Assembly: GCA_004335835.1 (NCBI GenBank)
Contig: RWJK01001083.1
Span: 8,483-72,482 of the forward strand
Reading direction: 5' to 3'
DNA from: Scenedesmus sp. ARA3
Taxonomy: Eukaryota > Chlorophyta > Chlorophyceae > Sphaeropleales > Scenedesmaceae
Length of the DNA: 64,000 nt
Shown here: positions 1 to 64,000 of the stretch, piece by piece
Position numbering within the stretch: position 1 is the first letter of the stretch
Layout: every line of letters starts with the position of its first letter
The notes under the pieces: model-generated
Told to the model about the DNA's origin: nothing
Database searches by the model: none
The model's input: the letters and a program-made list of their open reading frames with translations, nothing else
Translations under genes and position numbers: made by a program

Positions 1-59
<59 letters not shown>
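1..59. repeat. CAG/CTG triplet microsatellite
   Basis: About 20 uninterrupted CAG units at the window edge. On the minus strand this is a CTG tract inside the intron after exon 3 of the multicopper oxidase gene. Confidence 0.95.
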
Positions 60-60
<1 letters not shown>

Positions 61-82
61 GACAGTCACCTGTCACCCTCAC

Positions 83-491
83 CTGGCACACGTCCATCCG
101 CTGCTTTTGCAGTGCTGCTGCCGTCCGTATCATCGCAGCACAGGGCATTGTTCGCCTCTCGGCTCATGTACTGATAATTCCCATTGTTCAGATCCTCCGT
201 AACCTTCACAACCTTCTGCAGCGCATCGTCTGTCATATTTAGTGTATTGAAAGACTGCACAATGGTGGGTGTGTAGCTCCAGTTCCTAGGGTCAGGCTGT
301 TTGAAAAAGTACAGCTGCAGATCTAGAATAATATCTGGTGCAGCCGCCAGCACAGCCGCCACGTCAGCGCAGCCAGCTTCTGCTGGTAGCCATAAATCAT
401 TGTCATCTTCCACTATGATTGCCAGGTGTGCAGTGCCGGTTTGGAGGGCAGTGCTGCCGTGGATGTGCGGGTGCGCCCAGTGTAGGCCTGC

Positions 492-523
<32 letters not shown>

Positions 524-2146
524 GGCAACATCAACAGTTGTTGACGTGATGTGCTGGTGCTCTAGCAGCCCAGCAGCAGACTGCACCGGCGTCACAGGTG
601 GCAGGCCGGCCATGTGTTATGCTTTGCCAGCTGCTGAACTGCTGCTGGCTGCTGAAGCACTGCTGGCTGCTGCTCTGACCCGACAGGTGGTATGGCAACA
701 AAAGACACCCAGCTGTGTCAACAGGCACAACAACCCAACAAACGGACCAAGACAGCACACCTAAGCAGCACAGGGTTGGCTGCTTGCTCTCACCTGGCAG
801 GTGGTATGACAACCAAAGAAACCCAGCTTGGGTCAACGGGCACAACAATAACAACAAATGCATCCATCAAGCGCTTCCAAGCAGCGCCGGGCTGGCTGCT
901 GCTCTCACCTGGCAGGTGGTATGGCAACAAAAGTCACACAGCTCGGGTCAACAGGCATGACAACCCAACAAACGGGCCAAGAAGCGCCAGGCTGGCTGCT
1001 GCTCTCACCTGGCAGGTGGTTGTGTGGCACCCTGATGTGCACGGTCACGCTGGCGTTGCTGCCGCCAGCTAGCTTGAAAAAGGGGTTATCTGAGTGCGTG
1101 TAGTTGCCAGATGCTGCAAAGGCCTGGCTGGGCACGCCAGTGGCTGTGTGCATACCTGGTCAGATCAAGCAGCAGATAAATACACACAACAGCCTGAGAT
1201 CACCGTAAAGAGATCTGTAGCAAGGGATGCTGCTGCCTGGTGCATGTCGTGGTGGTGTTGTTGAGAGGCAAGAGGCGCAACAGGCAGCAGCGCACTGTGT
1301 TCACTGGTGCCAGGCAGCGGCAGCAGCCTCGTCACGCCACTCACTGTCGCCTGCTGCCAGTCTCTGCAGCAATCCATTGCTGTGCACCTGACAGCAGGTT
1401 GCTGAGCACACCATCACACAAACGGGCAGTGTCTTGTCGCACAACCATGCAAGCACGCGCTGCAGGGGCCAGCTGCTGCGGCATGTGCTGCTGTTCATGC
1501 AGCAAGCACAGGCTGTACAGGCTGTACAAGTATAACAGCGGATTCAACTGCGCATTTTGCAGCGCAGCGCATATCAGGCAAAGCTAGGCCCAAAGATTTC
1601 TCATGTACACAGCCACCATCTTCAAGGTGCGCCAGACAGCTGAGCTAAGATAATCTCACCGTGGGTGTGTAAGTTGGTCACCATGCTGTGCTGCCACCAG
1701 TTTGTGGTGCCGTTTTTACTCAACGCATTGCGGGCCAGCTGCGTCAGCTGCGAGCTGTTTGCTGCAGCATGAGCTGGCAAGCCATTGGTGAGCTTTATGT
1801 GGTATGTTTCTCCCCTTTTGACCCTGATTGTCGGACCAAATGGTGCTGCAAGTCCTGTGCTGTCATCTCTGTAAGCTGGGGCTGTGAACTGTATGTAAGG
1901 CGGCCAAGTGATACGCACAGGCAGCAGCGTGATGGACACATTTGTGATTGCCTCCTTCGGGTTCACGGTTTTGCTGCCTGGCAGAGAATCAATAGGTTGA
2001 CCAGCTGCGATGTGAAACGTGTGTTTCGGTGCTGCTGCTGCTGCTGTCTTGATGGGCTGCACATCCACTAGCAGCAGCAGCAGTAGCACTGCCACTGTGC
2101 ATGCACTCGAACTCATGATGTCTGCTGTTTTGAATGTCGATGGCAT
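83..2146 (-). CDS. Multicopper oxidase (laccase-like), 5' part
   Basis: Three exons fit with matching phase: 2146-1660, 1155-1009 and 487-83; the rest lies left of the window. The N-terminus has a hydrophobic leucine-rich signal peptide, so the enzyme is probably secreted. The first copper motif NLHTHG ends exon 1, a DNPFF block lies in exon 2, and the second motif HWAHPHIHG opens exon 3. These two HxHG motifs supply ligands of the type 2/type 3 copper cluster in multicopper oxidases, which couple one-electron substrate oxidation to reduction of O2 to water. The later copper motifs are not in the window. A second in-frame Met at 2116 starts directly at the signal peptide and may be the true start. 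Family assignment is firm; the substrate (phenolic, metal or bilirubin-like) cannot be told. Exon 3 joins through the donor at 82, so the CAG repeat at 1-59 lies in the next intron. Confidence 0.85.
660..1020 (-). repeat. Intron array of exon-2 donor-side copies (multicopper oxidase)
   Basis: A unit of about 100-115 bases containing the exon-2 end and its donor (plus-strand motif cacctggcaggtggt) is repeated. The functional copy is at 1006-1020; further copies are at 906-920, 791-805 and, more decayed, 676-692. The units continue with a similar segment rich in caacaaaag and ggcacaacaacccaacaa. Each copy therefore carries a potential decoy 5' splice site for the minus-strand gene. Confidence 0.85.
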
Positions 2147-2932
2147 CCGCTTGAGGCTCTTGCAATAATAACAGTGCTGATCAGGTTACACGCGTGTTGG
2201 CAGGCTGTGCGTCTCATATGCCGCATTGCATCAAAATGGGATTTGATGGGGGCTGCTTCTCGCCCAGGCCTGGATCTCCTCAAGCAAACTTTTGATAAAA
2301 GCATATTGATTGTTTAAGCTCAAATAATTTCACATTCCTCGTTTCCTGTAGGCCAACTGCGCGTGCCGTGTGTCGCAGTGACTTGTTTCGTTCCGGAATC
2401 CTTGAGCGGCCGAACAACGTATGTTCAGCGCTCCACAAGCAGTCAAAGAGAATGAAAATTTTGATATATATTTGAGGGTGGCGTCGGCACAACAACAAAC
2501 ACGCATGCCTGACTGAAGGTTACTGAAGGGCCAAGCAGGCAATTGTCACCAGCACGAGCTGCTCACGTGTTCCAGTGAGACAGCTATAGCTGCGTCTATT
2601 TCCTCGTCGCTCCAAACAATCTTAGAGCGACCACACAACTGATTCAAGTGAGCTGCTGCCAGCGCTCTCATGCCAGAAGGACGTAGCACAACAGTTGTCT
2701 GTGACACTGACACTGTCTGAGACACCACCCGCCGCGGCTGCAGTTGAAAGTGAGCAGTACGTTGTACAGCTCGCACAAACAGGTGCACTGGCAAAGCACC
2801 CTGTACATCTGTTGAGCAATTCAAACTCTCCTGTGAGTGTTGCGACAGCATATAGATGGTGCACACACTCTCACAAACAACAGCACTGGCAGCAGCAGCA
2901 CTGCTTGCACACCTCCTGCACACCACAGCATC
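2147..2932. other. Intergenic between tandem minus-strand genes
   Basis: Holds the 3' flank of RNF113/CWC24 and the promoter side of the multicopper oxidase. A TTACA (minus-strand TGTAA poly(A) signal) lies at 2186-2190, only about 40 bases upstream of the next ATG. The short minus ORF at 2546-2926 has no recognisable domain and I do not call it a gene. Confidence 0.6.
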
Positions 2933-6516
<3,584 letters not shown>

Positions 6517-6972
6517 CTGAGCTTGACTCAAAGTTGTTCCTAACACAATCTGCAGTGCCTCTGGATTGGTGAATGGTATTGGAGGCACAGCAGCAGCAAG
6601 CAGCAAGGCAATGCTGATAATGATGACACCAGAAAGTGACTCTGCACACGACACCTCGTCATCCAGTTGCTCAAACTATGCATTACTAACGGTGAATCAC
6701 CAGCAGCAGGACAAGAGCACGCCATCATGTGTGCAAACCCCAGCTGACAGGGTTGTCATGTTCTGGGTTGCATGATGTCGCGAAGCATCATGACCTCTAC
6801 TCACAAGTCGATCATTAGCTGCTCTAAGTTTATCGCAGCACACACCGTCACGGGATCGTCGCAGGCAGCAGCACACAGGACAGCTGACAGTGCTGTGCCT
6901 GTTTGAAATGGACAGCTTCGTGAGCTTGTTGCAGGAGATGCATCGCGCATCGTGTTTGTGATATTGATATCG
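6517..6972. promoter_or_regulatory. Divergent promoter region, RNF113 (-) and long Q/A/S-rich gene (+)
   Basis: A 456-base gap between two diverging start codons must hold both promoters. I see no clear TATA box. Weak ORFs here have no domain. Confidence 0.45.
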
Positions 6973-8625
6973 ATGCCAGAAGAAGCACACGACAGCTTGA
7001 CAGCTCACCCTGGCCATGGTGGAGCTGCACCATCACTGTGTCAACAACAGAGCACAGTGGTGGGCAAGCGCAGACCACAATGGGTCACAAGCAGGTATGG
7101 CAACTGCCAAAGGGCTCAACATGTCTCCTACACACGGCATTATATGCATCAGTAGCAGGCACTGCTGGACACTGACGTGTTGATTTGCTGTGCAGTGTGC
7201 AAGGGTTTGGCAAGGCACCCCGCAAGCAGCAGCAGCGGCCTGCTGCCCAGGAGCATGCGCTGTGAGTCAAGCTTTTGTAGCATGCATCCTTATACAGCCT
7301 ATTATGACGTTCCTGCAAGCCGCATCGCATGCAACCTGCTCTGATTTGCTGCTCCAGCAGCTGTTGCCTGCCACCTAGCATACGGCGTGTTCTTCATCAC
7401 CATGTGTCTTAAACCATCTATGTTTTGGTAACCGCGTGTTGCTTGCAGGAGCTCCAGTCCATCAATAGGCAGCACAGCAGCTGGTGTGCTTCCTGCAGCA
7501 ACAGCCTCATCGCCAACTGAGGCTGCATACGCCCAAGCCAGCTTGCAGGAACAGCAGCAGCAGCAGCTGCAGGACCAGCACAGCTCAGCTGTGCTTCAGT
7601 CACAAAGCACAGCAGCAGCAGAAGCAGCAGCAGAGCCAGCAGCGCATGCCGTACGTCATGCACCATACGAGCGTGTAGGTGTCGCCGCAGATGCGGCGCC
7701 CTTGACGGACACCCGCAGGAGTGCAGCTGCACCGCAGCACCAGCAGCAGCAATGGCAGCCGCAGCTGAACTCTGGTGGCAGTGCACAGCAGCTGTTCCCT
7801 GCTGACAGCACAAATGTGGCTGCTCAGAAGCACCCGGACCCCGCAGCTGCTGCTGCTGCTGCGGTTGGCAGGCCCAATCAGACTGCTAGCAAAGCCATGC
7901 AGGGCAGCAAAACCTACAGCAGCAGCAGCAGTAGCATGGCGGGCGTCAACCGCGGCACTGCCAGTGCAAAGTTTGGCAAGGCAGCTGGTACTCCCAGCAG
8001 CAGCAGCAGCAGCAGCATTGGCACGAGACGCAAAGCGGCTGTAACCACCACCACAAGGAGCAGCAGCGGCAGCAGCAGTGTGGCAGCCACAAGTGAAGCA
8101 CAACAACAGCAGCAGCAGCAGCAGCAGGAGCAGCTGCCATTCATGCGCACCGCAGCCAGGGCAGCTGCACGTGCTGCTGGTGCTGCCACCCACAGCACTG
8201 TCACCATCACAGCTGGGCAAGGAGCTGCCCCTGGGCCCCAAAACAGCAGCAGCAGCAGCAGCAGCAGGCCTGCTGCATCATCTGCTGGGCAGGCCAGCAC
8301 AGTGCCTCGCCAGCCAGCAGCAACAACTTCTGGTGTGGCAGCTGCAGGAACAGCAGCGCCAGGTCCAGCGCCAGCTGCTTCCTCCCGCTTGGAACGGCTG
8401 CAGCGGCTGAAGGCACGGAGGCTGGGTGCAGCCGCAGGAGGGGCCAGTGCTGCTCCTGTAGCAGCAGCAGCAGCAGCTGGACAGGTCACAGCTGCTGTTG
8501 AACCTGGCTCGGCTTCACACAGCTATGACCAGGCACCCCCTCAGCAAGCATGGCAGCAGCAGCAGCAGCAGCGGTGGGAGTGGCTCGATGCTGCTGACCT
8601 GGCACCCTCTACCCTGCAGCCAGCC

Positions 8626-8671
<46 letters not shown>

Positions 8672-10488
8672 CTGGTGCTGGCGTGGTGCATGTGTCTGAG
8701 CTGATCAGGCGCTTCCGTGAGGGCCCCGCGCTGCCCCGGGAGCTGCGTACCAACATGAGCAGCATGCGCTGGCCCGCAGCAGCAGCAGCAGCAGCAGAGC
8801 CAGCAGCAGCAGGTGCGGCAGCAGGTGCGCCAGCTGTGTCTGCAACTGCAACTGCAGGAGGGTTTCAAACAATGGCACAGGAAGCAGAGCGGTATGATGC
8901 AGCTGCAGGCTTGACGGGTGGTAGCTGCGGCAGCTATGGTGCAGCAGCTGATGCAGGTGTATCACAACAGTATGGCATCCGGAGCAGCATGACTGTTGAT
9001 GATCATGCAGCAGCAGCAGCTGGTGCTGCTGCTGTGTCAGCTGAGGGCTCAGCAGCAGCCAGGTACCTGGCAGTGGCAGCTCCTGCATCCAGCAGCAGCA
9101 ACAGCAGCTATCATGCAGCAGCAGCCCTGGCGCGTCAGTGCTGGATTCGGATGCAACAGCAGAGCTGCTTGAGCGCTGCCGGCGGCTGCTGGCTAATAAG
9201 CCGGCCGCAAACAAGCCAGCACCAGCAGCAGCAGCCTCCACAAACAGCGCCATCGCCAGCAGCAGGAGTCCCCACAGTAGCAGCAGCAGATTTGCGAGCG
9301 CAGCAGCAGCAGCAGGGGCGCAGGGTGCGCGGTCTGTACCGCAGACAGCTGCTGGCAGCAGTGCCGGACAGCAGGGCAGTGCCGCGAGTACCTGGCGGCA
9401 GCGCCTGGTGAGCTACATAAGATCTTTCAAGCGACATGAATTGCCGTTAGCAGAACAGAAGCACTGTCAGCTGGCAGTTGCCTTGTGGCTATCTATCTGC
9501 TGTCGTGCAATGCATGCTGCGTGTTGCGAGTACCTGGAGGCAGCGCCTGGTGAGCTGCTTGATGTCGACCAGGAGGCATGATTGTGCTTCGGTAGATCAC
9601 CTTCAGTTGTTATGCTGCTTTGTGCCTCTTGATTGTCTTGCAATGCATGCTGTGGGTTGCGTGTGTGTTCATGTTGCAAGGCATATGGTCCGATGTGTTG
9701 CTGCCATCGCGCGTTTGGCTGCAAGTAAGCACCATCAGCCTGAGTTCAAAAGCCAGCATGCAGCAGCGCACAACAGGCCCACTATGCGGACCGCTTGGTT
9801 GATAGTCCTCACAGACTGAACTCGTCATATGACTGACTGCCTTGCTGCTCCTTGCCGCATGTCGGGCTGCTGCTGCGCCACCTGCTTGCAGAGGCAACTG
9901 CTGGAGGAATTCGGCACACCAGCTGCTGCACCTGGCCAGCAGCAGCAGCAGCAGCAGCAGCAGGGCAGCGTAGCTACATCCTCGCCTCCAGCAGCAGCAG
10001 CAACAGCAGCAGCAAAAACTGGCGTAATTGGTAGTCTTAATACAGTTGACGCTTCCCCAGGGGACCTGCTGCAGCAGTGGCGCATGCAGCGGCAGCAGCT
10101 CAACCAGCAAGGCGGCACACTGGCAGCAGCGCACGCAGTGTCACCCAGCCGCCAGTTTGCAGCCAGCCTGAAGCAGCAGCAAGATGCAGCAGGGCCAAGC
10201 AGCAGCAGCAGCAGCAGCTGGCAAAGGCAGCTTGAGCAGCTGCTGCAACGACCTGCGGTGCAGCAGCAGCAGCAGCAGCAGCAGAGGGTGCTTCCAGAGC
10301 TGCCGTCCCTTGATGGTTGGAGGCAGCTGCTGGCAGCGCAGAACAGCAGCAGCGCAAGCGTCAGCGCTGCTGCCACCTCCGCTGCAGCTGCTGCTGCCGG
10401 TGCTGCCGCGCGCTCTGCGGCACTTGCAGCAGGCCTGAAAGCACTCAGTCCCAGCAAGGCAGCAACACTGGGTCCTACTGCTGCTGGA

Positions 10489-10521
<33 letters not shown>

Positions 10522-10679
10522 TTGCAAGGTAAAGAGCTGCTGCAGCACTGGCGGGAGCGGCTGAGGGCTGCTGCAGCTGCTGCAGAGGCGGCAGGCACTG
10601 CTGGCAGTGCTGCAAGCGGCAGCAGCAGCTCGATTGTGTTTTCGCCATTGTCACAGCCTGTTTCCAAACCAACAGCAGC

Positions 10680-10722
<43 letters not shown>

Positions 10723-12282
10723 GGCTCAACCAAGACACAAGCTGGAGCAGAAGCTTCTGCAGCAGGCGGTGCTGCAAGGGCAGCCGTAAGTCCTGCAGCG
10801 GGAGGCTCAATACTGGCATCCCCCATTGCAGCAGCAGCCATTGCTGCAATGGCTACTGCAGCAGCAGCTGCGGCCGCGCTGTCGCCGCGGCCTGCTGCTG
10901 CGAAAGCGCTGTTTCCAGCAGCAGGCGCTGAAGCTGTTGCGACCGAAAAAATCGACAATGCAGCTGCAGCTGAAGCTGGCAGCAGCAGCTGCAGCAGCAC
11001 TCCTCAGCCGGATGAGACTTGGCAGGCTTTACACCTGGATGCTGCTATGAGCAAGCAGCGGCAGGAGCAGGAGCAGGAGGTTGTTATGCCGCAGCAACTC
11101 TCACCACAGCAGCAGCAGCAGCAGCAGCAGCAATTCTCACCGCATCAGTTACAGCAGCAGCAGCAGCAGCAGCAACCACATGCTGTGGTTTCCGCTGAAG
11201 GCATGGAGCCTGAGCTTCAGGCATGGCTGGCTAAGCGCAGGGCCAGCATTGCAGCAGCAGAAAGACAGCATGCGGCAGAGCATGCTGCTGCTGCTGCTGC
11301 TGCTGCTGCCAGCAATGCAGACGATGAGCTGCAACAACAGGTGGACACTACTACCTCCCCTGTTGCTGTCCCTGTTGGCACTGGGGCAACTAACACTGAG
11401 ACAGAGCAGCAGCAGCAGCAACGTGACGCGCCTTTGCAGCAGGGTGATGGTGCTGGCAGCTCAGCTGTAACCACACTGCAAACTGACCCTACTGTTGAAG
11501 CTGCTGATGTCAGGCCTGCAAGCATGGCTGCTACTTATGCTGCAGCGGCCTTTGCAGGCAGCAGTGCCACTGCTGGCAGTGCTGCTGCTGCTGCTGCTGT
11601 CGGCAATGCTGCCCGTGCTGCTGCCTCCATGGCTGGCCTGCCGAGCGAGTTGCAGCTGGTGCTGCAGGACTGGCTGTCAAGTATGCCACCAGCAGTGCTG
11701 CAAAAGCTGCAGCAGCAGCATCAGGCCACAGGCAGTGACAGCAACAGCAGTGGCCTGCTGGCATCACTGCTGGCTGCACAGCAACCTGCTTCACCAACAG
11801 GGCAGCCAGCTGGCAATGCTGAGTCAGCAGCAGCAGCAGTGGATACAGTAAGCCAGCCAGCTGCGCAGGCTGCCAGACCAGCAGCAGATGCTGCTGCTCG
11901 TGGTGGTGGTGCGGAGCTGTGTTGTGAGACCTCACTGCAGCAGCAGCAGCCTCACGCTGATGATGAGCCACTGTCAAATATGGAAGCAGCGGCAGCAGCA
12001 GCAGCTGCGGCAGCAGCAGCAGCAGCAGGTGAGCTGGCAGCATCAGCAGCAACAACTGCAGCAGCGGTCACAGCTGCAGCTGATGACAGCAGCAGTATGC
12101 CTGCAGCACCAGGCACGCATAATGCAGAGGCGCTGGACGCTGCTGGCACCCATGTACTGCTGCTGGCAGCAGCTGCTGCACACTCGCCTGAAACTCCAAC
12201 AGAAGAAGGTGATGCCACCCACACACGTGGCCAGCAGGCTACTGCAGCGGCATCAGATGCAGATGCAAGTGATCAGCCAGAT

Positions 12283-12315
<33 letters not shown>

Positions 12316-13920
12316 GTAGCAGCAGCAGCAGCGAAGCCTCATGCCCGCAGGAAGCTGGACATGGAGGATGACAGCAGCAGCAGCTTGACAGGCTTGTCAC
12401 CCTTCAGCAGCAGCAGCAGCAGCGAGGATGGTGCTCAGCCACAACTGTCCGCTTTTAGCCTAATGGCTCAGGACAGTGAAACTGCAAATGAGGTGCCAGA
12501 GGCGGCAGCAGCAGCAGCAGCCAAAGGGGAGATGCCGCCCAGGTGTGTGCTGCGCTTTGCAGCACAGTCTGATGCTGGGGGCCTGGGGCCCAGCAGCAGC
12601 TCAGCAGGCAGCGGCAGCAGCAGCAGGCCGCCTATGCGCGGCAAGGTTCGGCAGGAGCACCTCCATCAGCAGCAGCAGCTGCAGCAGCACTGTGTGGAAG
12701 TGTGTGAGATGCCGCATGTGGCTCCGGATGCAGAGCAGCAGCAGCAGCAGCAGCAGCATCCCGCTGCAGACCAGTTGAACATGGCTGCTGATGCTGCCAA
12801 TGCTACTTATACTGATGCCAGCTCTCCTGCTGATGGTGCAGCAGACGCAGCTGTCGACGCAGCTGTGGACGCAGCTCTTGAAGCAATGGTTGCAGAGGTT
12901 GTGTATGATGCTGTGTTGGTGTCATTGCAAGAGCAAGTTCTCAGCAGCAGCAGCAGCAGCAGCCACGGAGGCGTGGATGTGGACGCGATCACAGTCATAC
13001 ACAGCAGCAGCTTGGTTGCGGTCGGCCAAGCACCCGAGGATAGCTGCTGTGAGGTAGCACCAGCGGCAGCGCCTGCAGCAGCAGAAGCTGCCGTCGCTGC
13101 TACTGGTGCTGCTGCTGCTGCTGGGGCGGAGTTTGCAGCTGCAGCTTCTGCGACTGCTGCTACTGGTGCTGCTGCTGGGGATGAGTCACCGGCTGATGTT
13201 GCTGCCGCCACGTCTCCAGTGGACCAATTGCAAGCTGGCAGCTGCCCAATCAGGGCTGCCTGGGTGGAGCAGGCAGGCGGCAGCGCTGCATGCATCTCTC
13301 AGCAACAGGCCCTCAGCCCCAGGGACAAGAGCAGCAGCAGCAGCACCACCACCACCAGCAGCAGCAGCAGCAGCAAGAAGCACTGGGCATGTGTGAGTCC
13401 CACCAAGTGTGTAAGCCCCAGCAAGCAGCAGGTCAGCCCACGGAAGGCAGCAGAAGCAGCAGACGTGAAGGCTGCTGCAGCGATTGCTGCAGCGCTCAGC
13501 AAGCGCTTCTGCAGCATTGCACCTACTGCTGGCTATGCTGCAGCCCTTGAGGGGGCAGCACAGGCTGCTGCTACTGCTGCTGCTGCTGCCACACCAGCAG
13601 TTGATGCAGAAGCTGCACCGCCTGCTCAGGGAGTGACTTCAGCAGTCGACAGCAGCAGCAGTGACTCTGCATTTAGCGAGGATGCACCAGCTGTGCCCTG
13701 CAGGGAGGCGGGTAGCCAGCTGGCAGCGCCCATCTCTAGCAGTAGCAGCTGGGTGGGGTCTGCAGGCGCAGCAGCAGCAGCGGCAGCAGCAGCAGCAGCG
13801 GCACCCCAGGAGAGCATCATGCTGATGCAGCAGTCCCGCAAGCCACTACTGTCAGTGCTGCTGCCTGCAAGCCCCCTGCAGGCTGGCAGCAGCAGCAGGT
13901 TGGTATTGCTCTCCAAGGGC

Positions 13921-13952
<32 letters not shown>

Positions 13953-14418
13953 TGGCCAGGGAGACGGTGACAGCGCGGGAGGTGTGAACTTCAGCGGGAG
14001 CTGCTTCAAGGCAGGAAACTTCACTGTGAACTCAGCTGCAGCAGGGCTGCCACCCACCGGGTGCAGTAGGAGGATGCCCTGCCTTACTCCTCCAGGGGGT
14101 GGTGTTAGTAACACTGTTACTAACAGTCCTGCTGGCAGCAGCCCTCGGAGTCCCTATGCTGTGGGCGCTGGTGCATTTGTGCAGGGTGCTGGCAGCAGCA
14201 GCAGCAGCAGCAGTGCGGGCGTTGCAGCAGCAGCTGGTGTGAGCTGGCTGCTGGGTGATACAGTGGCCACCCTGTTTGATAGCCCACCAAAGGTGCAGGC
14301 ACAGCAGCAGCAGCAGCAGCAGCAGCAGCGGGAGCAAAAGCATCAGGAGGATGAGGAGGGCGAGGAGACAGAGCAGCAAGCAGAACAGCAGGCTGATCAC
14401 TTCAATGTTGTTGAATAG
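6973..14418 (+). CDS. Very long Gln/Ala/Ser-rich low-complexity protein
   Basis: Proposed exons are 6973-7094, 7449 to about 8956, 9139-9407 and 9892-14418, about 2140 residues. Joins 1-2 and 3-4 agree in phase. The join before 9139 is uncertain: the reading frame changes there, and a donor at 8957 restores phase, but a frameshift in repeat DNA is possible. Most of the protein is poly-Gln, poly-Ala and poly-Ser from CAG repeats. Non-repetitive islands look selected: VSELIRRFREGPALPRE, AELLERCRRLLA, ELQAWLAKRRASIAAAE, LPSELQLVLQDWLSSM and an acidic C-terminus. Repeated [LV]SPx[KR] motifs (VSPSR, LSPSK, VSPTK, VSPSK, VSPRK) are candidate proline-directed kinase sites. I do not recognise a family. 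It is probably an intrinsically disordered scaffold or regulatory protein, and that is inference only. Confidence 0.65.
9515..9560 (+). repeat. Echo of exon 3 end of the Q/A/S-rich gene
   Basis: Copy of the exon-3 end with its GTGAGC donor, about 130 bases downstream in the intron. TWRQRL is preserved through a synonymous CGG/AGG change. Confidence 0.82.
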
Positions 14419-14521
14419 CAGCAGCTGTTGCCTGTGTGCACTTTGAGCAGCCAGCAGCTCACGAGGGCGAGATCTAGCAGCGGCACAACAGTGCCGGACT
14501 GAGGTTTTGTGCTCTGCTGTG

Positions 14522-14526
14522 TGTAA
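14522..14526 (+). terminator. TGTAA poly(A) signal
   Basis: TGTAA about 100 bases after the stop codon of the Q/A/S-rich gene, the usual chlorophyte polyadenylation signal. Confidence 0.6.
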
Positions 14527-15149
14527 GGTCTGCAGCTTCAATTTAAAGCGGAGTCTGCTTGCCCAATGGGTTTGTCTGTCGCAGCATTTATGCATGGCAA
14601 GTTTTTTTGCATGGCATCTTCAACGTTTAATATCTTATATGACACTTACAACTGCATCAGCACCTCAGTCTCTGTTGGGAGCACACAACCACTTGGTTTC
14701 TTCAAACCTGGAGTTACAGGGTCTGGTTGAACACCCAGGCGACCCGCTTCTGGAACTGCAGCTGCGCTGCTTCTGTGCCAGTACTGCAGCTAGTAGCTTG
14801 TACTGCCATGTCAATGCAGCAGCAATAAGCGTGGATGCATGCAGTGGCCGATCCTCTCCAGAGGTTGACTCAGTCGAATCCGACGATTGCTTAATATGGT
14901 TTTGCTGCTGACCGAAGCTACACTGTTGTGGCTAGAAAGATTGTAGGTATCTTCATATGACGAGGATGATGTGGTGGCAGGCACGACTGGCGGGAGACGC
15001 CCGGCGCACCTGGGAACGATCCCTGTCCGTCGGCCGCGCTTCTTTACGCAAGAAGCACAGTTTCTGGATCTATATATAAGAGTTCGTGAAGGCATCCCGT
15101 CATTCTGCACAAGCCTCGCCGCCAAAAGTCAAACTCATCAGCAGCAAAC
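14527..15149. other. Intergenic upstream of the small peptide gene
   Basis: No supported gene. It contains the promoter of the 69-residue peptide gene near its right end. Minus-strand ORFs here lack domains. Confidence 0.55.
15071..15080 (+). promoter_or_regulatory. TATA box of the small peptide gene
   Basis: TATATATAAG lies 70-80 bases upstream of the ATG at 15150, the expected spacing for a TATA box and a short 5' leader. Confidence 0.65.
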
Positions 15150-16244
15150 ATGGCAAAGACAGCATGCGTTTTGACGGTGATTGTGCTGGCGCTTCTGCTG
15201 TCCAGCGAGGCTGCTGCGGCTTTCGAGAGGTCAGTAGTATCAGGCAGACATCTTGCATGGCTGCAACCAGCAGCACACAGCTTTGTGGTCACCAGTCTGC
15301 AGCAAAATCTGTGGTGGCTAGGCCACGTGCAGCTGCAGCGCCACGCCTGTGTGCTGTGAAGATTGAGGATGCTGCTGCACACTGCCAGCCGCGCATCTGT
15401 TGAAAACACCAGCAGATAGGGCTTCAGCAGACCTTTGCAATGTCAATGCCAAGTTACAGCTACATGCAGTAGCCGCAACCACCTGGTCTGCATTCGCAGC
15501 AGCAGCATGTCCGAGGTAGTGCTGGCACCTGTGCAGAACGCTCACTGTCAATGCCCACATGCTTCCCGTAAAACTGCTGCTGCTGCTGCTGCCACTGTCT
15601 GAGATGCAGGCCATCTGCTGAAGGGGCCACACTTACCAGTGCACTGCCAAACGGCAACAGGCGGCTGCTAGGAGGCAAGGTCTCGGTCACAGTCAACAAA
15701 GGTAAGCACGCTGTGGCCTGCCAGATCAGCCAGATGCTGGATCTAGATTGCAACTTGCTGATCTGGGCAGCTCAGCTGCTGGCACTTTGGTGATGTGCTG
15801 CTGTTCAGCAGTAGTGTCCGCTAAGCTTTGGTCATGCTCTCAGTGCAACCTGGTCCATGTTTGATCTGAATGCACACACATGCCATGTATGATGCATTTC
15901 CTGACTGGGGTTCCCACTCCTCGTTGAGTGGAGCATGTAATGTAATGTAATGTAATGCATTTGCTGAAGTAGATCAGGGTACTACCAAGCGTTGCACACA
16001 TAGTTCAGTTCCCCGCGATGGCTGATCGTACATGTTCATCATGGTTGTAGATAGCTTGCATGCGTATTGCACTCAAAAAGGCAACCGCCCTTTGACATAA
16101 TGCATCACACAGTGTGCTGCTGCTGCTGCTGCTGCCCTTTTCCGAACCCGTGCAGGCGCTGCAAAGAAGACCAAGGCGGTGGTGTTCAGCCACCTGCACT
16201 CGCTGAAGCTGCACCCCTTCCAGAAGTTCAGCAAGTTTGGCTGA
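15150..16244 (+). CDS. Small secreted basic peptide, novel
   Basis: Three exons, 15150-15229, 15661-15701 and 16156-16244, join with matching phase at both introns and give 69 residues. The first 24 residues form a textbook signal peptide (Met, Lys, long hydrophobic core, then SSEAAAA). The predicted mature part of about 45 residues is strongly basic, with many Lys and Arg, four His and no Cys, ending HPFQKFSKFG. The TATA box upstream supports a real transcription unit. I recognise no family. A cationic antimicrobial, signalling or wall peptide is possible but unproven. The stop codon lies inside a 21-base tandem repeat, and intron 2 holds four tandem poly(A) signals. Confidence 0.62.
15936..15955 (+). 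repeat. Four tandem TGTAA motifs inside intron 2
   Basis: TGTAA occurs four times head to tail in the intron between exons 2 and 3 of the small peptide gene. TGTAA is the chlorophyte poly(A) signal, so premature intronic polyadenylation is possible. Confidence 0.85.
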
Positions 16245-16322
16245 GGTGAACTTCACTATGGCTGAGGTGAACTTCACTATGGCTGAGGTGAACTTCACAT
16301 GGCTGAGGCGAACTTCACTATG
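16239..16322 (+). repeat. 21-base tandem repeat across the stop codon
   Basis: Four units of ggctgaggtgaacttcacta(t), one of them one base short. The first unit contains the last Gly codon and the TGA of the small peptide gene, so each unit re-creates a GGC TGA context. Confidence 0.92.
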
Positions 16323-17522
16323 GAGATGAGTTGGCCTAGTGCGACATTGGTGGAAAGGATTTGGTCATCCCAGGCTGGAAGCGATTTATAGCCTTGTGAT
16401 TGCTGATCCAGATTTGAATAAACGTATCATGCTGCTTAAACTTGGAGTGAAGGTGCCATTTGTAGCCACCATGGTGTTGGCCGGCAGCGTTGTTGTGCAG
16501 CTCTCCCTTGTGTGGTGCTGGCATGCCAGAGGGAACAGGTGCAGCTGCAAAGGGGGCGAACAGCCCGCCATGGGGTTGCTGCCGCGACTCGTCAGTGTTG
16601 CATTGCCGTCATAAAAACCTACCTGTAGAGAGCCACCCTGCAGGTTGCAGCACGCATGGTGCTGATGTGTGATAGTATACGATCACAGAGCATGCTGAGG
16701 ATTTTTAGGAAGTAGGTTAAATGATTGCGCTTGTGCTTGGCCCGACATTCTGGCTTGCCACCTTGCGAACCATTCCATAAAATGTGCTGGACATGAGGCT
16801 GCAGTGTACTGCTACCATGCACAACACTGAGATGTGTGGTCCGTTGCTGCTCGTGACAGACACTTTGCAGTACGCACCTTTTGAGTGGCATGCATGACTG
16901 CAGACAGTGGCACGAGCGCGGCAGTTGTGAAAGGACCAAAGTACTAGTCGGCTGCATGATGCAGCCCCGTCGGCGGTGCCATCTGTCCAGCTGCAGCCAT
17001 TTCTCTTGCAGCTGTGGCACAGGCTAGACCAAGTTGTGCACTGAGCTCTTGTTGACGTTGTTGAAATGTAACATGATGATGATGAGGATGATGATGACAG
17101 GCCACTGGCCGCGTGTGCTGCAAAACCTGGGCACATGTAGTCAAGTGATTAGCTGTCAGCAGTTGCCATGATTTGCTTGTAAGGTGCAGTCGCACATAAG
17201 CCTGAAACGCCAGCTGCCGCAGTACCAGTTTGCAGATGTCCAAGGTTTTAAAATCGAGCTGCGATTTAAGAGGATTTTATGCAGCTCTTGCTTGCACATG
17301 CTTATAAGGGCCGTCAGCAGCAGTGAAGTCACCTTCCTTGGGTAGCAGCCACAGGCTGCATCAAACAGGCCTATGCTCCACCTCAGTTATTGTAGCACAC
17401 AACTTGGTACTGCAGTTGACTGAGGCACATGTAACGGCACTCAGGCGTAATGTTACACATCAGCAAACCATAACAGCAGCAGTATTGGAGACTGAACGCT
17501 ACCCAGAAAGCCTCGGCCAGCG
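16323..17522. other. Convergent intergenic region
   Basis: Lies between the converging ends of the small peptide gene (+) and the RMT2-like gene (-). TGTAA at 17067-17071 and 17430-17434 could end plus-strand transcripts. A GAT/ATG triplet run sits at 17073-17098. The minus ORF 16944-17243 has no domain. Confidence 0.5.
17453..17457 (-). terminator. TGTAA poly(A) signal of the RMT2-like gene
   Basis: TTACA on the plus strand, about 65 bases past the stop codon of the minus-strand gene. Confidence 0.6.
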
Positions 17523-18390
17523 CTACTGCTGCTTCCCATCCTGCTGCTGCCCCTGCTGTTGTTGCTGCTGCTGCTGCTCTGCTTCCTCTTCCTCTGCTCC
17601 CGCTGCAGCAGCATGTGTCACCACTGGCAGGAAGTACAGTGGGAAGTGCCAGTACTTGTTCCTCACGCCTTGCCACACATCATCGCCCAGCTCAGCCACT
17701 CGCAGCTGCTCAAAGCGAACCTGCAGCTGCTGTGTTGCCAGCTCCACCTGCACCAGCCTGCAGCAGCCAGCAGCATCAAAAGGGTGTAATGGGTGTGTTG
17801 AACTAGAGCAGCGTCAACATGCAGAGGGTGCCTCTGGTTGGCGCAACACGTGTGTGACTGCACAGTCACAGCACTGGGAGCAGAGTCTGCCTCCCGCCAG
17901 GTTTGCAGTATGAGTTTCAGCACATGCTGTGAACCACACACCTGCCGTACACCGAGTGGAAGATTAATTTGCCTGAGACCCGGCCGGTGAAGCAGCTGTA
18001 CACAGCACCAGCTGAAAACAGGCAATCTGATGTCCACTGCGCCGCACGCAGTCTGCGCAGTATCAACCTCACCTGCCGTACACGGAGTGGAAGAAGAAGT
18101 TGTCTGAAGCCAGGCCATTGAAGTAGCTGTACACGCCGCCGGGGCGCAGCAGCCGCGGCAGCTGCTGGTGGAACTCCCGCATCTCCTCGTAGTACTCGCC
18201 ATACCTGCATGCATTTGTGACATGCGTTGTGTTGCTGAACATAACACAAATTGAGCTCTGACGACAAAGAGTGAAATGCAGACAGGCTTCAGAAGTGTCT
18301 GTGGCATCGGTTTCCGCTTTCATGAACTGCTAGCATCCTGGACATTTGCGCGATCTGGGTTGTCCGCTTCATCAGAGCAGCATGACCACT

Positions 18391-18423
<33 letters not shown>

Positions 18424-20340
18424 GACCACTCAGCAGCAGCAGCAGCAGCTGCAGCGATTCATGCACACACTCACGTGTCAAAGAAGATGCCGTCATATGA
18501 TTCCAGCTGCGGCAGCACCTCCTGCCAGCGCCCAAACAGCACCCGCACGCCAGGCCTGCTGTCCCAGCCCAGCTTGCACATGTGAGCATACACGTCAGGG
18601 TGGGCCTCGATGATGGTGTGGCTGGCTGGGCTGTAGCGCTGCAGGCAGCAGCAGCAGCAGCAGCAGCAGCAGGCCAGGGGACGTGCAGCAACATAAGGAG
18701 AGTAAGATGTTGCTGCGCATTTCCTCTATCAGGAGACAGAAGCTGGAGGTACCAGGGTCGCCAAGCAAATAGCACATTTGAAAGTCCCACATCTTCAGCG
18801 TCCATATATTCCTGCAGAATGCACGTCCAGCACTGCTTCGTGAGGAGTTCATTACATTGCAAGTTTGAAGTATAGGCCTGCATGACTCACGTGCTGTAAG
18901 GGCTGGCAGCAGCTTTTGAGTGTGCTTGACTGGCAGCATCTTTTGAGTGTCATGCTGCGTCAGCGCCCATGTCAAGTCCGCACCTGTATCTCATTGTCAA
19001 CAATGCCTAGCCCAAAGCCCACGTTCAGGTAGTGCCCGCCGCCGCCCCTGCATATGGCTGCTGCATGCTTCTCCATGAGGGGCGCTTCCCACCCCATCAT
19101 CACTGCTTCACCTGCAGCGCAAAAACAGCAATAAGACAGCAGTCAGTTGATGCACTGGGGGCTGCACACCCAGACACTGCCGGCAGCAGGCTGACTCACC
19201 ATCTGCATCAAGCAGCTTGTCACCATCTGCAACACGCACCACACCACACCACAGGAATGCGTGCCAGCAAAGCAGCTGCTTGGGGAATCATGGCCAGCCA
19301 GCTGACTCTTGCCCCTCACCATCTGCATCGAGCAGCTTGTCACCATCTGGCGTGTACACCAGCTTCTGCTGCAGGTAACCGGCATTGGCTGCTGAGCTGC
19401 TAGCTGTGCCAGATGTGCTTGCTCCCTCACTTGTCCTGCAAGCACAGCAAGCACAGCACCAGCTGCTCGTTGCCAGTAGCAAGCTGCCGTAGGTCACCCT
19501 TTGCTGGATGCTTGTCCCTCTGTTGAGGAGGTGGTTCAGTCGTAACTGCAGCTTTCAAGAGCAGCGAGCGCTGCAAAGTGGCACAGCGACTGCATGCGAT
19601 GAGCAGGTGTCTCTGCCAGCGCTGGTTCTGCTGCAGACAGTCAAACAAGCTCATTTGCTTCTGCTTTTTGCTAAGGCGCCGCCACATGTAGCTGCTGATA
19701 CCTCTCCCATTACTAAACGCCCACCTGCTTGCTGCTCCCAGCAGCAGCTCTGCTTGAACGCCCCACTCCATTATCATCTCCACTGCAGCAAGCAAACACG
19801 ACTCTCTGCTGCTGAGCATGCCACAACCACTGGACGAGTTCATACATGTAATTGAAGGTTGCTTGGCATGCTGCTTTATGAGGTGCCTAGCCAGCAGACA
19901 GCAATTGCCACTGGCGTCACTTTCGTACTTTGCGTAAGATAACTCCGCTGCCACTGGTGCTGCCAGCAACAAGGCGACCTGATGCTGACGCTTTACACCA
20001 TGATCAGAGCTACACGTTGCGCAAAGCGTGCCTGATTCATATCAAAGGCCTTCTCACCTATCTCGTGCTTCTTGCTGGCAGTTGCATACTCTCCAGCACA
20101 GTAGCCTGACTTGTCCTGCTGGTTCCAGGGGGCACCCGCCTCCAGCAGCGCTGCTACAACCGCTGTGTGCCCGTTCTCTGCTGCTGTCATGAGTGCTGAT
20201 GTGCCTTCATCGTTTTGGTAGGTGACATCTGCGTTCTGGCTGCACAGCTGCTTGACTAGTTCAAGGTCACCTGCCTCTGCAGCAGCCCACAGCTGCTTGT
20301 CCAACTCTGTGGATCCTGGCGCTGAGCTTGGCTCGCTCAT
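17523..20340 (-). CDS. RMT2: RMT2-like protein arginine methyltransferase with ankyrin repeats
   Basis: Seven exons join in phase: 20340-20058, 19782-19725, 19435-19320, 19111-18984, 18638-18475, 18204-18073 and 17757-17523; 371 residues. Exon 1 encodes ankyrin repeats (AAEAGDLELVKQL, SALMTAAENGHTAVVAALL). The C-terminal half is a SAM-dependent methyltransferase: LNVGFGLGIVDNEIQ (motif I), IIEAHPDVYAHM, DGIFFDTYGEYYEEM and LLRPGGVYSYFNG. This order of ankyrin plus methyltransferase is that of yeast RMT2, which methylates the delta nitrogen of arginine on ribosomal protein L12; plants have homologues. The C-terminus is extended by a Glu/Gln-rich tail encoded by CAG repeats. Exon ends 3 and 6 have intronic echoes. 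Confidence 0.94.
17930..17995 (-). repeat. Echo of RMT2 exon 6 (donor side)
   Basis: Diverged copy of the exon-6 end (VYSCFTGRVSGKLIFHSVYGR-like) with a donor, in intron 6. It is open in frame but most differences change amino acids, unlike most echoes here. Confidence 0.85.
18385..18450. repeat. CAG tract with a tandem flank
   Basis: The phrase gcatgaccactcag plus a CAG tract occurs twice in a row in RMT2 intron 5. Confidence 0.85.
19192..19235 (-). repeat. Echo of RMT2 exon 3 (donor side)
   Basis: Copy of DGDKLLDADG plus GTGAGT donor in intron 3. The only difference within the copied coding part is synonymous. Confidence 0.88.
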
Positions 20341-22166
20341 TGCTTGTTTAGCGGTTTATTGGACCGCAAGTATGCGCTGCAGGCTGTGCGGTGTTTCTTT
20401 GTCGATTGGCGCAGTCCTGGGACTCTCGCTCGTCAAGTACGGCGTGTGGACTGATGCTTAAATCCACCCCACTCGACTTCACGGTACATCACATACACAA
20501 CCGTTACCAGTTGAAACACTGCTGCGCACTCAACAACCCTACTTATATGTCAGTAACATGGCAGTACTGCTGCTGCTGCTGCTCAGCAGTGATGCTGTCA
20601 CAGCCAAAGCCACGTCACCAAAGAGCCCAAGACGCAATGCCGTCAGCCAAGTAACTCTCAACCTACACGCCCCATGTTGCGCATAAGCCGCACACAGCAG
20701 TACACAAAGGGAGCTCCACCACACAGCAGGCGCCTGCCAGGCCCAGTGGGCATGGCAACAAGCCTGAAGCCATGGCAACAAGCACCCTTCAAGTGAACTG
20801 CCAGCAGCAACCCAGCAACTGCACCGACATGCTGCTGGACAGAGGCTAATCCACCTGCAGTGAGACACATCCACAGAACAATACATGCTCATCTGACGCT
20901 GCCGCTGCCCTGTCAACCTTCTTTGCGCCTACATGTGAGAACCTCGCATGATGATATGATGCCTGGTGCTGGACAGACGTGCCTGCGTGGACAGCCCACT
21001 TGGAGCGCCAGAAGCCTTCGGGCAGGGGGGCTTCTGGACCAGCATTGCTTGCAGGTGAAAGGTTGTGCATTTGCTATGCCTAAATCTGTCATATTACATG
21101 CTGCATCAGTCACTGCTTTCAGAGCCGAGCTGGCATGCAGGCGCCGTGCAGCAGCACAGCAATCAGGCGCGCAAGATGTCCTCTGCTTGCCATCACAGCC
21201 GTCATAGTGTACAGTCCCTACTGCTGCGAGTGCTTCAATGCACCAGCACAACACTCCCCAACCCAACTATAATAAAAACAAAGCAGGCGCCTGCCAACAG
21301 AAACGAAGCCGCAGGGGCGGCAAAGCTGCTGACACTGCACCATGCAGGTGCAGTTGCAACAAGCTCCCTGCAGAAACATTGCGCAGCTGGGCGTCTGCAA
21401 ATGGAAGTAACCGCGGTGCTCACTTTCATGCGTGTCGGCAAATTCTTCCCTGCTACGCCTACCTCACCATGCCCTGTGTTCACACATGCAAGCAATGCCC
21501 CATTCCCAGTACCACCCTGCCCACCACACTCAGTTGGTTTGTTTGCTGCAACTGCTACTAGTACATGCAACATGCAGTAAAGGATGCACTTGAAAGGGAT
21601 CAATGCACTCAACTGCAGCAGTCAGCACAGCTGCTTTGCACAATGGCTGTGCTACTCTGCAAACAAGCGCTCTTCCACGCGACAAAGAGGGAGCAGGCCA
21701 CCATACATCAACCACCCTGCCAAGCCCATACTACATGCCATGTGCCCTCGCAACCCCTCCAGTCAACAAAGCACCACGCAACGTTTTAAGGTACAGCGCT
21801 GGCTGCAGCAATGCGCACCAGCGAGATCAACTACAATGTATACCCTTTGCTGATATACATCTGCACCATACACCTGCACGGTGCGAGCTCTACCCTTGAC
21901 ACTATGGTACAACCCTCCTGAACTACATGAGGCCGTGTGCGTGGCAATGCTGCCACAAGCTTCTGCTGAGTTGCTTGTGCAGCTAGCCCCTGTCGTATAT
22001 GCGGCCGAAACCCCACAGCATCCGCTGCGCAAGTACGAGTGCTGCAGTGCACTCACGGCTGTGACACAAAACAAGGACCTGAGCGGGCCATGCTGCAGCA
22101 ACAGAACTGCCTCATCAACGCCTGCCGCTGCAGCTGCACAGCGCTGCTAAGGCGGCCGCTTCAACA
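20341..22166. other. Long intergenic region, RMT2 promoter side and mTERF 3' side
   Basis: About 1.8 kb without a gene I can support. ORFs are short and without motifs. A 9-base inverted repeat with a 12-base loop (ccagaagcc / ggcttctgg) lies at 21008-21037. The RMT2 promoter must be near the left end. Confidence 0.5.
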
Positions 22167-23679
22167 TCACTGGCTGCTGCCGGCCCCGCTGCTGCTGCTG
22201 CTGCCCCCTTCCTCGGCATCGCTGTCAGGCGGCAAGACAAGCCACGTGCAGCGCTCTGCTGAACCAATAGGCGGCAGCACTGGCGGCTGCTGCCCCTGCT
22301 CAGCTGGTGAAGCCTCAGAGCTGCTAGCTGCACAGCTGCTGCTGCTGCTGCTCTCGTTGGCAGCTGCCTCCTCTGTTGCTTCGTCCATGGTGGCTGCTAT
22401 GGTAGGTGCTTGGCTGGGCAGCACCAGGCGAGGCAGCGAGTAGTCTAGCGGGTACGACCACAGCAGGCTGCCTATGCGTGTGCGCTCAATGCGCAGCCAC
22501 TTGCGAAGGTAGGTGATAACTGGCTCAATGCCGGAGCCCTGCACAAACACACAGGCAATTGAGAGGCCGTGAGGAAAGCAACAATATGTAGCTACAGGAG
22601 CAAGAACAGCTACAGCATTGCCAACAGGTTGTGACAGGTCTTTATGCTTGGATCCTGCATGCTGCAGTGCTGAGCCTTGAAGCACAGAATGCCACTTCGC
22701 ACTGCCAAGCGTGGGCTGGAAGTTGCCAAAGGGAATCCTCATACAAGCCACTGCCGCTGCTGCTGCTGCTGCTTGTCGCTGCACACCCTGCCACCTGTGC
22801 ATTCCAATCGTGTGTTGGCACAACGATGTCCTGCAACTGCGCAATGCGTGCACAGTGCAACAATCTACTAGCTCACCAGCACATGCGGCCTCAGCAGGAT
22901 GAGCCTGCTGAGCTCCTCATCTGTCAGCCCGAGGCTCTTCAGGTAGTGGCAGTGCGGGATCAGGTGGCCCTTTGCATCGTAGCCCAGCACATGTGGGAAG
23001 CGCAGGATGACCTGGCGCAGCTGCTCCTGCGAGTAGCCGAGGCTGGAGAGGAACTCCACCACTGGCATGCTGCGTGACTGCACGTTGTAGGTGAAGAGCC
23101 TAGGGCACCTGGTGGGTGTACAGGACGACAGCACGCCGAAAGGGATTGGTTGAGAGCAAGCTGCAAGGAAGAGTGCTGCCAGCTACTGTAGCTTGCACAG
23201 ACGATGGTGCAGTTCCCCCAACTGGCATCCTCTCACTGTCAACGTGTTATTGCATTGTGGTGAATGGAGCAAGGCAGAAGGAGCCAGCGCTGGAGCAGAC
23301 TCAGCAGGCACTGTCATGGGGTTGCAGGACAGTAACTCACGCACCTGAGCAGCACCAGCTCGATCTCATCACTCTGCAGCCCCAGATCCACAAGGAGCGC
23401 CAGCATAGGCTCAACTTTGTTTGGTATGCTTACACCACCGCTAACAGACAGCTCTGGCGAGCGCTGGATCGTCGATGCTGAAATGTGGATGTGATGTGCT
23501 GTTGCCAGGTGGCACACCACGCTATCAGCCTGCAAGCATTCCTGCTGCGCCTGCTGTTCGGATGTTGTCTTGATGCTGTTTGTGATGATATGCCTGCAAA
23601 GTCGCTGCTGCAGTGGAACGAGGCCCGTGCTTGAGACAGCAGGTCTGAGCAGAGGCGAAGCGTGCAGCAACAGAGCCAT
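22167..23679 (-). CDS. mTERF-family organelle protein
   Basis: Exons 23679-23345, 23108-22877 and 22538-22167 join in phase, giving 312 residues (332 if the in-frame Met at 23739 is used). The N-terminus is rich in Leu, Arg, Ser and Thr, like a mitochondrial or plastid transit peptide. The middle has mTERF helical repeats: LVDLGLQSDEIELVLLRCP, then FLSSLGYSQEQLRQVILRFP and YLKSLGLTDEELSRLILLRP. These proteins bind organelle nucleic acids and act in transcription termination, splicing or ribosome assembly. The C-terminal tail is Ser/Glu/Pro-rich. Unlike its neighbours the gene shows no obvious exon echoes. Confidence 0.9.
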
Positions 23680-23739
23680 CCCGTCAGCAACTCCGTGGTA
23701 GTCGAGTTGAGCACGTAACGATGCAAAGTTGCTGTGCAA

Positions 23740-25053
23740 GTCAGTTGTTGATGCGCTTCAACAGTAAAGTTCAACTGCAAACAACAACGAGCGGGGACGT
23801 AGGCTATGCCTTGGCCACGTACTAGCGGATGTCGAATTATGCTGTTGTTTCTGGGTGTGCATGACATGCCAACGAGCAGGAGGTTGCGTCACAGTTGGGG
23901 TTCTTCAGTGCTAGGTCATCAGCGTTCCAACCTCAACTGCTGAGTTCACCCGTCAGAGATCCGCTACCTATGCCTGGTTATGAAAATTTGTAAGCCGAAT
24001 TAGGCTCAGAGAAACAAGGTTGAGTCACCCAAGCGCCTGCTGGTCAACTATTGGAATGTTTGACCGTGCCAGTGACTTGCACCCTTGCAGTGCCTGTTCT
24101 CTGTTCTGGTTCGTCACCCGTGCCTTCTCAAGCACAAGATGCACCACATTTAACGCAGCGCCAATTGTTCACGTGATCCAGCATACTCACAACAGTAGGT
24201 TTCAGTGCTGTGCATGCCATGCAGTGCACGTTCACACATTGCCGTACTACTGTAATCAAACCATTGACATGGTGTTGTGCCGATGCTTGCACAAGTAGTG
24301 GAGGGCTGGCAAAGCTGCTATACATGTGATAGCTGCCTTGCGTGACTGCTGCCACTTGCAGGCAGTTGCTCAGCCTGACAAACAGATCAATAACCACCAT
24401 CTCAACCTGAAAGGTGGTGCAAAGCACTGCTCACATGTGGATAGCTGTGACATAGTGATGCCAAGCTCATGGCTGCATGTTGCTTGGCACATAACAGCAG
24501 CGATTGCAGGCTGCATACAACAGCAACAAACGCATGCAGTTGCCCAACAATTTCCTGCTGCAGCAGCAGCAGCCTGCACAAGCTCTGCTCCGAAGCGAGC
24601 CACGGCACATTGCCGTCGCTAACCAACCCAACTTCAACTAAACACAGCCAAGCAAACTACAGTAGCAGTTTGCTGCTGTAAGGACGGACACATGAGACCA
24701 TCACGCCAAAGGCACATGTGCGCCATAAAAACAACAAGGAATGGATCAGCAGCCGACAGTGCATGCACTGACAAGGCGAAGCAACAGATGCAGATGTGCT
24801 TGCCAACTGCATGCTGACGCAGCTGGCAAGCACGACCGCCAGCCAATGGAGTTCGCAATAAATGAGGTATGAGCAATGAAGATGCACATGGAAACTGCAG
24901 CAATGGGCAACGAGTATGCACAGATATGCTGACCTGTCCCAACCTACTCCTGTCTACTTCAATCAATAACATAACCTCTGCTGCTCAGCGTTTCCAGCAG
25001 CATTGTGGTACCACGTGCCACACGAACTACATGTCTCTCACACGGTCTCACCG
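23740..25053. other. Intergenic, mTERF promoter side and GH79 3' side
   Basis: About 1.3 kb; no supported gene. ORFs are short and unrelated to known domains. Confidence 0.5.
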
Positions 25054-26750
25054 CTACACCCTTCCCTGAGCAACCAACAATGCAGCACTCGCCCTGGGCA
25101 CCTGCATAGTGTAACTGGTGCGAGCGCCTGCTGCTGCTGCTGCTGCCACCTTCTCCTGCTTTGGGGTGCTGGACATGAGGCCTGAGCGGTCAGTGAAGGT
25201 GGCGCCGCCAAACATGATCCGCTGCAATGACACATGTGCAGCAGGCACAACACACAAGGTCAGTGCAATCAACTCTGAAGTACATCCTACGACTGCAGAG
25301 GTGACCTGATAGTGCAGATCCCTGGTATGTGAGGGCCACATACCCTCCTTGTTGAGCAGCCAAGTTGTGCCGTGATACAGTGCACTCACGCGCAAGCAAC
25401 ACGACTCTTGGCAGTAGCTGCACTGCGGCCGTGAGGGCCTCGTGTGATTCCCTTCCTCGGCGTACGTCACGCTGCTGCTTGGCTGCACACTCACCTTGGC
25501 TGCCATGCGATCTGGCCCTTCAGCCTCCTCCGGCATCATCCACAGCAGCGAGCCATCTTCAAACACACCGTTCACATTCACCGTGACCTGGCAATCCTCC
25601 CGCTTTGACTTGTTCAGCAGCACCACCCTAAGCTCCTTGCTGCCTGCTGCTGCTGCTGCTGCTGTTCCAGCTTCATGCACAACCGGCCAGATCTTGATCT
25701 GGCCTTGGCTGCAGCCTGGTGTGGCAGCAGCAGCAGTGATGCTCGCCAGGCGGCCGGGCTTGCTGCTGCTGGCAGCAGCAGTGGGGCCGAGCTTGGCTGC
25801 TGCTGCGCGGTGTGGGGAGACGGCTGCTTGGAAGAGCATGTAGCCAAACCAGGGTGGGCGCGTCTGGGGGGCTGTGGTGCCATTGGCCATGTGGATGGTG
25901 CGCAACCCTGTTGCATGAGGGTGTGTACAGGTTTACAGGTTTAGCAAACTGGCCCAGTTGCCCGGGGCATTATTGTACGACGGCAGGCGGGCTCAAGCAG
26001 TACACACACAAAGGAAGTGCCAGGCACTAGCCATGAACAGCAAGCCGTGGCGTGGTGGCGAGCAGTGGCTGACATCCGTCACCAAATGCACCACGTCACT
26101 CATCACCAGCAGCACACACTACACTGGCCAGCATGCATTGATTGGCGCCAACAGCCTTCAAGGAGCATGCCATCACACATACATCACAGCGTATTGTTAC
26201 AAGGCACACCTGGGGCTCAGCATCAAGGCCTTACCTGCATACACAGGCACGCCAGCCTCCACACTGCTGCCAGGCAGGCCACCGTGGCCAAAGTGGAAGT
26301 GCAGCGACTGGATGCCCACAGCAGCAAACTCAAAAGAGATGTCAACAGTCCACAGCGCTGCTGCGTATGCATCGGATGTGCCCTCCTCACCGGCTCCAGA
26401 GAGGCTGTTTGCCTCTGTGATGCGCACTTTCTGCAGCAAGACAACAAGCAACCAGCAGCAACCAGCACCAGCAGCGCAAGCCAGCACAGTTTAGTTTGAG
26501 CATCTATGATTTAGCTTGTGGTTGATGTGATGTAGCAGATGACGTGGCAGCATTGATGAGGCAGTTGGCAATGCACTGCAGCCGAATCATTGGTGTTAGT
26601 AATACACATGCAGCTGCTGGGCTAGCAGAGGCCCACCTGCCCGTACGCGGCTGCCGTCTTGACGTGCAGTGTTGCATTCCTGGAGGCCTCCCTCACGAGG
26701 TTCTCAGACAGCAGCGACAACTTGTCGAAGGATTGCTTGCTGCAGCAGCA

Positions 26751-26794
<44 letters not shown>

Positions 26795-29655
26795 GAACAG
26801 CCAGCAGGTACAGTCAGCACTGCGCTGCGTGCGTGCACCAGTCATGACAGTGATAGCCTCCGCCCTCACACGTTTGACAGGTATCCGTTATGATCCGGCC
26901 AGGAAGCTGTCCGTGCAACTGCTACCACGCTTTTGCTGAACACAGCTAGGCTAGCTGAGCTGGTAGCATTTACTGCACATTAGAAAGCATCTCACCTATA
27001 GTAAGGGTAGTAGTGCACTGAGAAGTCCTGCAGGTAGCACCTGCCTGCCTCCATCACCTGCGTGCTGCGCTGAGTCGTGAAGGTGTTCATCTGCATGACA
27101 ACACAGACACAGCACACACACAAATCACACACAGCGGTGTGGCGGGAGGGCTGCTGTCAGTGCTGCTGCAACTGGCCTAGCGGCACAGCGTGCTGGATGC
27201 CATGCAACACATAATGTGCAGCCATCAAATGCAACAGGTTGATGTGTCTATACCCAGTGTATGTGCTAATCCTACTGGTTATGCATGTTCGCTCCCATTG
27301 GGAACCAAATCAGTGGCAATGTATCTCATGTGCATACGTTAACTCACATTGTCCCAGCCAGGCCCGATGATCATCTTGTCGCCGCCGCTGCTGCTGCCGC
27401 TGCTGCATCCAGCCAGCTTCATCGCCACGCGGTCAAAGAAGGCAGCGTATGCACTCCAGCCGGGCTGGTACACGCCTGCTGCATCCCAGCCTCCCTGCAA
27501 CAGCAATGCCAGTGTGTTTGCTTGTCAGCGTTATGCTGCAGTGACAGCGTCTTACACGCATAGGGTGCAGCCTTTCAAAAGCTGGTTTAGGGCTTCCCAA
27601 AAAACCTTGTGCATGAGCAGACCACCACACCAGCCTTAAGTGCTTGTCAGGTAGCTGCTTTAGGCCAGCCCGTATGACCCTGCCGTACTGCTGCCTCCTG
27701 GGCGCATTTGCTGCAAGGCACCTGAAATGACTGCTGCTTCAGGGTGAGCATGTTCGACCGCAGCTTGGTCCTGCAGGCAGCAGGCTGGTACCCGCCACCC
27801 GATCAGCCGCCGCGCTTGCCGCTCACCGCTCCAATCTTCACATCAGTGCACACCTCCCAATACATGGGCTCGTTGCCCAGCTCAAAACCTGCAATGGCAG
27901 CCGCCGGCAGCACCGCCCGCGCCTTCTTGATCATCGCTGCCATGAGCTGCTCGTTGTTGTTGTTCAGGGGCAGGCCAATGATGAAGCGCAGTCCGATGCT
28001 TTGGTGCAGTGTGGCCATGGCGGCCCACGAGGCATCACTTGGCATCTGCAGCAGCAGCAGCAGCAGCAAGGTGATGATGAAGCGCAGTCCGATGGCTTGG
28101 TGCAGTGTGGCCATGGCTGCCCAGGAGGCGTCACTTGGCATCTGCAGCAGCAGCATGCATGCATACCTAGCATCAGCATGCCTATCTGCTGCACGACCCA
28201 CTCTGAGCAGCAATCCTGTTGCAAACCTTTCTGCAAATTGCGCTGCCAGCAGCATTCACAGGATGACTTCATAACTGCTGCTGCTCAGCAGACATCTACT
28301 TCACAAGGAAAGATATCATATCAACCACCGCAGGCTGCATACCTCTGTGATCTTGTCCTGTGAGGAACCTCCCACGCGAATGATGGCCCCAGGGCCCAGC
28401 ACGCCCAGAACATTGGACCAGGCCGCTGCATTGCCCTTGCCAGCATAATACTCAATGCCTGGCCACTCCAAACTGATCCCTAGGAAGTCCTGAGGCACAG
28501 CAGCCGCCAGTTGCTTCACATCTAAATCCACCTCAATGCTGCCCGTTGCTGCTGCGGCGGCGGCTGGTTTAGGTTTCAGCTGCTTGATTGCTGCAGAGCC
28601 TGCCAGACGGGCCTGGGAGGGGATGGGGTTTGAAGGCAGGGCTGGGTGCTGCATGGCATCTCCCTTCTTGCCTGCAGCAGCAGCAGCAGCAACAGCAGCT
28701 GTTGGAACACCATCGCTACCTTACACCAGCTGCAGTTTAAACTCTCTGCAGTACCTTTGCTGGCTTCGCAAGTGGTTGGCCGTCAAGCAGGTAGCGTGTC
28801 AGGCTGCCACGTCTTGCAACTTGATCTGTATGGTTGCTTACAGTTCAGCTGCATACGTAATCACACTCACCCGTGCAGACACCCCTCACACAAGTTGGCT
28901 TGGAGCCAGCTAGCAGCAGGCTGCCACAGCTGCTGCTGCCTGTCGCCTTTTGCTTGACATTTAATCGCATGACATGTACAAAAACTCCTTGTGTGCATGA
29001 TGCACTCACCAGTGCAGACGCCCTTGACACAGGTTGGCTTGGAACCAGCTAGCAGTAGGCTGCCGCAGCTGCTGCCTTCTGGCAGAGGGCTGCACACCCG
29101 CACCACCCTGCTGCCCCTGCTCATGCGTGACTCTTGAGCCAGGCAAGCCTCATTGATGCCCGAGCAGTAGTCTGCAGCACGTACGCAAACAAAGTCAGCC
29201 GATTGATGAATGCTTCCGATTAGCTGCACGCAGGACTGCGGTGTACAATGCACGTGGCAGCAAACTGGCAGTACAGCAGTACAAGGTGGGCTGGTGCTAA
29301 GGCATTCTGGGTACGAGACCATAACGAGGATGCACTGCAACGCATTGGTGAGATTTAACTACCAATTGAACTTAGATGAACCTTGATACTCACATGAAGA
29401 TATGTCCGCTGCTTTCCACTGCATGGCAGTGCACAGCCTGTCGTGCCCACTGTTGGCTTGTGCGTAGGCCAGGCAGCTCTTCTGTGCGGCACCTGACATC
29501 TGGGCACAGTACTGTGCGCCACCAGGCGCCACTGCGCTTTCCGTCGACGATTGGACGTCACTTACAGCAGTAAGCAGGACGAGGAGGCCAATGATGCACC
29601 CGAAGCTGCAGGGCTGCCTGAAGCAGGAGATGCAACCCATTGTTGACTGCGGCAT
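25054..29655 (-). CDS. Secreted family-79 glycoside hydrolase with Cys-rich N-terminus
   Basis: Ten exons join in phase: 29655-29394, 29171-29010, 28671-28343, 28045-27827, 27494-27348, 27090-26996, 26739-26637, 26430-26235, 25907-25495 and 25221-25054; 697 residues. The N-terminus has a hydrophobic segment (signal peptide or anchor), then a Cys-rich module (exons 1-2) not part of the usual family. The TIM barrel starts at FLGISLEWPGIEYY and has IIRVGGSSQDKI, the acid/base Glu in FELGNEPMYW and the nucleophile Glu in RITEANSLSG. GH79 enzymes cleave beta-glucuronides (heparanase, plant arabinogalactan glucuronidase), so wall or matrix glycan turnover is likely. A small C-terminal beta domain ends at SYTMQVPRASAALLV. 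Met 29640 is an alternative start. Confidence 0.93.
25222..25494 (-). other. In-frame stop-free intron (exitron candidate) in the GH79 gene
   Basis: Bounded by GTGAGT and TTGCAG; length 273 bases, a multiple of three, with no stop in the coding frame. Retention would add 91 residues, many Cys and Ser, before the C-terminal strands. Confidence 0.6.
26755..26791. repeat. CAG tract at the GH79 exon 7 acceptor
   Basis: About 12 CAG units on the plus strand, read as CTG in the minus-strand gene, directly upstream of the exon-7 3' splice site. Confidence 0.93.
28057..28150 (-). repeat. Echo of GH79 exon 4 (acceptor side)
   Basis: Copy of the first about 70 bases of exon 4 with its CTGCAG acceptor, immediately upstream of the real exon. 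Four differences are synonymous and one changes Ser to Ala. Confidence 0.92.
28868..28935 (-). repeat. Echo of GH79 exon 2 (donor side)
   Basis: Copy of the Cys-rich exon end (SLLLAGSKPTCVRGVCTG) with GTGAGTG donor, in intron 2. Seven synonymous differences and one Lys/Arg change relative to the exon, plus one extra AGC. Confidence 0.93.
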
Positions 29656-31276
29656 GGTAGGCTGTTTTGCCCTATATTGTCTTCAAATAGTAGTACTAAA
29701 TACTAAGAAAGTAGTTTCTTTTGGTTTATCAGGTTGACAGGCCGTATTCGCTGTGAAACTGTCCGAACTACTACGTGAAGCTGATGTTCATGCCCAACCC
29801 TATATCTGTGCTATGTATGATTATGAAGCTAATACTGTTATCGACAAAGGCCCAACGCAGCACTAAGTTTCGACATTGTACTGCCGCTAATGAGTCGCGC
29901 GTCCGTCAACAGCCTGACATGGCCGCGGGTCAATGCCAGGTCACCTGTCAGTGACACCCAACTACCTGTTCGCAAGCTGTGTCGTCCCACGGCAGCCTCG
30001 GCATCCTGCTTGACGTTGAGTTCTACGGCAGGCGCTGTAAATGACGTTCAGCAGAAGCAAAAGTGGACGTGCAGTTCCAGCGGACTCTGCTGACCTTCAC
30101 AAAACAACTCTTCTGTTGCAATTGTGCTTACACCTGTGCTGCTCTCGTCAGAACACAACCAGGCACCTCAAGTGCACCTCAGCACCGCCCAACATCAGGC
30201 AAGTGGCATCGCCAATGATCCGCCACAGCGGCTGCACCACCTGGGAGTGATACATGTGGCATCACCGCCGCACACTGCACTCCGCATCCCCCCGCCTAAC
30301 ACCCCTCAAACCCTGAACAACTGTGGCCACCCAGTGCTGATCTCAACAGTAACCCAGCCCAATGTGAATGCAAACACCACCACCACCATCAACAAACATC
30401 CAATAGGGTTGCGTCTGCTGTGAACACGTTTGTGGAGGTTGCACCAGAGCTGCTGATGAGCAGCAGTTGGTGAAGGCCAGCACATGCTCGTATTAGTATC
30501 ACATCACTCCACGTGTGTTGGTTATGCAAAAAATACTAACAACAGTCATCTGAGCATCATATGAAGGCATACTGTTCACATGCGTTTAAGAGTGCCACGT
30601 CTTGACAGCACGACAGCAGGCACACCTGCTGATCCAGGGAGCGCCACACCTCTGCTCCATGCCTGGAAAAATGAAGCAAGCAACGGCCCATGCAGGCGCA
30701 CTAGTCACAAAGATAAACAAGGCAGTACTCACAACACCACAAACTACGTCAACCACGCACACATCAAGCCAAAACCAACAAGCTCCAACAAGCACCGCGC
30801 ATCCAAATTTGCAGTAATGCTCAACCACTGGCCCCCATCAGCCAACAGAATGGACGCATGCCATCAGCAGCGCTTTGCCCCCAATGCCACACCTCACAGC
30901 AGCCTTACAACAGCCACAAGCAGACTTGTGCACCCATATGCCGTGCCCCAGCAAGCAGCCGCCAATGCAGGTCATGCAGCAAGCCGCGTGCAATCAGCTC
31001 AGCAGTCCCTGAAACTGACGGCAACAGCTTGCTGCAGCTTCAGGCATCATTCTCTGCCTCCTCACCCGTCCAGGCCATCCGACCACATCATCCAGCCAGA
31101 TGCACTGTCTGGCACTTCATTGCCGGCTGCACTGCTTGCTGCTGCACTTCTGACAGCGCATCAGGCATCATCCTCCGCCTCCTCAACTGGCTTGCTCAGA
31201 ATGAGGCCACATGCACTGCCTGCTGCTGCACTTGCCTGCTGCTGCACTGCCTGCTGCTGCAACACCGGCAACATGA
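29656..31276. other. Intergenic, GH79 promoter side and OSCA 3' side
   Basis: No supported gene. The right part (31025-31235) holds copies of the OSCA terminal exon. TTACA (minus-strand TGTAA) at 30905-30909 is a candidate OSCA poly(A) signal about 370 bases past the stop. Confidence 0.5.
31025..31235 (-). repeat. Two echoes of the OSCA terminal exon with stop codon
   Basis: A copy at about 31160-31215 encodes LSKPVEEAEDDA followed by TGA; against the true end I count five synonymous changes and one Glu/Lys change. A second, more decayed copy lies at about 31035-31075 and also keeps a TGA in the matching place. Both are beyond the real stop codon. Confidence 0.87.
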
Positions 31277-34200
31277 TCAAGCGTCGTCCTCCGCCTCCTC
31301 GACTGGCTCGCTGAGGTCCAGCCCCGAGGCCTCGCCCTTCAGGTGCCTGTCCACCTGGCCCGCCTGCTGCAGCAGCGCCGCGTGCTCCGCCTCGTCCACC
31401 TTGAACACCGGCGACAGGTACTTGCCGCGCACCTCGTCCAGCTCAGCAGGGGAGATGTCGGCCTGCGGCGGCAGCAGCAGCAGCAGAGGCAGCAGCATAA
31501 CTCACTTGCAGATCAATAACCAGCGTAGCCGAGACTGTGCACAACATCACAGCCCCTACATCCTCCAGCGGCGGCTTCGGTGCAAACAAGACTCCAGACC
31601 CTGGACGACTCCAAATTGCAGCACACTGCAGAGCGCAAATAGTTGTCCATAGTGTTACATACATAGCAATAACAACAAATACAATAAGCTTCCTGGCTCA
31701 TAGCATGCGTCCAGGACCGTCGTCTCCTTGGCGGTCCCACCTTACCAGTCAAAGACTCGAGCAAAGCCAACCGCTGCCATTCTGCTCTGTTGTCGATTCA
31801 AGAAAGACAGCAAGGAAATAGAAAATAACAAAATGACAAGCCCTGGCTCACCGGGTCGCGCTTGTCCAGGATTGCCGCCTCCTTGGCGCTCATCAGCGTC
31901 CACGGCCTCCTGAACAGCTTGGTGCAGTTGCTGTGCACCACGGCCGTGAACACGATCAGCGGGATGATCAGCGCCGCGAACGCAAAGCCCTTGACCAGCA
32001 GCACACACAGCGCCATGACCTGCAGGAAGTAGATGCCCGTCATGATCTGGTTGAAGCACTGCAGGGGCAGAGAGGGACAGCAGCGGCAGCAGCAGCAGCA
32101 GCAGGACGTCAGCGAAGAAAGCAAGCTTCAAAAAGGGTCTTCGGGAGAACAGCAACCTTGCCATGACACGTACACAGTCCGCTGCAAGAGGTGGCCAGCA
32201 ACTGCAAGCCAGATGCAGGCAAATGCAGCAGCAGCACTCACGGTCATCCACATGCACCCCGCGGCCTGGTAGGGACAAAAAACACAGCTGGCCAGCAGAC
32301 CCATGCCGCGCTAAAACACACAGCATGGCAGCAGCAGCAGCCGCAGCACTCACGTTCATCCACATGCGCCCCGCAGCCTGGTACGGCAGCGTGACCACGT
32401 ACACCAGCTGGTACTTCTGAGCCAGCAGCGCCAGACTGAAGTACAGCAGGCAAAAGGGTGCAATCAGCGGCGCCAGCACAGTGAAGGCCAGCCCCAGCAG
32501 CAGCACCATGGTGTGGTTGGCCACGTTGGTGCCGAACTCGTAGTTCTGCTTGGCCCAGAGGCGGTAGCGGGCCCGCTCCGTGCCTGCCAGCTTCATGAAG
32601 ACGAAGAAGAGGATGAGGCCCACCAGGCGCAGCAGGCCGCCGCCAATCGCGCAGGCCTGCAGGAGATGAATGTGCAGGCAGCATAGAAACACATCAGCTT
32701 CATGAAGACGAAGAAGAGGATGAGGCCCACCAGGCGCAGCAGGCCGCCGCCGATTGCGCAGGCCTGCATGGTGTTGAAGGTTAGGGGCAGTGGCAGGCGA
32801 AGCAGAGGCAGCGGGGCGTGAGGTGCAATCCGAGAATTGCAGGGGATGAGGCGCGCCAAGGGCAGCAGGTTTCAGGCGATCACGCAGGCCTGCAAACTGA
32901 ATCATTCAGATACGATGCAGCAAGTAAAGTCTGCGCCGCGCCCCTGCCCTTGGAGGTAGCTGGAACGTAGCTGTTGCACACGCATCGCAACCCCACTCAC
33001 GTTGATGAGGTTGTATGACATGTAGAAGGAGGAAGTCTGTGCTGCACCCACGCCCAGCAGCTCCGGCACGCGCTTGGTGGGCTCAGCTCACGTTGAGGAG
33101 CATGCATGCATGTAGAACACGCAGATCTGCGCTGCGGCTGTCCATAAGCCAGCTGTCACCGTACCAACCAAGATGGTGCCAGGGCCCACACGCAACCCTC
33201 CTCTCTAATCAGCCAGTTCTTGCACAAGCACGCAAGACGCAACTCACGTTGATGAGGATGTATGACATGTAGAAGGAGGAGGTCTGTGCCGCGCCCACGC
33301 CCAGCAGCTCCGGCACGCGCTTGGTGGGCTCGTCCGCGATCTCGCGGAACTTGTTCACCACGCTGAGCAGGTCGCTGGTGACAGTTCCCAGCAGGAAGTT
33401 GAAGATGAAGACCGCGAAGACCTGGAAGATGAAGAAGCGGCCCACTGCAGGAACAAAGTTCACATGGAACATTGGCAGCAACGGACGGCAGGAGGTGAGA
33501 TATAATGTGCAGCAGGTCAGTGGTTGAAGATGAACACGGCATAGACCTGGAAAGTGAAAAAGCAGCCCACTGCAGGAACACAGCAGATGGCAAGCAACGA
33601 TAGCAGGTCAGCAGAGTACTACTACAAGTAATAGTCTGTAGTACAGACCTGCAGCTGCCAGGCTGCCACATAGCTGCTACCTCCACCGCCAACAACATCA
33701 GCTATTCACTGCAGCCGGCACGTCCATGGCTGCCCTCACCCCCCACACTCACCGACTGAGAAGTCCACCTCGCTGAGTGACACCTTGCCCTCAAAGCAAT
33801 CTGCATGCTGACCTTTGCTAGCTACGCCCAACCCATCCACTGTTGCCCACTAACCCCACTCACCGACTGAGAAGTCCACCTCCTGAGTGACACCTTGCCC
33901 CTGACTTGCAGCTGCCTGCTGCTGCTGCTGCTGCTGCCAAGCTGTCGCTGGCCAGGCCTGTGCCACCACTGCTGTAACGCCTCACTCTTCCAACTCTTGA
34001 CTCACCGACTGAGAAGTCCACCTCGCTGAGTGACACCTTGCCCTCGAAGCGCGCCATGGCCTTGAGGATGGGCGGCACCAAGATCAGGAAGATCTTGAGC
34101 ACCAGACCTAAGCAGCAGCAGCAGCAGCAGCAGCGGCGGCGGCAGCAGCGCTCGTCAGTCACAGCAGTGCCGTGGCCTGCCAGCAATGGCAGTGAAGAAT

Positions 34201-36713
34201 CCTGACAGTGAACAACAGGCGCTTCACGGTCCCTTTTGGCCAGCCTGCTGCACGCTTTCAACTCGTTGCATGACATGTGTGAACCAGCCCACAGCAGCTT
34301 TGCAGAGCATTGACCACACAACAACAGAGCAGCCCACAACCCAACGAACAACCCCACAGCCTCACCGGGCAGGATGCCCTGCAGCACCTGCTGCACACCT
34401 CAAAATGCAAGTCATGCAGTACAGCAGCCAACTAAGTATAGCACCCAATTGGACAGATCGCGGATCCAGACTAACAAAGAATCAGCAACCACCAAACCCA
34501 GCCTCACCTGGCAGGATGCCCTGCAGCACCTGTGTCACGAACGGCAGCCGCACAATCACGTTGAGCCCGGGGATGGCGCTCGCATTCTGCAGGTTGACCA
34601 CCATCTGAATCGCCGCAGTGATCGGCAGGTAGAAGACCAGCATGGCGATGAAGACCACCCACATGCCCAGGCTGCGCATCACGCGCTGCTTGTAGCGCAT
34701 GGACAGGTTGCCCCAGATGATCTCCTCGCTGTCGGGGGCGGGCTGGATGCGCCACGCGGTCTCGTCGTAGGACTGCAGCCCGGTGGCGGCGGCGTTGGCA
34801 GATGCACGGTCGCTGCACAACAAAACGGCAGGACATAGCAGGGATTCATAAGGGCACAGGAAGACAGGCGACATGAGAAGCCAGCAAATGGCATGTCCAC
34901 GCTCAAGCGCAGTCGAGCTCCAGTTGATGGCAGAGCCACTCACTTTACTGTCACGAGGCAGCAGGCAGGCGTGCATCCTTGATAACATTACCTACCTAAA
35001 GTTCACGCGTACACCAGACACGCTGGTGCACTGCCAGCCGCCCCAGCCACTCACTTGAACGTCACGAAGGCAGCAGGCAGGTGTGCCTCCTTGATGGCCT
35101 CCCTCTCTGTCTTCATCTCACCCAGCAGGTGCTCCATCTCCTGCGGCAGGTACTCCAGCGCATCCACCTTGACGGCCTTTGTGCCCACATTGTAGCGCTC
35201 CTTGGCCCACTTCGGGGTGATGGCAGGCAGCAGCGACACCTGCGGCAAGCGTGTGATGTTTGTAGAAGCACATGATGCGTGCATTACGCCAGTCTCGACA
35301 CTACCTACATACGCTTGCTGAATACGCAGATCTCTTCACGCCTCGACACAACCTCGGCCCGCTGCTGCTGACCCTACACTTAACGCTGCCCCTCTGCTTG
35401 CGGCTCCTAGTCTCGACACCACCAGACCGCAGCTGCTGCTGCTGCTGCTGTCGTTCATCGGACCCTGCCGCACCTCCTTGCGCTTCTTGATCTCTTTGCC
35501 TACACGTGCCTGCTGCATTGTCACTGACAAAGTATGCACTGCCCTTCTGCTTCTAACCATGCCTCCAACTGCTGCTGCTGCCCCAGTTCCCAAAACTCTA
35601 CAACACTGCCACACCTCCTTGCGCTTCTTGATCTCCTTGCCACGGCGCAGCTTGCCGTCATAGCCAATGATCAGGCAGGTCTGAAACGGCATGTTGATCC
35701 CAACACCGCCCAACCGCTGCAAAATCTGGACCCACCTCCTTGCGCTTCTTGATCTCCTTGCCGCGGCGCAGCTTGCCGATGTAGTCATCCGTGATGTCCT
35801 CCAGCTGGCTCTTGCTCTTGTCGTACTTGGCCAGCAGCGGGTCCAGCTTGGCCGTGTTGTACACCACGTTGACCGCAGCCACCTTGGGCTCCCCATATGT
35901 GGTGGCCATCTCGTTGCGCACCATGCTCTGCAGTGCGGAGCACAGAGTGCAGCACAGAGAGCGCTCAGCAGCGTGATTGCACAGCAGGGTAAGGTGATGC
36001 ATGATGCGTCGGCAGCAACAGCATCATCAGCAACGCATGCTGTCAGACCTGCATGAGTGTGCCACCACTGCTACTGGCAGGATTGCTGCCTGTGAGCAGC
36101 ATCTTCAAGCCCGAGGTTGCAGTGACAACAACGCCACCCCCTCCAACAGCAGCTAGCCAGCGCATGCACCAGCCCTGCAGCACGTGTCGATGGGACAAGC
36201 ACCACACCGCATGTCACTTTAGGATGAAACAACTGTTGGGTAGGGGATAGCAGAGGTGTGTTACATTGTGCAAGGTGTATGATATGATCTGGGACGATGT
36301 GATGGTGTAAGGGTAGCGTGCATGCTGCTCACCTTGGAATTGCCGGTGCGCAGCTGTCTGCCACCATTGCACCCACGCCAACCCCTTCCACCAGCTGGCA
36401 GCCAGCACATGCAGCAGCAGCAGCAGCAGCAGCAGCGCATCTGCACGAGACAAGCACCTCAGCAGCAGCAGCTCACCTCCGCGTTGCCGCTCTGCAGCTG
36501 GCTGCATAAGCCGCAAGCACCGCAGCCCGCCCGCACATCTACCCACGCAGCTGGCCACATGCACTTGCCACAAAGCACACCAGCAGCTCACCTCAGCGTT
36601 GCCGCTGCGCAGCTGGCTGCGTGCGTCTGCCCAGGGGCACAGCACATCATCATCAATGGCAGTGTAGCCGTGGTGGCCTGACACTGACCCCTTGCCGCCA
36701 AGCTCGGCATCCT

Positions 36714-36748
<35 letters not shown>

Positions 36749-39400
36749 GAAGCTGCCCGGTCAGCATGCTGGCCGAGGTGCCACTCCCCGCCAAAAATGG
36801 GCGCACACTAATCTGGAAAAAGTCTGCAAACTTGCAAGGCGGACTTGCTGTACAGTGACCCGAAGCTGATGCTCTGATTGACAGGCAGAAAGACGGACAG
36901 TCAGGCGGCCAAAAACCCCATCAGGTTTTCGGCCGTCTGACTGGCCGCCTTTCTGCCTGTCAATCAGAGCATCAGCTTGAGGTCACTGCACAGCAGGTCA
37001 GCCTTGCAAGTTTTTTGATTTGAGTTGGTATGTCATCCCATATACCATGACTAACATACCGATATAAAGATTTAAATGACGCTCCCTCACCAGCCGCTCC
37101 TCCTTGTAGCCGGCTGGCTCCGTTGCTGCTCCACTCTTTGAGGGCTCCTTTGCACCCAGCGCACCACAGCCAACACCACACGCAATGAAAGCAGTACCCC
37201 AACAGAACACAGCCTCCCTCACCAGCCTCTCCTCCTTGTAGCCGGCTGGCTCTGTTGCTGCACCGCTCTTGGAGGGCTCCTTTGCGCCCAGGCCATCCAC
37301 GCAGGGGATGTCTGTGATGAGCACGCTGTGGCTGGTGCCACCACGCGGCAGCGTAGACATGAAGCGCGCACGCAGGCGGCTCACATCGTTGGAGAAGCCC
37401 ACCAGCAGCTGCAAAACAACAGAGCGCAAGCAATGAGAGAGGAAAGTTACATATGGGTCCTGGCACCAACCAGATGAGAAGGTAGGATGCAGGGACATGC
37501 GCTCCACGGCGGTTCAACGCACTGACTTAAAAGGACAAGTGCAAGCACACTGGCTGCAGGTAGCACGCATGAAAACGGCGGGTGCAACCATGCAGCTGTG
37601 CTACTGAGCAAGAGCGCGGCAAGGGAGCCTACCAGCAGCCAACATCTGCCACAGTCCTTCTGCACACAGCCAGGGACCGGCTGGCAACTGCTGCTGCAGC
37701 GCTGTGGCCTCAGTCGACCCACACTACCACACACATGCTTACATCTGCGCAGCTGCACCACATCCCACAGCTGCTGTTCGTATGATTTGACAATGTTTTG
37801 GTTTACATTCTGCCTGTGCGCTCTCACCCCCAGGGCCACCAGTGACACCACATATGCGGAGATGAGGTGTGCCCACATGCGGGGGCTGCCCTGCGGCACA
37901 TTGCTGGTGCTGAGCAAGTCCAGGTCGCTTGTGGCAGGGGTGGGCGGCAGCCTGGCCTGCAGGATAGTGTGCAAGAAGTGCAAATGCAAGGAACGGACTG
38001 AGAAGTGACCATGTGTGTAGGAGCAGGATTGCTAAAATTCTGCGGGCGCGCCTGCAGGACAGTGTTCAGGGGATGACCGGCTAACTTGACCCCACTTCCA
38101 CAACATGCTTGCAGGAGCTGGCGACAACAATGACAGAGTGTGCAAGATTGATTGATGCGCTGTGGGGGTACCTGGCTGCTGCATGCTGCCCAGGTTGCGC
38201 TCCTGTTGCAATTGATTAAGTCGGCCCCAGATATGTGATAATAGCGCTGGCCGCTGCTGCTGCTGCTGCTGCTGCTGACTCATCCTGCTTACCAGGAAGC
38301 CTGCAGTGCCGTTGATGGGCATCAGCAGCGCACAGCACCAGAAGGTGCAGAACGCAAACAGCACCCAGCCTGCAGGGCGCAGTCAGGCAACAGAACAGCA
38401 CACACGCAAGGCAGTCAGGGCACTGCAGATGCTGCTGTGTGTGCATCCAGCATGCCAGCTGCCCAACAGCATGACAGCACAGTCTTACAGCCAATTGATT
38501 TTTGCACGATGCTTGCAACATGCGGAAAGAGATGTATTAAACACGATGCATATGAGATATCACACAATGCGCATGAATATATTTTCATGCAAGACACTAA
38601 CGCACTCTGCTGCTGTTTTGGGCATAGTATGCTTGCAGGAGATGCACTGCCCCTCTTGCAGGACAAACAGAGGCACCTGAGTGATGGCAAGTGCAACACA
38701 AGCAAATGCTTCTGCCATCCATTGCTTCCAAATGTCAGCATACTGGGCAAACCAACGGCATAATACATACCATAACTTCCGTGTCCTGCAAGCCCTCATG
38801 ACACCCACAACAGCCACATGCTGTACAGAACTGCACGCAACAACACAGACATGCAGACATGCAGATGTGGCCATCACTCACTGCTCACCGTATGACAGCA
38901 GGCGCACCATGACCACCACGTCCATGCCTGCAGTCCGCAGCATCTCGCCCTCATCATAGAACAGTGTGGGCGCGATCCACGAGAACAGCCCATTCGGAAG
39001 CTTCTTGGGCTTGGGCCTGACATCAGGGTCAAACCTGTGATGACAGAGATGGTTGACCGTGCAGTATGAATAGTGTGAAAGATGTTAGGGTCAATGTCCT
39101 TGCCTGCATCAGTCATGTTGCGCATCAACTGCGCAAGCAGCAGCTGCTGGAGGTGGCTGTTGTATTTGCTGCTGCTGCGCGGCGGTTGCTGTTGCGACTT
39201 GCACACAAGCAAGCATGCATACACAGAGCGTGATGGGCCACGCATGCATGCATGGAGCATGCGCAAGCTCACCTCTTTGGCGCATAGAACTTGCGCGTGA
39301 AGGGCTTGATCCTCAGAATGCTGAAGATGATGAGGAAAGCGCAGCACACTCCACCGTTGATGCCCAGTGCTGTGGCAAGCGACACGCCCGTCACTGCCAT
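31277..39400 (-). CDS. OSCA: OSCA/CSC1/TMEM63 mechanosensitive cation channel
   Basis: Fourteen exons join in phase: 39400-39273, 39034-38889, 38369-38293, 37956-37828, 37408-37223, 36711-36592, 35927-35736, 35239-35055, 34812-34508, 34107-34006, 33444-33248, 32656-32354, 32058-31852 and 31462-31277; 820 residues. The N-terminal membrane helix ends in ILRIKPFTRKFYAPKRFDP, followed by DLDLLSTSNVPQGSPRMW, a cytosolic domain with LPAAFVTFK, and DSEEIIWGNLSMRYK. The channel core follows: KIFLILVPPILKAMARFEG, ADEPTKRVPELLGVGAAQTS and FAFAALIIPLIVFTAVVHSN, then an acidic tail. Members are osmo- or stretch-gated Ca2+-permeable channels of the plasma membrane or endomembranes. Most introns contain partial copies of an adjacent exon edge. 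Confidence 0.95.
32236..32290 (-). repeat. Echo of OSCA exon 12 (donor side)
   Basis: Copy of YQAAGRMWMN with GTGAGTGC donor, in intron 12. One synonymous and two amino-acid changes. Confidence 0.87.
32685..32895 (-). repeat. Echoes of OSCA exon 12 (acceptor side)
   Basis: At about 32690-32770 the first 69 bases of exon 12 are repeated with their TGCAG acceptor; only two differences, both synonymous. A third, decayed copy starts at about 32890. Confidence 0.92.
32995..33140 (-). repeat. Echoes of OSCA exon 11 (donor side)
   Basis: Copy of the last about 80 bases of exon 11 (EPTKRVPELLGVGAAQTS onward) with GTGAGTGG donor; three synonymous changes and one Ile/Asn. A shorter nested copy follows at about 33085-33140. 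Confidence 0.9.
33515..33585 (-). repeat. Echo of OSCA exon 11 (acceptor side)
   Basis: Copy of the exon-11 start with CTGCAG acceptor, upstream in intron 10; about three synonymous and three amino-acid changes. Confidence 0.85.
33745..33905 (-). repeat. Two echoes of OSCA exon 10 (donor side)
   Basis: The segment GKVSLSEVDFSVG with GTGAGT donor is repeated at about 33750-33800 (identical within that part) and 33860-33905 (one-base deletion). Confidence 0.9.
34355..34400 (-). repeat. Echo of OSCA exon 9 (donor side)
   Basis: Copy of QVLQGILPG with GTGAGG donor in intron 9; a synonymous CCA/CCC change. Confidence 0.87.
34925..34975 (-). repeat. Echo of OSCA exon 8 (donor side)
   Basis: Copy of the exon-8 end with the same GTGAGTGGC donor; small indels break the frame. 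Confidence 0.82.
35460..35690 (-). repeat. Two echoes of OSCA exon 7 (donor side)
   Basis: Copies of GKLRRGKEIKKRKE and its donor at about 35610-35680 and, shorter, at 35465-35510. Confidence 0.9.
36320..36515 (-). repeat. Two echoes of OSCA exon 6 (donor side)
   Basis: Copies of QLRSGNAE with GTGAGC donor at about 36465-36505 and 36325-36360; they diverge with distance from the exon. Confidence 0.83.
36712..36747. repeat. CAG tract at the OSCA exon 6 acceptor
   Basis: About 11-12 CAG units, read as CTG in the gene, forming the tract and AG of the exon-6 3' splice site. Confidence 0.93.
36830..37011. repeat. Long near-perfect inverted repeat (hairpin) in OSCA intron 5
   Basis: Arms 36830-36917 and 36924-37011 (88 bases each) are reverse complements with about nine mismatches; the loop is about six bases. 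An RNA from either strand would fold into one long hairpin. It could be a foldback transposon remnant (MITE) or a small-RNA precursor. I see no coding content and no clear target-site duplication. Confidence 0.93.
37078..37165 (-). repeat. Echo of OSCA exon 5 (donor side)
   Basis: About 70 bases of the exon-5 end (GAKEPSKSGAATEPAGYK onward) with GTGAGGGA donor, in intron 5. All six differences from the exon in the aligned coding part are synonymous. Confidence 0.94.
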
Positions 39401-41138
39401 GGCTGCTGGTCAAGCCTCCCTAGCTTTGGCTGTTGCGCAGCTGCAATCAAAGAAGGAAAGAAAGACGGAAGGCTGCTCGTCGTCAGCAGTCCTGGTCGGG
39501 GGTGAGGAGCAGCAGCAGCATCTCTGGTAGCAGCAGACATGGCAAGACTTTGACACCTTATCTGCGGTTAACACAGCACGCATTCTTCTTCTTACAGTAC
39601 GTTAGATGAACTAGTGCTGAGACTTACCGCTGAGGCGTACAGAAAGGGAGCGTGAACGGCCTTGTTGTGGACTCGACAGTATGGTTGCACACGACCAGAG
39701 CACCAAGCTATCTCCTGGTTGTGTCTGACTCCCTTACAAGTTATAGCGTATCAAAAGGCGAGGCACGCTTGCACGTATGCGGGCAACCCGAAAAAGCCAG
39801 GCTGGCCAGCAGAGCTGCCGTGTCACGGTGATGGTCTCCTGGCACCTCGACACTGCAACATGCAGCCACAGAATCAACAAGCGCACCCAACGGCCGGGAA
39901 ACCTGCCCCAGCTGCACCCGAAACACGGGATGGGCACAGCCCCTGCAGCCCCAGTCAGGGTTGAGTCACGCCTGCTGCCGACGAAGAGCGAACCAAGGCG
40001 TCGAAGGACAAACGGCTGGTTTGTCAATATTCTGTAGTCTAAACTTGCAATTTTGCCGCTGCTCGGAGGCAGAGAGCAGCCGTGTGAGCAGTACATCTTG
40101 CTGCCTGCCTGGGCCCTCAAGCTGTCATGATGACACTTCTGCTCGTGCACGAGCAGACATGCTGAATGCATGTTTACTTAATCAACAGTCTCACACAGCC
40201 AAACTGAGTGACTGGCGGCACCAGTGTTGACTTGGCTACGTGCTCTGGCAGAGCTGCTTGCAAATCGCAGCAGCTGCAGCATGCGGGCAAGAAGCTGCAG
40301 GAGCAGCCACAGCTCGATTTCAGCCTGCAGACGGATGCATGAATTGCAGCTCAACACAATGACGGGAGCTGATCCAAGCCTTCGCTGGTACATGCAATCC
40401 GCCCTGCGATGATGTCCCAGCCCTGTTTTCAGACAGGCCTTCTGGTCTCTGGAGCGCCTGCTGTCCAGGAGCACAACAATGACAATGCAGAGGGCTGTGT
40501 CTGAAACAGAGAAGCTGTAACTGGGATGGGAGTCTGCTACCATTGCAGCACCCATCGTTGCAGGGTCTGCTTCCCGCTAGCAGAAGTTATGCGCTGCCAC
40601 ACCAGCAGCTACGCCATATTGACTACGTGCACGGCTTTCATTATTGAAGGCAGACAGACACCTGGAAGACTGAGTAGCACGAACAACAGGCGGCTGCGTT
40701 GTAAAGGGTAACTGCTGGGATGCCGACAGGTTCAACAGCCGATCAACCGGCATGCACAGTCATACTCTGTGGCACGCTTGGTGTGCTGATGACAGCTGAG
40801 ACACGACTAAACTGCCACCAGCTGCCCTCATTATAGCCACTTGGAGTGATGCACTTCAAGTGCTCTTCAATGAAGAGCAGCAGCAGAGCCGTCATATGTC
40901 AAACAGGGTCCAGCAGTGAGGATGACATGGCTCTGCTGTGACGTTGCCCAGGCTTGATCCCAAGTGTGAGGAACTGTTTTGATCTGCTCTAAAATCAACG
41001 ATTGAACATACCTGCACTAGCGAAGCTGCTGCTGCTCTTGCTGCTGCCTGCACTTTTGCATCGATCCGTACGCCTGGACGCCCCGGCCGCTCCTTTAAAC
41101 ATCTAATATCGTTTTAGTTTTAAGAAAAAGTAGTCAAG
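39401..41138. promoter_or_regulatory. Divergent intergenic region, OSCA (-) and SmE (+)
   Basis: About 1.7 kb between diverging start codons; both promoters must be here. I see no gene: ORFs such as minus 40178-40555 lack motifs. No clear TATA box. Confidence 0.45.
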
Positions 41139-41898
41139 ATGGCGACCCGCGTCCAGAAGATTATGACCCAGGTGTGCTGCAGCAGCAGTAGCAGCAGGGA
41201 CTCCCTCTGAGCATCACAGCATTGAATAGCAACATGCAATGATTAGCACACCTGCTCTGCTGGCTCAAGCTTGTTGGGTGTCACTCTGCAACCGTCTGCC
41301 AGAGACCAGCAGCAGCAACCTGGCAGCTTTGCTCAAGCAGCATCTGCTGCGACCTGCCAGTGCTGCTGCAATGCTTGCTGCTAGCTTAATGCGCAGAAGC
41401 AGCAGCATGTTGCAGACTTCACTGCTGCTTTTCAAGCAGCATGTAGTCTTTGGCAATCATCGGGCTTCTGCAGCTTGCTGCATGCATTCTGCGCGTTCAG
41501 TCTGCCAGCTGCACCTGCTCCTGCACCCAGCCTTCCCTGCCGCCACTCATGTGCCCATCAACACCTCTTCCCGCACCCTCTTCAGACCAGCTCTCACCTA
41601 CCACCTTCCATTCCCTCACCCCTGCTGCTCGCTTCTTCACCCCTGCTTCTTTGTCACCCCGCAGCCGATCAACCTGATCTTCAGGTTCCTGCAAAGCAAG
41701 CAGCGCATCCTGGTGTGGCTCTACGAGCAGCCCGACTCGCGCATCGAGGGACGCATCATCGGCTTTGATGAGTACATGAACCTGGTGCTGGACGATGCCG
41801 AGGAGGTGTCTGTGAAGCGCAAGACGCGCAAGCCGCTGGGGCGCATCCTGCTCAAGGGAGACAACATCACGCTGATGCAGACAGTGAAGCAGCAGTAG
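41139..41898 (+). CDS. SNRPE: Small nuclear ribonucleoprotein E (SmE)
   Basis: Two exons: 41139-41171 ([11 protein letters not shown]) and 41665-41898; 88 residues, the usual length. SmE is one of seven Sm proteins that form the ring around U1, U2, U4 and U5 snRNA. The Sm1 motif is seen in [21 protein letters not shown] and the Sm2 motif in [15 protein letters not shown]. The intron is GT-AG, 493 bases. The reading frame stays open through part of the intron, so a naive ORF call would start too early at 41239; conservation of [11 protein letters not shown] before PINLIF fixes the true start. Confidence 0.97.
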
Positions 41899-43216
41899 CG
41901 GCAGCATTGTGGCAGCATACAGCGGTGTGTACGGCCAGCGCAGCCATGTATGCAGCTGTGACAGCCTTGGGGGCGGGTAGGGTGGGGAGTGGGGGTTGAT
42001 GTTGCTGCTGCAGCAGTGTAAGCGGAAGGCGGCGGCGGGCGAGCTGCAGCGGGGGATGCTGCTGCTGCTGCAGTTCGCAGCGCACCCAGCAGCAGCTGCT
42101 GCTTGGCGTGGTGGCAGAGCTGTGTTTGCTGGTTGATGTCGGGCAGCCGCAGTAGCTGATGGGCGCAGCAGCCGGGGTTGTGCTGCTGCAGGCGTGTTGA
42201 GGGAATCAGGGCTACTTGGGGCGGGGTGTTGTTGTGGCAAGGGGTGGTTGGGCTTGCATGTACTCTTGATGTTGGGATGGCTGGGTCGGGCTGGGCAGTT
42301 AGTGCCACTAGCCACTATCTAGTAGTTAGGTTCAGGTCCGGATGCGTTGGTTGCGCGTCTGCGCTTGCGTGCCACTACACAGGATGTGCATGGCGCTAGA
42401 CTGGCAGCAGCAGCGGAGCCAGCAGCTGCAGCTGCGGATGGCTGCAGCAGCAGGTTGCAGGCTGGCATGTGGGTGAGCATGGTGCCTACAATGGCAGGTG
42501 GCTGTTCAACACCTGTTGTTACCTGGTTTCAGTGGTTGCTGCTGCTTGTTATGCCATTCTGCCAAGATCCTTGCACCTTGTGTGAGAAATGCTGGATTTG
42601 TGCTTGCAATCAGTGCTGTGTGGTAGCAGGGTAGCGCAGGCGAGGCCTGCTCAGATTGTGCTGTGCATGATCACAGCATGATGGTACAGCTGCTGGTGCT
42701 TGCTCAGCAGCTGTTCATGCTGCTGTTTGTTCGCACACTGGAAATCAACGCGTTCCTTGTTGCTGTTCATTGTGACTCGGAGCGCTTTGTCTACCATAGG
42801 CAAAGTCCTGGATCAGGTGTTCTGTCTGCAAAGGCATTGATAGCACATGGCCTGCAGTGCAACTGGTGCTGCTGTTGCCGGTGGTTGTCACTGTAGTCGT
42901 TGCTGCTTGTAGGCACTTTTGGCTCGTGATTCGGCTTGAGGGGCTTTCACACCACGCAGTTCTGACAGCAGCACATGTGACACAGTTTGTCACTGTTCAG
43001 CAGGGTTGGTGTCGGTGTGAATGAGAGGGTGTGTAGGTGTGCCGGACTGTCTGTGCGCAGCTGTGTAACAAAAACAATTGCATGTTGGTTGAAGATTAGC
43101 AGTCAAGTACCACTGCGGTGATGTCGAACTATGCAATTGCCACGGTTTGTGAACGTCTCGCCTGTACAGCGTAGATAGCTGCTTCCGCAATAGATCCCGG
43201 GAGATTCCTTCATTCA
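41899..43216. other. Intergenic, SmE 3' side and HDHD2-like promoter side
   Basis: No supported gene in about 1.3 kb. A TGTAA poly(A) signal for SmE is at 42017-42021. Confidence 0.55.
42017..42021 (+). terminator. TGTAA poly(A) signal of SmE
   Basis: TGTAA about 120 bases past the SmE stop codon. Confidence 0.6.
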
Positions 43217-44589
43217 ATGGTCGTTCTATCGCTGCTACAAATCCATCCTTACACCTGCTGTGCTGGGAGCATCAAGCAGCAGCACCCTAACGCCCCCCAC
43301 AGGCTGGGGAGGTGTCTTCGCGCCCAATTAGTCGACAGCCAGCAGCTAGCACCTTCTACAGCTTCATCAAGCAGCAGCTATGACTCTGAGCCGGTGGCAG
43401 GAGTGTTGCTGGACATAGATGGTGGGTTGCACAGGACAGGCTCTACAGGCTCGGCCTTGCACCCTGCGCACAAGCACCACCAATTGACTGCTAGTGCAGC
43501 ACTTGGTCCCATCAGTTTACTGTTGACCAAGCAATTGGACGGGATTGAGCAGCAGCACACTTTTGTAGCAGGTGTGCACTACACCATCATGGTGCCATGA
43601 TGGCATGTCCGTTGCTCAGCACCGCACCATGTGACCTGGCACCTGACACCTGCAGGTGTGGTGTGCTGCGGCAACAAGTGCGGCAACCAGGTGCGGTTCA
43701 ATAGCGTCGAAACGCATTTGGTCGCTTCTGACAGTCTCCAACAGATTCCTGTGCTTAAAGCAATGTGTGCCGGCAGGTAGTGCAGTGGTGCATAAAGAAC
43801 CTGGCCTAGCAGCCTGTCAGGAGACTCAGCGGTGTCGCAAAACGTTGTACTTGCAAATCACCATTTTCTGGTTATTGTGCAACGATAATTTTCCTCTGAC
43901 AAACTGTAGACGCGTCCTGTCTTCTTCTTATGTGAGCGCAGGCCATCCCTGGGGCTGCTGATGTCATCAAGCACTTGAAGGCAGCAGGCGTGCCATACAA
44001 GTTTGTGACCAACACCACCACAGACAAGCGCGCAGGTACACACACCGCTGCACTAAAGTTATGCTCGCAAGCTCCCTGAGCGTGTGGTTTGCTGCTCGTG
44101 CGCTGCAGTCGGGGCTAGGGTTAGGTGCTGTTGAGCAGTTTGCAGCAATGCCGATGCCACTGAATATGCAGCTGCTACAGCACACGCGTGCTCTACATAC
44201 TCTGCGACTCCTCACAACTAAGCAGACCCACGCCGACTGTGGTCATGTGTCATGCGCTGCTCGTGCGTTCCTTGCAGGCGTAGCTGCGCGGCTGGCTGCC
44301 TCAGGCATCCCCTGCAGCGCAGAGGACATCCTCAACCCTGCAGTGTGTGCAGCTATGTACATAAAGGAGCACAACCTGGGTAAGGGTCGTTTCAAACAGA
44401 GAGATGGAGTCGCTGCAGCTGCGGCAGTGTTGACACTTCACATCGTGGCTGGCTCCAGCACTGAGTATACGCTGCTGCTGGTTGCTTTGTTGAAGCGCCA
44501 GCAACGTCAAACGCAGCTATCACTAATTCCCTGTAGGCCCTGTGGCGCTGTTGGTGGATCTCATGTTGCTGCCACACTGGGACGGATGG

Positions 44590-44627
<38 letters not shown>

Positions 44628-45274
44628 CTGCTGTGCTGCAGGGCCTGTGGCGCTGTTTGTGGCTCCTGCGCTGCTGCCGGACTTTGAGGGCTGCCCGCTG
44701 CTGCCTGATGGTGCGGAGTCTGGCGCTGCTGCTGTTGTAATAGGCGACATGGGCGCTGACTGGTGAGTAGGATATGCAAGCAGCAGGTCGCAACATAGTT
44801 CTGCTCTGGGATTGCTGCCCGTCAAATGAGGATCAGCGCTGCGGCAAGTGATTGCATTGCACAGCAGCAGACATGCTGTGCAGCTTCAGCGGTGTTGGTA
44901 TCAAGCATGTGTGCCTGTGCGCTGTTGCTAGTCACAGAGTACAACCGGGCGCTGCTAATAGTGGTTGCGCAAGTGTGTGTCACTGGTTGCTGCTGCAGGA
45001 GCTATGAGACGCTCAACCGGGCCTTCCGCCTGATGATGCAGCAGCCGACACCGCAGCTGCTGTCGCTGGGCAAGTCACGGTGAGCCTGCCGCCCTGCTTA
45101 TGCTGTGTAAGTTCACAAACCTTGTTAGATTTTGTGACTCTCCAGGTCATGGCTGTTGTTGTGTTGGTGTTGATGCCTGCATGCCTGCATGCCTGCATGC
45201 CTGCATGCCTGCATGCTAACTCACCTGCCCGCCTGCGTGCCTGCCTACCAACCTGCTTACCTGCCTGATGCTCA

Positions 45275-45306
<32 letters not shown>

Positions 45307-45704
45307 CCAACCAAACCTGATCACATGCCTGCCAACCAAACCTGCTGAACTGCCTGCCTGCCCTCAGGTACTACATGGCCCCAGACGGCCTCTCACTCGA
45401 TGTCGGACCCTTCACCAGCGCACTTGAATACGCCACCGGCACCTCAGCAGTAGTACTCGGCAAGCCTGCCTCGTCTGTTTTCCACTTGGCAGCGCAATCC
45501 CTGGGCCTAAAACCTGAGCAGGTGGTTATGGTGGGTGATGATGTGGTAGGAGATGTTGGGGGTGCACAGGATGCTGGCTGCAGGGGCATTCTAGTGAGGA
45601 CCGGGAAGTACAGGGCTGGGGATGAGGCTGGGGCTGTTGCACCTGCGGCGGTGCTGACGTCTGTTGCGCTGCTGCCAGAATGGCTGGCACAGCAGGAGCA
45701 GTAA
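43217..45704 (+). CDS. HDHD2: HAD-superfamily phosphatase, HDHD2/LHPP-like
   Basis: Seven exons join in phase: 43217-43421, 43656-43690 (35 bases), 43942-44035, 44278-44379, 44642-44762, 44999-45079 and 45368-45704; 324 residues. HAD motif I is LLDIDG, motif II VTNTT, the motif III lysine lies in VVLGKPASS, and motif IV is GDDVVGDVGGAQ. The cap region carries AFRLMMQQPTPQLLSLGK and RYYMAPDGLSLDVGPF, which match HDHD2/LHPP rather than other HADs. About 60 residues precede motif I and may be an organelle transit peptide. The microexon reading (VVCCGNKCGNQ) is the least certain part. The end of the last exon is repeated several times in the 3' flank. Confidence 0.9.
44526..44592 (+). repeat. Echo of HDHD2-like exon 5 (acceptor side)
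   Basis: Diverged copy of the exon-5 start (PVALLVD, against PVALFVA) with a CTGTAG acceptor, about 107 bases upstream of the real one; most differences change amino acids. Confidence 0.83.
44593..44627. repeat. CTG tract before HDHD2-like exon 5
   Basis: About 11 CTG units directly upstream of the exon-5 acceptor. Confidence 0.93.
45174..45309. repeat. TGCCTGCA and CTGC microsatellites in intron 6
   Basis: An 8-base unit TGCCTGCA repeats about five times (45174-45216). A tetranucleotide CTGC run follows (about 45279-45309). Both lie in intron 6 of the HDHD2-like gene. Confidence 0.92.
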
Positions 45705-46340
45705 TGGAAAGTGGGCATTGGAGAGGAAAGGGGAGTATAGGGCTGAGGACGGAGCTCTTGCTGTTGCTCCTGCGGCGGTGCTGACATCTGTTGCGCTGCT
45801 GCCGGAGTGGCTGGCGCAGCAGGGGCAGTAATTGAAATTGTGTTTTGGAGAGGAAAGGGGAGTACAGGGCTGGGGTTGAGGCTGGTGCAGTTGCGCCTGC
45901 GGCAGTGCTGACGTCGGTTGCGCTGCTGCCGGAGTGGCTGGCACAGCAGGAGCAGTAATGGAATGTGCAGTTTTGCAGAGGGAAGGGGAGTACAGGGCTG
46001 GAGACGGAGCTCTTGCTGTTGCACCTGCGGCAGTGCTGACGTCTGTTGCGCTGCTGCCGGAGTGGCTAACGCAGCAGGAGCAGTAATGGGAAGTGAAGCT
46101 TGAAGAGGACCAGGAAGTATAGGGCTGGGGATGAGGCTGGTCCAGTTGCTCTGCGGCGGTGCTGACGTCTGTTGCACTGCTGCCAGCCAGTGGCACAGCA
46201 GGAGCAGCAATGGGAAGTACAGTTCTGCAGAGGAAAGGGGCGTGCAGGGCTGGGGACGAAGCTCTTGCAGTTGCACCTGCGGCGGTGCGGACGTTGGTTA
46301 CGCGGCTCCCGGAGTGGCTGGCACAGCAGGAGCAGCAGCG
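45705..46340 (+). repeat. 3'-flank satellite of the HDHD2-like C-terminal codons
   Basis: About five tandem units of roughly 125 bases, starting near 45730, 45855, 45980, 46105 and 46230. Each copies the last about 100 bases of the coding sequence (AGDEAGAVAPAAVLTSVALL and PEWLAQQEQ). The first few units keep the TAA; later ones drift. Third-position changes dominate in the units I aligned. Confidence 0.92.
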
Positions 46341-47336
46341 ATATGTGAGAGGAGGAGGTACAGCGGAGTTCATTGCCGGATCTATGACAGTTGCTGAGTC
46401 CAGGAACATCGTGCAGGAACACGTGAGAAATCTGTGCAGCCAGCGTGCTTGGGAAGTGTGCAGTGTGTAGCAGGGGACCGTGAATTGGGTTTTGCATGAC
46501 CTGCATTGGGTGAGGCAGCTCCAGCACTGTCTGATAACTTCAATATTCCTTGCTGGTCTGCCATACGACTTGGCGGAAGCATTGATTTGCTTGCTCGACA
46601 CCTTGTAGGTGCTGCGTTGGGCAGCAATAAAAGGGAGTCTCAAGCTGCATGCCGTGATCACAGCACATGCAATTGTTTGCTGCTGCATGTGGTGCCACTG
46701 ACGTGCACACAATTGCTGCTTGTATGCAGAGGTGATCTTGATGCTTGGTCACCCGAGCTTCTGGCAACTCGTCTGATCTGCATGTGCGTGTGGTATGTGC
46801 ACGTCTGCAGATACTATCTGCACATACGTAGTATGTATGTATGGGTCCTTGCCTGCTGGTGACGATCGCATTTTTTGCAGTACATGCAGGCTTGCGAGCT
46901 GCTGTACATTCGATGCTGGCACGGTGTAACAAGGCCAGGGGCAGGTCTTAATGGGAAGGCATGCAGCAGTGTTACAACGTTTTCCATATTGTTAAACAAT
47001 GTTTCCAGGCGCCATAGCTGGTCTGGACAACACACTGAGTGAGCGTTGCTATGGCTTAAATGGTAACATGATGATGATGATGATGACACTGAGTGAGCGA
47101 GCGCTCAATTGACACTTGCAAGGTCAGGATGTATCTGTTGTTACGAAAACAGATTATGCTCCACTGTCCCTACCAATTGCGGCACTAGCTGCTGCTGCTG
47201 ATGGAGTGATGTATGCGATGGGTATGTATGCAATCAAACCGAATCAACCAAGAAACATACTCCAAAGAGGACATGTCACACGTGGGCTACTCCTGCCGCA
47301 GCAGCTGGTGTGACAGCCTGTTGCAACAATTGTCTT
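46341..47336. other. Convergent intergenic region
   Basis: Between converging HDHD2-like (+) and methyltransferase (-) genes. TGTAA (+) is at 46925-46929 and TTACA (-) at 46972-46976, so the two transcripts may end close together. A GATGAT triplet run sits near 47066-47087. Confidence 0.5.
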
Positions 47337-49504
47337 CTAGTTCCTGACACTGCGGATGCTGCTGCCTCCCGCCTCACTACCCACCTCAGCCCCAACTACT
47401 GGCTTGCACAGCCGCTGATGCTGCTTGTGCCGGCACACTGGATACCCCGCAAACTCAAACTGCGTCGCATATGCATACAGCTGCCACGGCCGCCTCTCGA
47501 ACGGCTTGCGTACTTTCCTCGCAATCAGGAACGCCGTACTGCCTAGCTTGTCCAATGTTTGATGCTGCTGCGGCAGTGCTGCCAGCAGCTGCTGGTACTG
47601 CTGCTTCGGTTGCTGCGCTGCAAAATCCCAGAACTCCTTGTCTCCTGGATACGGGCTAAAGGATGCTAGGGTTGGTGCAAATCCAGCAACTTCCAGGAAT
47701 CGCTCAAGCTCCCGCCATGTGTACTCCCTCACGTGTGTAATGGAGCCTGTGCCATCTTCGTTTGAAAGGTATTTGCTGTATGCGTAGGGGCCCCAGCCAT
47801 TGTGCAGGCGTGCGAGTGCAGAGAAGCCCCCAAGGTTTGGTGTGCTGAGGAACAGAGTGCCTGCAGGCGGGTCCAGGTTTCAGGGCGACACGCGATTGTC
47901 AAACTAGTTTAGTTGCATAGTATGCAGCATGTTAGACCATTAGTTGCAAGCAGCAGCATCCCCGTACTCCCAGGTCTCTGCCATTGCAGTTGAATCACAC
48001 ACAGACGACCCTTTCTGTATGCTCTACTCAATCTCTACTGTTGCTGTTGGGTCACAACAAAGCAGCTCTTACTGCTAATTGCTGCAGTTATGTTGTTTGG
48101 CTGCTACACCTTGATAAGGTTGATACCGTACACAAGTTGCCAGCAGCAAGCTAAAGCCGAGATGCAACATCTGCTATAGCAGCAACCTCAAATTGGCCCT
48201 GCAGCTGCTGCAACTGCGTTCCCTACGCTCACCATTTGGCTTCAGCACCCTATGCATCTCCAGGATTGCAAAGAATGGGTCCTTCTGCAGGTGCTCCAGC
48301 ACCTCCAAAAAGAACACAGCATCAATGCTGCCGGTTTGGAATGCCAGTGGCTCCATCTCGGCATTGTGCTGCAGCTGCTGTATGCTGACGCTGCTGTTGG
48401 TGAGGGTGTCATTGAGCACCAGTTCACCTGCAGCACATGGGGCAGCAGCGGCACATGGCACATAGGGTTGGCGTGCCAAAAGGCATGACAAATTGCGTGT
48501 GGATGGCTGGAGCTGTGGCGCGGTGTCAACTGCTGCAAAGCAATCTATTCATGCTTTTCTGCAGAGTACAGCCTTCACAAGGCCTTGTTAACAGTTCTGC
48601 AACTGCACAACCGCAGCTGCTGCTGCTACCTGACATCTGTCACATGCATTAGTTGCCAGTCCCACTGCCACAACATACACCTGCACCTTGAGGGAGAGCT
48701 GCGACAGCAATGCACTTCATGGTGATACTACAATGCATCCTCTTTTTATAGCTCATTGCTCTCGCTGTGCTCACCAGGGTACTCCATGGTGGTGACCTTC
48801 AGCAGGCTTGGCTGAAACAGCGCATGCAGCAGCGCCGGCACATGGCCCTTCTCCCCTAGCGCCACAACACTGGAGCCAGGCTTAATGTGCGGCTGTGCAC
48901 GCAGCATCGTGTGCGCAAAGCGGGGGAGGTGGGTGCGGAGGTAGCGCTGCTTGTTGCTCAGCTGGGCGGGTGGTGCATGCTTTGGCGGCATCTCTGCTGG
49001 GAAGTAGCGAGACAGGATGCCTTCCAGCTTGGCATAGTACTGCATGTTGGAAACAAATTGCAGCCATAAGCTTCTTTACTAGGTAGTATGGGTTAATGGG
49101 GCATTGGAGTTGAGGAGCCAAGCTGGCCTGCTCGCTCAGCGCATGTGTGTACCTAGCTGCTTGCAGCTGCTGAGCGCCTGTTGCTCTGCTGGCAAAGCCA
49201 AAAAAGGTCGCACCTGCTGAGCCTCATCTGGCCACAGAGCCGCATCTGGACCCTGAGGAAATGTATGTGTTGTTTCCTTTTTGAAAAACCAAAGCTGGGT
49301 GTTGGTCAAGCTCTGCCCATGCTGCTGATGCTGAGTCTGCTGCTGCCAGCACGTCTCTGCTAATAGTAGCACTACCAGCAAGCTAACGAGCGAGGCGCAA
49401 ATCCAACGACATTTTCTTGATGGATTTGTCGGTGGTATGGTTGCGAAAATGTAGATCGGCTTGGCGCTGGCACATACGGCAATGGTCATTGCTGCTCGTG
49501 GCAC
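47337..49504 (-). CDS. Membrane-anchored SAM-dependent methyltransferase
   Basis: Four exons join in phase: 49504-49214, 49039-48775, 48427-48233 and 47860-47337; 424 residues. A single hydrophobic helix (ICASLVSLLVVLLLAE) after a short basic N-terminus suggests a type II membrane protein of the secretory pathway. The methyltransferase fold shows VVALGEKGHV (degenerate motif I), GSIDAVFFLEVLEHL (motif II region) and MHRVLKPNGTLFLSTPN (motif III), then HNGWGPYAYSKYLSNEDG and REYTWRELERFLEVAGF. These are features of the methyltransferase 11/23 type. The substrate is unknown; a sugar or lipid in the Golgi is possible. I preferred the donor at 49213 over 49152 because only the former keeps phase. 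Confidence 0.82.
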
Positions 49505-50016
49505 ATGGTGTCGTTTGATATTAAGAGGAAGGTATAGATACCTTTCGTTAAATATATTGCCGTACTAGATGACCGTAACTCAGCGTAGTTATTGGAGACG
49601 GGAGAAGCCAAGCCATGCCAGCCTGGCAGGCTCGCGTGCCAATGACAGTCAGAGGCCATCACAACCTCGAAATAGATGAATAACGTTTCATTACCACAGC
49701 ATGATTCAAGCGATACGCTTCAGAGCGTTACTCGCGACATGCGCGCCAAATGCACAGAGTTTGGCGGGAGACAACAGCAGTGACTCTGCGAAGGCCGATG
49801 CCGGACTTACATCCGTCAGCCCACCGTCGATGGCACAGTCGCGCAACGAAAACAGCGCAATGAGCCGCCAAGATCAGCTGTACAAGACGGCAGCTGGCAG
49901 AACCGCCACCAGAGGAGCAGCAGCAGTGCTCACTGGTCCTCAGCATCGCACACCATCACACATGCACAGCCACCTTTCACACGCTCGACAAGTCATAGTC
50001 ACTCAATGCCACTGCT
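49505..50016. other. Intergenic between tandem minus-strand genes
   Basis: Holds the methyltransferase promoter side and the IMPL1-like 3' end; TTACA (minus-strand TGTAA) at 49807-49811 is a candidate poly(A) signal. The plus ORF 49701-50192 has no domain. Confidence 0.5.
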
Positions 50017-51101
50017 TCATTCCAGCTGCCTGCCTGACCGCACACGGTATGCCTTGGGCACGTTTGCAGGCCCTAACTGCACGCCTTGCTGCATGGCTCT
50101 GCTGGTTGGGCCTTCCACAACCTGCAGCACCTGCACTTGCAGCAGCGCAGCAACACGACCGCGGCAGCAGCAGTACAATCAGTTTTGGATGACGCTCATC
50201 ATTTGTGCATGGGCTGCACCTACAGCAAGCTGAGCGCAACCAGCAGGCACTACACGAATGTCGTGTCATAGTATGAACCTGCCCTAGCAGCATCTGATCC
50301 ACAGCTTGTTCAGTCACTTCTCAGATGCACCGTATGACACACAGCAAGCGCACACAGCACACGCATCGTGCATGCTGCCCAATGTGCACACCTGCTCGTA
50401 CAGCGCATCGTTTGTTGCCAGCAGCGAGCGGTCAAACACAGAGTAGGCCGAACCATCCGCTGTCGTAACACGCCCGCCAGCCTCCTCCAAGATGACAATG
50501 CCAGCTGCTACATCGTACGGCTTCAGCATGTACTGATAGTATGCGTCAATCTGGCCTGCGCGCAGCAGCACCAATTTAAATTATAAGACCGTATGCAGAT
50601 CATGTGGCTTCAGCTTGTACTGACTACCAGGTGTATCTGGCCTGCAGGCAGCGAGGTAGCAGCATCATGAGTGCTTGATGCAGTAACTGAATTATGACAG
50701 GAAGTGATTAAACTATCGCCTGCGGTGAATTTGTCACGGCAGGCCACAGAGTGCGCAGCGCACTTACTGTGTATGGAGCCAAGGCTCCAACTGTCGGCAT
50801 GTGGGAGTGGCAGCATTCAAGGCATCGCCTACATGCATTTGCTGTCCGCCAAACCATCCAAAGACATGGCACGCACACAACCCTGTGTAATCTTGGCGTC
50901 CTGTGCTGCTTGACCTGTTTGCATCCCAACCACTGGTACTGGTATGGCCGTACACATTCAGCAGCTCACCTGCAGCCAGGTGGCACAGGTTGACTGCTGC
51001 TGCTCCTGATGCCCGGATGCCCATGGCCTTCATGCTGAACTCCTGGAACAGCTGCGTCATGCTCTGCCACAGCTGCTCGTCGTGGTAGTTGAACTCCGTG
51101 G

Positions 51102-51136
<35 letters not shown>

Positions 51137-53434
51137 GTCAAAGAATGGCACAGCTGCTCATGGTGGGTAGTTCTTCGTGCTGCTGACAAGAAAGCAAGCA
51201 AGCATCAGGCAGACACTCAAGCTGTACATAGATCCAATAATCATACCGAATCAGTCAGCAGCTCACGATCATGGCATCCTCCAGATTCTTGATGCTGCTC
51301 TCCAGCAAGCAAGCATCAGGCAGAAACCCAAGTACCTAGACCAAAAACGTAGACCAAACAAATGCATGGAAAGATCAGCAGCGGCTCACGATCATGGCGT
51401 CCTCCAGCTTCTTGATGCTGCTGACCAGCAGCGGCTTGCCATCAACAGTGGAGCCCAGGTTGCGGCCGCCACTGTAGGTGCGCGTGGACCACTTGCCAGG
51501 GCCACCTGCACGCATCCACACATCATATGTGACATGTGCATGGGTGAGTGGAGTTGGATGATGGTGAGCGTGTGCTTCTGCTGCCTGCGCGTGCTGGTAT
51601 CAATATGCTGGTGCTCTTTTGGTGTGTCGACAGCAGCAGCTGGTGTCCAGCGCTGAACACAACCGCTGCTGTCAGCTGCCAAGGCACAGCACTCAGTTGT
51701 GCCCTGCTGTCACTCGGCATGACGCACGAATGAAACCACTGCTCAAGTACATAAGTCATGATCACGGTTGGTGGAGGCTAGACCTTGTGCAGAGCTGTAC
51801 AACTCAATCACACCAACAGCAACTGCGATTGCATCAGCACATTCCAACATCAACGTTGCTGGCATACTGATGAAGCCCTCTCCCTTAGAAAGCTATATAA
51901 AAGACATAGATATACGGAGAATGAATATGGGGATCGCTGATAATAGTGCGCGCACCTGTAAATTCAATGACGCAGCCAGCCACTGGCAGTGCATGCCTCA
52001 GCACGCCCACAGAGACGCAGAAGCCTGGGTAGTTGTGTGCAAAGTTGCAGGTGCCATCCACAGGGTCCACACACCTGCATCGTAATACCCAGCAGAAGCA
52101 TAGCCATGTAAAGTTCTGCAGCTATTGCATTGTGCCATGGGTACACCAGGTTACTTATGGCACACAAGTTCCCTCGCAGCTGCTCTTGCTGGATGTTAGC
52201 TAGCGGCCACGCCTCACCACAGGTAGTCTGAGTCATTGTTGCTGGTCATGCCTCCCAAAACGCAACAGGCAACCACATCTATGCAGCTGGCCCTGCTGGA
52301 TGCGTGGTGCTAGGTGCTGGCTAGCTCCCACCCTCAGGGGGGTGCGGCTCGCCACGGGTAGTCTGAGTCACCGCCGCCAGTCATGCCTTGCAGCTGCTCT
52401 TGCTAGTGCTTGAACACACAACAAGTGCTTCAGTTTCCTTGCGCGTGCTCTTGCTAGGTTTTGACTGCTGGATGCTGGACAGCTCACCACAGGTAGTCTG
52501 AGTCATCGTTGCCAGTCATGCCTCCCTCCTCCCCCAAAATTGCGTGGTCACTGAATGCAGCCTGCAGCACTGCAATGCACGCTGCTTCACTGGCCCGGTC
52601 TGCAGGCCAGGCAGCCGCAGAAAAGAGGGGCCCGTGTGGGTTTGTTGGCAGGTGGTGAGTTTGGGTGGGGTCCTGCAAGCTGTGCAGTGTTGGCTGCCTG
52701 TGTGCATGCTAGTGAAGGCAACTGTAGATATCACTGCTTTGATGCACAGCACCGCACAGGCATCCTGATGCTAACTGCTGCAACATTTGCAATCAACCAT
52801 GTGGACTCAGCGGCGTTGCTGCTACCTGCTACTACTGCACCAAGGGTTTGCAAGAGGAGCCACGCTGCTTAGTTGTACCTGTATCTGTTACGATGTCCCC
52901 GATGGAACCCTTTGATTGGATGTTGCGCGGCTTATCAAGTGCCTCCATCACCACCTGCGCAGAGAATGATAGGCGGGTGCTCAATGAGGTCTGGTGAATG
53001 CTGTCAGGCAATCCTGCCTGTCCTGCAAGCCTTGTGTGCTGTGACACGTCAGATCAGTGCCACCTGGCTATAACACCAGCTGCCATGAATAGCCCAGAAT
53101 AGTGAGGTTTCAGGCAGTCTGATGAGCATACACTTGGTGCAGTCAGTGCCAATGCCAGATCGCCTGATCACGACAGTTGAGTACTACTCATAGTATGTGC
53201 TGCTGCTGTGCTGTTGCTGCTGCTGCAGCTATAGTCATTCTGCTGCAGCAGAGGAATGCTGCTAGCAAACAATCATACCTGTGCCCCTGCAGTTGCTGCT
53301 TTCTCGGCCACTTCACGTAAGTCCTTCACTGCCACCTTGCTGGCTTGCACCACCAGCCTGTGTCGGGATAATGTACTGCTGCGTGCCCTGCTGCATTGTC
53401 GCAAGCTGGAGTGCCGGTATTTCAGCGACTGCAT
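50017..53434 (-). CDS. IMPL1: Inositol monophosphatase family protein, IMPL1-like
   Basis: Eight exons join in phase: 53434-53279, 52954-52879, 52599-52488, 52074-51956, 51505-51390, 51102-50970, 50555-50392 and 50130-50017; 329 residues. A basic Ser/Arg-rich N-terminus (MQSLKYRHSSLRQCSRARSS) looks like a plastid transit peptide. Metal-site motifs are present: ILGEEGG, DPVDGTCNF and KPYDVAAG. The family hydrolyses inositol monophosphates and related small phosphates with Mg2+ and is lithium-sensitive. The YSVFDRSLLATN stretch resembles plant IMPL1. The last exon (VLQVVEGPTSRAMQQG onward) was chosen over reading through exon 7 because splice sites and phase fit. Exons 3, 5 and 7 have echoes. 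Confidence 0.91.
50585..50645 (-). repeat. Echo of IMPL1-like exon 7 (acceptor side)
   Basis: Copy of the exon-7 start (GQI, then QYKLKP-like) with its CTGCAG acceptor, in intron 6; diverged, with indels. Confidence 0.78.
51107..51133. repeat. CAG tract at the IMPL1-like exon 6 acceptor
   Basis: About nine CAG units (CTG in the gene) directly upstream of the exon-6 3' splice site. Confidence 0.92.
51255..51305 (-). repeat. Echo of IMPL1-like exon 5 (donor side)
   Basis: Copy of SSIKKLEDAMI with GTGAGC donor in intron 5; one synonymous and one amino-acid change. Confidence 0.88.
52205..52390 (-). repeat. Two echoes of IMPL1-like exon 3 (donor side)
   Basis: Copies of GMTGNDDSDYLW with donor at about 52210-52255 and 52340-52388; in the second the donor GT has become GC. 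Confidence 0.88.
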
Positions 53435-53823
53435 TGAATTACTTCGATATTTGGTGTTGATCAGATCAGGCGGACGCGGTGAGCGTTGCAAACGCCGAGA
53501 CACGGCCTGTCGAGACGAGCACAGCTGCTGTGGCACGGTGCTAAAGGTACATATAGGTTCCGTGGTGTGAAAGAATTGCAGTGTGGCTGTGATCAACTGC
53601 CGGCACTGCACCTGTAACAAGGGCAACGTGCGGGTGACAGGTTTACACAGACGAGAGCAAGCAGCTGCAAAGAGTACATGTGCCACCGACGTATAATACA
53701 ATTCATATAGATTTTCAAAGGTACTAACGTTTCTCCTTTCTGGCACCTCCTGCTACGGACACAGGAACGGTAGTCAGAACAGTAGTGCTCAAGCAGCAAC
53801 ACAACCAGCTGCCACCCTTTCAA
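53435..53823. promoter_or_regulatory. Divergent promoter, IMPL1-like (-) and deacetylase (+)
   Basis: A 389-base gap between diverging ATGs. A TATAATAC stretch at about 53691-53698 could be a TATA-like element for the deacetylase. Confidence 0.45.
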
Positions 53824-56464
53824 ATGCTTGCAAGGCAGCTTAATGCGTTAGGAGGGATGCGTCTGTCCCGGGGGTCGCGTTGCAGGTGCTGGAGTCAAGC
53901 AGCTGATGTGCACACCACACAATCAACAGCAGCAGCCACGCCAGCAAGGCCACATCCAGTTGTTTATCATCCTGACTTTCAAATACAGCCCATACCAGGT
54001 ACATACGTTTGGTGCTTCAGCTACTTTGAACTCAAACATCCAAGTTGCAAGAAACTAGTGGCACTTCAGGCTAGAACCTTGGAAGCGGCTAAACACTGCA
54101 GAGTAGCTTTCTGTGCAGGCGCAGTTGTCGACAACAGCAGCGGCAGCAGTTCTTGCCGTTGCCAGCAGCAGAATTAGAGCCATGGTACCACGGTACCTTT
54201 ACAACTGACTCGGTGACATGCTGCTGTGCATGTGGCCGTCAGTGTGTGCTGATCAGCTGCACCCCACTCCCACAAAATAGTGGACATGCTTATACAAGGA
54301 TCTTTGTAACATGCATGTAACATATCTCCACATCTGCATCCTCAACTGCTGCGCGTGTTTTCCCATTTGCTCAGATGGCCACCGCTTCCCCATGCCCAAA
54401 GATCACCTGCTGTACCTGGCCCTACAAGCAGGGGGCCTTGCACAGCTCACCTTCACCCCAACATACCCTGGCAAGTGCAGCAGCACGTTCCGCAGCAGTA
54501 GAAGTGTGGTTTAGAGTCTTCAGTGGGCACTGCATGCTTGTCAGAGGCAGGCTGCAGCCACATCAGACCTGCTGCAGGTCAACATAACGTGCAGCAGCGA
54601 TTCACAAGGTGCCCTGGTAATGCAAAACAACACTTGTCGTACATTTGGCAGTGTGCCACCAGCCCTGCTCAAGCAACGCTAACGCTTCAACTGTGTTAAG
54701 CGTGTATCTCTGTTGTTTCCTGCAAACCCCGCAGATGCCGCAACACTGTGCCTGGCGCACGACCCTCAGTATGTTGAGAGCTTCCTCAATGGCAGCATCT
54801 CGCAGCAGCAGATGCGCAGCATCGGGCTGCCCTGGTCGCAGCAGCTGGTGCAGCGCACGCTGATAGGCACAGGCAGTGCCGTGCTTGCAGCTCGGCTGGC
54901 GCTGCAGTACGGAGTGGCGTGCATGTGCAATGGCGGCACACACCACGCGCACAGAGCGCACGGCTCAGGTGTGGGCTTAAGCTGAGAGGCTTATGTATGT
55001 GCGGCGGCAGCCATGGCAGCAGCAGCAGCAACAGCACTATCATGCGACTGGTTACAGGTGTAAAATGTGTTGCAGTCGGCCCTGTCATCAACACGCAAGG
55101 ATATGTTGTTGTTGGAAATACACTGGCAACATATCACCTGGTTCAGCTAAGGTCTGTGCTGAAGTGTGGTGATGCTTTGCGGCCGATGACAACAGCATCT
55201 AAGGCTGTGCGCTGCTGTCTGTCCCTGCAGGCTGGTGCATCTTCAATGACCTGGCAGTGGCAGGCAAGGCTGCGCAGCGTGACGCAGGCATTGGACAGGT
55301 GCTGATGCTGGACTTGGACGTGCACCAGGGAGATGGCAGTGCCGCCATCTTTGCAGGTGAGGCTGCACATCATCTGCAACATACATGAATCTGGGGTTGC
55401 AGTCCTGCCATGCTTGCTGCTGTGGCTGTCATGTAACACTTCTTGATTTGCAGTGCTGCCTGCCAGTGCCCTCTGCGCAACATGTACAGGCATGCAGTGT
55501 TATCACCAGCTACGTGTGGCATGCTGTTGACTGATGCAGGAGCAGCTCCTGTGCACCTTTCACACACCCTGCTTACTTGCCCTGCCTGCTACACGCAGAT
55601 GACCCCTCTGTCTTCACCTTTAGCATGCACTGCGGTCAGCAGTCCTTCCCTGCTGTGGTGCAGCAGTCAGACTGGGACATCCCGCTCCCTGCAGGCACCG
55701 GGGATGCAGAGTACCTGCAGGTGGGCAGCCAGCAGAAGTCTTGGGCACAAGAACTTTTGTGCACGCTGCAGGCTGGTGCCATGATGCCCAAGCAGTAGGA
55801 TGGCATGGTAATTTATTATACGCCGTGCAGCGGGCTACGTTGCTATCTGCGGAGCTGCATGATTGCTGCAAATACGTTCTAGGTGCTGGCACTGCCAGTT
55901 CTGCAATGACTATGATTTTCAGGAAGAAGTCCTCCTTGTCCTGCCCAGCTGCAAGTGCGCACGCGCCTTGCTGCAGCTTGTGCTTGTTGCCAGCTGTTTC
56001 CAAGTATCACCTCACGGCTATTCGTTCACTAGGGAACGTGCGGCACACCGCTATGCATACTAACACGCGTGCCTGCCGTGCGGCGCTCCCTACTGCTGCA
56101 GGTCTTGCAGGAGGCCCTGCCAGCGCTGCTGCAGCGGGTGCAGCCTGAACTCGTGCTGTACAATGCTGGTGTGGATGTGCATAGAGATGATGCCCTTGGC
56201 AAGCTTGCTCTCAGCAATGAAGGCATTGCACAAAGAGACCATGCAGTGTTCTCTGCATGTGCAGAGTTTGGCGTTCCTGTGGCATGTGCGATTGGCGGAG
56301 GGTATCAGGAGGATCATAGCCACATCGTGCAGCGGCACATGCACCTGCACAGGGCCGCTGCGGAGCACATGCCAGCTTTTGGGCGGGTGATGGATGCAAA
56401 GCGGGCTGCAGCCAGGCGTGTACGAGATGCAAGCAAGCAGCAGCAGGAGCAGCAGCTGCGTTAG
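53824..56464 (+). CDS. Histone deacetylase family protein, probably organelle-targeted
   Basis: Six exons join in phase: 53824-53998, 54375-54470, 54735-54968, 55231-55356, 55599-55720 and 56102-56464; 371 residues. The zinc hydrolase core is complete: GGTHHAHRAHG (catalytic His pair), FNDLAVAG, DLDVHQGDG (zinc-binding Asp and His), NAGVDVHRDDALG (second Asp) and GGGY (Tyr). The sequence type is the bacterial/plant single-domain deacetylase (plant HDA2, near class IV), not the nuclear class I group. The first about 45 residues are Arg/Ser/Ala-rich with few acidic residues, like a transit peptide. Intron 2 begins with GC, not GT. Substrates of such organelle deacetylases are not known from sequence. 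Confidence 0.92.
54471..54734 (+). other. GC-AG intron in the deacetylase gene
   Basis: The intron starts GCAAGT and ends CCGCAG. Only this donor keeps the coding phase between TYPG and DAATLCLAHD; the nearby GT at 54475 breaks the frame. Confidence 0.72.
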
Positions 56465-57438
56465 GCTGCTAGCTAGGCCCTAGTCTTGGTTGAAGTAGTG
56501 TACCTGATACATATACCATTTCTGTTGTCGCCCTCTCAACAACCACCTGCATGCGGGTAACCTGCACATGTCCAGTTGACATTGCAGTGCCGCGCTGCAT
56601 GCATGTTGTGGGAATGGGATTATCAGGCATTGCAGCTGGGCATGTCAAGCTCGTACTTTTCCCAGACAGCCTTATTCACTTGCATTTTATGCACTTGGGG
56701 GCGTTATTTTCCAGCAGACAGCGCTTTTGTGCTACCAGCTCAGCTGTGAACTGTCCTGTATGAGTCTGGGACAGCTGCCGCGCCCAGCTGACTTGGTAGC
56801 AAACCGGGCATGCACCAACTAAGCAAAGCACGGCTTTCTAATCCCTGTACTGTTCCTTTTGCGTAGGCGGCCGCTGTTTGCTTGTCCGGTGTTACTTGCC
56901 CTTGCTAATGCAATGGCTGCTCTGCTTGACTGAGCTGGCATGTCAACGGGTCAAACAAGACCTTGCTCATGGTCAACGTCACCGTATGGGACCTTTGACA
57001 TGCTTATTATGTTACCGTAAAATACCAGGGATCGTCCACGACGTGACAGAAGCAGCAGCACGACAGCAGGTTGCAATTTGCTGGTGCTGGCGACTGGCTC
57101 TTGCAGTTTTCATTGCTTGCGATCTCTGAGTTATTTGAAATGAGGTTTATACTTTATGCGTTGTCAGTTTCTGCGGCGACAGCTGACATTCTTCTGACAA
57201 AACACCCTTCCCCAGCGTCTCCGGTCTCGACCGTGTTGCACATGTTGGGGGGTGGGCTGCAGTAGGCTCGAACAACAACAAAGTGTTACATAGGTCGACA
57301 ATTATAATACAAGACACCTGCAGATGCAAGAACAGTGATGGAAGCACAACATTGAGCACAGTGCATGCAGTGCGGACGGGGGCTGCGATGCTGCTACCAG
57401 GAGCAAAACTTCAACTTTGCAAGTGACAGCTCTGCAGG
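56465..57438. other. Intergenic, deacetylase 3' side and next promoter
   Basis: No supported gene in about 1 kb; no clear TGTAA on the plus strand close to the deacetylase stop. Confidence 0.5.
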
Positions 57439-60400
57439 ATGGAGCAGCAACAAGGTCAGCAGGCGGAACAAAGCTGCATCACCCAGCAGCGAAGAGAGGC
57501 TGCAGGATCGGAATGCTGGCCGTTGATTGATTGCCTTTTGTTTCCGTATGAATCTAAAGATGCCAGCAACTCAGCATTAGCTGCCAGGGGCTGCTGCAGC
57601 AAGTACCAGCACTGCCACAGCAGCCCAACATCGATTTGGGCTGCACGGTTCGCTGACTGATGTTGCTTTGCAATGTTTGTAGGCCTAGCCTTGTGGCTTT
57701 TCCTGCTCCTTACTGTGCGGGCAGTGGGGCACGCCCTCGCATATCAAAATGCAAACAAACAGGTGGGCCTGTCCTGCAGCGGGTCGGCAGCTTGCTCAGT
57801 GCGTACAGATTGACCGCTATGTGTGTTTGGAGCAGCGTCTGGCGATGTGGCGAGCGGCTGCACAGCCAGGTGCAGCAGACATGCTATTCAGCAGCAGTGG
57901 CAGCAGCAGCAGACCAGCGCTGGCATCATCACCTGTGCAGCTGAGCAGTAGACAGCAGCCATTGCACAGGTTGCTCAATTAGCTGATTGTCTTACGGGCA
58001 GCTGCAGCACGTCCGCGAGTCTACATGATCAGGCTGTGCCGCATCAAACTTGAGCCGTTTGTCACTGGCTGGCCTGCTTGCACATGTGCAGATCACTGCT
58101 GCCGAAGCTGGTAAGACCTTTGCGCCTGAGTGGCGCATGGAGGCAACAGCACACGTGGCCTCGCTGATGGTCCGGGACCAGCAGTGCAAAGTGAGCACGC
58201 ACTGCAGCTGCATGCAGCGGCTGCTCAGCTCTGCCAGCACAGCACAGCAGCCGTGCTGGCAACAGCAATGCGGCAGCAGCTGTTTGGTTGGTGGTACTGC
58301 TCGTTCTTCTGCAGCATTAACAGCTGGCATCTCTTATCTGGCTGCAGGGTGTTGCCGCTAGCTGTCTTGACAGCTTGTTAGCAGGCAGCTGTAGGCACTG
58401 TTGGCAACACAGCAGCTTTCCAACGCTGCTGTCTGCTGCAATGGTAGAACATCACAGCAAGTGCTGCTTGCTTTTTGGCAGCTGTGGCAGTTGTGGCGTG
58501 TTCTGTGCCTGCACGCCTAGCTGCCTAGCGGCCGCCAATGACAGTCTCGACATCTGTTGCTGCTGCGTGTGTTGCCGCTGCGTCAGCAGGGAGACCCAGC
58601 CAACTGCGACTTGCAGGAAGGGGCTTCAGATGCGATCGAAACACTATCGAAATGGGCTGCAGGAGATAAAGGATGGTGAGCAGTAATACAAGCAGCGGCA
58701 GCAGCATGCTGGCTGCATTACTGGGAATGGCAAGCAGGCTGAGCAGCTCAGCAGTGTGCACTGTGCTGTCCTGCAGCCAGCAGCGGTGCGGCGCATGCCT
58801 CTGTATGCCTCTGTAAGCTTTGCAGGAACTGCAGTCGCATGTTGCTGGTGCACCGCAAGTTCTGCGCTGCATGACTTTCCGCTTATTGAGTTGCGCGCGC
58901 TCACTGTGCACCTTGCTGTTCACCTGAGCCTGCCGACTTGTGTCTGTCTGTGTTTGCACCTTCCTGCACCTTCCTGCAGGGAGCGGCTACTGTCCTCGGT
59001 GTCGCTGTACGCCATAGCGCGACACGCATACCAGGAAGCAGAATACGATGAGGCGATCATAGCGCTAGAGGAGTCGCTCGCGTTGCGGCTCTTTGCGTAT
59101 GCAGACCAGAAAACCCTAGACCGCTGGCAGCAGGGGCTGGTCATGCCAGGCAGCTTGTTCAGGCGGCAGAAGATGGACCTGGCAAACATGCTGGTGCTGC
59201 GCTCGGATTGCTTGGTGCAGCTGGCACGGGTGAGCGGCAGCAGCAGTTGGTGCACAGCAGGGGCAGCAGCAGCAGTAGTGTCGGCTGTGTCAGCTTGAGA
59301 GTAGTATCATGGCAGCGATAGGAGCCAGTAATAGAAGAGCATGATGCTGCTGCTCCTGGGCGCAGCTGACGTTTGCATCTTGGCATGTAAATTTCAGACC
59401 AGCAGCACTTGGCATGTAGATTGTATCACGTGACCAGCCCAGCAACCAGCTTCATGATGCCTAGCTGGCATGCATGTGGCACGGCATCTGGCCATGCAAA
59501 CAGCAGCGTCTCATCACAGCTGCCGCTGCGTTATGCTTTGCTGCCTTGACACTGCCGCACTACAACAGCAGCAGCAAGTTGCTGACAACTTGTCTGCTTC
59601 ATGCCTTGCTGCCTTGACATCCCACAACACGAACAACAAGATGCTAACCACTTTCTTTTGCTTTGTACCTTGTCGCCGTCCCACAACAGGAGCAGCGGGA
59701 TGTTGACGACCTCACCGAGGCAATGGAGCTGCTGCAGCTTGCCACAGCGCTGCTCAAAGGCGGCGATGAGCTTGTGCCAGACAGCGTGACAGCCATCAGC
59801 CGGCGAGCTGCCACCATCTCAGCTATGGCGGCTGAGCTGCTGCCGCAGCTCAAAACCAGCCGAGTAAAAGAGGTGCTAGAGCACCACGGCATTGCCTGCA
59901 CCGGCTGCAGCAGCAAAGGGGACTACCTGCTCCGGCTAGTGCCCTTGCTGCGGCTGCCGGTGCATGTAGCGGGCCCTGGCGGTGGCAAGGCAGCCTCTAG
60001 CAGCAGCAGCAGCAGCAGCGGCAGCTTGCCGAGCATCGAGCCGCTGTCAGACCCTTTCAACAGCCATGTAACTGCGCTGCTGAAGAAGCCGCAGGAGCAC
60101 GTGGCGCAGTACATGCAGCGGGTGTTTTTCCGGCTGCTAACCCTGGTGCCTGCAGACTACCTTGCAGAGCTGGATGTAGCTTGCAGGCGCAATGATGCAA
60201 AGGGGCGCTGCATCAGCTACCTGCCGCTCTGGGTGACAGCGCAGGCCATTACCATAGACAAGCGCACTGGCCTGGCACATGTCTCAGGGCCAGGCGCGTG
60301 TGCAGGCGATGGCACAGGCGTGGGCGATGATCCAGCATTGGATGTGCCACCCCCTGGGCAGGCGTCAGTGCCAATGTGTGGCGGCCCAGGAGGGGGACCT

Positions 60401-63400
60401 ACGCAGCTTGGCAGCGAGCCCTGGTTTGTACCTGGCGACGGCAGCAGCAGCAGCGGCGGCAGCGGTGGTGAGCCGCACAACCGCGCAGGACTGGAGCTAT
60501 GCGGCTTTTTGCACATACGTGCAATACCGCCCGGTGTGACGCTGCCAATTACCGGCGGCAGCCTCACTCCGCAGCAGCAGAAGGTCCTGAAAGCCAAGGC
60601 AGCAGAAGGCGCGGCGAGCGGCGCTGCGCTCGATACGCCGTTCAAAGGTGTGTATTACTACTTCTACACGGACGTGCCCGCGCTCGTTGACCGCATCATC
60701 AACACGTTTGACCCAGAGGAGGCAGACTTTCTGTTTGAAGCGCTGGATGGCGTCACAGCAGCCCGCAGCTTAGCACTTGCAGGACGGCTGCCTACCCCGG
60801 CACCCAAGCACTGCAATGAAGCCGCACTGCTGGAGGGCCGCGCAGGACCCACCTGCAGCGTGTTAGTGCCAAACCTCGGCAGCTGTGCAAAGGCGCCGCT
60901 GAAGCCGCCGCGGCGGCGCATGCCGCTGGATCCGCTTCCGGCGAGCCTGCCGCAGCCGCCGGCGGTTGGGACCTACACGCCGCGGCTGCGCAGCCGCATG
61001 CCGCCGGAAGCTGCGTTCAGCAGCGGCGGCCGCAGCGGTGGTGCGGCCGGCGGCTGGGGCGATGGGTCAAATGCGAGCGGCGAGCGGGGCGAGGGCAGCT
61101 TGCAAGGTGATGGCAGCGGCAGCGGGGATGCAGCAGGCAGCAGAGTGGGGCCTGGGGGAGGAGGGAGAGCTGCTAGGCACCGCAGCGGGCATGGGCACCA
61201 CCATGCACATTTTCCGCTGACCGACCGCGAGTTGTCGGACAGGCAGCTGCAGGAACAGATGGCAAAGCTGGCCAGAGATGCAGGCAGAAGGGACAGGGAC
61301 GATCCCCTGGTGCCGCTGACGCTTGCCGGCTGCGCTGTAGCCAGTGTGGGCCTGTATCTAGCCAGCAAGCGGCGGCGGCGCGGCGGTTTTGCCGGCAGCA
61401 GCAGCGGCACGGTTGCTACGCGGCTGGTGCTGCTAGGGCTTGGCACTGGCCGCTTAAAAAGCAGCGGCAGTGGAGCCAGCTTTATAAGCAGCGGGGGTGC
61501 GGCGGGGGATGTTGCGGCTGGGGGCTTGCCGGGCAGTGGCGGCAGCGGCAGCGGCGGGGGGCCTGGCGACGCAGCAGCTGCTGCTGCTGCTGGTGAGGAT
61601 GCGTGGGATGCGAGTGCATTATCTGGCGCTGGCAGCGGCAGCAGCGCAGGCAGCAAGCAGAAGCGGCTGGTGGCAGCAGCGCTGCGTGTCGCCATGAACA
61701 CCACAGACACTGGCCGCCTTGAGGCTGCGCTTGCAGAGGCAGAAGCAGCAGATCTAGGCGAGGCGGGACTGCTGCAGCGCGCACGTGTCATGCTAGATAA
61801 GCGGCGCAAGAAGGACCAGCAAAAGGCAGCTGCAGAGAAGGCACGGCTCAAAGCACTAAAGAAGGAAGAGGCACGCAAAGGCCGCAAGGCTGCTGCAGCT
61901 AAGAAGGATGCAGCGGCAGCAGCAGGAGTGGCGGCCGGGGCTGGCCAGCAGCAGCACCAGCAGTACATGCAGCGCGCGAGTGATGCTGGAGACAGCGGGG
62001 CAGATGCCGACATCAGCCATGACATGAGCAGCAAGATTGGGAAGCTGCAGCGTGTGCTGCTGCAGCTGTTCGGTCTTGCAGCGCACCCCTCCGGCACTGC
62101 AGCTGCAGCAGCTGATGCTGCTGACGCAGGCGCTGCTTCGCCCAGCAGAGCTTCCAGTTGCAGCCTGTCTCGTGCATCATCTACTTGTGTCGGCATGGCA
62201 ACAGCAGCAGCTGCAGCGAGTGCAAGTGCGGAAGCAACAGCAAGCGCTGAAGCAGCAGCAGGCAGCCCCATCCTGTCTTCAACAGTAGCTACACCTGCAT
62301 CCAAAGACGCCTCAAAGCGGCAGCGCCAGCAGCAGCCGGGCAGCGGCAGCAAGGCAGCAAGGCCGGGCAGCGGCAGCGGCAGCGGTACCACCAGCAGAAG
62401 CAGCAGCATGTCTGACGTGTCGGCAGCCGGCACCAAGGCAGCAGCAGCAGCAGCTGCTGGTGGCACCAGCCGCAGCGTAAGCTCGCATCCCATCTCAACC
62501 GAGCCTTCTGGATCCAGTGTGGAAGATGTGTACAGCACTGGAGACACCGCCACCTCACCTCTGTCCCCACCACCAGCAGCAGCAGCAGCAGCACGAGCAT
62601 CTCCACCTGCGCAACAGCAGCAGCAGCAGAAGCAGCAGCAGGCCAGCAGCGGCAGCAAGCGCAAGGGCAAAGGGGTTAGCCAGCTGCAGCAGGCAGCTGC
62701 CAGGGCTGCACAGAGCCTCAGCAGCAGCAGCAGCAGCAAGGGCAGCAAAGCAGCAGCTGACAGCACCAGCGTCTGCAGCAAGCCTGAGAATGCAGATGCA
62801 GCTGCTGCCATTGTTGCCAAGCAGGCATCTCTCTTGGAGGAAGCAGCTGCGAGAGCAGCAGCAGCGAAGCAGGCCAAAGCCAACAAAGCAGCTGCAGCAG
62901 CCGCAGCTGCCGCAGCTGCAGAGGCAGAAGCAGCAGCCAATGCGGCATCTGGCGTATCTCCAGCACAGCAAACGAAGCAGCAGCGTGGCCTTGCAGCAGC
63001 TGCTGCTGGCGTCACTCCTCCAGTGACGCCGCCCGCGGTTGCTGCTGCTGGCCTGACAGCAGGCGCTCGCGTGGCAGCAGCCGTTCATTATGGGGGGTCA
63101 GGCGGGCAGCACAAGAAGCAGCAGCGGCACGGTGCTCAGTCTGTGTGGGGCTCCCGGCATGCAGCTATGTCTGAGGACGGCAGCAGCAGCAGCAGCGGCG
63201 GCAGGCCGCCCTCAGGATCAGCAGCAGCAGCCACGACGCCCAGCAAGAAGCTGAACCCAAAGGCAGCACCCTACAACCCTAACCCGGCCATGCTGTCGCA
63301 GGCTGGGAAGGCAGCAGCAGCGCAGCAGGGTAATGCGTACCAGCAGCAGCAGGCCCAGCAGTACCACCAGCAGGCAGGCATGTTTGGCGGCGGCGCGTAT

Positions 63401-64000
63401 GGCAATGTCAGCTCACCTGCACACGGCGACTATGGCAGTGCGTCTGCTGCATTCGGCGGGTTGCCAGCACGCGGGCCGTCACCAGTTGGTGGCGCCGGAG
63501 GCCTGCTGGGCGATCTGCCGATCAGCAGCGGCCTACTGCTCAGCAGCCACGGCAGCTATGGGGCAGGTAATGATGCCGGAATGGACCCTGCAAGCCTGCA
63601 TTACCAGCAGCAGCAGCAGCAGGGCGGCCTGTTGAGCTACCGCAGCGCAGATCAGGGGCTGCTCGGCGGCCCAGGGTTTGACCAAGGTTTGACCAGCCCC
63701 AACCACCACCACTTCCAGCAGCTAGACGGCATGGGACCTGCGCTTTCACCCCAGCAGCAGCAGCAGCAGCAGTACGGCTTGCCGATGCACCAGCAGCAGC
63801 AGCTGCTGGAGCTGCTGTCAGCAGCGGGACCTGGAGAGGCTGCCAGGTATGGCAGCATTGGATCGGCCGGCGGTTCCGCACCCCTCAGCTTAAACCACGG
63901 CCACGGCAGCAGCATGGATGCGTATGTTGCTGCTGAGCTGGCAGCAGCCAGCCTGCGCAACAGCTACAGCAGCGTGCCTGAGCACCACCTGCACCACGCA
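57439..64000 (+). CDS. Long TPR-like/SAP-like low-complexity protein, 3' end outside window
   Basis: Proposed exons: 57439-57454 (16 bases, MEQQQ), 57780-57969, one ending at 58190, 58590-58675, 58980-59229, and 59690 to the window end (1437 codons, no stop). Joins from 58190 on agree in phase; the link between exons 2 and 3 is unresolved. Exon 5 is helical and TPR-like (AYQEAEYDEAIIALEESLAL). A SAP-like helix pair with two Cys follows (VKEVLEHHGIACTGCSSKGD). Conserved-looking blocks are HVAQYMQRVFFRLLTLVP and FKGVYYYFYTDVPALVDRI. A hydrophobic helix, LTLAGCAVASVGLYLA followed by KRRRR, could span a membrane. The rest is Gly/Ser/Ala/Gln-rich, with lysine-rich coils and a Gly/Tyr/His/Gln-rich C-terminal part. 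I do not recognise the family. Confidence 0.6.
58584..58589 (+). other. NAGNAG tandem acceptor
   Basis: CAGCAG precedes GGAGACCC; both acceptors keep phase, so the protein may contain or lack one Gln. Confidence 0.6.
59545..59690 (+). repeat. Echoes of the 59690 acceptor region
   Basis: The acceptor context (ccttg..c..ccacaaca.. then GAxGTTGAC-like) occurs at about 59555, 59605 and 59665-59710; only the last opens the coding exon. Confidence 0.65.

Follow-up and report, generated by a model that had tools for sequence, protein, structure and literature searches.

Copies of exon edges within introns of an alga close to Tetradesmus obliquus: probable tandem duplications of about 120 bp across splice sites

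Introduction

How do partial copies of exons, each with its splice site, come to stand beside the true exons in the introns of genes of unrelated function? A preliminary description of the window (the whole stretch of 64,000 nucleotides analyzed here) had reported about 30 such copies, named echoes, in at least nine genes across nearly its full length. Intron lengthening and the origin of new splice sites have so far been inferred mainly from single cases; with copies at a third of the exon edges of three genes, their rate, unit length, tolerance and decay become measurable in one species.

Gene models and distribution of echoes

Exact exon borders were obtained by spliced alignment to T. obliquus proteins for three genes, which together comprise 24 introns and 48 exon edges: an OSCA/ERD4-like gene with 14 exons and 13 introns (31280..39400; 818/820 to P0001 and 816/820 to P0003), an RNF113/CWC24-like gene with six exons and five introns (2936..6417; 307/310 to P0030) and an RMT2-like gene with seven exons and six introns (17526..20340; 369/371 to P0150). 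These genes, their echoes and the three further echo-like loci described below are located on the reverse strand. In view of the near-identity of the spliced products, the DNA is assigned to T. obliquus or a very close strain. A Pfam search of ten long open reading frames of the window matched none of them (0/10).

Each exon-edge block was compared with its own intron and scores >40 were considered echoes. They were present at 17 of the 48 exon edges and in 14 of the 24 introns, affecting 12 of 24 donors and five of 24 acceptors with scores of 59-172; the other 10 introns show no echo. The same 48 blocks, compared with introns that were neither their own nor neighbors in the same gene, reached a maximum of 33. 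In an earlier run on OSCA only, one control scored 61, because the block of a 102-bp exon also covered its other edge. Furthermore, self-BLAST of the window showed 37 near direct-repeat pairs (overlapping rows counted) vs one near inverted pair. The exon-end copies are thus real, as had been proposed. The splice site is included in all 17 echo blocks and the GT or AG dinucleotide is intact in 16 of them, which upholds the presence of potential decoy sites; actual splicing at these decoys is putative, and use of the echo site would give an in-frame open extension in just one of the 17 cases.

In the OSCA gene, echoes are found in introns 5-12. Donor echoes are located in intron 5 at 37082..37159 (true edge 37214-37291; 92% identity, spacing 132 bp), where the six exonic differences are all synonymous; in intron 6 at 36463..36505 (true edge 36578-36620; spacing 115 bp), with a weaker third copy around 36327-36361 (spacing 259 bp); in intron 7 at 35612..35657 (true edge 35733-35778; 98% identity, spacing 121 bp), with a third copy at 35471-35500 (spacing 262 bp); in intron 8 at 34934..34983 (true edge 35045-35095; spacing 111-112 bp, one gap); in intron 9 at 34342..34390 (true edge 34486-34532; spacing 142-144 bp); and in intron 12 at 32225..32274 (true edge 32337-32386; 90% identity, spacing 112 bp). 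The intron 8 echo encodes D377 and R379, as in the outgroup P0004; neither residue occurs in the three T. obliquus sequences used for comparison. Introns 10 and 11 show echoes of both edges. The donor echo of intron 10, at 33747..33797 (true edge 34000-34050; 98% identity, spacing 253 bp), is better preserved than a middle copy around 33858-33900 (spacing 143 bp), and the acceptor echo lies at 33523..33583 (true edge 33398-33458; 85% identity, spacing 125 bp). Intron 11 has a donor echo at 32974..33084 (true edge 33220-33331; spacing 246-247 bp) with a degenerate middle copy around 33087-33136, and an acceptor echo at 32695..32781 (true edge 32588-32673; 93-95% identity, spacing 107-108 bp) with a third copy at 32841-32894 (spacing 233 bp).

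The RNF113 gene shows acceptor echoes in intron 1 at 5488..5545 (true edge 5357-5414; 93% identity, spacing 131 bp) and intron 2 at 4963..5038 (true edge 4842-4919; 91-95% identity, spacing 121 bp). Intron 3 contains a donor echo at 4625..4676 (score 64, spacing 142 bp), whose GT is now GC, and an acceptor echo at 4250..4371 (true unit 4129-4245; 77% identity over the whole unit, spacing 121 bp), whose intron part is still similar. Intron 4 has a donor echo at 3794..3904 (true edge 4030-4140; 91% identity, spacing 236 bp), and a different T. obliquus sequence, P0031, also contains an echo there. P0031 continues from exon 4 across this intron, echo included, but has no exon 5, an example of how echoes may mislead gene prediction. 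In RMT2, donor echoes are located in intron 3 at 19195..19229 (true edge 19315-19349; 97% identity, spacing 120 bp) and intron 6 at 17939..18003 (true edge 18070-18134; 83% identity, spacing 131 bp), the latter decayed, with eight nonsynonymous and three synonymous differences.

Outside these three genes, a donor motif was found at the block edge of both copies just in a pair at 28864..29075 (spacing 139 bp, 89% identity) and a triplet at 52213..52526 (spacings of about 135 and 270 bp, 88-93% identity; motif in the 52213/52483 pair). An acceptor-like tandem copy, read by eye, is located at 27978..28155 (unit 96 bp, 94% identity). These three loci lie outside the exact gene models. Several repeats in the span first described, at 664-1020, 9384-9664, 44531-44734, 45584-46337, 51193-51430 and 59526-59710, are ordinary full-unit tandem repeats; the echoes confirmed with exact gene models number 17, in three genes.

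Spacing of echoes and tandem repeats

The shift between echo and true edge was 107-142 bp in 14 of the 17 echoes and 236-253 bp in the other three. Among the 34 window pairs with E<=1e-3, spacing was 100-159 bp in 23, shorter in two, 220-279 bp in eight and about 380 bp in one, with a peak at 100-139 bp. Full-unit tandem duplications were identified at 25 loci of this genome with units of 60-157 bp, including one with 100% identity over a 101-bp unit, and the echoes share their period. Some arrays hold three or four copies, decayed ones among them, and one array (L007) keeps both exon and intron parts recognizable, the exon part being better preserved. In view of this common period and array, the earlier proposal that echoes are something apart from tandem duplication was overstated. 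Judged from the sequence, the echoes are tandem duplications of about 120 bp across splice sites, and we class them with splice-boundary tandem duplications; the portions of the literature searched gave no account of recurrent exon-edge copies in introns.

Within the window, a donor motif was associated with 11 of 21 repeats vs 2.4 expected, and the copies are recurrent, centered on splice sites and placed far from randomly, as first described. In a 200-kb sample of 20 other stretches, with 13 full-unit and 24 partial repeats, the association was weaker (6 of 24 partial repeats vs 2.8 expected), so that the enrichment, strong in the window, is about twofold over chance in these stretches. Repeat lists of the 24 introns, read by eye, showed no purely intronic duplicates with a unit of about 120 bp, echo-to-echo pairs aside.

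Divergence between the copies

Across the 17 echoes, the last 20 exon bases showed an ungapped identity of 0.91; within the intron it was 0.53 at bases 7-10 and 0.42 at bases 11-15, and fell to chance from base 16 (0.25 at bases 16-20). The exonic differences comprised 45 synonymous and 28 nonsynonymous changes (62% synonymous vs 40% expected; P=2e-4), with no synonymous excess in the echoes of RMT2 intron 6, OSCA intron 8 and RNF113 introns 1 and 2. Pairs outside the window showed a weaker excess, with 39 synonymous vs 38 nonsynonymous differences in 15 pairs whose frames were guessed and some of which share an exon. At codons with an amino acid change, the echo residue was unlike all aligned orthologues in 22 of 26 (manual count), and the echo alignments contained a single gap. 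GC-biased drift was rejected as the source of the synonymous excess, since 18 GC-to-AT and 16 AT-to-GC synonymous changes indicate no bias. Polarizing the differences by second echoes proved impossible, because a third copy may derive from the second.

A plain tandem duplication within a single chromosome, decaying neutrally afterwards, requires nothing special and agrees with the common period and the L007 array; edges would look sharp only through protection of the exon copy and rapid change of the introns. Simulation of this process reproduces the total of differences, the 200-kb sample speaks against a strong edge preference there, and traces of intron-part similarity remain at the OSCA intron 11 donor and the RNF113 intron 3 acceptor. 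Residual intron-part similarity was nevertheless discarded as proof of this process, since it did not clearly exceed that of the exon-side control (mean z 0.78 vs 0.76; 0.91 vs 0.46). However, simulated identical copies under neutral decay predict 40% synonymous changes and, for intron bases 16-20, an identity near 0.5-0.6, and purely intronic duplicates should be 0.7-0.9 times as findable as edge ones, in contrast to the values and the repeat lists described above. Because of the chance similarity from about 16 intron bases and the synonymous excess, plain duplication and decay fits poorly, and we consider it unlikely.

When copies were simulated from alleles with a prior divergence of 0.12-0.4, both the synonymous share and the steep fall were approximated better than with identical copies. 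The best-fitting allele divergence was 0-0.12 for the total of differences, 0.12-0.3 for the synonymous share and 0.3-0.5 for the steep edge, while the near absence of gaps was well fitted by no simulated setting (best P of about 0.03) and no single setting matched every measure. Confidence in an allelic explanation is lowered because the measures require different divergences.

Origin of the echoes

The reading that we prefer, with a probability of roughly 0.4, is that the echoes are tolerated tandem duplications of about 120 bp, often formed between diverged alleles by break repair. Segments of this length would be duplicated often in this genome, and a copy across a splice site would be tolerated because the site beside the exon body remains usable and the other copy, the echo, is spliced out with the intron. 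The echo would then have no coding role and decay. In many cases the two copies may descend from two alleles that differed beforehand in their silent sites and introns, which would make the exon parts match and the adjoining intron parts differ. A plausible route is a break in an intron repaired against the homologous chromosome, in which copying passes into the other allele's exon before the end is joined, and the outcome would be exon A, the start of intron A, the end of exon B and intron B. A related Scenedesmus has been described as probably diploid, its alleles being separated (PMC7955037). If the copies come from different alleles, echoes would record lost allelic diversity. A stronger version, unlikely in our view, holds that the introns of this alga lengthen stepwise, by about 120 bp at a time, when breaks are repaired from a homologous chromosome that is strongly diverged, each step printing the exon edge of the other allele into the intron; if true, past recombination between diverged alleles, vanished ones included, could be read from the echoes. 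The unit length of about 120 bp is explained by none of the proposed steps.

Alternatively, the echoes could be old tandem duplications whose exon-like part was kept alike by gene conversion from the exon while the intron parts diverged fully. This would account for the sharp edges where homology ends and for the far copies that are nearer to the exon than the middle copies in OSCA introns 10 and 11. However, it leaves the synonymous excess unexplained and the exonic homology of 25-105 bp is short for gene conversion, which makes it quite unlikely; multi-copy alignments inspected for shared recent mutations would need outgroup DNA to be polarized. An assembly error that joined two diverged haplotypes end to end with an overlap would also yield two alleles in a row, and both the likely diploid related genome and the higher echo content of the window relative to the sample are in line with it. 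This is nevertheless improbable given the arrays that hold three or four copies, decayed ones among them, the presence of an echo at RNF113 intron 4 in the separate sequence P0031 and a spacing that is variable rather than constant. Maintenance of functional echoes by selection, for example as alternative or poison exons, is very improbable, since, although nonsynonymous differences and gaps are fewer than neutrally expected and GT/AG is mostly retained, the copies cover the exon edge only, alternative-site use is almost never in frame and open, the RNF113 intron 3 donor echo has lost its GT and a poison exon is not expected to show coding constraint.

Comparison with known systems

In the potato RdRp gene, one tandem genomic duplication across an intron-exon boundary made a new intron (PMC4974935). 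As in that case, the algal duplications span the splice site, and exon and intron parts were probably copied together with splice signals; all 17 echoes are head-to-tail copies that include the site. Duplication of the whole unit is visible in the L007 array and the RNF113 intron 3 acceptor, while the 17-echo average is at chance beyond 15 intron bases. Unlike the single potato event, many events are found here, donors and acceptors are both affected, the spliced protein is unchanged, the period is about 120 bp and intron parts are mostly dissimilar. In the AGGT model of Rogers, as recounted in PMC4974935, an intron is gained when an exonic proto-splice site is tandemly duplicated, and cases of intron gain by tandem duplication are described in Drosophila (PMC2891723). 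Tandem duplication supplies splice sites in that model too; however, there an exonic piece is duplicated and becomes a unit-length intron, whereas here the extra copy lies inside an intron and is skipped, and the exons flanking echo-bearing introns join into proteins nearly identical to T. obliquus records.

Short tandem duplications arise at paired nicks or by polymerase-theta joining. Repair produces short tandem duplications by these routes as in our reading, but they are not known to be linked with splice sites or with differences between alleles. Introners form families in which a single element has been copied, in some cases with target site duplications of 3-9 bp (PMC9860276). They resemble the echoes as recurrent sequence insertions in many genes, tied to splicing; in contrast, the extra sequence here is a copy of the adjoining exon edge. 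Genome-wide, the family search covered OSCA introns 5-12 and parts of introns 4 and 13 and scored 40 of 172 candidates. For 16 of the 17 fillers between the copies, an inserted dispersed family is not supported, since they match nothing in the window and the 200-kb sample beyond copies in their own intron. The sole filler with a dispersed short repeat is that of the OSCA intron 11 echo, and this repeat is also present in OSCA intron 4.

Source genome and gene identities

The window lies on contig 767 (bases 8483-72482) of a genome of 87.3 Mb in 1567 contigs. Proteins assembled from its exons were near-identical to those of Tetradesmus obliquus: the OSCA/ERD4-like protein agreed at 818/820 and 816/820 positions with the records P0001 and P0003, the RNF113-like protein at 307/310 with P0030, and the RMT2-like protein at 369/371 with P0150. 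These identities indicate T. obliquus, or a strain very close to it, as the source of the DNA. A stop-free frame of 1532 codons, rich in CAG/GCA runs (9820-14418), gave no Pfam match, and triplet runs are frequent throughout the window.

Copies of exon ends in adjacent introns

Self-BLAST of the window found 37 near direct-repeat pairs, overlapping rows counted, and one near inverted pair. Exact exon borders were available for three genes, with 48 edges at 24 introns. Every edge block was compared by alignment with the intron that it adjoins; the control was its alignment to introns that were neither its own nor a same-gene neighbor. Seventeen edges (12 donors and 5 acceptors, in 14 introns) scored >40 in their own intron, no control score exceeded 33, and 17/17 blocks cross the splice site; the copies of exon ends with their splice site beside the true exon, as claimed in the preliminary description (echoes), are therefore real. 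Mid-exon 60-mers aligned to adjacent introns scored >40 in 3 of 46 tests, all three from exons with an echo at the same-side edge. Echoes occupy eight consecutive OSCA introns (5 to 12), and edge-block alignment found none in OSCA introns 1-4 and 13.

The GT or AG is intact in 16/17 echoes, which makes them potential decoy splice sites, and the expectation of many decoys held in that sense. As regards a function, use of the echo splice site would give an in-frame open extension in only one of 17. As regards assembly error, a second T. obliquus protein, P0031, runs from RNF113 exon 4 into intron 4 and the echo, without exon 5 (window 3422-4169). Its echo copy is shorter and diverged, and its presence indicates that the intron 4 echo is not limited to this assembly. 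The echo has probably led to a wrong gene model in P0031, and it may mislead gene prediction. By our reading at the protein level, from the codons of P0031, the first 18 intron bases after the exon and after the echo are mutually compatible.

Amino acid changes affect 26 echo codons: at 22 the echo residue is found in no aligned orthologue, and at four it agrees with one, namely OSCA 377 (P0004, the outgroup, and P0005), OSCA 379 (P0004), RNF113 224 (P0030, P0031) and RMT2 286 (P0152). The three T. obliquus sequences compared all have E at OSCA 377 and H at 379, so the echo holds older or foreign states there.

Spacing and relation to tandem repeats

The distance from the true edge to the best copy was 107-142 bp in 14 echoes and 236-253 bp in three, with a poorer copy in between for two of these (OSCA introns 10 and 11). 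In OSCA introns 11 and 10, the copy two units away resembles the exon more closely than does the copy one unit away (33087-33136 and 33858-33900, respectively). Full-unit tandem repeats at 25 loci of the window, the 200-kb sample and the kinase loci (units of 60-157 bp) have the same period as the echoes, and at least five of these loci, by our reading, themselves contain an exon edge. Furthermore, a protein-kinase gene outside the window (L007:376-790) carries a four-copy array of an exon end and a CTG-rich intron start, in which both parts are recognizable and the exon part is better preserved. The common period and this array tie the echoes to ordinary tandem duplication. Among the 25 loci, a tandem duplication of a 101-bp unit with 100% identity (L028:1328-1530) is evidently very recent. 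A minisatellite at 45584-46337, with about 5.8 repeats of 127 bp each, also has the echo period, and the L007 locus shows more donor and acceptor copies at other places.

Distribution in the genome

The 200-kb sample comprised 20 other stretches, hand-picked along seven long contigs. Random blocks of equal length gave the expectation; both copies had to carry the donor motif at the end of the block, and acceptor copies were uncounted. The motif was found in 11/21 partial repeat pairs of the window (2.4 expected), 6/24 of the sample (2.8 expected, SD 1.5) and 2/8 of the kinase loci (0.9 expected). The echoes are therefore genome-wide. Their unusual abundance in the window is no surprise, since the window was chosen for them; the proposed enrichment at exon edges is marked in the window and weaker in the sample.

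Divergence between the copies

Over the 17 echoes, the final 20 bases of the exon had an ungapped identity of 0.91. On the intron side it was 0.97 for bases 1-2, 0.84 for 3-6, 0.53 for 7-10, 0.42 for 11-15 and 0.25-0.32 farther in. Across the 865 exonic sites of the echoes, 45 differences were synonymous and 28 nonsynonymous, and there was one gap. The expected synonymous share was 25% if all change fell in the echo and 40.5% if exon silent sites also changed freely (P=2e-4 for the observed 45:28 against 40.5%), with a substitution spectrum taken from 15 full-unit tandem pairs intended as non-coding, two of which, from L007, contain exon parts. Outside the window the excess was weaker (39 synonymous, 38 nonsynonymous) in 15 pairs, some with a common exon, whose reading frames were guessed from codon use. 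Plain duplication does not explain the sharp edges and the synonymous excess.

Simulation used two sets of eight hand-chosen settings and is not a fit. Identical copies subject to plain decay gave 40% synonymous differences, and at intron bases 16-20 their identity was 0.49-0.62; duplicates lying wholly within the intron were 0.7-0.9 times as findable as edge ones. Copies of alleles diverged by 0.12-0.4 gave synonymous shares of 0.49-0.74 and identities of 0.31-0.54 at the same bases; purely intronic duplicates became hard to find only at an allele divergence of at least 0.3. No simulated setting matched every measure: a divergence of 0-0.12 reproduced the total differences, 0.12-0.3 the synonymous share and 0.3-0.5 the steep edge, and all settings matched the near absence of gaps poorly (best P about 0.03).

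Proposed origin

Tandem duplication of a unit near 120 bp, with copies often from different alleles, is the best reading; its rivals are plain decay, gene conversion, an error of assembly, and a function of the echoes. A duplication of this unit across a splice edge would be tolerated because the echo is spliced out, and the two copies would often be drawn from different alleles; a break in the intron, repaired against a homologous chromosome whose intron sequence differs, could produce the echo structure. PMC7955037 speaks of a 'haplotype' of obliquus UTEX 3031.

The recurrent half-exon pattern had been presented as unknown. Related cases are already known: in potato RdRp a tandem duplication spans an intron-exon boundary (PMC4974935), and in Drosophila proto-splice sites have been duplicated (PMC2891723). 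In contrast to these cases, the number of events, the narrow unit, the similarity confined to the exon side and a possible two-allele signature seem to be new.

Fillers and dispersed repeats

For 16 of the 17 echoes, the filler between true edge and echo had no other match, same-intron copies aside, either in the window or in the 200-kb sample. A genome-wide search was limited to window 31800-37520 (OSCA introns 5-12, with parts of introns 4 and 13), with 40 of 172 candidates scored. The filler of OSCA intron 11 contains a short dispersed repeat (33160-33209). OSCA intron 4 has this repeat in opposite orientation (37417-37468), and it recurs at six or more further sites; the six loci L031, L032 and L034-L037 match it over 57-131 bp at 80-95% identity, and it may represent one end of a mobile element. 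In OSCA intron 5, some dozens of bases past the echo, a 186-bp palindrome (36828-37013) matches itself in inverted orientation at 88% and is possibly a foldback element.
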